IMG/VR virus record: IMGVR_UViG_3300021425_002585
Coordinates: 1-35,608 of that record
Length of the DNA stretch: 35,608 nucleotides
Source: a virus
Strand: one strand, 5' to 3'
Shown: in pieces, positions 1-35,608 of the stretch
How positions within the stretch are numbered: position 1 is the first letter of the stretch
Layout: every line of letters begins with the position of its first letter
Translations under genes and position numbers: made by a program
Notes under the pieces: model-generated
What the model was told of the DNA's origin: nothing
Seen by the model: only the letters and a program-made list of their open reading frames with translations
The model's database searches: none

Positions 1-281
1 ACACCTGGTTGATCAAATGTCAATGTTACATCTTTTGATAGTTTTGATTTCTTTGGCAATTTGTATCCATCTGGACCGTCAATCATTTCGACATTGTGTC
101 CTTTGTCTGTTGCCAACCAAGTTACACTTTCCCCTGGTTCAATGGTTACAATCTCTTGTGAGAACACCATTTTGCGTTTTTTGTCGTCTGGGTCTTTGTT
201 CCACATTTCAACTGTGGCTGATTCAGCAAAGGCACTTGTAGCCATTGCCATTAATAGTCCTAGTGTAGTTAAAATCCGCAT
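1..281 (-). CDS. Pseudoazurin-like blue copper protein (3' end beyond window)
   Basis: The N-terminal 93 residues are visible; the C-terminus runs off the left edge. An 18-20 residue signal peptide (MRILTTLGLLMAMATSAFA) is followed by a cupredoxin start: VEMWNKD, a short basic stretch, MVFSQEIVTIEPGESVTW, then DKGHNVE with the first copper-ligand histidine. This order matches pseudoazurins, soluble periplasmic electron carriers that donate electrons to copper enzymes and oxidases. The remaining Cys, His and Met ligands should lie in the missing part. The start at 281 has a strong GGAGG lying inside the last codons of the upstream gene, so it is the last visible gene of the small-protein operon that begins near 1847. 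A plastocyanin or amicyanin assignment is less likely because of the DKGHNVE motif. Confidence 0.85.
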   Translation of the reverse strand, partial: MRILTTLGLLMAMATSAFAESATVEMWNKDPDDKKRKMVFSQEIVTIEPGESVTWLATDKGHNVEMIDGPDGYKLPKKSKLSKDVTLTFDQPG

Positions 282-284
282 CTT

Positions 285-467
285 TTATCCTCCTACGTAG
301 ATTGCGTCTTTCGGACGATACCAATTTTTTTGATTGTGCAGTCGTCCTAAAAGTTCTTGTACTTGTCGCTTGCCTTTTTGGTCTGCTTTTATTTGTGCAT
401 TAAAAAGAGCCAACTCGATTAATTCTAAATCTTCTACTGATAACTCAAACTTCTTGTTCGGTTTCAT
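285..467 (-). CDS. Small hypothetical protein, 60 aa
   Basis: Soluble, mostly helical and charged, with a segment SVEDLELIELALFNAQIKAD followed by a basic region and a WYRPK motif. It resembles in style the short helical ORFs common in T4-like marine phages, but no function is recognised. Its ATG overlaps the end of the upstream 78-aa gene by 23 bp, and its last codons carry the ribosome binding site of the pseudoazurin gene. A partly similar ELxxxDLxxLE pattern appears in the protein at 5979-6197. Confidence 0.65.
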   Translation of the reverse strand: MKPNKKFELSVEDLELIELALFNAQIKADQKGKRQVQELLGRLHNQKNWYRPKDAIYVGG

Positions 468-681
468 TCAACATCTCCCTCGTTATTTTGTTTGCGGGCA
501 TACAAGCCACATTTAATATAGTATCGTTAAATCCTGCCACATCAATCACTTCTATTGCAAGTCTATCGCTGTTAGCAGGATCATTGATATAGGCTTTGCA
601 TTCGTTTTGTGTTTCAAACGGCAGAGTCTTTAGTGCAAAAGGTTCTGCTTCCAACATAACGAATACAATAAGCCACTTCAT
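445..681 (-). CDS. Hypothetical protein with hydrophobic N-terminus, 78 aa
   Basis: A short hydrophobic start (MKWLIVFVMLEAEPFAL) precedes a polar domain with two cysteines (NECKAY and NVACMPAN). It may be exported or anchored at its N-terminus, which would put it in the same compartment as the pseudoazurin encoded two genes downstream. No family was recognised. It starts at an ATGA overlap with the 36-aa membrane protein, so translation is probably coupled. Confidence 0.65.
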   Translation of the reverse strand: MKWLIVFVMLEAEPFALKTLPFETQNECKAYINDPANSDRLAIEVIDVAGFNDTILNVACMPANKITREMLNETEQEV

Positions 682-788
682 AATCTTACACCACTATTGC
701 CTTTTTTAGGTTTAGGTTCCATTGCCCAAGCAAATAGTATCATACCTAAAAACCATCCGTAAGTTATTATAAAATATAACCAAGTCAA
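678..788 (-). CDS. 36-aa single-span membrane protein (TTG start, inferred)
   Basis: The frame opens at a TTG that overlaps the DoxX stop as TTGA and closes at TGA overlapping the next ATG (ATGA). The product has one aromatic-rich transmembrane segment (WLYFIITYGWFLGMILFAWAM) and a basic tail EPKPKKGN. The order YF, W, LG, A-M-E is loosely like CydX-type oxidase subunits, but no CydAB is present and the resemblance could be chance. The start is inferred from the overlap and from filling the gap between genes; an internal ATG 15 codons later is the alternative. Confidence 0.5.
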   Translation of the reverse strand: MTWLYFIITYGWFLGMILFAWAMEPKPKKGNSGVRL

Positions 789-1195
789 GTACGATTACCT
801 CGCAGAGCAAAGTACATTCCACCTACCCAAAGTAGTACATGAAAGTTGTCATATAGGATCACATCCATAAAGCTATCAGGTTGGCCTACCCAAATCACAC
901 CTGTCATAATACCTGTTATGACAATGCCACTAAAGCGTGTGATCAAGTCACCAAACTCTTTTAGGCGTTTGACATAATCCATCAAGCCACCTACGATCAA
1001 CCCAAAGCCTGCGCCAATTTCACCTAGCACCACAAAAGTCCAAACCAACAGTGTCAGTTCAAATGCTGCTGCGGTTTCTGCATCAATAGGCCATTTGGCA
1101 AAGCCTTGCTGTAGGAATACCACAATCAGTGGTATGCGTATGAGCCAATGTGTCATACAAAATTCAGGTATTTTTCTTACAAATTCTTTAATCAT
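785..1195 (-). CDS. DoxX-like membrane protein, 136 aa
   Basis: Four predicted membrane segments fit the DoxX family: RIPLIVVFLQQGFAKW; LLVWTFVVLGEIGAGFGLIV with the family's glutamate-glycine pattern; SGIVITGIMTGVIWVG; and FHVLLWVGGMYFALRG. DoxX proteins are usually 120-160 aa and are linked to quinone-dependent redox complexes and oxidative stress; specific roles vary. The start overlaps the stop of the 28-aa peptide as ATGA, and the stop overlaps the TTG of the next small gene. It is the only recognisable family member between the operon promoter and the pseudoazurin. Confidence 0.75.
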   Translation of the reverse strand: MIKEFVRKIPEFCMTHWLIRIPLIVVFLQQGFAKWPIDAETAAAFELTLLVWTFVVLGEIGAGFGLIVGGLMDYVKRLKEFGDLITRFSGIVITGIMTGVIWVGQPDSFMDVILYDNFHVLLWVGGMYFALRGNRT

Positions 1196-1278
1196 TTATT
1201 CATCTCCGATACTGCAATATACACAGCACCTATGATAATAAATGCCAGTATCATTCCAGCAGTCCATGCTTCTGTCAT
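1192..1278 (-). CDS. 28-aa single-span membrane peptide
   Basis: An ATG-started frame encodes a short acidic start (MTEAW), a single hydrophobic span (TAGMILAFIIIGAVYIAV) and a polar end SEMNK. Its start overlaps the stop of an 18-codon ORF (TAATG) and its stop overlaps the DoxX start (ATGA). The size and composition fit a small accessory subunit of a membrane complex. The continuous chain of stop-start overlaps on both sides is the main support that it is translated. Confidence 0.55.
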   Translation of the reverse strand: MTEAWTAGMILAFIIIGAVYIAVSEMNK

Positions 1279-1334
1279 TAACTTCCCCATCCTGCAAACT
1301 CGTCTTGTTCTGTTTGCTTTTGTTCTTTATCCAT
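1278..1334 (-). CDS. 18-codon polar ORF (possible micropeptide or coupling ORF)
   Basis: A hydrophilic, acidic peptide ending DEFAGWGS, starting 8 bp inside the end of the 53-aa gene and ending at a TAATG overlap with the 28-aa gene. It contains no membrane span. It could be a true micropeptide or only a translational relay that carries ribosomes to the next start. Support is positional only. Confidence 0.3.
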   Translation of the reverse strand: MDKEQKQTEQDEFAGWGS

Positions 1335-1488
1335 TTGTTTCGCTCCAAGGAAAGCAAGGCAGTAGGATACTTTGCTTGCAATACTTTTGATCAGCAAGCA
1401 AGACAGGAACGCCCACCATAAAGAATGTAATAATCAAAAAAGCCCAACCGAGGCCTTTTAATGTGCAATAGTTTGTTTGTTCGCTCAT
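1327..1488 (-). CDS. 53-aa membrane protein
   Basis: One hydrophobic span (GLGWAFLIITFFMVGVPVLLA) follows a polar N-terminus with a cysteine (NYCTLK); the C-terminal tail has two further cysteines (KYCKQS and LPCFPW). Three cysteines in 53 residues is notable in an operon with a copper protein. It starts at an ATGA overlap with the upstream 120-aa gene. No family was recognised. Confidence 0.65.
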   Translation of the reverse strand: MSEQTNYCTLKGLGWAFLIITFFMVGVPVLLADQKYCKQSILLPCFPWSETNG

Positions 1489-1847
1489 ACGTGTTCTCCA
1501 TCGGCTGCTCGGCCGTTGTATTTCTTACCTGACTTGATAAGTTTGTTGATTGATTCTGGATTGTTTTCTGCTTGACGGAATGTCACTGCTGTAAGTGTTA
1601 CACCAGTGATAAGAGCCATATGTGCAATAGCACTGATGCCAAACACTACATAACTGCCTACCATTACGGCAAACAATCCGCTCCATATAAAGAATAAGCA
1701 CTGGAATACCATATGTGCTACCATTGGGTCTAAGTTGCGTAGTGGTGATTTTTCAATGGTCATTACACTGTCCCACATTTCACGTGGCATAGAAAACAGT
1801 GTTGAAATAGTTGTTGCCCAACCAATGGGTTTTGGTTTAGTGTTCAT
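1485..1847 (-). CDS. Membrane protein of unknown family, 120 aa
   Basis: First gene of the operon. I chose the ATG at 1847, which has AAAGGA ahead of it; an upstream in-frame start at 1910 would run back through the promoter. The protein has a cytoplasmic-type N-terminal arm, then two closely spaced hydrophobic spans (AHMVFQCLFFIWSGLFAVMV and YVVFGISAIAHMALITGV), each carrying an AHM histidine, and a basic C-terminal tail. Paired membrane histidines could bind heme or metal, but that is inference. No family was recognised. Confidence 0.7.
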   Translation of the reverse strand: MNTKPKPIGWATTISTLFSMPREMWDSVMTIEKSPLRNLDPMVAHMVFQCLFFIWSGLFAVMVGSYVVFGISAIAHMALITGVTLTAVTFRQAENNPESINKLIKSGKKYNGRAADGEHV

Positions 1848-1877
1848 AACAAAATCCTTTTGTCTCTGTGTGTAGTA

Positions 1878-1906
1878 TATATAGCATGGAAAAAATAGAA
1901 AGTCAA
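1878..1906 (-). promoter_or_regulatory. Sigma70-type promoter of the small-protein/pseudoazurin operon
   Basis: TTGACT at 1906-1901, a 17-bp spacer and TATATA at 1883-1878 lie 31 bp upstream of the ATG at 1847. This is a near-consensus host RNA polymerase promoter, suggesting early or constitutive expression of the whole 1847-to-1 operon. Confidence 0.7.
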
Positions 1907-1934
1907 GCATACACGGGTGTGTAAAATTGTAGCA

Positions 1935-2843
1935 TTAGATTTTGTTGTTATCTGCTATAAAATTATTGTAGTTACTAATTCTAAAAGTTATCCTGTGGAG
2001 AACTCTTTTTGCAAGAATATCTGGATCATTTTGATCACGTTTGTGTAATGTTAACAATTGATCCATTAAAACAATATCTCCGGGCTCGTACCAATGCTGA
2101 TAGATATATTTTTCTTGAAACACATGATCATACAATCGTTGAAATAAAGTGTGGTCTTCTGTAATAATTTTACACTTATTATTTGTGTAAAAGTAGATAC
2201 CTTTCACACCTGCTATGTTTTGTTGAAGCAACCACATCTTATAAGGACCTTCTTGTCCGTCTTTTTTCATCATTTTGTATTGTGTTTCGGGCAAACCCTT
2301 TGCCCATACTTCTGGTGTATATTCATATTCACAATGCACACCTTCTAATTGTTTTTTAAAGTCTTCTTCTAAATCATTGTAAGCAAGACTGGTGTTTAAA
2401 TAACTTGTGCTTGTATTTTCGCATCCTTCATAGCCCTGTAAAGCTACACCATCTGCTCTATCTAATCCATTTAAGTTGGCGTGCCAATCCAAAATACCAC
2501 TAGAAAAAATTCCTGTGGTAATTCCTTTTTTATTCTTCTTAGCAGTGGTTCGTTGTATAGGATAAAGTTCCTTTTCTTTTTTCCATTGATTTGTATTAGG
2601 AGGAGTCTTATCCATATAAAACTCTCCTTCTTTGGTGTAAATAAATTGTCTATAGTTTGCTACAGTTCCTATCTTTTCTACAAAATTTACAAAATGATAA
2701 GGTAGTCTATTTTGATTTTTAAGAACTACAATTAAATCTTTTTGCAAAGTTTGTTTTATAAGATCTGCGTCATTTTGACTCAAGTCTACAATGTCTACAT
2801 TGTCTACTCGTGTTGCAACACCATTTAAACTTTTAAATTCCAT
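1935..2843 (-). CDS. TauD/TfdA-like 2-oxoglutarate dioxygenase, 302 aa
   Basis: TauD-type layout: N-terminal strand region with DLIVVLKNQNRLPYHFVNFVEKIG, a metal-site motif LDWHANLNG around residue 120, and a C-terminal block GDIVLMDQLLTLHKRD...RVLHRITF that supplies the distal histidine and 2OG-binding arginine. Family members hydroxylate small substrates with Fe(II) and O2; the substrate is unknown. The usual HxD is HxN here, which may alter iron binding or be a subfamily trait. The ATG at 2843 lies two bases after the stop of the upstream dioxygenase; a GTG at 2870 inside that gene is less likely. Confidence 0.75.
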   Translation of the reverse strand: MEFKSLNGVATRVDNVDIVDLSQNDADLIKQTLQKDLIVVLKNQNRLPYHFVNFVEKIGTVANYRQFIYTKEGEFYMDKTPPNTNQWKKEKELYPIQRTTAKKNKKGITTGIFSSGILDWHANLNGLDRADGVALQGYEGCENTSTSYLNTSLAYNDLEEDFKKQLEGVHCEYEYTPEVWAKGLPETQYKMMKKDGQEGPYKMWLLQQNIAGVKGIYFYTNNKCKIITEDHTLFQRLYDHVFQEKYIYQHWYEPGDIVLMDQLLTLHKRDQNDPDILAKRVLHRITFRISNYNNFIADNNKI

Positions 2844-2845
2844 TT

Positions 2846-3709
2846 TTAATAACTCTGTGCTAAACGCCACATCAAATATTCTTTTGATTCAATAGGCGGA
2901 TACTTTGCTGCTTCACCTTTGCGCAAGTTGAATACTTGTGTGCCTGGTGTAGGATCAACAAAGTGTGGCATACTATAACGCTGTTGATGAATATGGCTAT
3001 TAACAACTCTGTGTTTGGTACTAACAAAGTAATCGTTTGTCCAACGCTGTAACAAGTCACCAATATTAACCACTATGCCATCTTCTGCATATGGTACTGG
3101 ATGCCAAGCACCCGTTAAGTCTTGCACTTCGAGTCCTGGTACATCGTTGATTTGCCATAGCAAAGTAATAGTGCCATAGTCTGAATGTTCACCAATACGC
3201 ATCTGTTTGTTTTCAACAGGTCCGTCATAAGCAGGATAGTGAATAACTCTTGTGGTATTGAATGGTTCTGAATGTGCATCTACCAGTGTAGTGCCTGTGT
3301 CAAGTATTTCGTCAAACTTGCCCAAGATACGCAGTGTAAGTCTATCTGCAATATCTATGCTTTGTAATGCACTCTCTTTGAAACCCGAAAGTTCTGTTGG
3401 CCACAAATGATCAGGCATACGCATATTGTTGTAGTTAAATGATTCTTTTATATCTTTGGGTGCCGTAGGATCTACGTTTTCGTCTCCGACCATGCTGTAT
3501 CCTAAATTGGTATCACCTTCATAAGGATACTGCTTTTTTACACTATCTGGCAAATCAAAGAATGCTTTCATTTGCTGTTGCCAGTTCTTCATATTGGTAT
3601 TGTCTTCAGCATCCAACGCATTTGTAAAGACGGCGAAGCCCACGGTAGTGTAGGCTTCGTCAATACGATCCAAAGCGTCTGCTGCTTTTAAATCGATAAT
3701 AGGTATCAT
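2846..3709 (-). CDS. Isopenicillin-N-synthase-like 2OG-Fe(II) oxygenase, 287 aa
   Basis: The start IPIIDLK and the DAYTTVGFAVFTN-like region match the non-haem dioxygenase N-terminal domain. The catalytic domain has GEHSDYGTITLL (HxD iron ligands), NIGDLLQRWTND, STKHRVVN (distal histidine) and RYSMPHF (the RxS pair for 2OG). Length is close to bacterial members of the family. The biological substrate cannot be read from sequence. It starts at a TGATG overlap with the upstream BMP-type protein gene, so these two are translationally coupled, and it is followed at once by the TauD-like gene. Confidence 0.85.
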   Translation of the reverse strand: MIPIIDLKAADALDRIDEAYTTVGFAVFTNALDAEDNTNMKNWQQQMKAFFDLPDSVKKQYPYEGDTNLGYSMVGDENVDPTAPKDIKESFNYNNMRMPDHLWPTELSGFKESALQSIDIADRLTLRILGKFDEILDTGTTLVDAHSEPFNTTRVIHYPAYDGPVENKQMRIGEHSDYGTITLLWQINDVPGLEVQDLTGAWHPVPYAEDGIVVNIGDLLQRWTNDYFVSTKHRVVNSHIHQQRYSMPHFVDPTPGTQVFNLRKGEAAKYPPIESKEYLMWRLAQSY

Positions 3710-4800
3710 CAGTTAGGTACCTCTGCGTTAATACCTTCAACATAATACATCATAGTGTCAAGATGCGCACGATCAGCAACTTCACCTGCTGCCAACACTT
3801 GATTGCCTTTGTTGTCGTTTAGTGGACCTGTGAAAGCAAAGTATTCACCTGCTGTAATAGCTGCTTTTACTTCTGCTGCTTTTGCTGCCACATCTGCTGG
3901 CATATTTGTAAATGGTGCCATCTCAACTGACCCGTCATTCATATGTCCAAAGTAGCATCCGTCTGGACCATCACACATTGGTGTCCAAGTACCGTCTAGT
4001 ACCTGTCCTACTTTTTCAATATAGTATGGACCCCAGTTGTCAATGGTTGCTGTAAGTTGTGCTTTTGGCGCAAAATTGATTTGATCTGATGCCTGGCCAA
4101 AACCAATCTTGCCTTGGACTTCTGCTGCCTGTAATGGAGCAGGCGAGTCTGTGTGTTGTGCAATCACATCACAGCCCTGGTCCATTAGAGCAACAGCCGC
4201 ATCTTGTTCTTTTGCTGGATCATACCAAGTGAACACCCAAACAATATCAATATCTACATCTGGGTTCACACTTTTGGCACCCAAGTAATATGTGTTGATT
4301 TCACGGATCACTTCTGGAATTGGATACGCTGCCACATAACAGATTTTATTTGTTTTGGTCATCATACCTGCAATAACACCTTGTACGTGTCTTGCTTGAT
4401 ATAGTCGCAGTCCATAGTTTGAACTATTCACGCCATTTGTTTTGTAGCCTGTTGCGTGTTCAAACTTTACGTTTGGAAACTTCTTAGCAACTCTTTCTAC
4501 TGCATCCATATAACCAAATGATGTTGCAAAAATAATGTCATGTCCTTGCAGTGCCATTTGTGTTAGCACACGTTCAGCATCTGCACCTTCAGGTACTGAT
4601 TCAATATAAGTTGTTTCAACTCTATCTCCGTATGCTTCTTCTACTTGTTGACGACCAATGTCGTGCCTATATGTCCATCCATGATCGCCAATTGGGCCAA
4701 CATAAATGAAGCCAACTTTAACTTTGTCAGCAGCCTGTGCTGCCACGCCGAAAGACCCCATCAACAAGAGTGATGCGGCTAATAGTCTAAATAATTTCAT
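3709..4800 (-). CDS. BMP-family ABC transporter substrate-binding protein, 363 aa
   Basis: A signal peptide ending AAQAA is followed by KVKVGFIYVGPIGDHGWTYRHDIGRQQVEEAYGD, the hallmark start of Bmp/PnrA-like binding proteins, with the ATSFGYMDAVERVAKKFPNVKFEHATG segment also typical. Family members bind nucleosides or related purine compounds in the periplasm. No permease or ATPase genes are nearby, so the protein would have to feed host transporter components. SD AAAGGA precedes the ATG. The gene lies directly downstream of the tmRNA and may share its transcript. Confidence 0.85.
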   Translation of the reverse strand: MKLFRLLAASLLLMGSFGVAAQAADKVKVGFIYVGPIGDHGWTYRHDIGRQQVEEAYGDRVETTYIESVPEGADAERVLTQMALQGHDIIFATSFGYMDAVERVAKKFPNVKFEHATGYKTNGVNSSNYGLRLYQARHVQGVIAGMMTKTNKICYVAAYPIPEVIREINTYYLGAKSVNPDVDIDIVWVFTWYDPAKEQDAAVALMDQGCDVIAQHTDSPAPLQAAEVQGKIGFGQASDQINFAPKAQLTATIDNWGPYYIEKVGQVLDGTWTPMCDGPDGCYFGHMNDGSVEMAPFTNMPADVAAKAAEVKAAITAGEYFAFTGPLNDNKGNQVLAAGEVADRAHLDTMMYYVEGINAEVPN

Positions 4801-4827
4801 ATATGATTATCCTTTGTTGTGTGTGTT

Positions 4828-5114
4828 GGGCCCGTTCTGTTGCTAGGTGGAACCCATACCCCGCATACCTAAATCAGGCTGCGATTGCCATTGCTGGCGC
4901 TGCGTTTGTGTTTGCAGTTATAAAGTTTAACCTATTACGCTGTTACCCGGTTAACTCCACTTCACTTTCACACCTGTCGATCCTATTTCTCGCCCATAAA
5001 AAACACACTATTGACCTTTCAGTGATAGAGAGTGATTTCTCCTAGTGTGCTTATGGTGGACGAGTGCGGTACCGCCCCGCAGTCCAGTATGTGTCCACGT
5101 TGCTTCAACGCTAA
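4828..5114 (-). ncRNA. ssrA: Circularly permuted (two-piece) tmRNA
   Basis: Read on the minus strand, the acceptor piece comes first: a T-stem TGCGG/CCGCA (5081-5065), acceptor strand CTCGTCC (5064-5058), A, then CCA (5056-5054). An intervening segment with arms CACACTA and TAGTGTG follows. The coding piece starts with GGGCGAG (4995-4989), which pairs with CTCGTCC (one G-U), followed by AATAGGATCGACAGG, a tmRNA signature. CAG+GTGTG of the coding piece pairs with CACAT-A-CTG of the acceptor piece as helix 2. The tag frame at 4915-4874 reads ANTNAAPAMAIAA then TGA. The permuted form is typical of alphaproteobacteria. The T-loop (GGCGGTA) departs from the usual TTCRANY. The 5' and 3' ends are estimates. 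Confidence 0.9.
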
Positions 5115-5119
5115 CACAC

Positions 5120-5127
5120 TATTTATA
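5120..5127 (-). promoter_or_regulatory. T4-late-type promoter (TATAAATA) upstream of tmRNA
   Basis: An exact TATAAATA lies about 6 bp before the predicted 5' end of the tmRNA acceptor piece and 11 bp after the stop of the MBL gene. If functional, the tmRNA and possibly the BMP gene are expressed late in infection. Confidence 0.65.
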
Positions 5128-5137
5128 ACACATTTGA

Positions 5138-5965
5138 TTAAAGTTTGTCAACCGGTATTTTTATAACTTCTGGTACTTCACCTGCTCGCATATTAACTTG
5201 TATGCTGGGCAGTATCAGTTGTGGCATACTCAGTTTAGCATCACGGGCTTCACGCATTTCAACATACTCCGATTTGCTTTTACCAGCAATCTGTATGTTC
5301 TTTGCTTTCTGTTCGCCTACAGTTGTTTCCCAAGCATAATCACGCCCGCCTGGAGCGTAATCGTGTGCCACAAAGATACGTGTTTCATCTGGTAGAGCAA
5401 GTATCTTTTGAATGCTGTCATACAAGTCTGCGGCACTGCCTCCTGGAAAGTCACATCGTGCTGTACCAAAGTCTGGCATAAACATTGTGTCACCTACAAA
5501 GGCAGCATCTTCTATTAGATAGGTTAAACAGGCAGGTGTATGTCCTGGAGTGTGCATTACTCGAGCACGTAGTTCGCCAATCATAAACTCATCACCTTCA
5601 CGGAACAGTCTATCAAATTGACTACCGTCACGCTCAAACTCTGTGCCTTCGTTGAATATCTTACCAAAGGTTTCTTGCACTGTCATTATGTGTGCGCCAA
5701 TAGCAATATCACCACCTAGTTTTTCTTGTAGGTAAGGTGCTGCACTCAAATGGTCTGCGTGAACGTGTGTTTCTAATATCCATTCAACTGTCAAGTTGTG
5801 CATTTGGATATATTGGATAATATTGTCTGCATTGGCAGTGTTGGTTCTGCCACTTGCAAAATCGAAGTCTAGTACGCTGTCTATGATAGCGCATTGTTTG
5901 CTGTCGTCAATTACAACATAACTAACCGTTTTGGTTGCGGTGTCAAAAAAGTCTTGTATTTGCAT
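5138..5965 (-). CDS. Metallo-beta-lactamase-fold hydrolase, persulfide dioxygenase/Blh-like, 275 aa
   Basis: Metal-binding motifs are clear: ETHVHADH (HxHxDH), MHTPGHT, FVGDTMFMPDFGTARCDFPGGSAADLYDSI and FVAHDY. The DFGTARCDFPGG block is typical of the ETHE1/Blh-like persulfide dioxygenase branch rather than glyoxalase II, suggesting oxidation of glutathione persulfide or a related sulfane sulfur compound. I chose the ATG at 5965 because it begins the conserved fold (QIQDFFDTATKTVSYVV); the longer start at 6031 runs into the upstream gene. A late-promoter element AATAAATA lies 5 nt upstream, with no Shine-Dalgarno sequence, so the mRNA may be leaderless. Confidence 0.8.
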   Translation of the reverse strand: MQIQDFFDTATKTVSYVVIDDSKQCAIIDSVLDFDFASGRTNTANADNIIQYIQMHNLTVEWILETHVHADHLSAAPYLQEKLGGDIAIGAHIMTVQETFGKIFNEGTEFERDGSQFDRLFREGDEFMIGELRARVMHTPGHTPACLTYLIEDAAFVGDTMFMPDFGTARCDFPGGSAADLYDSIQKILALPDETRIFVAHDYAPGGRDYAWETTVGEQKAKNIQIAGKSKSEYVEMREARDAKLSMPQLILPSIQVNMRAGEVPEVIKIPVDKL

Positions 5966-5970
5966 ACAAG

Positions 5971-5978
5971 TATTTATT
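5971..5978 (-). promoter_or_regulatory. Late-promoter element abutting the MBL start codon
   Basis: AATAAATA followed by CTTGT and then ATG. In T4 the last A of the element sits near -6, so transcription would begin at or next to the A of the start codon. Confidence 0.5.
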
Positions 5979-6197
5979 TTACCACTTTTCTGCTGTGCGT
6001 TTTTTGATATCTTTTTGAGCACGTATAGCATTCATTAAACGAATGATTCTGCTTTTCTTTTCACCTGGGCGATCATAATTGTTCTTTTGTGACCAAGTTT
6101 TATCTTGTTCTAACTCTTTGGCAAACTGATCGCCTAGTAGTTTTTCTAAATACGACAAGTCGTCGTTACTAAGTTCTTGTATCTTCCGTGAAACCAT
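5979..6197 (-). CDS. Small hypothetical phage protein, 72 aa
   Basis: A charged helical protein (ELSNDDLSYLEKLLGDQFAKELEQ followed by a basic C-terminal half with SRIIRLMNAIRAQKDIKKRT). The start MVSRK at 6197 overlaps the end of the upstream gene by 29 bp; a longer start at 6266 lies entirely inside that gene and is unlikely. Function unknown. Confidence 0.6.
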   Translation of the reverse strand: MVSRKIQELSNDDLSYLEKLLGDQFAKELEQDKTWSQKNNYDRPGEKKSRIIRLMNAIRAQKDIKKRTAEKW

Positions 6198-6387
6198 TCT
6201 GTCTGTCTCTCCATGCTTGTTCGAACTGTTCTTCATAGTCGTACAAAGGTGCGCCGTTACTTCCATCTATCCATAGTCGACGAAAGTATCCGTTGTAACT
6301 ATCTATTACTGTTTGAGGTGATGCGTCGAGGTGGCCTTTAACCATAAAAAATATTCTGTATTCTTCTTTAAGGTCGTTTCTCAACAT
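6169..6387 (-). CDS. Small hypothetical protein, 72 aa
   Basis: A compact soluble protein with a possible ferredoxin-like pattern: YRIFFMVKGHLDASPQTVIDSYNGYFRRLWIDG then an acidic aromatic tail ending FEQAWRDRQNGFTEDTRT. Function unknown. The ATG at 6387 has no Shine-Dalgarno sequence but TGTAAATA lies 4 nt upstream, so it belongs to the putative leaderless set. Confidence 0.65.
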   Translation of the reverse strand: MLRNDLKEEYRIFFMVKGHLDASPQTVIDSYNGYFRRLWIDGSNGAPLYDYEEQFEQAWRDRQNGFTEDTRT

Positions 6388-6391
6388 ACTG

Positions 6392-6399
6392 TATTTACA
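6392..6399 (-). promoter_or_regulatory. Late-promoter element abutting the start codon at 6387
   Basis: TGTAAATA, then CAGT, then ATG. It is a one-base variant of the T4 late consensus TATAAATA at the same spacing as five other genes here. Confidence 0.45.
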
Positions 6400-6431
6400 A
6401 AGATTAAAAATGTAGGCGCTAACATAGGTTA

Positions 6432-7184
6432 TTAATTAGACTTTATAAGTTCAATAACAGTGGCACTAGGGTCAACGGGTCCAAACCTGTATCTATACGG
6501 AGTTTTATGATGATTTCCGTGATATAGTAAGTCAAACCAGCACAGTAAATATTTTGCATTATCCCAATTTTTTGACTCACCGTACCAATGTCCCCAAGTA
6601 TTAACTATTGAAGAATGAGTCAACACCAGTATACAATGAAAACAATATAATGAAAATAAAATTGACGAAATTAAGAACAAACCAATCAACACACAAACAT
6701 TTATAAAAATATAGTAATCAGTGGTAAATTTCATTAACTTTGAACGTTTGTACCATATACCGTAACTTAATTCTTGTATTTTTTTATCTTTCGGTGTAGG
6801 CCAAGCAAACCAACCTGTAAAAAATGCGCCTATTCTTCCATAAATTTTTGGAGAATGAGGATCCCCTTCTTTGTCACTAAATTTATGATGAGTATTGTGT
6901 GCAGTAACCCAAACAGGTATAGGACCTGCACCAGATAATGTTGATAAAAAGAATAATGTATAATGCCAAAATTTATTAGTTTTAAAAGATTGATGAGTAA
7001 AATATCTATGATATCCAACACTTACGGAAAATGTGGCTAGTAAATATGCAAATACTATTAATAAAATACAGACTAAAAGTGGAAATATGTAAAAAGAATA
7101 TAATATACCCAATATTGCAGGAATATGTATTATCCACAAATGTATATAATTTTTTTCTACGGTTTGAACATTAGTGTTTTTCAT
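6432..7184 (-). CDS. Fatty acid desaturase (delta-9 type), 250 aa
   Basis: Three histidine boxes identify a membrane diiron desaturase: HRYFTH (HxxxxH), HNTHHKF (HxxHH) and HGNHHKTPYRYRFG (HxxHH). Hydrophobic spans flank the boxes (IPAILGILYSFYIFPLLVCILLIVFAYLL near the N-terminus and two spans near residues 160-195). The length is typical of short bacterial acyl-CoA or acyl-lipid delta-9 desaturases. The likely role is raising membrane unsaturation during infection; the substrate form (acyl-lipid or acyl-CoA) is not decidable. CATAAATA lies 4 nt before the ATG and overlaps the stop codon of the upstream 81-aa gene. Confidence 0.88.
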   Translation of the reverse strand: MKNTNVQTVEKNYIHLWIIHIPAILGILYSFYIFPLLVCILLIVFAYLLATFSVSVGYHRYFTHQSFKTNKFWHYTLFFLSTLSGAGPIPVWVTAHNTHHKFSDKEGDPHSPKIYGRIGAFFTGWFAWPTPKDKKIQELSYGIWYKRSKLMKFTTDYYIFINVCVLIGLFLISSILFSLYCFHCILVLTHSSIVNTWGHWYGESKNWDNAKYLLCWFDLLYHGNHHKTPYRYRFGPVDPSATVIELIKSN

Positions 7185-7188
7185 TTTA

Positions 7189-7196
7189 TATTTATG
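7189..7196 (-). promoter_or_regulatory. Late-promoter element abutting the desaturase start
   Basis: CATAAATA, then TAAA, then ATG. The TAA within the element is also the stop codon of the upstream gene. Confidence 0.45.
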
Positions 7197-7437
7197 TGAA
7201 TTGTTTTTCCAGTAAATTATATTGTTTAATTTCAGTGATCATTTCTCCAGCTAGATAAAAATTCATTTCTTTAAGTAGATCAATATCATTGCAATATACA
7301 CCAGCAGTTATAAAGTTGCTTTTGGCAATAAAATCTATAATTTGGTTTTTGTTATCCTGTGTAGGAAAAGATACTAAACATCTGGCAGTATCTTCACACA
7401 CTAAAATTTTAGTATTATCAAATTTATATTCTATCAT
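7192..7437 (-). CDS. Hypothetical protein, 81 aa
   Basis: A small soluble protein with alternating strand-like and helix-like segments (KFDNTKILVCEDTARCLVSFPT, NQIIDFIAKSNFITAGVYCNDIDLLKEMNFYLAGEMITE). No family was recognised. It starts at an ATGA overlap with the Hc1-like gene. Confidence 0.6.
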   Translation of the reverse strand: MIEYKFDNTKILVCEDTARCLVSFPTQDNKNQIIDFIAKSNFITAGVYCNDIDLLKEMNFYLAGEMITEIKQYNLLEKQFT

Positions 7438-7613
7438 AAGTCATTTTTCATTTGTTGTATTTCTTGCCTGCGATCAGGTATGAGTTTTTTCAAATCATTA
7501 AGTGCTTGTCTTGCACGAACTGCACTAACCTTTACACCATTATCCTCAAAGTTTTCTATTTCTTTGATGTAAGTTGCAAATGCTAACTTAATTTGTTCAT
7601 GAGTATCACTCAT
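7434..7613 (-). CDS. Histone H1-like (Hc1-type) small phage protein, 59 aa
   Basis: The C-terminal part SAVRARQALNDLKKLIPDRRQEIQ matches the RARKAL-x-L-x-K-x-x-x-x-RRKEI pattern of Hc1-like proteins seen in T4-like marine phages and some bacteria. Its helical N-terminus is HEQIKLAFATYIKEIENFED. DNA binding is inferred only from the family resemblance. Both ends overlap neighbours: the ATG lies inside the last codons of the deoxynucleotidase gene, and the stop overlaps the next ATG. Confidence 0.6.
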   Translation of the reverse strand: MSDTHEQIKLAFATYIKEIENFEDNGVKVSAVRARQALNDLKKLIPDRRQEIQQMKNDL

Positions 7614-8178
7614 TTAAAATTATCTCGCAAATTTGTTGCCAACTGTGTACCCTTGTCACATCTTTATGTTCAAACCACGTATTCCAAGGATGAGAAACTA
7701 AAATAGGTTTAAGTCCATATTTTAAACCTGCGACAGCATTTTCTACTTTGTCTTCAAGCCAAAACATTCCAGTATCTTTGTACTGCTCCAGTATATTATC
7801 CTTTGGAGCGTCATTTCCTACGTAATGCATCTTATCAAATGTAGTTTTACTAAACAAATATCTTAAATGTCTATTCCTTGTTTCTTGAATGTATTCATTG
7901 GTGCCAACTGCTGTACAAATATCAATAGTATATCCATTTGAAACTAGTTTTTCTACACCATCTTTACTATCATTCCAGTAATCCAAATGTGATAACCAAA
8001 CACTTTCATTGAAATCTTTGACCAAACCATTTGCTTGTTCTCTATTAATGTCATACCTTTTATGAATAACATAACTTTCAGGATTACTCACAACAAATCC
8101 TTCGTCTTCCATCCAACTGTTGAATTTTTTGTTCCAATCTAATAAAACACCATCAACATCTGTAATAATTTTTTTCAT
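7606..8178 (-). CDS. HAD-family 5'(3')-deoxyribonucleotidase-like protein, 190 aa
   Basis: The first HAD motif is ITDVDGVLLDW (DxDGV nucleophile); motif II is likely DICTAVGTNE, and the C-terminal aspartates lie in HYVGNDAPKDNILEQY and FWLEDKVENAV. The length and the DVDGVLLDW start fit the NT5C-like branch, which dephosphorylates deoxynucleoside monophosphates; in a phage this would tune nucleotide pools or salvage phosphate. Substrate assignment is inference. No Shine-Dalgarno sequence precedes the ATG, but TATAAAG lies just upstream. Confidence 0.65.
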   Translation of the reverse strand: MKKIITDVDGVLLDWNKKFNSWMEDEGFVVSNPESYVIHKRYDINREQANGLVKDFNESVWLSHLDYWNDSKDGVEKLVSNGYTIDICTAVGTNEYIQETRNRHLRYLFSKTTFDKMHYVGNDAPKDNILEQYKDTGMFWLEDKVENAVAGLKYGLKPILVSHPWNTWFEHKDVTRVHSWQQICEIILNE

Positions 8179-8193
8179 ACTTTATACTCTATA

Positions 8194-8751
8194 TTAGATA
8201 TCAATCAGGTCTTTGTATTTTTCAAAGAACTCTTGATATGCGATTTTCATAGTCATTTGAACATTGTATCTACTCTGTCCAAATTGATACACTGCGTGTT
8301 TAACTTGTGGATTCCAAACGTAAACTGTAGGAACGTTATTCATAGGAATACCATATTGTTCATCTTGATAAAAAATTTCTAAAGGTGTGTAATCGTCACC
8401 TTTGGGTAATAAAGGAATATACACAGAACATTTTCTAACAGGGTCATTGTGCGGATAAACATGATTTTTTCCGCTTTGACTCATTATAAACCAATTAGAA
8501 ACATCATCTTTAAAAATTTCTAATTTTTTCTTTAGGTTATCAAACGGCTTACAATCAGGCCACTTGTACATTTGCAGTGCTCCTCTAATCTTTGGATTTT
8601 CAAGTGTTTTTGTTATTTCACAACACTGATTCCATAAATCGTTGTCTATATCAATTGTTAATTTACATATAGCATTTTCTTTTAAAGATAAAGGCCACTG
8701 ATCAGTATCGGTTATTAAATATTTTCTTCTATCCTGATCAATGAATTCCAT
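8194..8751 (-). CDS. Probable 2OG-Fe(II) oxygenase / aspartyl-hydroxylase-like protein, 185 aa
   Basis: A double-stranded beta-helix pattern is visible: HVYPHNDPVRKCSVYIPLLP gives a candidate HxD iron pair, and VKHAVYQFGQSRYNVQMTM gives a distal histidine and an arginine. This resembles the Asp/Asn beta-hydroxylase-like proteins common in marine T4-like phages; see also 26282-26803. The target is unknown. The promoter is a perfect consensus located so close to the ATG that the mRNA is probably leaderless. Confidence 0.5.
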   Translation of the reverse strand: MEFIDQDRRKYLITDTDQWPLSLKENAICKLTIDIDNDLWNQCCEITKTLENPKIRGALQMYKWPDCKPFDNLKKKLEIFKDDVSNWFIMSQSGKNHVYPHNDPVRKCSVYIPLLPKGDDYTPLEIFYQDEQYGIPMNNVPTVYVWNPQVKHAVYQFGQSRYNVQMTMKIAYQEFFEKYKDLIDI

Positions 8752-8757
8752 AGTACG

Positions 8758-8786
8758 ATTATAATAGACTTTTATACAGTTGTCAA
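8758..8786 (-). promoter_or_regulatory. Perfect sigma70 consensus promoter with start at the ATG
   Basis: TTGACA at 8786-8781, a 17-bp spacer, and TATAAT at 8763-8758; the ATG at 8751 begins 6 nt after the -10 box. Transcription should therefore initiate at or within a base of the start codon. Confidence 0.75.
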
Positions 8787-8815
8787 TGTTTTTATGTGTT
8801 TACTTTTTACGTCAA

Positions 8816-9826
8816 TTAGTATGTTCCATAAATTGTACCGTTATTTATAACAGTAATTGAATTGGTTGCTGTAATAGCAGCACCACCGGCGCCACCAGTA
8901 CCACCACCGCCGTTTCCTCCAGCTGCGCCCCAGCCGCCGCCAGATCCTGCTGCTGTAGTAGAACTACGAGAATCTGATCCGCCGGTAGCGCCTGGATTTC
9001 CTGCAGAACCGCCTGCAGCGCCAGAAATATTATTACTTGAGCCAGAATTAGCATTGCTTAAGAAACCACCAGTACCTCCAGTGCCTGGCAAAATACGTCC
9101 GCCGGCGCCCCCGCCACCACTAAAGCTCGTGCCTTCATCCCAGAATGTTACTCCAGAACCACCACCTGCACCACCGCCGTGACCGCCTTCTGTACCTCTA
9201 ACGCCGTTAGGACCATCTGTTCCTACATTTCCGACTGATCCACCAGCATTACCAGAAGGTCCTCCAGATCCGCCACCTGCACCACCACCGCCACCTGCTC
9301 TCCATGGATAGGCCGCACTAGAGCTTGCTCCACCACCACCGCCACCTGCGATGAAGGCACCGGATAAATTATTAATAGTAACAGAATCAGACGTAGTTAT
9401 GATAATAGCATCGCCGCCGTAGAGTCCATTACCGGCACCACCGCCGGCACCACCTTTACCTATAATATAGCCTTCATTATTAATAATAACACCGTTTGGG
9501 AAAGATCCAGCAATAGTCAATCCTGCGCCATTAACATCATTAGACCAAACATAAACTCCAGAAGATATATTTAAGGTTACGGCAGAAGTTCCATCCCAGC
9601 CTTGCGCAGTAGCATAAGTTGCAAGATCCATCTCTTGAGTGTTTGTAGAAACAGTGAAGCCAGCAGATGCGCCGTAAAACTGATTAAAGCTAGATGCAGC
9701 GCCAGAAGCTTTATCTATCAGTCCTCTAATATCTTCATCATTAAGAGTACACTGAGTTCCACTGGTGCCTCCAGCTTCTATGTGCAGGTCATTGAGAGAA
9801 ATTTCACCTGATGCTTGTAGAGCCAT
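8816..9826 (-). CDS. Glycine-rich tail adhesin / receptor-binding protein, 336 aa
   Basis: The N-terminus (ASGEISLNDLHIEAGGTSGTQCTLNDEDIRGLI, then SFNQFYGAS) is a virion-attachment type domain seen in T4-like marine phage tail proteins. Residues about 120-325 are a Gly-rich region with repeated GGGGGAGGGSGG-type runs interrupted by short strands, as in polyglycine-sandwich adhesins of T4-like phages (gp38 type). It probably recognises the host surface. It overlaps the upstream fibre gene by 1 bp, as expected for a fibre and its tip adhesin. The antisense proline-rich frame is a shadow of the glycine codons. Confidence 0.75.
   Translation of the reverse strand: MALQASGEISLNDLHIEAGGTSGTQCTLNDEDIRGLIDKASGAASSFNQFYGASAGFTVSTNTQEMDLATYATAQGWDGTSAVTLNISSGVYVWSNDVNGAGLTIAGSFPNGVIINNEGYIIGKGGAGGGAGNGLYGGDAIIITTSDSVTINNLSGAFIAGGGGGGASSSAAYPWRAGGGGGAGGGSGGPSGNAGGSVGNVGTDGPNGVRGTEGGHGGGAGGGSGVTFWDEGTSFSGGGGAGGRILPGTGGTGGFLSNANSGSSNNISGAAGGSAGNPGATGGSDSRSSTTAAGSGGGWGAAGGNGGGGTGGAGGAAITATNSITVINNGTIYGTY
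8842..8849 (-). promoter_or_regulatory. Candidate late promoter inside the 3' end of the adhesin gene
   Basis: An exact TATAAATA about 90 bp upstream of the oxygenase start at 8751. It lies within coding sequence (the Ile-Asn region near the C-terminus), so it may be coincidence. Confidence 0.3.
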
Positions 9827-12135
9827 TAGACTGTTCCATAACCAGTAACATTACCTGTCACTGTTAGATTACCACTTGAATCTATTTTCATTTTATTCGA
9901 ACCACCATACGAGAATATAAGCTCAGTACCAGAAGACTTGACAGTCCAACCCGAACTACCGAAGTTGATATGCATTTCTCCAGTTGATGTAATCTGCTGT
10001 GTGCCACTAATATCAGTATTAAGCTGTATTGTATTAGTACCGTCTGTTACTGTAGTAACGCCAGTGGCACCGGTAGTATTTTTAAGTTCAACGCCTGTAG
10101 ATTTTGTAGTAACCCTTTGTGTTCCGTAATGGAAAAGCTTTGCCTCACCAGTAGATCCGTCAGCTTCAAAATATGGTGTGCCACCATATGAATTATCAGA
10201 TCGAGATCCTAAGATTCTTACATCATGAGAAGCTCCAGTTCCTGCTGCCCATAATACAAGATCTCCGTGCCAACTTCTAATATAGCCACTGCTATTTAAA
10301 TGTTGAATCTCTAAATCGGGACATTGAGTGTCTGTTCCAAGAATATCAACAAGGCCGCCAGCTCCCATATTAATAGAAGATGTATCACTGAAGTTAGCGT
10401 CTACGTTACCGCCAATATTTAAATCAGCATCAACATCTGTTCCATCAGCAACAGTTCTTAATCTCCAGCTACCCGCATAGCTAATTATAGCTTGACCTGT
10501 AGAGTTTGTTCTAATTATTTCTTGACTAGATGCATTTTCAATATACAAATCTTGCGCTTGAATAGACAATGTTTCATTTAGCGATCTAATAAAGTTGTTT
10601 CCGCCGAAGTTTGACTCGTGCCCAATTTGCAAGTCGCTATCGTCGCCAAAATAGATATAATCATAGTCTCCTATCAGGATATCGGCGTTATTTACTGTTA
10701 GATCACCACCAAGTGTTGGTGTTGTATCATCCTGTAGAGCAGTAATAAATGTTGGAGTGCCTGTTAACGAACTGTATGCACCATCAAATGCATCTGTTAT
10801 TCCGTAACCAGCAATAGTTGTTGGTGTACCAGTTAATGCACCGAATGTACCATTAAATGTACTATAATCTGTTCCAGCCACTGCTGCTGAAATATTTCCA
10901 CTACCGTCTGACTTAACTAATCCGTTGATTGCACCTACAACTGGATCTGTTTCAGTATAACCTGTCAAATATCTTCCATCTAAATCCACTGTGACAGTGG
11001 TTGCATCGCCACCTCTTGTAAGCGTCAACACACCATTGCCAGTGTTAAAACTTGCTGCTGTAATTCTTGCTAAGTTGGTGTCATCAAACAATGCACTAAA
11101 GTCCACTGTAAACGAACTAGCATCGTCACGTGTGAAAGTTGCTATACCAGTATCAGCTGCCACACTACCGCTTGTAATACGTGCTAGGTTTGTATCGTCT
11201 ACTGCCCAGCTAAGATTAATATTATTTACTGTACCAGTTTCGTCAGTGTATCGTAATCTTTGATTCACACTGTCACTAATAAGTGTTGTTGTAGTTTCGC
11301 TTGTAAGATAAGTTCCAAAATCGCTTATTTGTGATTCTGTAATACTGAGTGCTGCTTGGTGTTGTGTTACACTTGATTCAGTAATATTAGCGTTTGGAAC
11401 ATTGGCCCATGTGACAGTACTTGATAAATCATTTGTTTCTGTTGTCAAATAGGCACCTAAATCACTTATTTGCGACTCTGTAATACTGAGTGCTGCTTGG
11501 TGTTGTGTTACACTTGATTCAGTAATATTAGCATCAGGCACATTAGCCCAAGTTACTGCTGAACTTAGATCATTTGTTTCTGTAAATGATGTTAGATAAC
11601 CCGAATCATTTGTAAATGCGCTTACATTAGTTGGCGCACCTGTTAATGAACTGTATGCTCCATCAAATGCGTCTGTAATACCATAACCTGCAATGGTTGT
11701 AGGTGTGCCTGTCAAACTAGCAAAAGCAAAATCTTGAGTAAATGTATTAGTAAAGGTAATGCTGTCATTTACAGCATCTGTTGTAATACTGATATTGGTT
11801 CCTGCAACCAAGGTTAAACTATCAGTTTTATTATCAGCTGCTACATTGTTTTGACCACTCACTATAAATTCACTAAAAGCGTTTTGGTTGATTTCACCGG
11901 AATTGCCTGCTATTAAACTTTGCCAATTTCCCGCAATGTAACCTTCAAAAGCGTTTGCTGTGGTGTTGAATCTAAGTTGCCCTATCTGAGGTGTCGCTGT
12001 TCTTTCAGATGTTGTGCCTGATGGAATTTGAACTGATCCTGTAGCACTGTCGCGAGGTGCGATGGCTTCAAAGTTTGCATCCATTTCATTATAGGTTAAT
12101 GCAGAACCCTTGTCTGCTCTCGTGATAATAGCCAT
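9826..12135 (-). CDS. Tail fibre-like virion protein, 769 aa
   Basis: The N-terminus includes LTYNEMDANFEAI and TPQIGQLRFNTTANAFEGYIAGNWQSL, common in T4-like phage fibres. The middle has two tandem 47-residue repeats (NDLSSxVTWANVPxANITESSVTQHQAALSITESQISD) and two distant copies of SLTGTPTTIAGYGITDAFDGAYSSLTG, interleaved with DDTNLARIT blocks. The C-terminal third is beta-rich with short Gly/Ser/Thr motifs and ends in TVTGNVTGYGTV. It is probably a trimeric fibre shaft, with the Gly-rich protein downstream as its adhesin. AATAAATA lies 4 nt before the ATG. Confidence 0.75.
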   Translation of the reverse strand: MAIITRADKGSALTYNEMDANFEAIAPRDSATGSVQIPSGTTSERTATPQIGQLRFNTTANAFEGYIAGNWQSLIAGNSGEINQNAFSEFIVSGQNNVAADNKTDSLTLVAGTNISITTDAVNDSITFTNTFTQDFAFASLTGTPTTIAGYGITDAFDGAYSSLTGAPTNVSAFTNDSGYLTSFTETNDLSSAVTWANVPDANITESSVTQHQAALSITESQISDLGAYLTTETNDLSSTVTWANVPNANITESSVTQHQAALSITESQISDFGTYLTSETTTTLISDSVNQRLRYTDETGTVNNINLSWAVDDTNLARITSGSVAADTGIATFTRDDASSFTVDFSALFDDTNLARITAASFNTGNGVLTLTRGGDATTVTVDLDGRYLTGYTETDPVVGAINGLVKSDGSGNISAAVAGTDYSTFNGTFGALTGTPTTIAGYGITDAFDGAYSSLTGTPTFITALQDDTTPTLGGDLTVNNADILIGDYDYIYFGDDSDLQIGHESNFGGNNFIRSLNETLSIQAQDLYIENASSQEIIRTNSTGQAIISYAGSWRLRTVADGTDVDADLNIGGNVDANFSDTSSINMGAGGLVDILGTDTQCPDLEIQHLNSSGYIRSWHGDLVLWAAGTGASHDVRILGSRSDNSYGGTPYFEADGSTGEAKLFHYGTQRVTTKSTGVELKNTTGATGVTTVTDGTNTIQLNTDISGTQQITSTGEMHINFGSSGWTVKSSGTELIFSYGGSNKMKIDSSGNLTVTGNVTGYGTV
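11300..11582 (-). repeat. Two tandem 141-bp repeats within the tail fibre gene
   Basis: Two direct copies of a 47-codon unit lie side by side. A core of over 50 bp (roughly 11336-11390 and 11477-11531) appears identical, while the flanks differ at several sites. This pattern suggests recent duplication or gene conversion and may allow repeat-number variation in the fibre. Confidence 0.75.
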
Positions 12136-12139
12136 ACAG

Positions 12140-12147
12140 TATTTATT
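12140..12147 (-). promoter_or_regulatory. Late-promoter element abutting the tail fibre start
   Basis: AATAAATA, then CTGT, then ATG. The TAA in the element is the stop codon of the upstream 87-aa gene. Confidence 0.5.
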
Positions 12148-12406
12148 CTGTGATGTCGTCTAAAGTACGTATTCCTACATAACTAGTTTGTCTATTACCA
12201 ACTAGTCCAGGATTATTTTCTATATATCCTTGTTGTAAATAAGAATATAAACTTTTTTCTTCTTCGGTAAGAGGAGCAGTTACAGCATATGCTTGTGCAG
12301 TCAGTTGTGCCTTGCGCACAGGATCTGTTTCTTCTGCTGCTTGTTGCAATAAACCAGCAATGTCCGGGTTTGGAGGAAAATTAAATGTACCGTAGCTAAC
12401 TGCCAT
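12143..12406 (-). CDS. Hypothetical virion-associated protein, 87 aa
   Basis: An acidic, helical protein (DIAGLLQQAAEETDPVRKAQLTAQAYAVTAPLTEEEKSLYSYLQQGYIE). No family was recognised. Its ATG lies inside the last codons of the PAAR gene (11-bp overlap) and it has no Shine-Dalgarno sequence of its own, so it is probably made by coupled translation. Position between PAAR and the fibre suggests a tail or baseplate accessory role. Confidence 0.6.
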   Translation of the reverse strand: MAVSYGTFNFPPNPDIAGLLQQAAEETDPVRKAQLTAQAYAVTAPLTEEEKSLYSYLQQGYIENNPGLVGNRQTSYVGIRTLDDITE

Positions 12407-12695
12407 TTGCGATTACATCTCCGCTTCCTGTGGCAGCAGCATTAGGCACCCAACTACCGTGACCGCCAGTGGCATCCCCTTGTCTATGAACAAGCTCACC
12501 TTCAACATAAACATTCGAACTTGTGCCAACAACAGGATCACCGCACTCTGTTTTGTCTCCTGATCTAACAATAGGGTAACCGTTTGCAAAAACAGTCGTG
12601 TTCGAAGTGGTATAGGCAAATTGGTGGAAATCATTTGGTGTAGGACTTGCGTGTCCTATATGCTTATCAACTTCTGCTCTAACCACTCCGGGCAT
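12396..12695 (-). CDS. PAAR-domain spike-tip protein, 99 aa
   Basis: A PAAR repeat layout is visible: VDKHIGHASPTPNDFHQFAY, TTVFANGYPIVRSGDKTECGDPVVG, SSNVYVEGELVHRQGDATGGHG. PAAR proteins form a sharp zinc-bound cone on the central spike of phage and type VI tails; the candidate metal ligands are the histidines in KHIGH, VHRQGD and GGHG and the cysteine in TECGDP. The length is typical. A good AGGAG precedes the ATG. Its presence supports a contractile-tailed phage. Confidence 0.85.
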   Translation of the reverse strand: MPGVVRAEVDKHIGHASPTPNDFHQFAYTTSNTTVFANGYPIVRSGDKTECGDPVVGTSSNVYVEGELVHRQGDATGGHGSWVPNAAATGSGDVIANGS

Positions 12696-12705
12696 TTTTT
12701 TGCTC

Positions 12706-12996
12706 CTAAACCATTGCTAATCCACTTGTACTAGAAACATATTGTTTTGCCATTTCTGCTTCTGTTTTGTGTACAAATACTAAAGTATTTTTATTTATTG
12801 TAATTTTCTGTTGAGGATCAACTGTAAAAGTCCAAGGACCTAAACCTAAACCTTGCTGTGATACCATTACTGCCAGTGGTTTAGTCACTGTTACACTATT
12901 AGCATCTTCTTCAGCAAAACGTGCAACTACTTCGTCTCCTGCAACTGTACGTAATGTAATTGTATCATTTTGTTTATACGGTGTTTCAATAATCAT
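12706..12996 (-). CDS. Small beta-rich phage protein (possibly Sm-like fold), 96 aa
   Basis: The sequence begins with strands resembling a small beta-barrel (DTITLRTVAGDEVVARFAEEDANSVTVTKPLAVMVSQQGLGLGPWTFTVD), reminiscent of Sm-like proteins, and ends in a polar tail. Similar short ORFs occur near glutaredoxin and tail genes in T4-like marine phages as I recall, but the function is unknown. It starts at an ATGA overlap with glutaredoxin. Confidence 0.6.
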   Translation of the reverse strand: MIIETPYKQNDTITLRTVAGDEVVARFAEEDANSVTVTKPLAVMVSQQGLGLGPWTFTVDPQQKITINKNTLVFVHKTEAEMAKQYVSSTSGLAMV

Positions 12997-13244
12997 AAAG
13001 TATATCCTGTGCCTGTGTAATTAGTTTCTTCAATGTATTTTGTAAACTGTTCGTAACCGCCTACCTTTACCCCACTTACAACAATCTGTGGAAATGTACG
13101 TGCTTCTGGAAATTCTGCAAGCACTGCATCTCTGTCAAAATCTTTGCCTAGTTCTAAATATTCGAACTGATATCCACGTTGCTCGCACAATGCTTTTGCT
13201 TTTGTGCAGCTAGGACAAGCTGGCTTACCCCAAATGTGTATCAT
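12993..13244 (-). CDS. Glutaredoxin, 83 aa
   Basis: A thioredoxin-fold glutaredoxin with active site CPSC at residues 10-13 (KPACPSCTKAKALCEQRG), a cis-proline segment ARTFPQIVVSG and a GGYEQF substrate-binding turn. It would reduce the C-terminal redox cysteines of the phage ribonucleotide reductase. The ATG overlaps the NrdB stop (ATGA), matching the nrdA-nrdB-nrdC type clustering of T4-like phages. Confidence 0.88.
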   Translation of the reverse strand: MIHIWGKPACPSCTKAKALCEQRGYQFEYLELGKDFDRDAVLAEFPEARTFPQIVVSGVKVGGYEQFTKYIEETNYTGTGYTL

Positions 13245-14344
13245 AAACTAAATCCTTTCAAACTATCTTTGTTTACATCTTGCTTGATTCCACCAATTAC
13301 GTAGCTTTCAACTTCTGTTTCTTGCGGTGCAACCTGTAAACCCGAACTGGACAACCAGTGTTGTGTCCACGGTAGAGGATTTGTATTTACAGGTGCATCA
13401 AAGATAGCATTTAGCCCTAATGCTTTCAAGCGACGATTTGCAATATATTCAACATATTGAGCAAGCAAAGTTGTGTTAAGTCCAATCATTGAGCCGTCTT
13501 TAAACAAATACTCTGCCCAATCTTTTTCTTCTTCTACGCACTCACGCCAGAGGTCGTAAACTTCTTCTTCACACTCTTTTGCAACACTTGCCATTTCTAG
13601 ATCGTCTTTGCCTTGTGCCCAAAGTTTTAGTACGTGTGTGCTCAATGCCAAATGTTGTGCTTCGTCACGAGCGATAAGTGAAATAATCTTAGCCGAACCT
13701 TCCATAAGTTTTAGTTCGCCAAAGCCAAATGTGCAAGCAAAACTTACATAGAAACGCAGTCCTTCAAGGATGTTCACAGTCATCATTGCAAGATACATTT
13801 TCTTTTTGACTTCACGTAAACTACCTTCACCACGATGGAAGTATGCATCTGCTGCTTCGTTGAATGCATCATAATGTTTGGTTACACTGGTTGCACGAGC
13901 AATGATTTTTTCGTCATCTAAAATGGTATCAAAAACTTCTGCTGGATCAGCATAAACGTTTTTCATAATGTGTGTATAAGAACGGCTATGAATTGTTTCA
14001 AAAAAGTCCCAAGTAACAATGCAACCTTCTAGCTCAGGTAAACTTACGTGTGGCAAAAACGCCAAACATGGTCCGCGGCCTTGCACACTGTCTAATAGTG
14101 TTTGATACTTTAAGTTTGCAGTAAAGATATGCTTCTGCTCTGGACGGAAGTTGGCAAAGTCTGCACGGTCTTTTTGCAAACTAACTTCTTCTGGGCGCCA
14201 GAAATAACCCAGCATGGTTTGGTTCAACTTGTCGAAGACTGGAAACTTAAACACATCATAACGTTGTGTGTTTTGATCTTCTCCAAAGAACATATTTTGT
14301 TTTGTGAAATCAACTTTTTCTTGGTTAAAAACGGTCTTCGACAT
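13241..14344 (-). CDS. nrdB: Ribonucleotide reductase class Ia small subunit, 367 aa
   Basis: A ferritin-like diiron/tyrosyl-radical subunit. FFETIHSRSYTHIMKNVYADPAEVFD contains the radical tyrosine in SRSY as in E. coli NrdB; iron ligands are expected in the E-x-I-H region, in EGLRFYVSFACTF and in IARDEAQHLALSTH. I start at the ATG at 14344 (MSKTVFNQ), which has AAAGGA upstream; the longer frame runs into the promoter. A sigma70 promoter and a late promoter lie between nrdA and nrdB, so nrdB can be made independently of nrdA. Confidence 0.93.
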   Translation of the reverse strand: MSKTVFNQEKVDFTKQNMFFGEDQNTQRYDVFKFPVFDKLNQTMLGYFWRPEEVSLQKDRADFANFRPEQKHIFTANLKYQTLLDSVQGRGPCLAFLPHVSLPELEGCIVTWDFFETIHSRSYTHIMKNVYADPAEVFDTILDDEKIIARATSVTKHYDAFNEAADAYFHRGEGSLREVKKKMYLAMMTVNILEGLRFYVSFACTFGFGELKLMEGSAKIISLIARDEAQHLALSTHVLKLWAQGKDDLEMASVAKECEEEVYDLWRECVEEEKDWAEYLFKDGSMIGLNTTLLAQYVEYIANRRLKALGLNAIFDAPVNTNPLPWTQHWLSSSGLQVAPQETEVESYVIGGIKQDVNKDSLKGFSL

Positions 14345-14366
14345 TGTTATTCCTTTTATCTGTCTG

Positions 14367-14397
14367 TATAGATGACTATACAGCCACAAAGGCTGTA
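14367..14397 (-). promoter_or_regulatory. Two overlapping inverted repeats at the nrdB promoter
   Basis: TACAGCC/GGCTGTA with a 5-nt centre fills the spacer, and CTGTATAG/CTATACAG with a 4-nt centre (TCAT) spans the -10 box and expected start site. They could be operator sites or form a stem at the mRNA 5' end. Confidence 0.6.
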
Positions 14398-14403
14398 TGT
14401 CAA
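14375..14403 (-). promoter_or_regulatory. Sigma70-type promoter of nrdB
   Basis: TTGACA at 14403-14398, a 17-bp spacer and TATAGT at 14380-14375, 31 bp upstream of the ATG. Confidence 0.75.
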
Positions 14404-14411
14404 GTGTTTTT

Positions 14412-14419
14412 TATTTATA
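14412..14419 (-). promoter_or_regulatory. Late promoter TATAAATA overlapping the nrdA stop
   Basis: An exact TATAAATA whose TAA is the nrdA stop codon, 68 bp upstream of nrdB. Confidence 0.5.
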
Positions 14420-16721
14420 TTGCGCAGGCTTCGCACATTTCGTCTTCGCTACCATTTAGTTCAGACGGTTGTAATTCTACCTGTGGTTTTTCTTCTTCTA
14501 GTTCGCTTGGGTCAGTTTTGTAATCATAAGTGTTCTGATAATAACTGGTTTTCCATCCTAGTTTGTAAGTTTGTAGTAAGTCTTGGATCATTACACTCAT
14601 TGGCACTTCGTTGTCTGGGTACTGTGTCGGATTGTAACTCCAGTTACCGCTGATAGCTTGGTCAAAGAACTTTTGCATAACTGCAACAATATTAATATAT
14701 CCTTGATTGCCCGACATCTCCCAAAGTAGCGTATAATGATTCTTTAGAGTTTGATACTGTGGAACAATCTGCTTAAGAGGCCCTTTCTTTGACTTCTTAA
14801 CGGACAGGTAGCCGCGAGGTGGTTCGATTCCGTTGGTAGCGTTTGACACAACAGAGCTACTCTCCGATGGCATCTGTGCGGACAACGTGCTATGTCGTAG
14901 CCCGTGTTGTTTGATATCATTGCGTAAACTATCCCAATCATAGTTTAGTCTATTCTCCACTACGGCATCAAGGTCTTTTTTGTATGTGTCAATTGGAAGA
15001 ATGCCATCGCTGTATTTAGTGCGATCAAAGTACTCGCAAGCGCCACGCTCCTGCGCTAATTTGTTGCTGGCACGGAGAAGATAATATTGGAATGCTTCAG
15101 TTAGATCGTGTACTAACTTCCAAGCCTGCTCGTCTTGATATGAAACGTGATTCCTAGCAAGATAATGTGCAAGCCCAATATAACCAACACCTAAACTGCG
15201 ACGAGCTTTTGTGCTGATCTCTGCTGCTTTAATTGGATAACGTTGGTAATCAATAATTTCTTCCAATGCACGAACAGCAAGCTCACAAAGTTCTTCTAAG
15301 TCATCTAAAGATTTGATTGTGCCTACGTTGATTGCACTCAAAATACACAGTGCAATTTCGCCATCTGGATCATCAATATGCTGTAGTGGCTTTGTTGGTA
15401 GTGTAATTTCTTGACACAGGTTGCTCATATAAACCGTGTCTTTAAAACTGCTGTGAGTATTTGCGTGATCAACATTCATAATATAAATGCGGCCTGTTTC
15501 GGCACGTTCTTTGATTAAATCACTAAACAGTTCCATTGCATCGATGCGCTTTTTCTTAATACTGGTTTTGCGTTCGTACATTTCGTACAATTCTTTAAAT
15601 GCATCTGGATCACCAAAGTATGCCTCATATAATCCTGGCACATCGTGTGGTGAAAATAATGTAATCTCACCTCCGCTAAGTAGACGTTCGTACATTGTTT
15701 TGTTAAGTTGAATTGAGTAGTCTAGTTTGCGTACACGATTGTCTTCTGTACCTTTGTTGTTTTTTAACACAAGAATGTCTTCAATCTCTTGGTGCCAAAA
15801 CGGGAAGTGTACTGTTGCGCTACCTCCACGCACACCATTCTGTGTGCAACAACGAACCGTTGATTCAAACTTTTTAAGGAAAGGAATAATACCTGTATGC
15901 GCTACTTCGCCCCCACGGATCTTGGAATTTACTCCTCTGATGCGTCCGCTGTTGATTCCAATTCCTGCTCTTTGCGCAGTATAGCGTCCAATAGACATAT
16001 CGCTGGCAAAGATGCTATCAAGGGTATCGTCGCTGTCAACAAGAACACAGCTTGCAAATTGGCGCACTGGCGTTCTGACCCCAGCCATGACTGGCGTTGG
16101 GATATTGATTCTAAAAAGGGAGGTCGCATCGTAGTATCTCCTTACATAGTGCATACGTGTTTCTTTAGGATAGTTTGCAAAAAGTGTTGCAGCAATCATC
16201 ATATACATAAACTGAGGTGTTTCAAAAAGTTGACCACTGCTTCTATCCTGACAAAGATACTTATCTACAACCTGTCTTAGTCCAGCATATGTAAAGTTTT
16301 CATCTCTTTTATGATGAATGTAACTGTCTAGCCTTTCAATTTCATCTGCTGTATATTTTTCTAAAATTTCTGCATCATAGACGCCACGTTCAATATTCTT
16401 TTGGATCATTTTGCCTAATGACCAAGCTTCGTAGCCTCCAAATACTTCTTTGTTAACTCCGTAACTGAGTAACCGTGCTGCTGCGTATTGGTAGTTTGGT
16501 GCGTCCAAGGAGATTAAATCATTTGCGCTTCTTACTAATATTTCTTGTATTTCTGCCGAGCTCATACCATTATAAAATTGAATGTTGGCATTCATTTCAA
16601 TCAAGCTACTGCTGACACCTGCCAACCCGTCACAAGCGTATTCTACTACCTTGTGTATTTTTTCAATGTTAAGTTGTTCTTTATCGCCACTACGTTTGAC
16701 GATCATGGTAGTATCGCTCAT
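14415..16721 (-). CDS. nrdA: Ribonucleotide reductase class Ia large subunit, 768 aa
   Basis: An N-terminal ATP-cone-like region (VKRSGDKEQLNIEKIHKVVEYACDGL) precedes the catalytic barrel. Redox cysteine in FASCVLVDSDDTLDSI, active-site NLCQEITLPTKP with the radical cysteine and glutamate, and a C-terminal EDEMCEACAI carrying the thiol pair that glutaredoxin reduces. RNR converts ribonucleotides to deoxyribonucleotides for phage DNA synthesis. The length is normal. SD AAGGAG precedes the ATG. It begins the nrdA-nrdB-grx cluster. Confidence 0.95.
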   Translation of the reverse strand: MSDTTMIVKRSGDKEQLNIEKIHKVVEYACDGLAGVSSSLIEMNANIQFYNGMSSAEIQEILVRSANDLISLDAPNYQYAAARLLSYGVNKEVFGGYEAWSLGKMIQKNIERGVYDAEILEKYTADEIERLDSYIHHKRDENFTYAGLRQVVDKYLCQDRSSGQLFETPQFMYMMIAATLFANYPKETRMHYVRRYYDATSLFRINIPTPVMAGVRTPVRQFASCVLVDSDDTLDSIFASDMSIGRYTAQRAGIGINSGRIRGVNSKIRGGEVAHTGIIPFLKKFESTVRCCTQNGVRGGSATVHFPFWHQEIEDILVLKNNKGTEDNRVRKLDYSIQLNKTMYERLLSGGEITLFSPHDVPGLYEAYFGDPDAFKELYEMYERKTSIKKKRIDAMELFSDLIKERAETGRIYIMNVDHANTHSSFKDTVYMSNLCQEITLPTKPLQHIDDPDGEIALCILSAINVGTIKSLDDLEELCELAVRALEEIIDYQRYPIKAAEISTKARRSLGVGYIGLAHYLARNHVSYQDEQAWKLVHDLTEAFQYYLLRASNKLAQERGACEYFDRTKYSDGILPIDTYKKDLDAVVENRLNYDWDSLRNDIKQHGLRHSTLSAQMPSESSSVVSNATNGIEPPRGYLSVKKSKKGPLKQIVPQYQTLKNHYTLLWEMSGNQGYINIVAVMQKFFDQAISGNWSYNPTQYPDNEVPMSVMIQDLLQTYKLGWKTSYYQNTYDYKTDPSELEEEKPQVELQPSELNGSEDEMCEACAI

Positions 16722-16740
16722 GTTATCTCCTTATTGTTTT

Positions 16741-17166
16741 TTAATTATACTGAGGCAGTTCTGAATACTGGACTTGTGAAACCAAATTGTTTTGTTCATA
16801 ATATCCAATATATCCATTATTATAAATTCCAATTGTGGTATTGTCAACTGAAAGTAGATAAACGTATCTACTTTTATCTTTGTCTAGTGTTATATGTATC
16901 TCAAAACTTGAGTTAGAAAAACGTTCTGTTAACTGCAAAGTGTACAAAATTGCAAGAATTTTTTTAAACTCGCAATAGTCATTTTGCAATATCATTTCCC
17001 AAGGATCTGGCCAAGTTTTTTCATCATATGGATCTGTACTTATACTGTTTGTAGGTACTGCATTCCAGAACGTGAACAACAACTCAAACGGATCTTTTGC
17101 TGTTTCTATATCGTTACGTAGATCCTGCCATACTGTGATGCGTTTGTAATAATTGTCTGGAAACAT
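16741..17166 (-). CDS. Hypothetical phage protein, 141 aa
   Basis: An aromatic-rich protein with KDPFELLFTFWNAVP, a W-P-D-P-W motif, CEFKKILAILYTLQLTERFSNSSFEIHITLD and a C-terminal strand-rich end. The pattern resembles proteins conserved in T4-like marine phages, but I do not know the function. I chose the ATG at 17166, one base after the stop of the tail-spike gene; the longer start at 17214 lies inside it. Confidence 0.65.
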   Translation of the reverse strand: MFPDNYYKRITVWQDLRNDIETAKDPFELLFTFWNAVPTNSISTDPYDEKTWPDPWEMILQNDYCEFKKILAILYTLQLTERFSNSSFEIHITLDKDKSRYVYLLSVDNTTIGIYNNGYIGYYEQNNLVSQVQYSELPQYN

Positions 17167-17167
17167 A

Positions 17168-18778
17168 TTATGAGCGATAGGATACCGTAAAAGTAAATTC
17201 GTCTGTATCAACACCTTCGTCTAGTGTAAGATTTTGACAATCAATGAAAATTTTATTTCCAGAAAGTGTTGCTCTAAATTCCAAAGCTTCTAATTTTGAC
17301 GAATTACCCGAATAAGTATAATCATCTCCGAAATCAATATCGGTGCCACTCAGTTCTCTGTTCCATTCAAGTCGCCAAGTACCTCTACGATGCACAGGAC
17401 CCGGTGCGTTTTCCGCAGTATATTTGTAATCAACTTCTATTACACCTCTATCGGTTAGTGCCGGTAATCCCATAAAATATTCATATGTAAGTATACCACC
17501 TATAGTAGTAGTGACAGGATAAGCATTTTCATAATTTATAGGTCCTTCAATTTCTGGAGGGTATAGGCCTGTGTTGAAATTTGGATCTACAGTAAGATCG
17601 CCCGTGCGTTGGAAATAATCACCAAGACTGTGGTTACCATGTTTTGCAAATCTAATAACACTGGATTGTGGATTATGACTATTGGCTCCATCATTGCCTA
17701 CAAAAACAAATTTGTTATTTTTGCTGGTATTGGTTGTGCCTTGATCACAAATTATAGCCTGGTTATTAATATTGTTAAAACTGATGTTTTCGAAAGTATT
17801 GTAACTTGGACCAGTAACCTGACCTGCTGCACCAGGCACAGCGTCCACAGCAAACTTAAATCCATAACCCAAGGTTTTCATTTTGCCGCCATCAAAATGA
17901 TTGTAACTTGCATCGTCATCAGTAAAGTAACCGTATACATAATTTTCAATGTGGATATTTTTAAAAATGTTGTTGTTGCAATCAAGCGATCCGATTGAGC
18001 CACTTCTTAATTTAAATGCACCGTAGTCAACGTCTATACCATCACCGAAACTCCATTGACCTACACATCTTATATTCCTAAATTCACTGTCTCTACAGTT
18101 TTGTAATATAATTGTACCACCATAACTGCTATGTGTAATGGTCATGTCTGAAATTCTGATGTATCTAGGTTGGTTACTACTACTATTTGTACTATCTTCT
18201 GCATAATTTCCTGCACCAGCACTATCGCCATTCTTAGTATAAAAAACACTAGAGCCTGTGCCGGTTAACAATGTTTTTTCCATTCCGTCACCGATAATGT
18301 TTGCAAAAGGTGGAATGTAAATTGGCGAAGTAATTAGGTATTCTCCTGCAGGTATTTTTAATGTAATATTTTTATTTTCACCACCAATTGGAGATAAAAA
18401 CAATTGATCTACTGCTCTTTGCAATGCTGCTGTTTGATCTGAGCCATCGCCGTTTGCACCAAAATCTGTTACACTAACAATATCGTCTAATTTTTGTGCA
18501 ATTGTTCTCTGCACAGGCGTTGCACCAGTTGCACCAGTTTGAACATTATCATTTGTTCTATAAGTGTATTGTCCTACTAAATCAAGAATATTGCTTTTGG
18601 TTGTAAGTATTTCTGTATTACCAGTTGCAGGAGCACCTTCGCTTACACTACCGTTGCCGATATAAAGTTTTTGTAAGTCTACTGCCCAACCCAGTTCACC
18701 ACTTGATAGCTGCGGTACACCACTAGTCCTTGCTCTACCTCTACGATGCTGTATTCTTGAAATTTGTACAACGGCCAT
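17168..18778 (-). CDS. Tail spike/fibre with right-handed beta-helix (pectin-lyase fold), 536 aa
   Basis: An N-terminal attachment segment (QISRIQHRRGRARTSGVPQLSSGELGWAVDLQKLYIGNG) is followed from residue ~100 by VSVTDFGANGDGSDQTAALQRAVDQLF, the classic entry of pectate-lyase-like spikes, then PAGEYLITSPIYIPPFANIIGDG and repeated N/D/G beta-helix rungs (RISDMTITHSSYGGTIILQNCRDSEFRNIRCVG). The C-terminal ~120 residues form another beta domain. It probably binds or cleaves host surface polysaccharide. SD AGGAG lies upstream with a late promoter 26 bp before the ATG. Confidence 0.82.
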   Translation of the reverse strand: MAVVQISRIQHRRGRARTSGVPQLSSGELGWAVDLQKLYIGNGSVSEGAPATGNTEILTTKSNILDLVGQYTYRTNDNVQTGATGATPVQRTIAQKLDDIVSVTDFGANGDGSDQTAALQRAVDQLFLSPIGGENKNITLKIPAGEYLITSPIYIPPFANIIGDGMEKTLLTGTGSSVFYTKNGDSAGAGNYAEDSTNSSSNQPRYIRISDMTITHSSYGGTIILQNCRDSEFRNIRCVGQWSFGDGIDVDYGAFKLRSGSIGSLDCNNNIFKNIHIENYVYGYFTDDDASYNHFDGGKMKTLGYGFKFAVDAVPGAAGQVTGPSYNTFENISFNNINNQAIICDQGTTNTSKNNKFVFVGNDGANSHNPQSSVIRFAKHGNHSLGDYFQRTGDLTVDPNFNTGLYPPEIEGPINYENAYPVTTTIGGILTYEYFMGLPALTDRGVIEVDYKYTAENAPGPVHRRGTWRLEWNRELSGTDIDFGDDYTYSGNSSKLEALEFRATLSGNKIFIDCQNLTLDEGVDTDEFTFTVSYRS

Positions 18779-18799
18779 TCTAATACTCCTGATATTTCA

Positions 18800-19657
18800 T
18801 TAGTATTTATCCAACATATGTTTAGAAACATTATCGTAAACTATTTTAAATGTTTTGTTACCATTTAATATAAAATTCTGTGTAGGATCTTGCCATTTAT
18901 GAGTAAAATAATGATATTTTTCAGTGGCTAATAATTTATTTAAAATTTTTAAATCACCTTGATGTTTATCTAATGTAAGATGATCGAGATGTATTCCGCT
19001 AGGTTTATATCTATCTTGCGCATATAATTGTTCAACAAAATAGTATTCTGAGAAAGTAGAACCGTTCCAGTTAAAATTTTTTATTGTTTCAATAAAAAGA
19101 TTCCAGTCCGGAATGTGTTTTCTAAGTGAACGTCCGCTTAGTGGGAAAGGTGGAATATTTCCCCTAGTAATGCCTGTACTAGGCTTACCAGTCCATTTTT
19201 TTACAAAATCATTTATTCTATCAAATGGTGTATCAATTATTTTATTTGTTGGCTTCATATACAGCATATTTGCCAAATAAAATTGAGGATGCACGGGCCA
19301 GGTTTTACTGTCTAAGCTGATTGTTGTGTAATTTTTATTTTGCCAAGCATCCCACAATTTTATAAATTGTTGTTGCCAGTATGGCGCTTGCCAAAAATTG
19401 CTCAACACTTTACCAGTAGGATGCGATATACCAGGAACCGTGTGTATATCATTTAAAATAACATTTGCACTAGTAGGTACTTTTTTTTGCAGTTTATAAA
19501 ACCATTGATGCCAAGAACTTTGACGTTTTTCATTACACCAGATACTATATTCTCCTGTGTATCCTAACTTTGCAATTAATTTGTATTGTTTTTCAAACGT
19601 CCATTTATCTCTGTTGCAAGTAACAACACTTATTCTTGTATCATCCAAACTTTTCAT
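18800..19657 (-). CDS. Hypothetical protein, 285 aa
   Basis: A soluble alpha/beta protein, rich in aromatic residues, beginning DDTRISVVTCNRDKWTFEKQYKLIAKLGYTGEYSIWCNEKR. The start vaguely resembles glycosyltransferase-type nucleotide-binding folds, but no DxD motif or other catalytic signature is convincing. The ATG at 19657 overlaps the end of the nuclease gene by 17 bp; the longer frame to 19840 lies inside the nuclease gene and is rejected. It sits between the nuclease and the tail spike. Confidence 0.6.
   Translation of the reverse strand: MKSLDDTRISVVTCNRDKWTFEKQYKLIAKLGYTGEYSIWCNEKRQSSWHQWFYKLQKKVPTSANVILNDIHTVPGISHPTGKVLSNFWQAPYWQQQFIKLWDAWQNKNYTTISLDSKTWPVHPQFYLANMLYMKPTNKIIDTPFDRINDFVKKWTGKPSTGITRGNIPPFPLSGRSLRKHIPDWNLFIETIKNFNWNGSTFSEYYFVEQLYAQDRYKPSGIHLDHLTLDKHQGDLKILNKLLATEKYHYFTHKWQDPTQNFILNGNKTFKIVYDNVSKHMLDKY
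18804..18811 (-). promoter_or_regulatory. Late-promoter element upstream of the tail spike
   Basis: GATAAATA, then a ~20-nt leader with AGGAG, then the ATG at 18778; this is the standard leadered arrangement. Confidence 0.5.
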
Positions 19658-20321
19658 AATATTGATAAACCCTACGCCACCATTCTTGCTCCCATTCTGG
19701 GAACTCATCGGGCCACAGATCAAACTGCTGATATTCACCTGCACGACTGCACATAAAGATATGTCCTTCACGTATGTCTGTACCATGAACTTCATTATGT
19801 GCGATTGCATATGCTGTAAGTTGTAAGAAATAGTCTTCAACCCATTCTAGTTTCTTAGGCTTATTTGTCTGCTTAAAATCCATGATGCAAGGATTACCTT
19901 TATATTGTCCTACAAGGTCAGTTGTACCTGCGTAGATGTTAGGAACGTACAGAGGAACTTCGCTTCCCCATACTTCGTCAACATCATCCATAGCGTAAAC
20001 TTTGATTTTAGTGGCCATCATATGAGCTTGTTGTGCATACGGGTTACTACCAGCAGTAGGCCATTCGCCAAACTCTATATAATCTTCTAAATATTTGTGC
20101 ATACGAGTACCAACACCACTAGCTTCAGTTACAATTTCTTGTGCTTTCTGTTCGCCTACACGCTTTTTCCAAGCAATAAGATGTGTTTTGTCTTTTGTTT
20201 CACCTAGTATAGTTGTCACACTAGCTACTGGTGCGCCACCTGGTGCTGCATAACGGCGTTTGCCATTTATTTCAACACGTTTGAGTTTTTCATATGTAAA
20301 CTTGGGTTTGATTAATGTCAT
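19641..20321 (-). CDS. PD-(D/E)XK exonuclease (Cas4/RecB-like), 226 aa
   Basis: GTRMHKYLEDY (helical motif I), YAGTTDLVGQYKGNPCIMDFKQTNKPKKLEWVEDYFLQLTAYAIA contain the TDL aspartate, the D-F-K of the PD-(D/E)XK core and the downstream Q-x-x-x-Y motif of the RecB/Cas4-type nuclease branch. T4-like marine phages carry similar nucleases, probably for DNA recombination, repair or host DNA breakdown. No Shine-Dalgarno sequence is seen; the -10 box of the likely promoter ends 5 nt before the ATG. Confidence 0.8.
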   Translation of the reverse strand: MTLIKPKFTYEKLKRVEINGKRRYAAPGGAPVASVTTILGETKDKTHLIAWKKRVGEQKAQEIVTEASGVGTRMHKYLEDYIEFGEWPTAGSNPYAQQAHMMATKIKVYAMDDVDEVWGSEVPLYVPNIYAGTTDLVGQYKGNPCIMDFKQTNKPKKLEWVEDYFLQLTAYAIAHNEVHGTDIREGHIFMCSRAGEYQQFDLWPDEFPEWEQEWWRRVYQYYEKFG

Positions 20322-20326
20322 GCTTT

Positions 20327-20355
20327 ATAATAGCATTAAAGATCTGATAAGTCAA
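20327..20355 (-). promoter_or_regulatory. Sigma70-type promoter of the nuclease, with inverted repeat
   Basis: TTGACT at 20355-20350, a 17-bp spacer and TATTAT at 20332-20327; ATGCT/AGCAT arms flank the -10 box. The ATG begins 5 nt after the -10 box, so the mRNA would be leaderless or nearly so. Confidence 0.6.
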
Positions 20356-20632
20356 CAGCTCGTTTAGCCATTTTACTTACTGAGTCTTTGTCACCTCCAC
20401 CATTGGCTACTTTATTTACAAAAGAGATTTCGTCTTGTGTATAGTTTCCAACGATGTTTTTAATTCTATCATCTGCTTGAAATGCAGCATCAAAAGTTTC
20501 ATAGTTAAATTGTGGCACTTCACTGTTGTCCATCATTTTATCTAAATCTTCAAATGAGATAGATTCAACACCTTCTGCTTTTAACAAGCGAAGTAGTTTA
20601 TAAAGATTATCGCTATTAACTTCTTCAGTTAC
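20336..20632 (-). CDS. Frameshift-expressed C-terminal extension (98 codons, -1 frame)
   Basis: This frame opens directly at the G after the A9 run that ends the upstream gene and continues VTEEVNSDNLYKLLRLLKAEGVESISFEDLDKMM... to SKMAKRAVDLSDL. It has no ATG near its start and no Shine-Dalgarno sequence; a TTG at 20587 is the only start-like codon early on. The most economical reading is that it is made as the C-terminal part of a 386-aa fusion by -1 frameshifting at A9G, or that the A9 run is a sequencing error and the gene is single. Confidence 0.6.
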   Translation of the reverse strand, partial: VTEEVNSDNLYKLLRLLKAEGVESISFEDLDKMMDNSEVPQFNYETFDAAFQADDRIKNIVGNYTQDEISFVNKVANGGGDKDSVSKMAKRAVDLSDL

Positions 20633-20641
20633 TTTTTTTTT
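20590..20641 (-). other. Probable -1 ribosomal frameshift signal (A AAA AAG plus stem)
   Basis: The 0 frame reads TCA AAA AAA AAG TAA, giving a slippery A_AAA_AAG followed at once by the stop. Five nt after the heptamer a stem can form between GAAGAAGT (20626-20619) and ACTACTTC (20597-20590), with one mismatch. Slipping by -1 enters the open 98-codon frame exactly. Confidence 0.6.
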
Positions 20642-21495
20642 GAAAGTTTACGAGCTAAGTTACGTGGATCAACACTTTCACGTGTTTCTCTGCCTGCAGG
20701 CTCATCGCCACCTGCTGCTGCCGACGCTGCTGCAAATTCATCATCTGCTGGAGGTACCACACCGGAATCATCCATATCTACTGTTGGTTCCATTCCTGCG
20801 TCCATTTCAGGGGCCATATCATCGCCGCCCATTGGCGCTTGCATTTCACCTTCGCCTGTTAACATTGTAACACCGCTGCTTAACGCACCTCTTGTTGCTT
20901 CCATTGATGTGTATAGTTCATCTAAACTTGCTTTGATAGTTTCAACAAACGCATTACTTTGTTCTACACCCATTTCGTCACGAATTGCATCTGCAAGATC
21001 CAACATTGATTCTGTTTTCATTTCAGCAGTGTCTTCCATCCAGCCTGTAACTCTGTCAACCATGTCCTTAGCTGCCATAACAATCTCAGCTTGATCTTCT
21101 GCACCTTCAGAAACTTTCTTCTTTTTCTTAGCATCCTTAGCTGCTTGTGCAATTGGTTCTTCGGTATCGCCATCGTCATCAAGATCTGGACTATCAGGAC
21201 GTCTATTGTGTGTCTTTTCTTCGATTGCTTCTTCTTCAATATCACCACGCTCTGAAATTTCAGCATTCAACACATCTAAGAACAATTTTGACTTTTGATA
21301 TTCGTCGCTTTCTACAACAGTGTTAAAACTTTCACTAACTTCAATTTGACTCAGACGTGTTCTTAATTTGTTACGTGCATCGTGAAGTTGAGCTAATGTA
21401 AATGATTCTAATGCAATGCGCTTACCAAAGCGTTTTGCAAGGCTTTCGTTTAGTGTTTTTGCTGTTACTGGTTTTGCAAACTCTGAAATATTCAT
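20629..21495 (-). CDS. Acidic phage protein, possible prohead core/scaffold-like, 288 aa (0-frame product)
   Basis: An N-terminal helical region (LNESLAKRFGKRIALESFTLAQLHDARNKLRTRLSQIE ... YQKSKLFLDVLNAEISERG) precedes an acidic/lysine-rich linker, a helical middle and a very acidic Met/Ala/Asp-rich tail (MGGDDMAPEMDAGMEP...), ending ARKLSKKK. The composition resembles phage scaffold or core proteins, but no family is certain. It has SD AGGA and a late promoter 27 bp upstream. The last codons form the slippery site described separately. Confidence 0.7.
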   Translation of the reverse strand: MNISEFAKPVTAKTLNESLAKRFGKRIALESFTLAQLHDARNKLRTRLSQIEVSESFNTVVESDEYQKSKLFLDVLNAEISERGDIEEEAIEEKTHNRRPDSPDLDDDGDTEEPIAQAAKDAKKKKKVSEGAEDQAEIVMAAKDMVDRVTGWMEDTAEMKTESMLDLADAIRDEMGVEQSNAFVETIKASLDELYTSMEATRGALSSGVTMLTGEGEMQAPMGGDDMAPEMDAGMEPTVDMDDSGVVPPADDEFAAASAAAGGDEPAGRETRESVDPRNLARKLSKKK

Positions 21496-21521
21496 GGTGA
21501 TATCCTATTTTTATTTAAAAG

Positions 21522-21529
21522 TATTTATC
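21522..21529 (-). promoter_or_regulatory. Late-promoter element upstream of the acidic core-like gene
   Basis: GATAAATA located 26 bp before the ATG at 21495, with a normal AGGA leader between. Confidence 0.5.
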
Positions 21530-21530
21530 T

Positions 21531-21944
21531 CTAATAAAAGATTAACTGTTCTAATTTATGGGTAATTGATCGCAACTCATCATACGCAAGCTGCAATCTT
21601 GTATCTAATACATCTTTTTTTAGATTATTTTTGGTTTTATCTAAACTATATTGATAGAATCTAGCATCTAAGTCATATTTTTGAAATTTACGATCTAATG
21701 ATTCTACAATGGAAACATCTCTATCTTCATTGTATAATTTTGCAAATGCTAGAGCGCCGTGCTTGCTATAGGCAGTTCCTAGCATATCTTGATTTCTGCT
21801 ATCAAACAATAAAAAAGTTTTATCTTTGCACTGGCGTATAACAACCGGACCAATGCGAATTGAATTGCCTACTTTAATAGGCAGTGGATGTGTCTTAACC
21901 CCGTGAGAGATTAGAGCTTTTAATTCATTAACTATGTGTTGCAT
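21531..21944 (-). CDS. Hypothetical phage protein, 137 aa
   Basis: A strand-rich first half (PIKVGNSIRIGPVVIRQCKDKTFLLFDSRNQDMLGTAYSKHGALAFAKLYNE) followed by a helical, basic second half that could be a coiled coil. The pattern suggests a small structural or DNA-associated protein, function unknown. The ATG overlaps the upstream 69-aa gene by 17 bp. Confidence 0.65.
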   Translation of the reverse strand: MQHIVNELKALISHGVKTHPLPIKVGNSIRIGPVVIRQCKDKTFLLFDSRNQDMLGTAYSKHGALAFAKLYNEDRDVSIVESLDRKFQKYDLDARFYQYSLDKTKNNLKKDVLDTRLQLAYDELRSITHKLEQLIFY

Positions 21945-22137
21945 TGTTAACCAGATAGCACTTTCCTTGATATAAGACTTTTTTAATTATATCTTTTCTT
22001 ATCAAATTGTCAAGAACATATTGTTGTCTTTCAGTAAATTCTCTATAGTCACTTAACGTATCCATTTTACCAAGTAATTCCTTTTCCTCTAAAGAAATTT
22101 GTACTCTGATACCATTTGTGATTTCTTTGAAATTCAT
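21928..22137 (-). CDS. Hypothetical protein, 69 aa
   Basis: A short charged protein with a winged-helix-like pattern (EKELLGKMDTLSDYREFTERQQYVLDNLIRKDIIKKVLYQGKCYLVNN). It could be a small regulator, but this is only suggestive. It starts one base into the stop codon of the upstream gene (TAATG), so translation is coupled. A TTGACA-N16-TATAAT lies within its coding frame. Confidence 0.6.
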   Translation of the reverse strand: MNFKEITNGIRVQISLEEKELLGKMDTLSDYREFTERQQYVLDNLIRKDIIKKVLYQGKCYLVNNATHS

Positions 22138-22403
22138 TAGACTGCTGTACTACCCATGGTGTTAGGTGTACCCATTGTATCTGGTTGTGTGCGCTGTTGC
22201 GCTTTGGTTCGTTGTGCAGCGGCTACTGCCTGTGTTGCTGCTCTTACTTGCTCATCTGCTGCTTTCTTTTGTGCAGCTAATTGTGTCATTTGGTTTTGAA
22301 TAGCCACAACACCTTCTTTTGCTTGTTGCAATTGTTCTTGTGCTGCTTTAACAGGATCTTGTTCAACTGGTGCTTCTGTGGTTGTTAAATCTTCGATCTT
22401 CAT
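22137..22403 (-). CDS. Coiled-coil hypothetical protein, 88 aa
   Basis: Residues 18-70 form a strongly predicted coiled coil (AAQEQLQQAKEGVVAIQNQMTQLAAQKKAADEQVRAATQAVAAAQ) followed by a low-complexity tail PDTMGTPNTMGSTAV. Function unknown; in this context a structural or lysis accessory role is possible. It starts at an ATGA overlap with the upstream gene. Confidence 0.65.
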   Translation of the reverse strand: MKIEDLTTTEAPVEQDPVKAAQEQLQQAKEGVVAIQNQMTQLAAQKKAADEQVRAATQAVAAAQRTKAQQRTQPDTMGTPNTMGSTAV

Positions 22404-22660
22404 CTATTCATTGCCTTTACTCTAATACTCGCTGCATTGGTCTTTTTGGTTCTTTTTGCTTTACGAGTCATTTTTGATCCTAAACGTGCTTTGGTCATTG
22501 CCAACCTAAAACGTTTTTTAATATCAGGTGGTGCAAAACACTGTGCTACATTGGTTACTGTCCTGCCTTTTCTAGCACCTGCGGTACATCTATATTTTCT
22601 TACTACTTTGTTACCTCTTTTGGCAAAAACTTGTCTTTCAAAAATTTCACGCAATAGCAT
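22400..22660 (-). CDS. Basic phage protein with YRCTAGARKGRTV motif, 86 aa
   Basis: A highly basic protein with VVRKYRCTAGARKGRTVTNVAQCFAPPDIKKRFRLAMTKARLGSKMTRKAKRTKKTN. The paired cysteines and the RKGR motif match a small protein family I associate with T4-like marine phages. DNA or capsid-RNA binding is plausible from charge, not shown. It lies tightly between neighbours. Confidence 0.65.
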   Translation of the reverse strand: MLLREIFERQVFAKRGNKVVRKYRCTAGARKGRTVTNVAQCFAPPDIKKRFRLAMTKARLGSKMTRKAKRTKKTNAASIRVKAMNR

Positions 22661-22661
22661 T

Positions 22662-22904
22662 TTAACTTACCTGCATTAAAACTACAACAATAGTAGAAAG
22701 TAATCCTGCTACAATCGTACCGCTTGCACCAATTATAACTTTCACTAGACTGTTTTGTCCTGCTGCCATTTGGTCCGATATGTCATCTAGTTTTTCTTCA
22801 ACAGTGGTAAGACGTTTGTCCATCTGTTCATAACGTAGAGCACAAAGATCCACGTGAGCTTCTAAACTCTCTTTTTCTAATGCAGTTGATCTAAGTGTCG
22901 ACAT
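22662..22904 (-). CDS. Small membrane-anchored coiled-coil protein (XhlA-like), 80 aa
   Basis: An N-terminal helix (LRSTALEKESLEAHVDLCALRYEQMDKRLTTVEEKLDDISDQM) is followed by one C-terminal membrane span (VKVIIGASGTIVAGLLSTIVVVLMQV). This layout resembles XhlA/holin-accessory proteins, and the LEAHVDLCA motif recurs in marine T4-like phages. A lysis or membrane-anchoring role is inferred. GATAAATA at 22990-22983 lies ~80 bp upstream in the end of the previous gene. Confidence 0.6.
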   Translation of the reverse strand: MSTLRSTALEKESLEAHVDLCALRYEQMDKRLTTVEEKLDDISDQMAAGQNSLVKVIIGASGTIVAGLLSTIVVVLMQVS

Positions 22905-22981
22905 TTATTACTCCATTTTGTTTACGACAGGAAATAGCCTTTTCGTTACCTTTAATAAATGCCTAAGTGTTTCCACTAACA

Positions 22982-23356
22982 TTATTTATCCATTTCAAAG
23001 ATAATATTAATATCTTTTCCGCTGGTTATAAAAATAGCATTATCAAACCTTACTGTTTCATTTAGTCCTTGAATAAAAGGCACAAACATAAAATCCTGCT
23101 CCATCATTTCTACGGTAAGAGCACCTTCATACTCAGTTTCAAAATCCAATTGCCAAACAGTATTATTACCAAATCTTTTGTCCTTTGTTGTAATAGGATC
23201 GGATTCTATAGTAGGATTTACTCTTAACCCTATTGTGTTAATAACCGTTAAAAAATTTTGTTTTTGTCCATAAGAAAGTTTATCATCTTTTGAAGCCTTG
23301 ATGTGGTTGGTAATGTCTATTGTGGTTTTAATACAAAATTTAGTATGTGTAGCCAT
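22982..23356 (-). CDS. Hypothetical protein, 124 aa
   Basis: A mixed alpha/beta protein (HTKFCIKTTIDITNHIKASKDDKLSYGQKQNFLTVINTIG...NNTVWQLDFETEYEG...MMEQDFMFVPFIQG). No family was recognised. Its ATG lies 17 bp inside the upstream sulfotransferase gene. The stop region contains GATAAATA, a possible late promoter for the next gene. Confidence 0.6.
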   Translation of the reverse strand: MATHTKFCIKTTIDITNHIKASKDDKLSYGQKQNFLTVINTIGLRVNPTIESDPITTKDKRFGNNTVWQLDFETEYEGALTVEMMEQDFMFVPFIQGLNETVRFDNAIFITSGKDINIIFEMDK

Positions 23357-23894
23357 ATTCTATAATATCTTTCATATAAACATCCCAAACAAGATCTTTC
23401 AACTCAGGTGTATACAAATCTTTATAATCATAATCTCTTGATGTGTTTAATTTTGGTAAAGGTTTATCACAACCTAATAATTCTTGTATCTGAGTAAATT
23501 CTTCTTCGAGATTTTCATATTTTAAAATAATAGTGTGTGTGCCAAACCAATTGTACTGCGGAGTGTCCAACTTGTACCAATTTCTTGCCCATAACAAAAA
23601 AGGCTGGTATGAAAGACTGTTTTGATAATTTACAAATCTAGTTAACATCCATTCTTTGAAACTTATGGTACCGCCGTTTGAAAACATATACCAACTTGCT
23701 AGACGTTCCCAAGGATTTCTAACCACACCAAAAGTTTTTTCTGTTCTAGGAAAGAATTCATTGACCTCTACTATGTGTCCGTGCTTCCTTCCAGGAATAG
23801 TCACAAAGTTTTCATCTAACCAATTTGATATACTGGTGCCTGCTGTTTTAGGATTATGTATAAATGTGACTTTGTGTTCAGGTAAATGACGCAT
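23340..23894 (-). CDS. Sulfotransferase-like protein, 184 aa
   Basis: A PAPS-dependent sulfotransferase pattern: FIHNPKTAGTSI (5'-phosphosulfate loop, K-T-A-G-T-S) and FGVVRNPWERLASWYMF (3'-phosphate motif, R-N-P-x-x-R-L-x-S). The length is short but within the Sulfotransfer_2-type range. The target may be host surface glycans or the phage's own fibre. TGTAAATA sits 4 nt before the ATG (leaderless type), and a terminator precedes it. Confidence 0.75.
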   Translation of the reverse strand: MRHLPEHKVTFIHNPKTAGTSISNWLDENFVTIPGRKHGHIVEVNEFFPRTEKTFGVVRNPWERLASWYMFSNGGTISFKEWMLTRFVNYQNSLSYQPFLLWARNWYKLDTPQYNWFGTHTIILKYENLEEEFTQIQELLGCDKPLPKLNTSRDYDYKDLYTPELKDLVWDVYMKDIIEYGYTY

Positions 23895-23898
23895 ACAC

Positions 23899-23906
23899 TA
23901 TTTACA
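23899..23906 (-). promoter_or_regulatory. Late-promoter element abutting the sulfotransferase start
   Basis: TGTAAATA, then GTGT, then ATG. Confidence 0.45.
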
Positions 23907-23911
23907 GTCAC

Positions 23912-23942
23912 AAAAAAAGCGCCACTGTAAAAGTGACGCTTT
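23912..23942 (-). terminator. Rho-independent terminator after the 110-aa gene
   Basis: Minus-strand stem AAAGCGTCAC/GTGGCGCTTT (one G-U pair) followed by a run of Ts. The opposite strand also ends in Ts, so it may work both ways. Confidence 0.8.
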
Positions 23943-23960
23943 GTTTTTATAAGTCTAAAC

Positions 23961-24293
23961 TTATGCTGCGCTGAAGTCGTCGATGTCGCGCTCTACAACT
24001 AGTGCGCTTGATAAGTCGATTGAATCAACTGTACCTAATGCACGGATACGAACTTGCATATCTGCTGCTGATGTTGCGTGTCCATCACAGATGCAGAAGA
24101 TTTTACCTGCTGAACCAACTGATTTGTACATCAGTGGCTGTGCTTCGCGTACCATTGCTTCGATTGTTGAATCTAATCCACCTTTACCTGAAATGTCAAC
24201 TAGTGCATCTAGTTCTAAACCAACTAGGTTTGCTACGCTATATTGTGTATCGTGTGTGTGGCCAATGCCGTTTGTTCTTGTGAATGATGCCAT
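23961..24293 (-). CDS. Hypothetical, probably abundant virion protein, 110 aa
   Basis: A small Ala/Asp/Ser-rich protein (ASFTRTNGIGHTHDTQYSVANLVGLELDALVDISGKGG...GSAGKIFCICDGHATSAADMQVRIRALGTVDSIDLSSALVVERD). It is monocistronic, with a late promoter (CATAAATA, 24358-24351), a strong AAGGAG site and its own terminator, which suggests high late expression as for a decoration, capsid or tail protein. No family was recognised. Confidence 0.7.
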   Translation of the reverse strand: MASFTRTNGIGHTHDTQYSVANLVGLELDALVDISGKGGLDSTIEAMVREAQPLMYKSVGSAGKIFCICDGHATSAADMQVRIRALGTVDSIDLSSALVVERDIDDFSAA

Positions 24294-24358
24294 TTTTATC
24301 TCCTTAGTTCTCTAAATGACTGCCCACTCTCCGTGGACTTTTCTATATTGTATTTATG
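24294..24358 (-). promoter_or_regulatory. Late promoter and leader of the 110-aa gene
   Basis: CATAAATA at 24358-24351, then a ~55-nt leader with a CCAC/GTGG hairpin (loop GGAGA) and a downstream AAGGAG. It is the longest leader among the late-type promoters here. Confidence 0.55.
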
Positions 24359-24376
24359 AAATAAGAATAAAAAAGG

Positions 24377-25246
24377 TTACTTACGGGCTCTTTTGGCACG
24401 ATTATGCAGTATTTTAAGCTGATCTATGTATGCAGGACCTGCTTTTACAATATCATGTACCATAAGGACTAAAGGCAAATACGATCCTGCGATGCTTGCT
24501 GGAATAGTTTTTCCATTGTTGATCATATCTAAAAATCTACTCACAAACGGCAACGTATTAACCGGAAGAATTAATCTATAATTTTGAACATTGCCCATAC
24601 CGCCTATATCGGGTGTGCTAATCTTAGGTTCAGGATCAGTTGCATTAAAGTCTTCAAGGTTATTATCTCCTGCAAACTTACTAAACATAGGCATTACATC
24701 ACTGTCGCTTAATTTGCTACGTGCAGCAAAAAGCAATCGTGTTATTGTGGTTTTTCTTTCTGCTGTTGTATCAGTATCAAAAGTATTGAGTCTTCTACGT
24801 ATTTCTTTATAATGAAAATTATTGATATTCAAATCAGATTCTAATGTTGCAATTAGTCTTATATCTTCTGCGGTAACTGCATCACCACTTGCTAATCTTC
24901 TTAGAAATCCGTTTAGTTTTCCTACGCTAATCAGTGTGCTCTTTCTTTCAGCAGCCGCAGCACCTGGATTCTTTAATTTTTTCAATGCTGACTCATCGCC
25001 AGTAATAAAATAAAATAAATTATACAAATCAGTGCTGTCTATTCTAAAACGTGAATAGTCTCTATACATTACAGTCTTGTAACTGTATTTCATTGCATCG
25101 GTTTTGTGTTTACGGTAAAAACGCATTGCCTGCAAACACAGGATGGTCAAATATGCTTTTTCTTTACAGTCGGTATAAGTAAGCAAACGTTGATTTCTTG
25201 CATCACGTGTCATTCTCGACTCTTGCAAATCTTTTATAAAATCCAT
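24377..25246 (-). CDS. Hypothetical phage protein, 289 aa
   Basis: A largely helical, basic protein (LQESRMTRDARNQRLLTYTDCKEKAYLTILCLQAMRFYRKHKTDAMKY...RRRLNTFDTDTTAERKTTITRLLFAARSKLSDSDVMPMF...IDQLKILHNRAKRARK). I recognise no domain. Position among virion and assembly genes suggests a morphogenetic role, but that is context only. It starts overlapping the stop of the 83-aa gene by one base. Confidence 0.65.
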   Translation of the reverse strand: MDFIKDLQESRMTRDARNQRLLTYTDCKEKAYLTILCLQAMRFYRKHKTDAMKYSYKTVMYRDYSRFRIDSTDLYNLFYFITGDESALKKLKNPGAAAAERKSTLISVGKLNGFLRRLASGDAVTAEDIRLIATLESDLNINNFHYKEIRRRLNTFDTDTTAERKTTITRLLFAARSKLSDSDVMPMFSKFAGDNNLEDFNATDPEPKISTPDIGGMGNVQNYRLILPVNTLPFVSRFLDMINNGKTIPASIAGSYLPLVLMVHDIVKAGPAYIDQLKILHNRAKRARK

Positions 25247-25497
25247 TAACGTTTGCTTTCTTTGATTTTTTCAACACCTACTTTGAATTTTTTACTATTT
25301 CCTGCTTTGATACTGTTTATTAACCTGCGTTCAAGATCAATAGCTTCATCTGCATCATAGATTTTGTGTATTTGCTCAAGTAGGTTTACCGCACTATCAA
25401 TTATGTTAGTGCCAGTTGTCTGGATAAAGTCGTCCCCACGTTCTTCAACACGGATATTACTCAGTTCTTCTAATATACTTCTAGTGCGTCTTCTCAT
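25246..25497 (-). CDS. Hypothetical protein, 83 aa
   Basis: A small helical protein (MRRRTRSILEELSNIRVEERGDD...SAVNLLEQIHKIYDADEAIDLERRLINSIKAGNSKKFKVGVEKIKES). I start it at 25497, 4 nt after TATAAATA; the longer frame to 25617 lies inside the lipase gene. No function is recognised. Confidence 0.65.
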   Translation of the reverse strand: MRRRTRSILEELSNIRVEERGDDFIQTTGTNIIDSAVNLLEQIHKIYDADEAIDLERRLINSIKAGNSKKFKVGVEKIKESKR

Positions 25498-25501
25498 ATA
25501 G

Positions 25502-25509
25502 TATTTATA
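25502..25509 (-). promoter_or_regulatory. Late promoter TATAAATA abutting the start codon at 25497
   Basis: An exact TATAAATA, then CTAT, then ATG; its TAA is also the lipase stop codon. This is the clearest case of the leaderless arrangement. Confidence 0.6.
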
Positions 25510-26263
25510 ACATTTTTTCGATGTTGGAAATATAGTTGACCATACTGTGATCACTGAAATTATCAATTGATCCTTGTTTAATACCCATCCACATTCCTCT
25601 CCAACGGTCTTTAGCACGTTGCCAGGTTGTTAATTTACGTTCAAGACCATATGCATTCATATAGTGTTCTGTGCCGTGATGCTTATACCCCATCACTGCC
25701 AATGGTACTCTAGTAACAATGTCATTGTTGTTTACCCAGCGATGGTGTGTAATACCTAAACTGTTGCAGTAACCTTTCCATCCAACTCTAGGAGAACCAA
25801 ACGTGTATAATTCTTCTACAGGATTTATACCTTCATAAAGATGGCAACGACTGGCCATTACTGTTGCCATGGCAGCACCCAAGCTGTGACCACAGAACCA
25901 AAGTTTTTTGTTTGAATTCTTTTTCCTGTCAATATCTTCCAGCACCATTGGCCAGAGTTCATCAACTTCGGCTTTGAAACCTTTGTGTACTCTACTGACA
26001 GTTTCGGCCATAACAGGCACCGCATTTAAATCTGCTTTAATGTCATTGAACTCTGATGGTTGTGTGCCGCGACACGCTATAACCAAATCTGTTTTATTCA
26101 TAAAACGGTATGCCTGTGCGCCTTCTCTATTGTAAAATTCTACAGTTGTAAACCCAAGTTTACGAACTTCTTTTGCCACGTGCTCAACATCATCACTGTA
26201 AGCTATTTGTGCAAGATTTGCAAATAGCAAACTTCTTTCCATAAATTTCATTTCTGTAATCAT
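25505..26263 (-). CDS. Class 3 lipase-like alpha/beta hydrolase, 252 aa
   Basis: KLWFCGHSLGAAMATVMASRC carries the nucleophile serine in GHSLG; TFGSPRVGWKGY and VNNNDIVTRVPLAVMGYKHHG supply the expected aspartate, and NFSDHSMVNYISNI a candidate histidine. The N-terminal AQIAYSDDVEHVAKEVRKLGF and TDLVIACRGTQPSEFNDIKADL are typical of class 3 lipases. It may act on host membrane lipids during lysis or entry. SD AGGAGGG is strong. Confidence 0.82.
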   Translation of the reverse strand: MITEMKFMERSLLFANLAQIAYSDDVEHVAKEVRKLGFTTVEFYNREGAQAYRFMNKTDLVIACRGTQPSEFNDIKADLNAVPVMAETVSRVHKGFKAEVDELWPMVLEDIDRKKNSNKKLWFCGHSLGAAMATVMASRCHLYEGINPVEELYTFGSPRVGWKGYCNSLGITHHRWVNNNDIVTRVPLAVMGYKHHGTEHYMNAYGLERKLTTWQRAKDRWRGMWMGIKQGSIDNFSDHSMVNYISNIEKML

Positions 26264-26281
26264 TTTGCCCTCCTAAATTAA

Positions 26282-26803
26282 TTACATTGGTGTAAACCTC
26301 ACATTCTCAATAACCCAATCGATAGGTTCTTCATATGCAAATTGTAACATATATCTATCGTGTTCGTTATTGGTTACGCTGTGTATCCACTCACCTGTAT
26401 TTAATATCACAGCGTTGTTTTTATAATGATATGTGTGTTTATTTTCATTTTCATCAAAAAAATCTACAGGTGCAAACACGTCCAATGATGGCGAAAGATA
26501 CCAACTTACACTACTGGTCTTTTTTGTGTACTGAACAAAGTCAATGTGTCTAGGCACTGGATCATAAGGTGGGTTATGTAACAGGTAAACATTGTGTGGT
26601 AAAATATTGACACATTTCAACAAAGGTTTGATATCCAAATAACCAACATTGCGGCTAATACCATGCATTGTACGTTCTTTGTCTTTTTTTGCGTGTTGGC
26701 CATATCTTGTATAGGTTGCTTTCTTTGCAACTTTCAGCATATTTTTTCTATAATCATCTGGTAAACAATGATCAATTTCATACCAAAAAGGGCCTGTATA
26801 CAT
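26282..26803 (-). CDS. Asp/Asn beta-hydroxylase-like 2OG oxygenase, 173 aa
   Basis: PVPRHIDFVQYTKKTSSVSWYLSP gives an HxD metal pair; KNNAVILNTGEWIHSVTNNEHDRYMLQFAYEEP gives the distal histidine and an R for 2OG, as in Asp/Asn beta-hydroxylase-like proteins of T4-like phages. The start is the ATG at 26803 behind AGAGAGG; the two codons upstream (GTG AAT) are less likely. Its target is unknown. It follows the terminator after peroxiredoxin, so it has its own expression unit with the lipase. Confidence 0.65.
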   Translation of the reverse strand: MYTGPFWYEIDHCLPDDYRKNMLKVAKKATYTRYGQHAKKDKERTMHGISRNVGYLDIKPLLKCVNILPHNVYLLHNPPYDPVPRHIDFVQYTKKTSSVSWYLSPSLDVFAPVDFFDENENKHTYHYKNNAVILNTGEWIHSVTNNEHDRYMLQFAYEEPIDWVIENVRFTPM

Positions 26804-26832
26804 ATTCACCTCTCTTTAATAATAATTATCTC

Positions 26833-26866
26833 AAATAAAAAAATAGGAGGCTAACCGTGGCCTCCT
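26833..26866 (-). terminator. Rho-independent terminator after peroxiredoxin
   Basis: Minus-strand stem AGGAGGC/GCCTCCT with an 8-nt loop followed by a T-rich run; it closes the pstS-PiT-peroxiredoxin block. Confidence 0.85.
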
Positions 26867-26897
26867 GCGTGTTCGTTACGGAACAACCCGAACTGTA

Positions 26898-27449
26898 TCA
26901 GTCTATGTTTATAATAACATCTTTTTCCAAAAAGTCAATACATTTTTCTGGAGTTGTTTCACCATACGGATCATTGTCATCTCCATCATTGTTGATGCCA
27001 GGTTCCTGCCACCACTTCTCTACTACACCATTATTAAGAACACACATATAGCGCCACGAACGCAAGCCAAAGCCCAAATGGTTCTTACCAATCAACATAC
27101 CCATGAAGCGGGTAAAGTTACCTGATCCATCCGGAATAACTTTTACGTGTTTAATATCTTGCTGTTTAGCCCAAGCGTTCATTACAAATGCATCATTTAC
27201 ACTGATACAATAAACTTCATCGATATCAGCATTACAAATGCGGTCATAGTTTTCTTCAAAGCCTGGCAACTGGTATGTGCTACAAGTAGGAGTAAATGCT
27301 CCTGGCAAACTGAATAGCACTACACGTTTGTTTTTGAATAATTCATCACTGGTTGTTTGTTGCCAACGATATGGGTTAGGCCCATCAATACTCTCGTCTC
27401 TTACACGAGTTTGAAAAACCGTACAAGGTGGTTTAAATCCTTCAATCAT
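26898..27449 (-). CDS. Peroxiredoxin (Prx5/AhpE-like), 183 aa
   Basis: The peroxidatic motif PGAFTPTCSTYQLPGFEENYD with the resolving pattern absent nearby, and GKNHLGFGLRSWRYMCVLNNGVVEKWWQEPG, match the Prx5-type family. It would reduce peroxides with glutaredoxin or glutathione. Terminal cysteines are few, so it may be a 1-Cys form. It stands behind its own sigma70 promoter and long inverted repeat. Confidence 0.85.
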   Translation of the reverse strand: MIEGFKPPCTVFQTRVRDESIDGPNPYRWQQTTSDELFKNKRVVLFSLPGAFTPTCSTYQLPGFEENYDRICNADIDEVYCISVNDAFVMNAWAKQQDIKHVKVIPDGSGNFTRFMGMLIGKNHLGFGLRSWRYMCVLNNGVVEKWWQEPGINNDGDDNDPYGETTPEKCIDFLEKDVIINID

Positions 27450-27485
27450 AATAATATTCCTTATGTTCTGTGTGTCTGTTGGCTA

Positions 27486-27515
27486 CAATCCTACAACTAT
27501 AACACTGTAGGATTG
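27486..27515 (-). promoter_or_regulatory. 10-bp perfect inverted repeat around the peroxiredoxin -10 box
   Basis: CAATCCTACA and its exact complement TGTAGGATTG are separated by 10 nt that include the -10 region, so transcription would begin within the downstream arm. It fits an operator for a symmetric dimer. Confidence 0.7.
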
Positions 27516-27524
27516 CGCTGTCAA
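27496..27524 (-). promoter_or_regulatory. Sigma70-type promoter of the peroxiredoxin gene
   Basis: TTGACA at 27524-27519, a 17-bp spacer and TATAGT at 27501-27496. Confidence 0.75.
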
Positions 27525-27525
27525 G

Positions 27526-27533
27526 TATTTATA
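27526..27533 (-). promoter_or_regulatory. Late promoter TATAAATA overlapping the PiT stop
   Basis: An exact TATAAATA whose TAA is the PiT stop codon, immediately followed by the early promoter's -35 region. Confidence 0.45.
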
Positions 27534-28500
27534 GTCCGTTTGGTAAAATAATATAATGGATCATTAATACAAGTGCTACTGAAGCACCTAAACCTACCAT
27601 CATCTTACCAAAGTCCTTTGCAACCAGTGGAAATACTGATTTGGTTTTCTTCTTGCCAAAGTATGTTGCCATTGCCAACTCACGACCTGCTAACAAACCT
27701 ACAAACACCCAGGTTGTACTCATAGGAATGTCGTTCAGTTCCTTGAAGAAGTACAAGCATAACCAATAAAACAAGTCAATCAGTGTTGCACTTCTCACAT
27801 ATCTAGTGTTGTGTTTTTCCAATACAATCTGTTGGATCTTGCCGCCACGCTCTCTAAACATAAAGAACAAGCCGCCAACAAATACAATACTAATGAATAC
27901 CATTAGATCTAAAGGTATTGCTCTAGGCAGGAACACTGCAATGTTGGCAATGTCATGTGATAACCAAGTGAACCAAAGTCCGCCTGTTGCAACCCATTGT
28001 GCTACACGCCAAAACTTTTTATTGCCTTCACTAACAGGTTTAGTTTCATCATACCATTGTCCAAAGAACTTGTGTATTGCAAACCATACTGCATATGCAA
28101 ATGCGGCTGCTACACCATAACCCATAATGCTTTTCATCAGCATCTTTTCTAGTACAAAGGTACTAGCAAACACTGACAGCACTAGGAAACTTGTGCTAAC
28201 TGGCACACCCATTCTTGTTAGTAGTACAAGTATAGCAGGTGCGGCTGCGTGATACCATTGCACTTCTTGGAATGGTATTTTGTTTAGGCGTCCATACGAA
28301 ATATCGCCGCCGTTCATATACCACCCATACCAGAGTGTATATAATAAAACAGCCGAAGCGGCTGCCCATAGTACTTTATAGTTGAATCGCTCATTGTTTG
28401 ATGCCATCCACGTGCCGAGCGTTTGCACTGAATCGTTTGCTATAACTGCATAGGCAGCGAGCAAGAAGCCAACAAGGCTCCATAGTGTGAGTAGTTCCAC
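27529..28500 (-). CDS. PiT-family inorganic phosphate transporter, 323 aa
   Basis: The PiT duplicated signature is visible as AVIANDSVQTLGT near residue 20 and WLSHDIANIAVFLPR near residue 200, each in a half of about 150 residues with five or so membrane spans. PiT transporters move phosphate with a proton or sodium ion across the inner membrane. The start codon is GTG, preceded by AAAGGAG and by a hairpin leader shared with pstS. The gene follows pstS and the zinc-ribbon protein as a phosphate-uptake cassette; low-affinity transport complements the PstS protein. Confidence 0.78.
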   Translation of the reverse strand: MELLTLWSLVGFLLAAYAVIANDSVQTLGTWMASNNERFNYKVLWAAASAVLLYTLWYGWYMNGGDISYGRLNKIPFQEVQWYHAAAPAILVLLTRMGVPVSTSFLVLSVFASTFVLEKMLMKSIMGYGVAAAFAYAVWFAIHKFFGQWYDETKPVSEGNKKFWRVAQWVATGGLWFTWLSHDIANIAVFLPRAIPLDLMVFISIVFVGGLFFMFRERGGKIQQIVLEKHNTRYVRSATLIDLFYWLCLYFFKELNDIPMSTTWVFVGLLAGRELAMATYFGKKKTKSVFPLVAKDFGKMMVGLGASVALVLMIHYIILPNGL

Positions 28501-28504
28501 GGTT

Positions 28505-28546
28505 CTCTCCTTTGTTTGCGATTTTTACCATCGCTCTCACAAATAT
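28505..28546 (-). promoter_or_regulatory. 5'-leader hairpin of the PiT gene (GGUAAAR motif)
   Basis: Stem ATCGC... in the plus sense: GCGAT (28518-28522) pairs with ATCGC (28530-28534), and on the transcript the 7-nt loop is GGUAAAA, followed by AAAC and the AAAGGAG ribosome site. The same arrangement precedes pstS with a different stem. Confidence 0.65.
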
Positions 28547-28767
28547 TACGTATCTATTTCTTCTCCACAATGGGGACAACATTTTGTTCCCACTTGTTCC
28601 TTGCATTCTCTAAACAACTTGCGTAACTTCTTTGCCTCTTGACTCCAGCCTTTCATTTTGCCTTTGTCTCTTTCTGCTTTGGGTTTGTCATATTCTTTTT
28701 CAATATCCTTCAACAACCGTTTGAATTTTTCTTCAAACACAGGAATAAATCCAGTAGTGAATGCCAT
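28546..28767 (-). CDS. Zinc-ribbon-like small protein, 73 aa
   Basis: A helical, basic body (FEEKFKRLLKDIEKEYDKPKAERDKGKMKGWSQEAKKLRKLFREC) ends in KCCPHCGEE, a CPHCG zinc-ribbon half-motif; only one C-x-x-C pair plus nearby cysteines is present, so zinc could bridge a dimer. Function unknown. It sits between pstS and PiT, with its own sigma70 promoter flanked by a palindrome. Confidence 0.65.
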   Translation of the reverse strand: MAFTTGFIPVFEEKFKRLLKDIEKEYDKPKAERDKGKMKGWSQEAKKLRKLFRECKEQVGTKCCPHCGEEIDT

Positions 28768-28786
28768 TTTGTGTCTCCAAAAAAAT

Positions 28787-28826
28787 ACGCTCCATACTAT
28801 ATAGCACGGAGCGTGGTGTTTGTCAA
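28787..28826 (-). promoter_or_regulatory. Sigma70-type promoter with flanking palindrome (zinc-ribbon gene)
   Basis: TTGACA at 28826-28821, a 17-bp spacer and TATATA at 28803-28798. ACGCTCC (28814-28808 region) and GGAGCGT arms flank the -10 box and expected start, with further inner pairing possible. A T-run follows, so a terminator for pstS is the alternative reading; both functions could coexist. Confidence 0.6.
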
Positions 28827-28830
28827 GTGT

Positions 28831-29796
28831 TTACCATTCAGCAACCATTGCTTGTGTTGCAGATAGTTCTGGATCGCTCACTAAGCCATATTGTGCTAGT
28901 GGACCATCTGGACCAGCAACTTCGTCTGATACAAAGAATTCAATATATTCACGCATACCTGGGATTACATCTAGGTGTGCTAGTTTTACATAAAACTGTA
29001 GCGGACGACTGATTGGATACTCACCGCTTGCGATTGTTTCTGTGCTTGCTTCAACACCACTGATATTTGCTGCGTAGATTGATTCTGTGTTGTTCAGTAG
29101 GAACGACAAACCAAACACACCGATGCCGCCTTTGTTTGCTTCCATTGACGCTAGTGTTTCTGTATAGTCACCGTCGATATCAACACTCAATCCATCTTTA
29201 CGAACTTCGTAGCACTTTCTTTCTGCTGCTTTTTTGTCTAATGTCTTGTCAAATTCACCTGCTGCTTTACAACCAGCAATCATAACTTTCTTTTCAAACA
29301 CTTCACGAGTACCGTGCTTGGTGCCTGGAAGGAACACTAGAATGTCTGTGTCTGGCAAACTTGGATCAATTTGATTCCAGTTTGTGTACGGGCTGTTTGC
29401 TTTTAGTGCGTGATACAGTTGTTCTTCTGTCATAGCATCAAAGCCTTTGTTTGAATGCTGTGCAGCAAATACAATACCGTCATAGCCAATTCGTACCTCT
29501 GCGAAATCACCAATTGTTGCTTTGCACAATTCTGCTGTCTCTGGTTTCATAATTGAACTTGAATTAGCAATGTCAATTGTGTTTGTACCAGTGCCTTCGC
29601 ACAACCGTTTCTGGCCTGCGCCTGATCCACCTGATTCTACAACTGGTGTTGGGAAGTCGAAGTTTTCACCAAATGCTTCTGCTACGATTGAAGCGTATGG
29701 TAGTACTGTTGACGAGCCTGCGATTTGAATGTTGTCTCGTGCCTGTGCCATAGTGGCTGTTGCCCACAAGGCAACTATCATCGATAATAGTCTCAT
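28831..29796 (-). CDS. pstS: Phosphate ABC transporter substrate-binding protein PstS, 321 aa
   Basis: A signal peptide (MRLLSMIVALWATATMAQA) is followed by IQIAGSSTVLPYASIVAEAF and VVESGGSGAGQKRLCEGTGTNTIDIANSSS, the phosphate-binding motifs of PstS, then a two-domain layout. It captures phosphate in the periplasm for the host PstABC transporter. PstS is a recurrent auxiliary gene in marine T4-like phages. It is preceded by AAAGGAGAAAG, the GGUAAAR hairpin leader and a Pho-box-like array, so host phosphate-starvation control is likely. Confidence 0.92.
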   Translation of the reverse strand: MRLLSMIVALWATATMAQARDNIQIAGSSTVLPYASIVAEAFGENFDFPTPVVESGGSGAGQKRLCEGTGTNTIDIANSSSIMKPETAELCKATIGDFAEVRIGYDGIVFAAQHSNKGFDAMTEEQLYHALKANSPYTNWNQIDPSLPDTDILVFLPGTKHGTREVFEKKVMIAGCKAAGEFDKTLDKKAAERKCYEVRKDGLSVDIDGDYTETLASMEANKGGIGVFGLSFLLNNTESIYAANISGVEASTETIASGEYPISRPLQFYVKLAHLDVIPGMREYIEFFVSDEVAGPDGPLAQYGLVSDPELSATQAMVAEW

Positions 29797-29799
29797 TTC

Positions 29800-29880
29800 T
29801 TTCTCCTTTGCTTGACGGCTTTACCCCGTCGCTCACAATAACTGTAAGGAGGACTAATCCTTACGCCGTTATTTACACAA
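29800..29880 (-). promoter_or_regulatory. pstS leader: GGUAAAR hairpin plus a longer stem-loop
   Basis: Near the SD: GACGG/CCGTC stem (29814-29830) with loop GGUAAAG, then AAGC and AAAGGAG. Upstream: a longer stem AATAAC + GTAAGGA pairing with TCCTTAC + GTTATT around 29840-29873, loop TTAGTCC, interrupted by a short GGC bulge. Only the smaller hairpin is shared with PiT. Confidence 0.6.
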
Positions 29881-29892
29881 AAGTATAACAAA

Positions 29893-29937
29893 AGTTTGTA
29901 ACAGTTTTATGAAGATTTGCCAAAGGTTTTGTAACAA
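29893..29937 (-). promoter_or_regulatory. Pho-box-like 11-bp repeat array upstream of pstS
   Basis: TGTTACAAA occurs twice exactly 33 bp (three 11-bp units) apart, with weaker related units (CTTTGGCAAAT, CTTCATAAAAC) between them. The 11-bp phasing and TGT-A-C/CA-A pattern are like the PhoB box direct repeats. Confidence 0.5.
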
Positions 29938-30029
29938 TAGGTATGCGTGTCGTGCATAACGAGAATGCAAAAAAGTTGATAGTATTACTCGGTTTTTTGT
30001 GTTAAATATATTTGTACAAGGAGTAAAAC

Positions 30030-30043
30030 TAACAAAGGTTAGA
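30030..30043 (+). other. Small hairpin in the DUF1127 leader
   Basis: CTAAC-AAAG-GTTAG lies about 40 bp before the ATG of the DUF1127 gene. The stretch 29941-30029 has an imperfect TTGATA / TTAAAT pair with 20-bp spacing, a poor promoter match; I see no gene in it. Confidence 0.35.
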
Positions 30044-30081
30044 CTCGGATCACATATACATATACATTAGGAAAAAACAAA

Positions 30082-30333
30082 ATGACACAAGCAATCATCG
30101 CAGCAGGAAACGCCCTGCACATCGCAGCGGTACTAGACTTCTTCCGTGACTTAAAAAGAAGTTATGATCACAGACAAAGAGTAAATGCAACCATCAAAGA
30201 GTTGAACAGGCTGAGCGACCGTGAATTAAACGACATTGGTCTTGCTCGCGGAGATATTTGGGCAGTGGCTCACGAAGATGCAGATTACAAAAGATTTGCT
30301 GAAACAAACAAAAACTTACAAGGATGGGTATAA
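30082..30333 (+). CDS. DUF1127-family small arginine-rich protein, 83 aa
   Basis: The C-terminal half RQRVNATIKELNRLSDRELNDIGLARGDIWAVAHED matches the DUF1127 core (L-x-x-LSDREL-x-DIGL-x-RGDI). The N-terminal half is a helical region with LHIAAVLDFFRDLKRSYDHR. In Agrobacterium, DUF1127 proteins have been linked to phosphate and carbon metabolism, and in other alphaproteobacteria to RNA binding. It diverges from pstS across a shared 285-bp region, which is a suggestive pairing. It overlaps the next gene as TAATG. Confidence 0.85.
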   Translation: MTQAIIAAGNALHIAAVLDFFRDLKRSYDHRQRVNATIKELNRLSDRELNDIGLARGDIWAVAHEDADYKRFAETNKNLQGWV

Positions 30334-30512
30334 TGACCGCACTAGTAATGAACTACACAGTAAATCCATTGGTTAAACTATGGAACGGATTTCAACGCAC
30401 ACTATTGATTGCTGGACACGCAAGAGCCGCAGCAGAACTATCACGCCAAGGTTATCACGAAGCAGCCAAACAAGTAATGATTGAATACAAAAAGTTGCGC
30501 AACGAAAAATAA
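30333..30512 (+). CDS. DUF1127-associated small protein, 59 aa
   Basis: An ATG overlapping the DUF1127 stop (TAATG) starts the protein (MTALVMNYTVNPLVKLWNGFQRTLLIAGHARAAAELSRQGYHEAAKQVMIEYKKLRNEK). The ARAAAELSRQGYHEAAK region resembles partners or shorter DUF1127-like proteins of alphaproteobacteria. Function unknown. It is certainly co-translated with DUF1127. Confidence 0.7.
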   Translation: MTALVMNYTVNPLVKLWNGFQRTLLIAGHARAAAELSRQGYHEAAKQVMIEYKKLRNEK

Positions 30513-30513
30513 C

Positions 30514-30558
30514 TTGACATAAATAAAGTTGGCTTGTATATTAAGCATATTAGCCAAC
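30514..30558 (+). promoter_or_regulatory. Sigma70-type promoter with palindrome (phasin-like gene)
   Basis: TTGACA at 30514-30519, a 17-bp spacer and TATATT at 30537-30542, with GTTGGCT (30528-30534) and AGCCAAC (30552-30558) flanking the -10 box. A CATAAATA late-like motif overlaps the -35 end. Confidence 0.65.
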
Positions 30559-30582
30559 ATTTACACACAGGAGACACACACT

Positions 30583-30879
30583 ATGAATGAACAAGTAACA
30601 AAACAATTTGAACAATTCGCTGAAGCAATGAAATCAGCAATGCCACAAGTCCGTGCAAATAAAAACGGCTACGAAATCCGCACAAAAGTATTGGAGTTCG
30701 CACAGAACAATGTATGGCAAGACTATCACGCCAAGTGGGGTCAGTTTGAAACCTCTATGAAAAAAGACGGTGACGAAGTTGTTACTGAAGTGACAATGCC
30801 AGAAGTGCCAGGTGCTGAGAAAGTACTAGAAGCAGCCAATATGTTTTACGATTTCGTAAGCGGCAATAAAACTAAATAA
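30583..30879 (+). CDS. Phasin-like helical protein, 98 aa
   Basis: A small amphipathic helical protein with KQFEQFAEAMKSAMPQVRANKNGYEIRTKVLEFAQNNVWQDYHAKWGQFETSMKKD and PEVPGAEKVLEAANMFYDFVSGN, in the style of short phasin-like proteins. Family assignment is weak. The ATG at 30583 has CAGGAGA upstream, and a sigma70 promoter with a palindrome precedes it. Confidence 0.55.
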   Translation: MNEQVTKQFEQFAEAMKSAMPQVRANKNGYEIRTKVLEFAQNNVWQDYHAKWGQFETSMKKDGDEVVTEVTMPEVPGAEKVLEAANMFYDFVSGNKTK

Positions 30880-31024
30880 GTTTACAACAACAACAAATTT
30901 CAAGTAGGTGGGCATAGCCCTTTTTAACAAAGTACATTAAAGTAACGCCCCTGTTAACAAAATCTCAAGTAACCGGACTTTGAAACTCCCAAGTGCTTGT
31001 AAAAGTTAGCAGGGGTTAATCTAT
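30880..31024. other. Non-coding interval between convergent genes, possible structure
   Basis: No ORF of note. GGGC-ATA-GCCC followed by TTTTT near 30911-30925 could be a weak terminator for the phasin-like gene. CCCCTGTTAAC (30950-30960 region) is nearly complementary to GTTAGCAGGGG near 31005-31015. Confidence 0.35.
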
Positions 31025-31795
31025 TTAGAAGCCCAGTTCAAGATTATTCAAATGTGATTGTTTGTCTTTCTCGTGTAGGATGCCTTCGCCAAACACACCA
31101 ATAAACTGTGTGCCTGCTGATCCTTTTAGTTGGAACTCTACATCTGTGCATTCATCATAAACAAACGGTACTTGTCTGTCAATAGTCATCTGCTCAAGAA
31201 ACTCTGTTTCAGCAACACGAAGTACAACGCCTGTTTTTGTATTTCTTGCTACATTGCGGAATGCCAGTGTTCTATTGTTGATCGAGGCTGAAGCACAGAA
31301 CGCTGATATACGAAGCAAAGCAAACTGATAGCCTCTTGGCACGGTGTAGATACTTGCTTGATTCTTGCCGTCGCCCCCTCTTATACGAGCATAGGTTTCA
31401 GTGTTAGCCGCATTGGTTAGGTCAATGTTGTTGGCTGGGTTGCTGAAATCACCATTGTTGTTTCCAACTGTGATTAAATCATTTATTCTTATATATTGGT
31501 TTTGTGTTGTCTGTGTTACAGGAGTTGCTGTGAGCGTAATGGTTTCTTGTATCTCATCGTAGTTAGCATCCAGGCCACGGATAAGGATTGTGTAGCCTGC
31601 GTCTGCTGTGTTCCAGCGTAGGGTCATTGTGTCAGCGGCTGTGGGCCAAGGATATTGTACGGTAAGTTCCCAGGCCGGGATAAAAGTTGTGCTGATAGCT
31701 TCATTGTAACCAAAAATGTTTCGGGCACTGTTACCATAGCTTTTACCTAGTGCGACAGCACTGTGCCAATCTATATATTTGTCGTTACCTGCCAT
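31025..31795 (-). CDS. Virion structural protein, 256 aa
   Basis: A beta-rich protein beginning MAGNDKYIDWHSAVALGKSYG with WELTVQYPWPTAADTMTLRWNTADAGYTILIRGLDANYDEIQETITL. The SDTMTLRWN and GTQFIGVFGEG elements are typical of phage structural domains, but no family name can be given. It lies at the end of a run of structural genes read from 34.5 kb. The start has no clear SD, immediately after the stop of the LamG-like gene. Confidence 0.65.
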   Translation of the reverse strand: MAGNDKYIDWHSAVALGKSYGNSARNIFGYNEAISTTFIPAWELTVQYPWPTAADTMTLRWNTADAGYTILIRGLDANYDEIQETITLTATPVTQTTQNQYIRINDLITVGNNNGDFSNPANNIDLTNAANTETYARIRGGDGKNQASIYTVPRGYQFALLRISAFCASASINNRTLAFRNVARNTKTGVVLRVAETEFLEQMTIDRQVPFVYDECTDVEFQLKGSAGTQFIGVFGEGILHEKDKQSHLNNLELGF

Positions 31796-31798
31796 CTA

Positions 31799-32800
31799 TT
31801 ACAAGTCCCACTTGTTGATAAGATAGTTTTCTACGTTGCCATATTCTGTTGCTGTAAGTGTTCTTGAGAACATAATAACTTCTGCGATGTTGCCTGGCCA
31901 TACATCACTTGCACTACCACCTATATACATCTCGTTGTTGCTGGCATTCAGTGTAGCATCTTGGGTACGAGCACTCACAGGAGTAAGTGTGCTACCGTTC
32001 TTTCTAAACACCGCAGGTTGCGATGCTTCATAAACCAATGTCCACGCATTCCAGTTAGTGTCACTTTGGCTTGCATAAATTTCTGTTTGTCCTGCGGTTG
32101 TAACCGTTACGCCACTGCCTGTTGCGGCAAGTTCAATGCGTAGGTCGCCTTGGTCTGTTCTTGTCAGCGCCCCACTTAGTTCTGCACCATCTGTCTTTTG
32201 TGCAACCACAAACATGGTCCATCCTGTGGCACCCGCAAGTTGTGTGAACGGATTGATAGTGAGCCTATCATCTACCCCGTCAAACTCAATATAACCATAA
32301 CCGTTTTGTGGAGTAGTATCTTCGTATGTGGGTTTGGCACTACCACCATCTGGATTGGCATTGTGAGCAAAGTTAGATTTGTCAGTCCATTGTGTGATCT
32401 GTCCTTCGTCCATAGCATTAGGAATTATAGTTGTTGTGTCTGCGGCATCATACCAAATCTGTAGGTCAGTAAGATCACCACCACCGCCAATAATAGCATC
32501 ACTTAGTGTTTCTGGTTCTGCGATAACTTGTGCTGTTATCCAAGGGCGTTTTGCTAATAAGCCATCTGGGTTTGCTATATCATTTACTGCATTTACATTA
32601 TAGTTTGTAGGCAGTGCAGTTAGATCGTACATACTGTTGGCACGAGCATAGTTTGCCGTTGCGTCATCAACACCATTGTCACTCCAAGTGCCGCCGCCTT
32701 CTGTGATCACTCTACCCTTGCGTTTTGCTTGTGCAAGATCCAGTTTTGCTACTTGTCTTAGCTGTTTGTTAGCAAGTGTTGATATACCGTTTGCTGCCAT
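31799..32800 (-). CDS. LamG/concanavalin-like virion protein, 333 aa
   Basis: After an N-terminal segment (STLANKQLRQVAKLDLAQAKRKGRVITEGGGTWSDNG), residues ~110-330 are a LamG-type jelly roll: LQIWYDAADTTTII...DKSNFAHNANPDGG...YIEFDGVDDRLTINPFTQLAGATGWTMFVVAQK...WNAWTLVYEASQPAVFRKNGSTLT...MYIGGSASDVWPGNIAEVIMFSRTLTATEYGNVENYLINKWDL. Such domains bind glycans, here probably on the phage surface. SD AAGGAA precedes the ATG. Confidence 0.75.
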   Translation of the reverse strand: MAANGISTLANKQLRQVAKLDLAQAKRKGRVITEGGGTWSDNGVDDATANYARANSMYDLTALPTNYNVNAVNDIANPDGLLAKRPWITAQVIAEPETLSDAIIGGGGDLTDLQIWYDAADTTTIIPNAMDEGQITQWTDKSNFAHNANPDGGSAKPTYEDTTPQNGYGYIEFDGVDDRLTINPFTQLAGATGWTMFVVAQKTDGAELSGALTRTDQGDLRIELAATGSGVTVTTAGQTEIYASQSDTNWNAWTLVYEASQPAVFRKNGSTLTPVSARTQDATLNASNNEMYIGGSASDVWPGNIAEVIMFSRTLTATEYGNVENYLINKWDL

Positions 32801-32810
32801 TGCTTATTCC

Positions 32811-33830
32811 TTATGCTGGTCTTACACCCCAATATGGATTGATTACCAATTTTGGGTCTGGACCATTGTTGTTACTGCTTGACTTGATGCTTGATTCCAA
32901 CTTTTGCCAAACATCTTCCATACTAGTTGAGTTGTCTGTCATAAACACAAGGTTGTTAGACTTTTGATCGACTGCGTCACTTTCGTCGCCTTTCAAACGA
33001 AATGTCCAACAGATAGGATTTAACGCACCCAACACACTGCTCAACGGTGATCCTGCTCTCCATAGTTGGCTGTCACTTGCACCGTCCATATCGTTTTCTT
33101 CGCCGGCATCTGTGCCGTAGTTGTCTGTGATCCAATCGTCCATAGCGTCCACGGTAACTTCAAACATACGCACATTGTTGAAACTCACAGGCACATCCAA
33201 TGGAAACTCGTTGTAGCGTCCTGTGTCATAGTTGCCAAGATTCCATTCACCGTGTGGCCAACTTTGCCACGCATTCCATATTGCCAGTTCATTGGCGTTC
33301 AAACCACCTGTAAAGGTGTTGGGGTTTGCGTTGGTGATGTCAAAAGTTATAGTTTCATTGAGTTCATTTTCTGTGTTAGCATCATAAACCACACTGCCAA
33401 CTATCGCCGAACGCCAATAACTGTAGTTGATGTCAATCACAAGAAAGCCACCGTCTGTGCCGTGTGTAACACCGTCAAGTGCGTTATATGTCCAAGCACC
33501 TGTTGATTCTGTTACCGTCCAAGCAGTATCTCCAAGTGTGGCCTGATACACTTGCTCATCCATTGTTTGCTTGATAGAGGCTGAGTCCCAACGGTTGCCG
33601 TCCACCAAAATCATTATCTGTCCTGTGTGGCTTCTAAGCACAACCCAGTTAGGATTGATTGCGTTCATCATTCTGTGTCCAACGCTGTCAAACTTTGCTC
33701 TGCTGTCTGGAACGCTGTCTGGGTCACACACAAACATTTTGTAGTTGCTTTCATACACCCATCCGTTGAATGGTGAGCGGCTGCTGCCAAACAAATTTCT
33801 CTGTACTCTTAGGTCTTGAAAATCTGCCAT
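32811..33830 (-). CDS. Virion structural protein, 339 aa
   Basis: A beta-rich, tryptophan-rich protein (SSRSPFNGWVYESNYKMFVCDPDSVPDSRAKFDSVGHRMMNAINPNWVVLRSHTGQIMILVDGNRWDS...FNNVRMFEVTVDAMDDWITDNYGTD). No family recognised. AAGGAATAG precedes the ATG. Its neighbours suggest a tail or surface-exposed role. Confidence 0.65.
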   Translation of the reverse strand: MADFQDLRVQRNLFGSSRSPFNGWVYESNYKMFVCDPDSVPDSRAKFDSVGHRMMNAINPNWVVLRSHTGQIMILVDGNRWDSASIKQTMDEQVYQATLGDTAWTVTESTGAWTYNALDGVTHGTDGGFLVIDINYSYWRSAIVGSVVYDANTENELNETITFDITNANPNTFTGGLNANELAIWNAWQSWPHGEWNLGNYDTGRYNEFPLDVPVSFNNVRMFEVTVDAMDDWITDNYGTDAGEENDMDGASDSQLWRAGSPLSSVLGALNPICWTFRLKGDESDAVDQKSNNLVFMTDNSTSMEDVWQKLESSIKSSSNNNGPDPKLVINPYWGVRPA

Positions 33831-33840
33831 TGTCTATTCC

Positions 33841-34233
33841 TTATTCCTCGTTAGTACCTTGACTCCAACACCATTCGCCATCTGTGAATACTGCCCAGGC
33901 CATTGAATGTTCTTGTGTAGCATTGAATGGTGCCCATTCTGCTGTGCTACTAGTACCTGTGATTCTTACGCCGCTGCTGTCAAATGCGTATCTTGCTCTA
34001 CAATTTACTCTAATATCATTTATGTTGCCGGCACCATCTGAACTTGCCACAAAGGTCATCATCTGTCCTTCTTGACCATTAGCCAGTGTAAAGGTTGTTC
34101 CCGAGCCGTTGGCAATCAATACCACCGTGCCAGCATATAGAGGTATTTCTTGCGGAGATGCTTCTCCTGATAATCTCACAGACCTTTTGCCTCTTTGCGG
34201 TCTATTTGGGTTTATGTTACTTAAAATTGCCAT
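33841..34233 (-). CDS. Virion structural protein, 130 aa
   Basis: An extended beta-strand pattern (SVRLSGEASPQEIPLYAGTVVLIANGSGTTFTLANGQEGQMMTFVASSDGAGNINDIRVNCRARYAFDSSGVRITG). It resembles small capsid or fibre-decoration proteins in composition only. Its ATG overlaps the stop of the upstream gene (TAATG). Confidence 0.6.
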   Translation of the reverse strand: MAILSNINPNRPQRGKRSVRLSGEASPQEIPLYAGTVVLIANGSGTTFTLANGQEGQMMTFVASSDGAGNINDIRVNCRARYAFDSSGVRITGTSSTAEWAPFNATQEHSMAWAVFTDGEWCWSQGTNEE

Positions 34234-34529
34234 TAGTTATCTCCGTATAATCTTGGGTGCTCGCCTCTGATATCTGCTGGGTGTTTGCTGCCATTCACTC
34301 CGCCACCTGCATTGGTTGTTACGCTTTCAATATCTTCTACACCTTCCTGTGGCGAGTTGCTGTATTGTCTTGGCTTGTTGCGTTGGCTCAACATATGGAA
34401 TATCTGTTTGAATCTGCTGTTCTGTTCGCCTGGTTCATTGGGTACTACACTATCAACATCAACTGTGATGTTTTCTTCTTGTGTATCCAATACATCCAAC
34501 ACTGCTCTTATAATATCTTGCGCTCGCAT
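34233..34529 (-). CDS. Hypothetical protein, 98 aa
   Basis: An acidic, mostly helical start (AQDIIRAVLDVLDTQEENITVDVDSVVPNEPGEQNSRFKQIFHML) then a polar, Gly/Asn-rich tail. I start it at 34529, which has GGAG in the leader; the ATG at 34556 is also possible. It is the first gene of the virion-protein run. Function unknown. Confidence 0.6.
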   Translation of the reverse strand: MRAQDIIRAVLDVLDTQEENITVDVDSVVPNEPGEQNSRFKQIFHMLSQRNKPRQYSNSPQEGVEDIESVTTNAGGGVNGSKHPADIRGEHPRLYGDN

Positions 34530-34580
34530 TTGTTTCTCCGTTACTATATTTACCATAAGTACTTCACGAAAGGATATGCT

Positions 34581-34997
34581 ATGAATATCAAGAAAATCTT
34601 TTGGGCCAGTTGCGGCTTTGTTTTACTAGGCATTGCCTACTTGGGTGTGATACTGCCAGGACTGCCTTGGAGCATCTTTGTTGTAATGGCTGCTTATTGT
34701 TTTGCAAAGAGTTCAGAGAGGATGCACAATTGGCTATACAATCACAAGCTGTTTGGACCATTCCTAACCAACTGGAGTGAGAAGAAAGTGTTTCCACTTA
34801 AACTCAAATACTTTATGATTGCAACAATGACAACCACGGTTGCATTTACATACTTTGCAACAGGCAATACTAAAGCTGCACTATGGACAGGTGGCTTTAT
34901 GATACTGGTTGCTGTGTATTGTTGGAGATATCCAAGCACGGTAGAAGAGTATGATAAACGAAAAGCTGCGGGTGAAAAGATAGCCTGGTTCAAATAA
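34581..34997 (+). CDS. DUF454 / YbaN-like membrane protein, 138 aa
   Basis: A four-helix small membrane protein; the LGVILPGLPWSIFVVMAAYCFAKSSERMHNWLYNHKLFGPFL motif is the DUF454 signature (G-x-x-LPGLP ... F-x-K-S-S-x-R). Family function is not established. It is transcribed toward hemA, with AAAGGA upstream of the ATG. The C-terminal tail is basic. It is the only clear host-type membrane family on the plus strand besides DUF1127. Confidence 0.8.
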   Translation: MNIKKIFWASCGFVLLGIAYLGVILPGLPWSIFVVMAAYCFAKSSERMHNWLYNHKLFGPFLTNWSEKKVFPLKLKYFMIATMTTTVAFTYFATGNTKAALWTGGFMILVAVYCWRYPSTVEEYDKRKAAGEKIAWFK

Positions 34998-35031
34998 AAA
35001 AGGGTAGAGGGAGGGCTAAGATCCCTCTACC
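34995..35031 (-). terminator. Rho-independent terminator after the 77-aa membrane protein
   Basis: Stem GGTAGAGGG/CCCTCTACC with an 11-nt loop; on the minus strand it is followed by CTTTTTT. It overlaps the 3' end of the convergent DUF454 gene. Confidence 0.8.
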
Positions 35032-35041
35032 AAGTTACTGG

Positions 35042-35275
35042 TTACTTACGGTTCCAAATTCCCCATAGCACCCAGATTGCAATCAAGCCCATAACGCCTT
35101 GCGCACCCAGTGATGCGATCATTGCTGACACGTTATCAACCACTGAAAGTCCTGCTGGCATGAATGGCATATTGCCCATACCTAGAACTTCTAGTACGAT
35201 TGCTAAAGCTGCTAGGCTAACACCAACATCTGCTAATGCACCTGCCCACGCTTTTACTTTATTAAGCATTTCCAT
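35042..35275 (-). CDS. Small two-span membrane protein (holin-like candidate), 77 aa
   Basis: Two hydrophobic spans (ADVGVSLAALAIVLEVLGMG and SLGAQGVMGLIAIWVLWGIW) with a short basic tail WNRK. The size and arrangement fit a small holin-type or other membrane accessory, but there is no specific signature. I start at the ATG at 35275, which has an AGGAGG at ideal distance; the longer frame is less likely. A strong SD and terminator suggest high expression. Confidence 0.65.
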   Translation of the reverse strand: MEMLNKVKAWAGALADVGVSLAALAIVLEVLGMGNMPFMPAGLSVVDNVSAMIASLGAQGVMGLIAIWVLWGIWNRK

Positions 35276-35389
35276 AACGAAATACCTCCTTCTTGTTTGG
35301 CTACACAAGGTAGCAAGTTTATTTAAATATACATCTGTATACAATTAAAACCCAACAAAACAGTTAAACTATCACTTAAAACTACAAAA
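35276..35389. promoter_or_regulatory. Divergent intergenic region with palindrome and hairpin
   Basis: For the minus gene: TATACA-GA-TGTATA palindrome next to a TATATT (about 35328-35341) and a GCTAC-CTTGT-GTAGC hairpin in the leader. No ORF is seen. A TTGGGT/TATATT pair with 18-bp spacing is a weak promoter match. Confidence 0.4.
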
Positions 35390-35397
35390 GATAAATA
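35390..35397 (+). promoter_or_regulatory. Late-promoter element upstream of hemA
   Basis: GATAAATA followed by a 24-nt leader with AGAGAG and the ATG at 35422, the normal leadered arrangement. Confidence 0.5.
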
Positions 35398-35421
35398 ATT
35401 TTTTAATTAACAGAGAGTTTA

Positions 35422-35608
35422 ATGATAGACAAATCCCCATTTGAAAAAGTAATACACACACTTAAAGACGAAGGCAAGTACAGAGTGTTCAACGACATCG
35501 TACGTGAACGTGGCAAGTTTCCTAAAAGTATTTGGTACGGAAAATATGCTATCAAAGAAATTGTCAACTGGTGTAGTAACGATTATTTGGGGATGGGTCA
35601 AAACAAAA
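35422..35608 (+). CDS. hemA: 5-aminolevulinate synthase, N-terminal fragment (62 codons visible)
   Basis: The frame starts at the ATG at 35422 and remains open to the window edge; it is not closed by a stop in this window. Residues LKDEGKYRVFNDIVRERGKFP and IVNWCSNDYLGMGQNK match the N-terminus of alphaproteobacterial ALAS, which makes 5-aminolevulinate from glycine and succinyl-CoA (Shemin pathway) for heme and other tetrapyrroles. The WCSNDYLGM motif is decisive against other alpha-oxoamine synthases. I recall published reports of phage-encoded hemA from aquatic environments; this may be another. Confidence 0.9.
   Translation, partial: MIDKSPFEKVIHTLKDEGKYRVFNDIVRERGKFPKSIWYGKYAIKEIVNWCSNDYLGMGQNK

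Follow-up and report, generated by a model that had tools for sequence, protein, structure and literature searches.

That cyanophages encode electron carriers of photosynthesis is known, and it is an open question whether the phages of heterotrophs manage the respiration of their hosts too. A 35.6-kb IMG/VR virus record (IMGVR_UViG_3300021425_002585, positions 1-35,608; the whole of this stretch is hereafter the window) bears on this question, as one end of it was predicted to hold a phage operon in which several tiny single-span membrane subunits surround a DoxX-like protein and a pseudoazurin in a small redox complex. Is this cluster a phage device for moving host electrons, and which of its genes would belong to it?

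All nine co-directional ORFs of the original prediction are present at positions 1-1906 on the minus strand (Table 1), in the predicted order and with the predicted overlaps. ATGA overlaps join the 120-aa to the 53-aa ORF, the 28-aa ORF to DoxX, and the 36-aa to the 78-aa ORF, and a TTGA overlap joins DoxX to the 36-aa ORF. The 53-aa and 18-codon ORFs share 8 nt, the 18-codon and 28-aa ORFs meet in TAATG, the 78-aa and 60-aa ORFs overlap by 23 nt, and a 3-nt gap separates the 60-aa ORF from pseudoazurin. The 60-aa and 78-aa ORFs are not single-span proteins. The pseudoazurin with its signal peptide is indeed found at the end of the operon, but it is incomplete, with 93 codons running to the contig end.

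Table 1. Features of the cassette and its upstream region, in window coordinates
Feature	Position	Strand	Evidence
Pseudoazurin, N-terminal 93 codons, cut by contig end	3..281	-	Pfam Copper-bind, relatives, PDB profile search
p60, 60-aa soluble cassette protein	285..467	-	Relatives, dN/dS
p78, 78-aa protein, overlaps p60 by 23 nt	445..681	-	Relatives, dN/dS, kept overlap
p36, 36-aa single-span ORF, TTG start in TTGA overlap with DoxX	678..788	-	Few relatives, dN/dS
DoxX-family four-helix membrane protein, 136 aa	785..1195	-	Pfam DoxX, viral relatives, alignment
p28, 28-aa single-span ORF	1192..1278	-	ORF only, without relatives
18-codon micro-ORF, ending DEFAGWGS	1278..1334	-	Identical residues in four contigs, recurrent family
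p53, 53-aa single-span protein, three conserved Cys	1327..1488	-	Relatives, dN/dS
p120, 120-aa two-helix membrane protein	1485..1847	-	Viral relatives, alignments, chromosomal homologues
Promoter TTGACT-N17-TATATA, upstream of p120	1878..1906	-	Conserved in relatives
17-bp element TGCTACAATTTTACACA, directly after tauD stop codon	1918..1934	-	0 mismatches in window, single copy, spacing

The genomic surroundings are those of a phage, with neighbours of T4-like and marine-phage type. The cassette shares the window with genes for a PAAR protein, virion structural proteins, an exonuclease, a phosphate-binding-like periplasmic protein, a peroxiredoxin, TauD and an NrdA that is approximately 70% identical to cyanophage enzymes. 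The window itself has no gp23, which is found in three of the eight large cassette-bearing contigs, the largest of 201 kb, at a distance from the cassette of approximately 0.7-0.8 kb in two of them and approximately 14 kb in the third. The best isolate matches of both gp23 and NrdA are T4-like phages. The T4-like neighbours, together with gp23 in the relatives, rule out that the contig is a fragment of a bacterial chromosome or joins one here.

Scans of IMG/VR recovered 99 contig stretches with relatives of DoxX, 117 with relatives of p120 and nine close relatives of pseudoazurin, and with a profile of the phage family at least 408 viral stretches proved to encode pseudoazurin-like proteins. 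Among 161 fetched loci, which include the window's own copy and were partly selected by the cassette genes themselves, relatives of p120 occur in 117, p53 in 97, DoxX in 103, p60 in 91 and pseudoazurin in 119. The cassette genes thus recur in many phage contigs, bearing out both the designation as a phage operon and the expectation of conserved synteny, and they do so in shuffled order in marine T4-like phage contigs of up to 201 kb. This shuffling and the varying place in the genome are the behaviour expected of something like a mobile cassette. The impression that a pseudoazurin is unusual in a phage holds for isolates, with no match to this protein among 50,697 records, and for the searched literature, but not for phages from the environment, among which such proteins are common. 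PHROGs holds PetE plastocyanin only and no pseudoazurin, and in the open-licence literature we found no report of phage-encoded pseudoazurin or cupredoxin auxiliary genes or of DoxX in viral contigs, though reports may exist elsewhere.

The copper protein was identified from its own N-terminal part and from its relatives. The window copy matches Pfam Copper-bind with 25.2 bits (cut-off 21.2) and retains a secretion signal, recognised by inspection as a hydrophobic N-terminus ending AFA|E, as well as the first His ligand within KGHNV. The Cys, second His and Met ligands would lie beyond the contig end, and since the window copy is truncated, its copper site is deduced from complete relatives, which are 85-89% identical and keep the motif C-T/S-P-H-x-S/T-M-G-M. 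The motif GHN...C-x-P-H...M, with the type-1 ligands His, Cys, His and Met, is present in all 80 of the best matches among the at least 408 viral pseudoazurins. In a profile search of the PDB the phage family matched pseudoazurins at 1e-33 (3tu6), above amicyanin and plastocyanin, and this value, set against 4e-12 for plastocyanins, led us to reject a PetE-type phage plastocyanin, whose family (PHROG 515) matches the phage pseudoazurin at 6e-8. The full-length protein matches NCBIfam TIGR02375 with an E-value of 1e-28 and 99.4 bits, below the equivalog cut-off of 109.85. By these sequence criteria, the protein of related phages is a true pseudoazurin with all copper ligands, and it is predicted to bind copper and transfer electrons.

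The second gene, DoxX, is a close companion of pseudoazurin. It matches Pfam DoxX (PF07681) with 24.3 bits (cut-off 23.6), and its AlphaFold model (mean pLDDT 83) has long helices at residues 17-33, 49-72, 76-103 and 117-132; four further AlphaFold models were of lower confidence. A fold search with the DoxX model returned only unspecific helical bundles, and the protein has no evident redox cofactor site or motif. Against Pfam at E-values up to 1, PF07681 was its sole match and DoxD (PF04173) gave none, nor did any of the remaining cassette proteins match the DoxA family in Pfam; without a DoxD match or a DoxA partner, identification as a thiosulfate:quinone oxidoreductase (DoxDA) was rejected. 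Among non-redundant loci anchored on DoxX, with 3 kb on each side, a count fairer than that across the fetched loci, 27 of 30 have pseudoazurin next to DoxX, and in every case the two share a strand. The two stand in either order depending on the phage, and 61 of 70 adjacent pairs are start/stop-coupled (gap of at most 10 bp, or overlap). Judged by gene order, pseudoazurin and DoxX are a conserved genetic pair and the core of the cassette.

The small proteins around this core differ widely in how far they are conserved. In alignments of p120, W25, H45, Q49, W55, H76 and the C-terminal GEH are invariant; its AlphaFold model found no structural match in a fold search, and the protein also occurs without DoxX. 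One N-terminal Cys and the two Cys that follow the span are conserved in p53. The p60 family carries the motif KPNxxFxLxVxDIxxIExAL...QKNWYRP, and p78 has relatives in 24 of the 161 fetched loci, with the p78/p60 overlap kept in 23 of 23 pairs. None of p120, p53, p60 and p78 could be assigned a reliable family in PHROGs, Pfam or NCBIfam. The 18-codon ORF belongs to a recurrent micro-ORF family ending EFAGWGS, and its 17 aligned residues are identical in the four contigs of Table 1 (L002, L085, L086 and L087). Only five complete relatives of p36 were found, and p28, which may be a spurious chance ORF, has none in the fetched loci besides the window's own copy. Pairwise dN/dS against relatives is approximately 0.05-0.2 for pseudoazurin, DoxX, p120 and p53 (0.09-0.15 for p53 itself), 0.16-0.32 for p60, mostly 0.06-0.15 for p78 with 0.46 in one distant pair, and 0.15-0.37 for p36. 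On these ratios the larger cassette genes are under strong purifying selection, which together with their conservation rules out chance ORFs as an explanation of the main genes.

The predicted recurrence of micro-ORFs and overlaps in related phages is therefore seen for p53, p120 and the p78/p60 overlap, but not for p28, which is absent, or for p36, which is rare. Likewise, a fixed complex of several tiny single-span subunits around DoxX does not emerge from the comparison, given that p28 is unique to the window, p36 is rare and p60 and p78 have no spans; that picture is right only in part, because the widely conserved spans are that of p53 and the two of p120 alone. Turnover of the small membrane ORFs is lineage-specific. 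Other phages carry extra small proteins at the locus, among them a 69-aa protein with one span and another one-span protein that resembles a lipoprotein.

Upstream of p120, the near-consensus promoter predicted at about position 1900 is unremarkable by pattern alone, being no better than the one match expected by chance. Among the relatives, 33 of 45 distinct upstream regions have a like promoter at the same place, and it is this conservation that makes it credible. Approximately 10-11 nt further upstream lies the 17-bp element, present as a single copy per contig ahead of the cassette. Of 14 large contigs, 10 contain exactly one copy at up to one mismatch, a reversed control pattern occurs in none, and the spacing between element and promoter is nearly fixed (26 of 27 distinct sites). 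The element may thus be the target of a dedicated regulator acting on the cassette.

The nearest cellular relatives of pseudoazurin, DoxX and p120 lie in one group of bacteria. A tree that also included 78 bacterial sequences placed the phage pseudoazurins in one part together with those of Paracoccaceae and SAR116, and changes of label within it suggest more than one exchange; a chromosomal Planktomarina pseudoazurin is approximately 74% identical to that of the 201-kb contig. The nearest host DoxX proteins, 71-72% identical, are chromosomal and belong to genomes of the SAR116 order, and solitary homologues of p120 are present in 29 of 385 alphaproteobacterial genomes. As the nearest homologues of all three are found there, the donors would be marine Alphaproteobacteria, and so, probably, are the hosts. 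The gene context in these bacteria is a different one. Not one of the 80 nearest cellular pseudoazurins has a DoxX beside it, bar one on what is a phage contig, so the cassette is not a wholesale copy of a bacterial operon. A type-2 NADH dehydrogenase (NDH-2) is the neighbour of host DoxX in four of approximately 22 contexts, and among approximately 30 host p120 regions, pseudoazurin is found approximately 1.3 kb away in one, 4.4 kb away in another and near no others. None of the nearest cellular genomes showed an arrangement in which DoxX would serve a cupredoxin.

We propose that marine T4-like phages of Alphaproteobacteria carry the locus as an auxiliary metabolic cassette, providing a periplasmic electron carrier that supports host respiration or thiosulfate oxidation, a reading to which we give an even chance. 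Transcribed from a sigma70-type promoter of its own, with the dedicated upstream element, the cassette would place pseudoazurin as a type-1 copper electron carrier in the host periplasm, while the inner membrane would hold DoxX, as the membrane partner of pseudoazurin, and one or both of the small proteins p120 and p53, as accessory subunits or assembly factors. Pseudoazurin would take up electrons in the periplasm, with the Sox thiosulfate system of the host, a membrane donor linked to DoxX or the quinol/cytochrome bc1 side as their source. It would hand them on to a terminal oxidase and so keep up proton-motive force and ATP during the shut-off of host gene expression. In bacteria, the sox neighbours of SAR116 pseudoazurins described below and the NDH-2 neighbours of DoxX are further links to respiration. 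Points against the proposal are that NDH-2 adjoins so few of the host DoxX genes, that DoxX has no evident cofactor site, and that no phage gene for an oxidase, bc1 or a Sox enzyme was seen in the neighbourhood. Aerobic oxidases can be supplied by cupredoxins, and two pseudoazurin genes are up in the transcripts of Hyphomicrobium mutants lacking repressors of thiosulfate oxidation (PMC12423496). The proposal draws on sequence-level evidence, namely family identity, signal peptide, copper-site motif, pairing, synteny, promoter conservation and purifying selection, and from there we infer the direction of electron flow, its partners and its benefit. On this footing it is plausible that the cassette acts, as predicted, on the electron flow of host respiration. 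A bolder version, which we regard as unlikely, has the phage assemble pseudoazurin and DoxX into a quinol (or thiosulfate):cupredoxin module of two parts, in which DoxX would feed the periplasmic copper protein and re-route the respiration of a heterotroph host.

The carrier might instead serve sulfur metabolism specifically, with the cassette boosting host oxidation of thiosulfate or sulfite, pseudoazurin accepting electrons from Sox and DoxX playing the role of the membrane component in a thiosulfate:quinone oxidoreductase. In two SAR116 loci (L211 and L231), a related pseudoazurin lies between soxD and soxB, with SoxY and SoxZ confirmed by Pfam; these and the Paracoccaceae pseudoazurins group nearest to the phage ones, the window carries tauD, and sox and dsr auxiliary genes are already known from phages (PMC8190135). 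However, sox genes do not adjoin the remaining near pseudoazurins, the phage DoxX matches PF07681 and neither the DoxD nor the DoxA family, and no sox homologue was found in the fetched flanks at 1e-5; a SoxY search of 20 large contigs was likewise without a match, as was its control. We consider this sulfur-specific role unlikely.

A role in copper or envelope maturation rather than electron transport, with DoxX, p120 and p53 loading, folding or stabilising redox proteins of the periplasm, pseudoazurin among them, or countering oxidative or copper stress, would fit the lack of a redox motif in DoxX, the two conserved Cys after the p53 span and the peroxiredoxin in the window. Pseudoazurins are, in the characterised cases known to us, an electron-transfer family, however, and those of hosts stand without this DoxX, which is therefore not generally needed for their maturation; such a role seems to us quite improbable. 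Still weaker is the case that the small membrane proteins act in superinfection exclusion or lysis timing with pseudoazurin and DoxX as unrelated passengers of the operon. Lineage-specific turnover of the small membrane ORFs does resemble that of accessory regions, and p120 also turns up without DoxX, yet the tight coupling of pseudoazurin and DoxX, jointly recurrent in different gene orders, is at odds with passengers, and p120 has solitary alphaproteobacterial chromosomal homologues, unlike typical exclusion or lysis proteins. We hold this explanation to be very unlikely.

If the electron-carrier reading is true, large and mostly uncultured ocean viruses of bacteria would possess, in the phages of heterotrophic marine bacteria, a counterpart to the photosynthetic electron carriers of cyanophages, and the pseudoazurin-DoxX pair with its cis-element offers a compact, testable set. 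The carrier itself shares with bacterial pseudoazurins (TIGR02375; PDB 3tu6 and 1bqk) the fold family, the ligands H...C-x2-H-x4-M, the signal peptide and a mature domain of approximately 120 residues, but the phage clade falls just under the NCBI equivalog cut-off and is genetically coupled to DoxX. The DoxX partner is a four-helix membrane protein like others of PF07681. It reaches 71-72% identity with DoxX proteins encoded on chromosomes of the SAR116 order but differs from these in its translational coupling to pseudoazurin. The phage sulfur genes soxYZ, soxC, soxD, dsrA and dsrC are likewise thought to feed electrons into host respiration (PMC8190135), whereas what the present cassette supplies is a carrier together with a membrane protein, and Sox enzymes were not found. 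The closest parallel is in T4-like cyanophages, where petE (PHROG 515) and PTOX form a possibly mobile cassette thought to manage electron flow (PMC3037559). Both systems join a type-1 copper carrier, a possibly mobile cassette, T4-like marine phages and a presumed redirection of electrons; in contrast to the photosynthetic plastocyanin and PTOX of the cyanophages, the cassette described here pairs a pseudoazurin bearing an export signal with DoxX in phages of apparently heterotrophic hosts. The principle is thus known from cyanophages, while the novelty lies in the carrier, in its pairing with DoxX and in the apparent type of host.

Directly upstream of the cassette, three overlapping genes form a single run; they encode a TauD dioxygenase, another 2OG-Fe(II) oxygenase and a substrate-binding protein of the Bmp type, and their homologues again adjoin the cassette in other phages. 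The 17-bp element TGCTACAHTTTWRCRCA, a putative regulator site, occurs once per phage contig, ahead of the cassette and at a nearly fixed distance from the promoter. Further upstream, the metallo-beta-lactamase-fold protein, for which Lactamase_B is the only confirmed assignment, resembles persulfide dioxygenases as judged by eye, and a 95-aa ORF of no known family has relatives in 48 loci with identities of up to 98%.

Coordinates of features, within the window or the named locus (L; phage contig or bacterial genome region)
Feature	Position	Strand	Remark
17-bp element TGCTACAHTTTWRCRCA	window 1918-1934	-	5' of cassette
TauD dioxygenase, second 2OG-Fe(II) oxygenase, Bmp-type substrate-binding protein	window 1935-4800	-	
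Metallo-beta-lactamase-fold protein	window 5138-6031	-	Lactamase_B match
95-aa ORF	window 5979-6266	-	
SufE (Fe-S/sulfur transfer)	L086 4822-5220		Pfam 5e-28
Secreted porin-like protein, 260-285 aa	L091 6183-6983; L155 10513-11373; L128 4049-4855		
Pseudoazurin, two p120 paralogues	L185 4953-5402, 7977-8327, 8724-9083		
Pseudoazurin, p120 homologue, peroxiredoxin	L226 4989-8399		Rhodospirillaceae genome
p120 and DoxX homologues	L346 5935-7326; L304 3953-12435		SAR116-order genomes
Pseudoazurin	L166 4950-5405		Planktomarina, chromosomal

The cassette of some phages, such as L086, includes a SufE gene, and in many it is followed by a conserved secreted porin-like protein without a match in Pfam, NCBIfam or PHROGs. 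Pseudoazurin and two paralogues of p120, the two-helix membrane protein, are also encoded on L185, a 335-kb contig binned in a 'Neomarinimicrobiota' MAG that is probably a giant phage contig.

In the Rhodospirillaceae genome, the genes for pseudoazurin, a p120 homologue and a peroxiredoxin similar to that at window 26898-27449 lie within 3.5 kb, and p120 and DoxX homologues are neighbours in SAR116-order genomes, 0.6 kb (L346) or about 8 kb (L304) apart. The pseudoazurins of the Planktomarina chromosome and of the 201-kb T4-like phage contig share about 74% identity, which suggests that this gene passed between phage and bacterium.

Follow-up and report, generated by a model that had tools for sequence, protein, structure and literature searches.

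Two-piece tmRNAs are known in marine T4-like phages, among them Melnitz (EXVC044M), Mosig and the pelagimyophages; by 2021, 53 unique two-piece tmRNA structures were on record from phage genomes, 50 of them marine or aquatic (PMC9004378), and the tmRNA database holds 79 phage entries (PMC11915505). The promoter of the Melnitz ssrA gene has been described only as early (PMC9004378). The gene treated here lies in the virus record IMGVR_UViG_3300021425_002585, a 35.6-kb viral fragment (35,608 nucleotides, analysed as a whole and called the window), and adds to the phage two-piece tmRNAs already known. The Melnitz gene resembles it in being a permuted ssrA of the alpha type in a T4-like marine phage, with TTGACA-N17-TATAAATA in front; the window tmRNA differs by running into a bmp gene, and Melnitz by a predicted glutamine riboswitch in the 3' domain of ssrA and by an open frame in its spacer of 142 nt. 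The roseophages DSS3_MAL1 and MD18 share with the window a permuted ssrA and nearly the same tag, ANTNAAPMEMAIAA, but in these phages the gene stands beside a tRNA cluster and the TTGACA/TATAAATA promoter was not found by the scan; no late sigma homologue was found in DSS3_MAL1. The alphaproteobacterial two-piece tmRNA (RF01849) has the same gene order, T-loop (GGCGGTA), G3.U70 acceptor stem, core and style of tag (ANDN...AA), whereas the window gene stands apart from it by a reduced 3' part of the coding piece, a phage promoter, a 13-aa tag and its divergence in sequence.

The window carries a complete, circularly permuted ssrA gene on the minus strand (4828-5127), on which ARAGORN and two Rfam covariance models agree. 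ARAGORN reported a permuted tmRNA at 4783-5147 (minus strand) with the tag ANTNAAPAMAIAA. The alpha_tmRNA model RF01849 matched 4824-5154 (minus strand) with 100.2 bits (E 1.9e-26; gathering cut-off 50 bits), and the tmRNA_permuted model RF04321 matched 4874-5115 (minus strand) with 105.9 bits (gathering cut-off 47 bits); both scores are about twice the gathering score, as expected of a permuted tmRNA of the alpha type. The first-pass annotation, which gave no strand, had recognised a permuted phage ssrA and proposed a covariance search as the check, and the result bears it out.

All parts of the gene lie on the minus strand, in the order TTGACA, 18 nt, TATAAATA, acceptor piece, 58-nt spacer, coding piece and bmp, so that the acceptor piece is encoded ahead of the coding piece. 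The acceptor piece (5054-5114, ARAGORN and Rfam; 5' end predicted) contains the T-arm TGCGG-GGCGGTA-CCGCA (5065-5081) and the acceptor strand CTCGTCC (5058-5064), and ends in CCA. The spacer predicted to be excised from between the pieces (4996-5053, 58 nt) folds into a stem-loop. The coding piece (4828-4995) comprises the acceptor strand GGGCGAG (from 4995), the GGATCGACAGG core, the resume region, the tag and a 3'-terminal hairpin (4828-4855, 3' end predicted). The tag frame (4874-4915), found by ARAGORN and read in the sequence, has a resume codon, encodes ANTNAAPAMAIAA and ends with the stop codon TGA. In the tmRNA alignment, judged by eye, the pairing of the 3'-terminal hairpin is kept while its sequence varies. 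Agreement with the bacterial model is poor in the long P2 helix between the pieces, and the covariance score is 70-132 bits for phage members vs 229-304 bits for bacterial ones; parts of the phage structure are therefore reduced, a point against a working tmRNA.

The ends GGGCGAG and CTCGTCC, previously noted as complementary, form seven pairs including G3.U70, followed by ACCA. Across 58 distinct viral combinations of T-arm and acceptor (acceptor 5' strand taken at the best of four offsets), all seven acceptor pairs and all five T-stem pairs form in every case, and substitutions at acceptor pairs 4-6 and T pairs 1-3 compensate each other. G3.U70 occurs in 58/58, with U70 partly ascertained because most viral loci were retrieved by a pattern containing TCCACCA; since the search patterns fixed the T-loop and, for most loci, TCC, invariance at these positions partly reflects the way the loci were chosen. 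The sequence GGCGGTA had been read as an atypical T-loop that might alter the interaction with EF-Tu or SmpB. It is, however, the consensus of the Rfam alpha_tmRNA family and occurs in four of five aligned bacterial tmRNAs (the fifth, from SAR11, has GGCAGTA); the loop is thus not atypical, and the proposed change of interaction is unsupported.

The nearest relatives of the window tmRNA are from phages (94% identity to L260 and 84% to L004; L numbers denote retrieved loci). Identity to 16 sampled bacterial tmRNAs does not exceed 56%, a FastTree phylogeny places the gene in a clade of 99 sequences with no bacterial member (support 0.91), and a search of 385 alphaproteobacterial genomes with the tmRNA returned short partial matches only. 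Because of these three observations, and within the bacterial sampling used, the gene looks like a member of an old phage lineage. Integration of phages at ssrA is common, and ssrA fragments are known in prophages (PMC9004378), so that a recently captured host gene or a functionless remnant of an integration site might be considered. The gene is whole, its structure intact and its promoter and bmp neighbour conserved; together with the phage-only clade, the low bacterial identity and the short matches in the 385 genomes, this makes such an origin very improbable, and recent capture is rejected on the sampling used. The tag frame and its stop are intact in the window, and an identical tag occurs in L167 and L260; it is closer to the Rhodobacterales type (ANDNRAPVAVAA in L285 and L286) than to the ANESYALAA of SAR11. 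The permuted phage tmRNAs L200, L230 and L327 encode tags of unusual length, for example AKKAHNDNINYSAMKIAA and ANIKVSNDNTPFEAMKVAA, with MKIAA or MKVAA at the end.

The -10-like element TATAAATA (5120-5127, minus strand) also matches the 8-mer of T4 late promoters, and the gene had on this ground been called probably late. The 8-mer by itself is within chance (5 in the window vs 3.1 expected). It stands here, but with a consensus TTGACA 18 nt upstream that a T4 late promoter without a -35 box would not have. This -35 element (5146-5151, minus strand) is an exact match, overlaps the final codons of the gene upstream and is conserved at phage tmRNA genes; TTGACA-N18-TATAAA with zero mismatches occurs only at this site in the whole window. 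A generic promoter scan missed it because that scan requires T at the last -10 position. Three more TATAAATA sites in the window (14412-14419, 25502-25509 and 27526-27533) overlap or adjoin stop codons, two of them a short way ahead of a following gene, which is the placement expected for late promoters; a consensus -35 box is missing from all three.

In the relatives, TATAAATA is conserved, mostly 42-49 nt ahead of the T-arm. The T-arm pattern retrieved 101 distinct tmRNA genes from viruses with sufficient upstream sequence; in 48 of them a -35 box with no more than one mismatch precedes TATAAATA. Within the retrieved viral loci, perfect TTGACA-N16-18-TATAAATA was found at 51 sites ahead of tmRNA vs one elsewhere, and TTGACA with TATAAT at one tmRNA site vs 54 elsewhere (Fisher p 2e-28 for the contrast, the sequences not being independent). 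The spacing is mostly 17 nt across the 51 sites, and the letters between the boxes vary while both boxes are kept. The promoter also occurs away from tmRNA: of the 106 sites retained from those listed in an open scan across viral contigs, 82 have neither tRNA nor tmRNA downstream, and tmRNA follows about a fifth. Since a consensus TTGACA at 17-18 nt is conserved together with TATAAATA, early use by sigma70 and later use by a late sigma factor is more likely than purely late transcription, which is not favoured; the earlier reading of the gene as probably late gives only part of the picture. Use by late sigma would fit the homologues (45-51% identity) found in the phages from which the tmRNA loci L004, L231 and L059 come, the window itself being a fragment. 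The two boxes together could also be just a sigma70 promoter.

Downstream of the tmRNA lies a gene for a Bmp/PnrA-like ABC transporter substrate-binding protein (bmp; 3709-4800, minus strand; Pfam PF02608, E 2.9e-50). It begins at 4800, 27 nt behind the tmRNA, and is preceded by the Shine-Dalgarno-like AAAGGA. Because the gap is only 27 nt and no terminator was found in it, tmRNA and bmp probably form one transcript. By a strict pattern, tmRNA stands directly ahead of bmp in 10 of 80 viral bmp loci (L005-L084, of which a fraction have bmp right behind tmRNA), and Rfam or ARAGORN places it in this position in L009, L010, L011 and L029 too; a search of 80 bacterial bmp loci for the tmRNA core found none. 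Viral contigs often carry Bmp/PnrA-like genes, with 227 matches confirmed. Upstream of the tmRNA, a gene of the metallo-beta-lactamase fold (5138-6031, minus strand) has as its best NCBIfam match, under the model cut-off, the bifunctional sulfur transferase/dioxygenase Blh, and is a possible phage sulfur-metabolism gene.

Several genes of the window look bacterial: Bmp, two 2OG oxygenases, the metallo-beta-lactamase-fold protein, a PstS family protein and a peroxiredoxin. Bmp, a 2OG oxygenase and the metallo-beta-lactamase-fold protein, with a TauD-like one, are neighbours of the tmRNA and resemble bacterial metabolic genes, as they might on a host chromosome or a chimeric contig. The rest of the window is filled by phage families: NrdA/B of phage type, with 70-72% identity to their counterparts in T4-like cyanophages, and tail fibre, exonuclease, virion and other phage genes; for the T4-type core (Kyanoviridae and relatives), NrdA/B, the exonuclease and the structural families are nearest T4-like cyanophages. 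No capsid or terminase gene was identified in the 35.6-kb fragment. The bmp-tmRNA junction, moreover, recurs in other viral contigs and not at the bacterial loci. On its gene content the contig represents part of a marine T4-like phage genome; the host-chromosome origin that the first-pass annotation had named as the outcome fatal to its claim can hardly be credited, and nor can a chimera. The nearest bacterial match to bmp, at 82%, comes from Rhodobacteraceae SB2 and from a MAG related to it.

The intact gene very probably encodes a two-piece tmRNA that performs trans-translation during infection, most likely drawing on host AlaRS, SmpB and proteases. Transcription would start at TTGACA-N18-TATAAATA, read early by host sigma70 and later, through TATAAATA, by a phage late sigma of the gp55 type. 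The precursor would consist of the acceptor piece, the 58-nt spacer, the coding piece and then the bmp mRNA; host tRNA-processing enzymes would cut it, and the two pieces would remain paired. Host AlaRS would charge them with alanine by way of G3.U70, and the charged tmRNA would bind host SmpB and EF-Tu and rescue stalled ribosomes, with ANTNAAPAMAIAA added to the stalled products and leading to their proteolysis, presumably to the benefit of the phage. SmpB was found in neither the window nor 12 phage records, and in both bacterial genomes searched; the phage tmRNA therefore probably shares the SmpB of the host. As proposed in the first-pass annotation, it may replace the tmRNA of the host or compete with it. 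The same result would suit a decoy that is charged and bound by SmpB, competes for the host protein and mainly blocks or diverts host trans-translation, and an inhibitory phage tmRNA, the tag-less one of mycobacteriophage DS6A, is cited in PMC11915505. The tag frame and stop, superfluous in a decoy, are kept in the window and in related phages, and this role is considered unlikely. Active trans-translation remains the preferred reading.

The spacer of the window (58 nt) holds no open reading frame. Among phage tmRNA genes with spacers of at least 90 nt, by contrast, 17 of 39 have a frame of at least 25 codons with a Shine-Dalgarno sequence and ATG (identical spacers counted once, related spacers not merged), vs 0.6 expected by chance and at most four in 300 mononucleotide shuffles. 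Small genes of this kind with a Shine-Dalgarno sequence lie in the spacers of L004 (3111-3266), L018, L168, L243, L225, L183 and L244, and also of L310, L313, L216 and L403. For the families common to different contigs, pN and pS were 0.08-0.10 vs 0.55-0.76 (63-aa family), 0.06 vs 0.28 (51-aa family) and 0.13 vs 0.63 (45-aa family), values that indicate purifying selection on the encoded proteins. Some spacer proteins have counterparts encoded elsewhere than in a spacer. The 62-aa protein of L216 and L403 matches gene 85 of Melnitz, the immediate upstream neighbour of the tmRNA in that phage; for the 63-aa family the match is a frame that ends where the L029 tmRNA starts. Searches of PHROG and GenBank phages assigned these proteins no function. 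The L004 frame reaches into the coding piece and stops there, so that a transcript could be either cleaved or translated in full, but not both. No report of spacer-encoded proteins in tmRNA genes was found in the open-access literature searched, nor any description of the apparent promoter pattern or phage-only lineage; the candidate spacer genes stand out above all.

In the broader interpretation, for which the chances seem about even, marine phages possess their own long-separate two-piece tmRNA lineage with an early and late promoter; the gene serves as a cassette, here heading a bmp transcript, and its spacer acts in relatives as a slot for small proteins, so that one precursor yields either tmRNA or a protein message. 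The conserved early-plus-late promoter suggests that the tmRNA is wanted throughout infection, contrary to the published guess of early-only action. A protein-coding tmRNA spacer, if true, would make for an unusual transcript that is both structured RNA and message, with cleavage deciding between them.

Follow-up and report, generated by a model that had tools for sequence, protein, structure and literature searches.

Six genes on the minus strand of the window (the whole 35,608-nt stretch of viral DNA analysed here, IMG/VR record IMGVR_UViG_3300021425_002585) have the hexamer TAAATA close before their ATG, with a spacer of 4 nt in five genes and 5 nt in one, and these sites are probably gp55-type late promoters making leaderless late mRNAs. 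In T4-type phages, late transcription is textbook knowledge. TAAATA would form the core of a late promoter of the T4 type that is recognised by host RNA polymerase with a phage sigma factor of the gp55 type, and the sigma factor of the window phage is presumably of this type. In the leadered arrangement, the distance from TAAATA to the ATG is 16-31 nt, and the mRNA would carry a short leader with a Shine-Dalgarno (SD) sequence. In the leaderless arrangement, this distance is 4-5 nt, which would place the transcription start on the A of AUG and require the ribosome to recognise a 5'-terminal AUG. We infer that the actual 5' ends lie at this position and that the transcripts are translated as leaderless mRNAs. 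The weight of proof for the predicted leaderless arrangement rests on the relatives of the window phage.

The six TAAATA-N4/5-ATG starts without an SD sequence that had been reported in the initial annotation were all found exactly on the minus strand, and inspection of the upstream sequence revealed an SD sequence at 0/6. The MBL-fold (Blh-like) gene 5138-5965 has the element abutting its start (TAAATA-N5-ATG, 5963..5976), and the spacer of 5 is also present in a 97% ortholog (L389) despite unrelated upstream sequence there. The TAAATA-N4-ATG of ORF 6169-6387 (6385..6397) has spacer 4 in three of four aligned orthologs (76-94% identity), the remaining one not being aligned at a start codon. 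For the desaturase-like gene 6432-7184 (TAAATA-N4-ATG, 7182..7194), the leaderless form occurs in three family members, counting the window gene; three of four ortholog rows were aligned to non-start codons and left out of the counts. Two virion genes in the window carry the element. One is the tail-fibre gene 9826-12135 (TAAATA-N4-ATG, 12133..12145), whose spacer of 4 recurs in 5/7 start-aligned orthologs, and the other is the structural gene 25246-25497 (PHROG 11854; TAAATA-N4-ATG, 25495..25507), most of whose 80 orthologs are leadered, spacer 4 being confined to the closest relatives (L040-L046). The sulfotransferase-like gene 23340-23894 (TAAATA-N4-ATG, 23892..23904) has an in-frame stop 6 nt upstream of its ATG and a terminator-like hairpin with a T-run (23912..23939, minus strand), read directly from the sequence, which ends 17 nt before the ATG; all eight start-aligned orthologs have the T-run hairpin followed by TAA[A/G]TA-N4-ATG.

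If these start codons were wrong, the true starts would lie elsewhere and have SD sequences. Upstream in-frame starts are indeed available for 5965 and 25497; however, most homolog matches of 5965 align from residues 1-6 and those of 25497 from residue 1, the other four genes lack an in-frame start further upstream, and an SD-bearing start within the next 40 codons was found in 0/6. The depositors of the SAR11 phage HTVC008M picked the same kind of ATG, and the spacer-5 ATGs are deposited CDS starts in 12/12 cases in HTVC008M and 4/4 in the Rhizobium phage RHph_I1_18. Misplaced start codons are, on these grounds, a very improbable explanation.

Over the whole window, TAAATA was not enriched (45 found, 43 expected), and the bare pattern TAAATAN{3,6}ATG was marginal (8 vs 3.98; equalled in 6/100 shuffles); counting this pattern was dropped as proof, the signal being too weak by itself. 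Such figures would suit the view that the sites were chosen by eye in an AT-rich genome rich in TAAATA and ATG. Permuted hexamers of the same composition nevertheless gave no peak, which refutes chance. At the gene starts of the window, TAAATA at 4-5 nt was counted six times under the laxer of two overlap rules (four times when two short ORFs drop out by overlap), whereas 14 permuted hexamers averaged 0.3 and reached 3 at most. When 139 loci were added to the window, the spacing was bimodal, with 39 non-redundant sites at 4-5 nt, 28 of them at exactly 5; the counts of 14 permuted hexamers ranged from 0 to 11 and averaged 5.3. Duplicate sites were removed on the basis of context or of the first 15 residues, but contigs belonging to the same clade are not independent of one another. 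The second hump, at 16-27 nt, had SD sequences in 100/113. TAAATA at 5 nt was the top non-SD signal in an all-hexamer positional scan of the window clade (53 vs 7.6) and in the same scan of HTVC008M (11 vs 0.67), and the scan of T4 placed the TAAATA peak at 28 nt. Split by start codon, the 4-5 nt peak was 97 vs 8.1 for ATG, 2 vs 4.0 for TTG, and 3 vs 3.4 for GTG, the GTG test being of low power with few leadered GTG genes (8 vs 3.4). The leaderless form was found in 43 gene families, 19 of them with at least two members. With the spacing thus repeated in relatives and orthologs, the probability of a chance origin is practically negligible.

The predicted position of the transcription start was read from the bases following the element. 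Octamers resembling TATAAATA in the clade have the TAAATA core enriched at fixed positions, and the two bases before the core vary. Leadered clade promoters have T at positions 4-5 after TAAATA and A at position 6 (A in 118/195), the same position at which T4 has A in 56% (n=34); judged from base composition only, this A peak fits a start site ca. one helical turn downstream of the element. At leaderless spacer-5 sites, T immediately precedes the ATG in 83-84%, and the A at position 6 is the A of ATG. The predicted +1 on the ATG is, thus, supported by an initiator signature common to T4 and the clade. The initial claim that T4 geometry puts the start on the ATG holds in this respect for spacer 5, but spacer 4 (5/6 genes) is one nt short: the T4-consensus +1 would fall on the U of AUG, and a one-base upstream shift would be needed.

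Since spacer 4 is not the exact T4 geometry, the sites could also be late promoters at which initiation misses the A by a few nt, so that the mRNA either has a leader of 1-3 nt or begins within the ATG. One gene family, with TAAATA 8 nt before the ATG in 11/36 homologs, is likewise predicted to have a leader of ca. 3 nt. However, both the sharpness of the peak at 5 (28/39 sites) and the T right before the ATG fit a +1 on the A, and we consider a very short leader unlikely. SD sequences accompany 5/85 leaderless sites of the clade as compared to 157/195 leadered ones, an absence that is partly geometric at 4-5 nt, as SD sequences were present at only 10/100 permuted-hexamer sites. The start regions did not differ in structure (mean MFE of the first 30 nt, -1.04 for leaderless vs -1.26 for leadered; P 0.97).

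The overlap of the element with the preceding stop, also proposed initially, was confirmed at 7184, 12135, and 25497, where TAA doubles as the stop of ORFs 7192-7437, 12143-12406, and 25505-26263, respectively. These three of the six genes would suit an alternative in which longer polycistronic mRNAs are translated by coupling, the ATG following the upstream stop TAA by 4 nt and TAAATA not being an operative promoter; coupling, too, requires no SD sequence. Against this, TAA is equally common as the first in-frame stop at leadered (82/195) and leaderless (37/85) sites, and the TAAATA-ATG spacing agrees with the initiator position. Besides, of 49 starts that have a T-run at 15-23 nt, 28 show TAA[A/G]TA, 4-5 nt, and ATG (by-eye count), most of them behind hairpins, where low read-through is expected. 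The gene at 23894 is among them, and its terminator 17 nt upstream together with the in-frame stop 6 nt upstream argues against coupling as well as against other starts. A terminator-like hairpin lies no more than 30 nt upstream of TAAATA at 14/85 leaderless vs 5/195 leadered sites (Fisher 7e-5). Translational coupling is, all told, improbable.

Leadered elements with SD sequences had been claimed at 18778, 21495, and 24293, and the first two were borne out. Gene 17168-18778 has TAAATA 25 nt before the ATG (18804..18809, minus strand) and an SD sequence, and 26/26 orthologs among the matches listed (29 in all) have TAAATA at 20-29 nt with an SD sequence. Gene 20629-21495 has a pair of elements at 26 and 16 nt (21512..21527, minus strand) and an SD sequence, with TAAATA and an SD sequence in 26/26 orthologs among the matches listed (29 in all). 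The TAAATA 57 nt before gene 23961-24293 (24351..24356, minus strand) is a weak candidate: the gene has an SD sequence, but TAAATA within 60 nt was found in 0/12 start-aligned orthologs. Leadered and leaderless sites do coexist, as had been proposed, both in the window and in the clade, and orthologs switch between the two forms in the 25497 gene, gp3, and gp25.

With the spacing control named beforehand, the 4-5 nt peak was enriched in the window, eight long relatives, HTVC008M, and RHph_I1_18, and the scan of related phages suggested initially showed that the peak recurs across the window clade. It was present in each of the eight long relatives (P 4e-3 to 3e-11), in HTVC008M (12 sites vs 0.9 control), where the genes with the element include gp2, gp3, gp4, gp25, and the tail tube cap, and in RHph_I1_18 (4 vs 0.2 control). 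Weak peaks were seen in Mosig (P 0.02) and Melnitz (P 0.04), both with more numerous leadered sites, and P-SSM4 had 3 sites vs 0.8; with 22 genomes tested, these three and G025 (P 4e-3) fail the Bonferroni cut. Per-genome counts gave no peak in T4, Syn9, S-PM2, RaK2, phiM12, Atu_ph07, Cr30, or nt-1, the sequence covered being 400/490 kb for Atu_ph07 and 240/247.5 kb for nt-1. Among the sequences used, those of G024, G025, and G027 end 455 to 1423 bases short. The window phage is marine. Its host is presumably an alphaproteobacterium; the alphaproteobacterial link of the peak is loose, because phiM12, Atu_ph07, and Cr30 lack it, and an explanation by host class was kept in part only. The large structural protein 31799-32800 gave no match as a query for the nearest annotated phages.

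A gp55-type sigma factor is present in RaK2, PA5oct, SCTP-2, Vibrio 2.275.O, Atu_ph07, HTVC008M, and RHph_I1_18. Members of the gp45 family were found in 2/13 records, HTVC008M and RHph_I1_18, and gp33 was found in HTVC008M, the sole record searched for it. Neither gp55 nor gp45 turned up in the window or eight related contigs, chance-level matches being the sole yield of three profile rounds, one permissive search, and three family searches; the late sigma factor of the clade was not seen because these records are fragments.

The sites resemble T4 late promoters (gp55/gp33/gp45), as described in the cited portions of PMC2988020 and PMC1524935, in the TATAAATA core, the lack of a -35 element, and the location before virion genes, as well as in T-T-A at positions 4-6 after TAAATA, a composition computed here. 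They differ in that the T4 element lies mostly 23-31 nt before the ATG, with 4-5 nt sites numbering 1 vs 1.8. The NATAAATA late promoters of the cyanophages S-PM2 and Syn9, of the same phage superfamily, share the core (PMC2984593, in part), but each genome has 0 sites at 4-5 nt. Jumbo phage CBB encodes a gp55-like sigma factor, and ATAAATA precedes its structural genes (PMC5259590, in part). The 25497 structural protein family is common to RaK2 and other jumbo phages, which have the late sigma factor, but RaK2 has 1 site at 4-5 nt vs 4.3. Among bacteria, 171 leaderless mRNA start sites, all AUG, are given for Sinorhizobium meliloti in the portion consulted of PMC3616915. Bacterial leaderless mRNAs share the 5'-terminal AUG without an SD sequence predicted in the window phage, but they involve host promoters and mapped ends, unlike the predicted phage late promoters here.

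No report of leaderless late mRNAs in T4-type phages was found in the portions of the literature searched. A survey of pelagimyophages states, in the part consulted, that attempts to predict late promoters in those genomes had failed (PMC7029224). The 4-5 nt spacing offers a reason for this failure, and exact predicted start sites are now given for the isolated phage HTVC008M. In its record, the A of AUG at which transcripts are predicted to begin is at 6280, 7562, 11972, 18943, 19456, 31132, 49760, 75830, and 142360 on the plus strand and at 16007 and 18916 on the minus strand; the corresponding predicted starts of RHph_I1_18, all on the minus strand, are 9112, 85354, 119569, and 130236. More tentatively, a class of late genes may have lost leader and SD sequence repeatedly in several T4-superfamily lineages including HTVC008M, leaving two translation classes of late mRNA. 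If so, the two classes could set virion protein ratios or exploit host ribosomes favouring 5'-AUG mRNAs, and repeated leader loss would account for the reported inability to detect late promoters in pelagimyophages. These considerations bear on virion gene expression by phages of abundant marine bacteria and on gene-start annotation.

The window also contains a permuted (two-piece) alphaproteobacterial-type tmRNA gene (4824..5154, minus strand; RF01849, E 1.9e-26; RF04321, E 6.8e-20). Its use as an exact +1 calibrator was given up, and it was kept as support only; the sequence after TAAATA differs in L240 and L222. In the window, TATAAATA (5120..5127, minus strand) stands 4 nt ahead of the conserved RNA block, and the distance from TAAATA to the start of this block is 4-5 nt in each of four distinct genes (window, L212, L231/L120, and L234).

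The T4-type late promoter core TAAATA occurs as an exact match on the minus strand just before six window genes, as the initial annotation had claimed, with a spacer of 5 nt at ATG 5965 (MBL-fold protein) and of 4 nt at ATG 6387, 7184 (desaturase-like), 12135 (tail fibre), 23894 (sulfotransferase-like) and 25497 (virion structural). None of the six has a Shine-Dalgarno (SD) sequence in the usual interval, again as claimed, and no start with a preceding SD was found over the next 40 codons of any of them. Genes 6387, 7184, 12135 and 23894 have no upstream in-frame start codon before a stop, most cellular homologs of the 5965 protein begin alignment at residues 1 to 6, and 80/80 relatives of the 25497 protein align from residue 1. 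Upstream of ATG 23894, a T-run hairpin ends at 17 nt and an in-frame stop is found at 6 nt, leaving hardly any space for a leader. A compact module (hairpin, T-run, ca. 7 nt, TAA[A/G]TA, 4-5 nt, ATG) recurs at window 23892-23939 and in relatives, upstream of at least two gene families.

The frequency of TAAATA in the window equalled expectation, and TAAATAN{3,6}ATG over the window was only marginally enriched (8 vs 3.98; 6/100 shuffles). The gene-start count in the window was 6, against a mean of 0.3 for 14 same-letter permutations (largest control, 3). The random-spacing control set beforehand as a test of the 4-5 nt peak was run on 139 loci plus the window, and the peak proved enriched: after de-duplication, TAAATA gave 39 sites (28 at exactly 5 nt) and the permuted hexamers 0-11. 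The proposed coexistence of two architectures was also supported, as SD sequences accompanied 100/113 sites in a hump at 16-27 nt (leadered) vs 4/39 at 4-5 nt (leaderless). All hexamers were scanned by position at 4,522 non-redundant ATG starts in 119 pieces (the window, 38 slices of eight long related contigs and 80 ortholog loci); the top non-SD signal was TAAATA at 5 nt (53 vs 7.6, Poisson 5e-27). The same peak appeared in the SAR11 phage HTVC008M (11 vs 0.67), whereas that of T4 lay at 28 nt (9 vs 0.93). The 4-5 nt peak was confined to ATG (97 vs 8.1; GTG, 3 vs 3.4; TTG, 2 vs 4.0), and TAAGTA was the most enriched one-base variant at 4-5 nt (21 vs 4.4).

The TAAATA-ATG arrangement could instead reflect translational coupling from the upstream gene. 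However, terminators lay upstream of 14/85 leaderless vs 5/195 leadered sites (Fisher 7e-5), the module was present at 28/49 T-run starts counted by eye, and TAA was the stop about equally often (37/85 vs 82/195). The terminators and the equal TAA use in both classes disfavour coupling.

At the 195 leadered sites of the window and its relatives, T was found at positions 4 and 5 after TAAATA in 47% and 49%, and A at position 6 in 118/195 (permuted controls, 37-44%), which resembles T4 (53% T, 50% T, 56% A; n=34). As T4 late promoters extend from -13 to -6, according to a passage of PMC1524935, +1 would fall on this A. At leaderless spacer-5 sites, ATG directly follows a T in 83%, so that the initiator A would be the A of AUG. 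At spacer-4 sites ATG likewise follows a T (84%), and initiation would have to shift one base earlier, the weak point of the leaderless reading for all the window sites but that of 5965. Thus, the claim that T4 geometry places the start on the ATG holds as a prediction from composition at spacer 5 but is one base off at spacer 4. The mRNAs may carry a leader of 1-3 nt instead; in one family, TAAATA lies 8 nt before ATG in 11/36 homologs, predicting a leader of ca. 3 nt. This TAAATA-N8-ATG arrangement, conserved without SD, belongs to the family starting MLVNEI/MLVEEI (L062-L114).

Putative leaderless sites numbered 85 in 43 families, with at least two members in 19; start-aligned leadered homologs exist for six of the 43. 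For gene 25497, 78/80 loci carried TAAATA within 45 nt upstream: 71 had a spacing of 17-30 nt, and seven (L040-L046; four distinct contexts) had one of exactly 4 nt; among the 26 listed of 32 non-redundant orthologs, 24 were at 17-30 nt, 23 of them with SD. The spacer was 4 in 5/7 start-aligned tail fibre orthologs, and a T-run hairpin with TAAATA or TAAGTA and 4 nt was kept in 8/8 of those of the sulfotransferase-like gene. The leadered genes 18778 and 21495 each retained TAAATA and SD in all 26 listed of 29 orthologs.

Among 22 genomes or contigs tested, the 4-5 nt peak was clear in the window, the eight long related contigs (G022-G027, G033, G034), HTVC008M (12 vs 0.9, P 4e-10) and the Rhizobium phage RHph_I1_18 (4 vs 0.2, P 7e-5), borderline in Mosig (6 vs 2.1), Melnitz (3 vs 0.7) and P-SSM4 (3 vs 0.8), and absent in T4, S-PM2, Syn9, phiM12, RaK2, Atu_ph07, Cr30 and nt-1. 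Alphaproteobacterial hosts are over-represented among the phages with the peak; such a host is not sufficient, since phiM12, Atu_ph07 and Cr30 are without it. All 12 HTVC008M sites, including homologs of gp2, gp3, gp4 and gp25, the tail tube cap and the tape measure, and 4/4 spacer-5 sites of RHph_I1_18 coincide with deposited CDS starts. The predicted leaderless arrangement is found for gp2 in HTVC008M, Mosig and Melnitz, for gp3 in HTVC008M and Mosig (leadered in Melnitz and S-PM2), and for gp25 in HTVC008M and RHph_I1_18 (leadered in Melnitz, S-PM2 and nt-1). The late sigma gp55 is present in RaK2, PA5oct, SCTP-2, Vibrio 2.275.O, Atu_ph07, HTVC008M and RHph_I1_18 and was not found in the window or the eight related fragments; we infer that it would act at the window promoters. 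Distant homologs of the window desaturase adjoin a gp55 gene in 16 viral loci (L127-L142).

The consulted portions of PMC1524935, PMC2988020, PMC2984593, PMC3037559, PMC5259590, PMC7029224, PMC9004378, PMC5312081, PMC3616915, PMC2704228, PMC10504331 and PMC7892664 do not describe leaderless late mRNAs of T4-type phages. A general remark in the AR9 paper holds leaderless transcripts to be frequent in phages, and a section of PMC7029224 reports that late promoter prediction was unsuccessful in pelagimyophages.

The window is a fragment (35,608 bases, IMG/VR virus record) encoding an exonuclease, tail fibre and virion structural proteins, and a ribonucleotide reductase whose nrdA is nearest to cyanophages. 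The 83-residue structural protein (25246-25497, minus strand) matches PHROG 11854, and tblastn matched it to 23 phage records (Pseudomonas, Klebsiella, Vibrio and Salicola phages), mainly jumbo phages, e.g. RaK2, K64-1, PA5oct, Vibrio phage 2.275.O and SCTP-2. The MBL-fold protein (5138-5965, minus strand) matches the dioxygenase half of the bifunctional sulfur transferase/dioxygenase Blh, the match (E 5e-117) falling below the family cut-off, and Rhodobacteraceae proteins are closest to it (up to ca. 70% similar). This affinity and a permuted alphaproteobacterial-type tmRNA (4824-5154, minus strand) suggest an alphaproteobacterial host. Also on the minus strand are genes for a PstS-like phosphate-binding protein (28831-29796) and a Bmp/PnrA-like ABC substrate-binding protein (3709-4800), and two 2-oxoglutarate oxygenase-like genes (within 1935-3709).

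Pelagimyophages and Melnitz are already known to carry two-piece tmRNAs, with a promoter that a passage of PMC9004378 calls early. The window tmRNA is immediately preceded by TATAAATA. Relatives L212, L231, L234 and L240 have tmRNAs with differing tags, and the conserved RNA block begins 4-5 nt after TAAATA in four distinct tmRNA genes (window, L212, L231/L120, L234).

Follow-up and report, generated by a model that had tools for sequence, protein, structure and literature searches.

The window analysed here, the whole 35,608-nt viral record IMGVR_UViG_3300021425_002585, carries on its minus strand two overlapping reading frames that meet at a run of nine adenines. The upstream frame, ORF A (21495..20629, 288 aa plus stop), ends ...CTT TCA AAA AAA AAG TAA. 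The A9 occupies 20641-20633 and is followed by G at 20632, so that the in-frame codons are TCA AAA AAA AAG; the heptamer A_AAA_AAG, read from the sequence, lies in the 0 frame at 20632..20638, and the TAA stop of ORF A (20629..20631) stands directly 3' of the slip site. In the -1 frame the same bases read TTC AAA AAA AAA GTA ACT GAA and remain open down to 20336. This second frame, ORF B (20336..20641, minus strand), has 101 codons plus stop when counted from the run-encoded KKK and 103 codons from stop to stop, 98 of which follow the KKK; its earliest ATG, GTG or TTG is a TTG at 20587, well inside the B domain. A first-pass annotation had described an A9G followed by a stop and by a 98-codon ORF without its own start in the -1 frame, with expected products of 288 aa and a 386-aa fusion, and both the arrangement and the sizes are borne out by the sequence and the ORF coordinates. 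The whole window contains two A/T runs of at least 8 nucleotides.

A is probably an internal head or virion protein. It belongs to the PHROG 14154 family, 'virion structural protein, head and packaging' (E 7.3e-13), it is acidic, and its all-alpha structure model shows a pair of long helices and an acidic region that is disordered. Genes for a Gp23-type capsid protein and an S77 protease were found in five of eight large records tested, namely three contigs of more than 250 kb, Atu_ph07 and Phosso, and were not matched in three shorter contigs tested; the window itself is a fragment. In three of these records a distinct long ORF terminates immediately upstream of the capsid gene, at the position of T4 gp22, and by this analogy A is probably not the main scaffold. 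The relative of A in the jumbo phage Atu_ph07 is gp44, annotated in RefSeq as a virion structural protein; 29 proteins of the CDS 31-76 cluster are reported as identified by mass spectrometry (PMC6102473).

B gave no meaningful match to PHROG or Pfam. Its model follows a helix-strand-helix-helix-strand-strand order at a mean pLDDT of only 68 and its top structural matches are winged-helix domains with Z of at most 6.6, from which we tentatively describe B as a predicted winged-helix domain. In BFVD, the proteins with folds similar to A and those with folds similar to B carry the names of the same two phages, Atu_ph07 and ctWb16, and their lengths suggest that those of Atu_ph07 are gp44 and gp43, a pairing that proves nothing alone. 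Sequence relatedness to B was undetectable both for Atu_ph07 gp43, which is annotated as a hypothetical and not as a virion protein, and for the Phosso gene next to A.

Downstream of A and B lies a gene for a PD-(D/E)XK-type exonuclease (19641..20321, minus strand), and this neighbour is conserved in 85 of 88 representative loci among the matches listed. The commonest phage frameshift is that of the tail-assembly chaperones (PMC5009743), and a chaperone pair of the lambda G/GT type would share the logic of the present locus, a low-level -1 frameshift that appends a second, C-terminal domain in a tailed phage. We consider this identity very improbable, since gene, context and protein class all differ: an exonuclease gene stands where the tape measure gene would be, the 30 window proteins scanned gave no tape measure family match, neither A nor B has a family match to chaperones, and the Atu_ph07 homologue of A is annotated as virion structural. 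Relatives of another window gene are found near A and B in 81 of the 88 loci among the matches listed; its product (17168-18778, minus strand) is a pectate-lyase-like protein with a weak N-terminal match to Mtd_N (major tropism determinant) and is possibly a receptor-binding protein.

Conservation of the slip site among relatives

A search of viral contigs with B first yielded 14 loci, of which 13 are real relatives and one, L014, was dropped as a chance match. All 13 relatives read TCA AAA AAA AAG followed by TAA or TAG, with B in the -1 frame. Profile scans with B, with A and with a more distant A alignment, from which the best 80 of 84, the best 80 of 451 and the best 80 of 569 matches were taken, nearest first, brought the total to 253 loci; distant relatives are therefore under-sampled, and all counts of junctions, loci and representatives given below (250, 128, 118, 10, 88) hold among the matches listed by these scans. 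Both A and B are present in 250 of the 253 loci, the junction counts leaving out L087 and L093, which are without A, and L266, which ends before B. Only identical 120-nt junctions were removed to obtain 128 distinct junctions from these 250 loci, and the loci are not all independent, some contigs having been picked up by two or more scans. One scan pattern, KKKVTEE, reaches across the junction and is biased towards the frameshift type, for which reason the scans with A alone were counted apart; blind to the junction, they returned 78 frameshift and 10 own-start junctions among the matches listed.

Among 50,697 phage records we found no close relatives of A or B, only weak matches. The A protein of locus L090 matches Atu_ph07 and Phosso weakly; its cyanophage matches fall on residues 285-353, outside the stretch matched by those two phages, and were not counted as relatives of A. 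ORF A carries lineage-specific insertions in L002 (1835-3016) and in L090 (2280-3854), part of the latter sharing about 55% identity with hypothetical proteins from Synechococcus phages. A9G also occurs in two MAG contigs found through A. The frameshift pair is present in L273 (PBPT01000016.1, 335 kb), which is binned in a Neomarinimicrobiota MAG and may be a phage contig that was binned along with the bacterium.

A search of related phages for the A-run in the same frame relation had been suggested, and 118 of the 128 distinct junctions (236 loci, among the matches listed) show this arrangement: B lies in the -1 frame, and the heptamer, always in frame, is A_AAA_AAG in 104 and A_AAA_AAA in 14. 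The run holds at least 8 As in 117 of these 118 junctions: 98 have A9 in the same phase as the window, 8 have A8 (TCT AAA AAA AAG), 7 have A10 and 4 have A9 shifted by one codon position, the last junction, L262, having A6G only. The 14 junctions without A_AAA_AAG have nine or ten As. The 0-frame stop directly follows the run codon in 85 of 118 and lies within 7 codons in all of them. Runs of at least 8 A/T occur at the site in 61 of 62 representative loci, against 26 elsewhere in 483,528 nt, and the A-run at the A/B junction is thus far from chance.

The reading frame downstream is conserved as protein. Across the site the B frame encodes a conserved KKK-[VIL]xE, and B falls to 27% identity among relatives with its frame unchanged. 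In 57 related pairs, differences in B by codon position 1/2/3 number 952/631/2341, and codons with a single change are synonymous in 1625 cases and nonsynonymous in 452; by these substitution patterns B evolves as a selected protein in the -1 frame.

Homopolymers are error-prone in sequencing, and a true run of A10 would place A and B in a single continuous frame. Sequencing or assembly error is refuted as a general explanation, and for the window it is exceedingly improbable, given that the -1 relation recurs in 236 loci of public assemblies (118 distinct junctions) and persists even between junctions that have neither sequence nor phase, run length or stop position in common. The first-pass annotation had singled out an A-count that makes the frames continuous as evidence against frameshifting; this was found at none of the 118 frameshift-type junctions, B being always in the -1 frame.

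The remaining 10 of the 128 junctions (among the matches listed) provide B with an ATG of its own, which either overlaps the stop of A (TAATG) or follows after a short gap. None of these 10 has a run of at least 8 As, compared with 117 of 118 frameshift-type junctions (Fisher 5e-14, a value overstated by the relatedness of the rows). A tree built from 86 A proteins requires that B acquired its own start three times independently, in each case nested within frameshift rows. Homologues with a normal start for B had also been named in advance as evidence against a frameshift, and they do exist, but the A-run is gone from them, which supports the frameshift reading. The comparison thus shows the site replaced by an independent start of B in three lineages, and the A-run kept only while B depends on it.

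These 10 junctions, together with the position of the stop of A within a few codons of the first conserved B residues, could also be taken to mean that B is translated independently everywhere, by reinitiation or from an unusual start, and that the overlap has no frameshift role. We regard this as highly unlikely, as 107 of 118 frameshift-type junctions are free of ATG, GTG and TTG in the B frame over the whole stretch between the upstream stop and the tenth codon after the junction, own-start junctions never combine with at least 8 As, and KKK-[VIL]xE is conserved across the site in the B frame. The programmed -1 frameshift first proposed from the window alone is strongly supported by the 118 of 128 homologous junctions that share it and by the evolution of B as a -1-frame protein. 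With good confidence we interpret the locus as a conserved programmed -1 frameshift in a virion gene, probably one for an internal head protein, of uncultured T4-like large marine phages.

Possible ribosomal or transcriptional slippage at the A-run

In the mechanism that we propose, most ribosomes would terminate after AAG and make A alone, and a presumed minority would slip back on A_AAA_AAG by a single base, giving the A-B fusion. We think it rather probable, judging from comparative sequence evidence, that the slip is mainly ribosomal rather than due to RNA polymerase or to a comparable mixture of the two, a preference based on the in-frame heptamer, on the excess of RNA structure after the site and on L262, in which A6G is combined with a strong stem.

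The stem noted initially in the window, with its 5' arm at 20626-20619 and its 3' arm at 20597-20590 (minus strand), exists as described, with 7 of 8 pairs and 5 nt after the heptamer, but alone it is marginal against shuffled sequences. It is present in the predicted fold, with z of -1.36 over 50 nt and -1.52 over 62 nt, and 17 of 200 and 15 of 200 shuffles, respectively, fold as well. In nine close relatives, where the stem and its 3' arm are kept in part, 84% of cells pair and covariation is weak. The stronger signal is that of the family. In 82 representatives compared with dinucleotide shuffles, structure at the site has a mean z of -1.13 (30 nt) and -1.45 (60 nt), while five control positions gave values from -0.01 to -0.67; the excess peaks at the slip site, and not every lineage has a structure. 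A first test, which compared raw folding energies with those of neighbouring positions in 62 representatives, gave no excess (mean z -0.25, p 0.24), and its repetition on 82 representatives gave a modest one; raw folding energies mislead in this case, A and B being of different base composition.

The length of the run is an argument for a contribution of RNA polymerase. Under transcriptional slippage the polymerase would add one A or drop two at A8-A10, so that part of the mRNA would have A and B in one frame and the protein product would be the same. At least 8 As in 117 of 118 junctions exceed what the heptamer needs, and such runs are rare elsewhere; the run is of nine or ten As where A_AAA_AAG is lost (14 of 118); and a Shine-Dalgarno (SD)-like stimulator upstream of the slip site was sought in 62 representatives without any anti-SD signal. 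A-runs longer than seven, and the nine As of Thermus thermophilus dnaX, are given as slippage sites in PMC3711429. We nevertheless consider transcriptional slippage unlikely, if a serious alternative, on three grounds: L262 has A6G only, without an own start for B and with a strong stem (z -2.74); the structure excess of the family lies exactly after the site, where a polymerase does not need it; and the heptamer is in frame in 118 of 118 junctions, though any nine-A run yields one.

Two dnaX genes are the closest points of reference for the site itself. With that of E. coli the A/B locus shares the A_AAA_AAG heptamer, the pair of 0-frame and -1 products and, in many members, a downstream structure; it differs in belonging to a viral virion gene, in its longer A-run, in being without the upstream SD-like element of dnaX and in that frameshifting yields the longer of the two products, a fusion. 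T. thermophilus dnaX resembles it in its nine-A run and its two frame products, made there by transcriptional slippage, but is a bacterial replication gene, and the downstream structure and L262 point to ribosomes at the A/B site.

Junction motif and the possible use of the fusion

Directly after the junction the B frame encodes V-T-E (20624..20632, minus strand), which matches the hydrophobic-x-Glu motif of prohead proteases. The T4 prohead protease prefers a hydrophobic residue in its motif. Proteases of the T4 type cut after Glu, the motif two residues before it varying by phage, and head propeptides of 10-20 residues are removed (PMC5694885). The motif is short and common. All 118 frameshift rows have [ILVMA]xE within 14 residues of the junction, compared with 38% of 14-residue stretches of A. 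Beyond the junction site, [ILV]xE is depleted in B (22 observed vs 79 expected from shuffling, 88 representatives), against 1.23 times expectation in 197 other ORFs. ORF A has a second conserved match, V-S-E before G (21106..21114, minus strand), the pattern [ILVM]xEG[AE] being found in A in 82 of 88 representatives. In the capsid protein of three relatives, L-x-E stands right before a conserved ATAGATS stretch, by analogy a likely place of maturation.

Own-start Bs carry hydrophobic-x-Glu in a short N-terminal peptide in 10 of 10 cases, and this peptide resembles the T4 capsid-targeting sequence. From the junction motif, its depletion elsewhere and these N-termini, B may be an internal protein that reaches the head in one of two ways, carried by A after frameshifting or by its own peptide, and is afterwards released by cleavage. 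In the first case a limited amount of B would enter the prohead as a passenger on A and would be freed when the prohead protease cuts at the hydrophobic-x-Glu beside the junction. In the lineages without a frameshift, an N-terminal targeting peptide with the same kind of cut site would serve instead. We put forward only tentatively, on comparative sequence grounds, that the purpose of the fusion is to carry B into the prohead on A, to be cut free there by the prohead protease. Equally tentative is the broader suggestion that the frameshift acts as a cargo-loading device, by which a fixed small fraction of a prohead-core protein would carry an internal protein, so that this protein would need no targeting signal itself and would reach the head interior in constant proportion, to be cut free there by the prohead protease at the site built into the junction.

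A fusion that stays intact is a comparably plausible outcome, to which we also give less than even weight. A-B would then be a minor functional variant of A, whose basic tail or winged-helix domain would bind DNA or a partner. Frameshifted minor capsid variants of other phages remain in the virion (PMC5009743), and B looks, in its model, like a winged helix, a fold common in nucleic-acid-binding proteins. Against permanence, three lineages make B unfused, and the protease-type motif is present at the junction in 118 of 118 cases. Since these three lineages are without the A-run and have an own start for B, the purpose of the fusion is testable.

Passage of B into the head on A would bring the system close to the T4 internal proteins, which have a capsid-targeting sequence and are cut by gp21. 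The likeness lies in the own-start Bs with their short hydrophobic-x-Glu N-terminus and in the Gp23-type capsid protein and S77 protease encoded by large relatives; the difference is that most Bs are without an N-terminus of their own and are frameshifted onto A, and that packaging of B is here our proposal. Frameshifting in phage structural genes is itself already known, and the coat protein of T3/T7 and the systems of Lactobacillus A2 and Listeria PSA/A118/A500 likewise make a minor, C-terminally extended virion protein by frameshifting (PMC5009743). Those systems extend major coat or tail proteins with domains that are Ig-like or of other kinds, whereas in A/B the extended protein would be all-alpha and head-associated and the added domain winged-helix-like, and a protease-type motif lies where the two are joined.

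The frameshift in the A/B gene family appears to be new. In the literature on phage frameshifting, head proteins and jumbo phages there was no report of the A/B pair among the matches listed, and the word 'frameshift' is absent from the jumbo-phage review PMC13282480. Tail chaperones, with a handful of coat or tail proteins, are the best-known cases of programmed frameshifting in tailed phages; A/B is a different virion gene, in which the frameshift is fixed across a large group of uncultured marine phages, with three own-start lineages as natural controls. Should the passenger reading be correct, the frameshift would be a novel means of controlling how many copies of an internal head protein are present, and proteins could be loaded into large phage heads by genetic means. 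For annotation the locus is a warning, as gene callers that require a start codon miss B.

Other genes of the window

The window also encodes a permuted tmRNA of the alphaproteobacterial type (4824-5154, minus strand; Rfam RF01849, 100 bits, and RF04321, 106 bits), for which ARAGORN gives the tag ANTNAAPAMAIAA; the presence of this gene in a phage hints at a host among the Alphaproteobacteria. The genes nrdB and nrdA of a class I ribonucleotide reductase lie at 13241-16721 (minus strand). Three further minus-strand genes, peroxiredoxin-like (26898-27449), sulfotransferase-like (23340-23894) and taurine-dioxygenase-like (1935-2870), are possible auxiliary metabolic genes.
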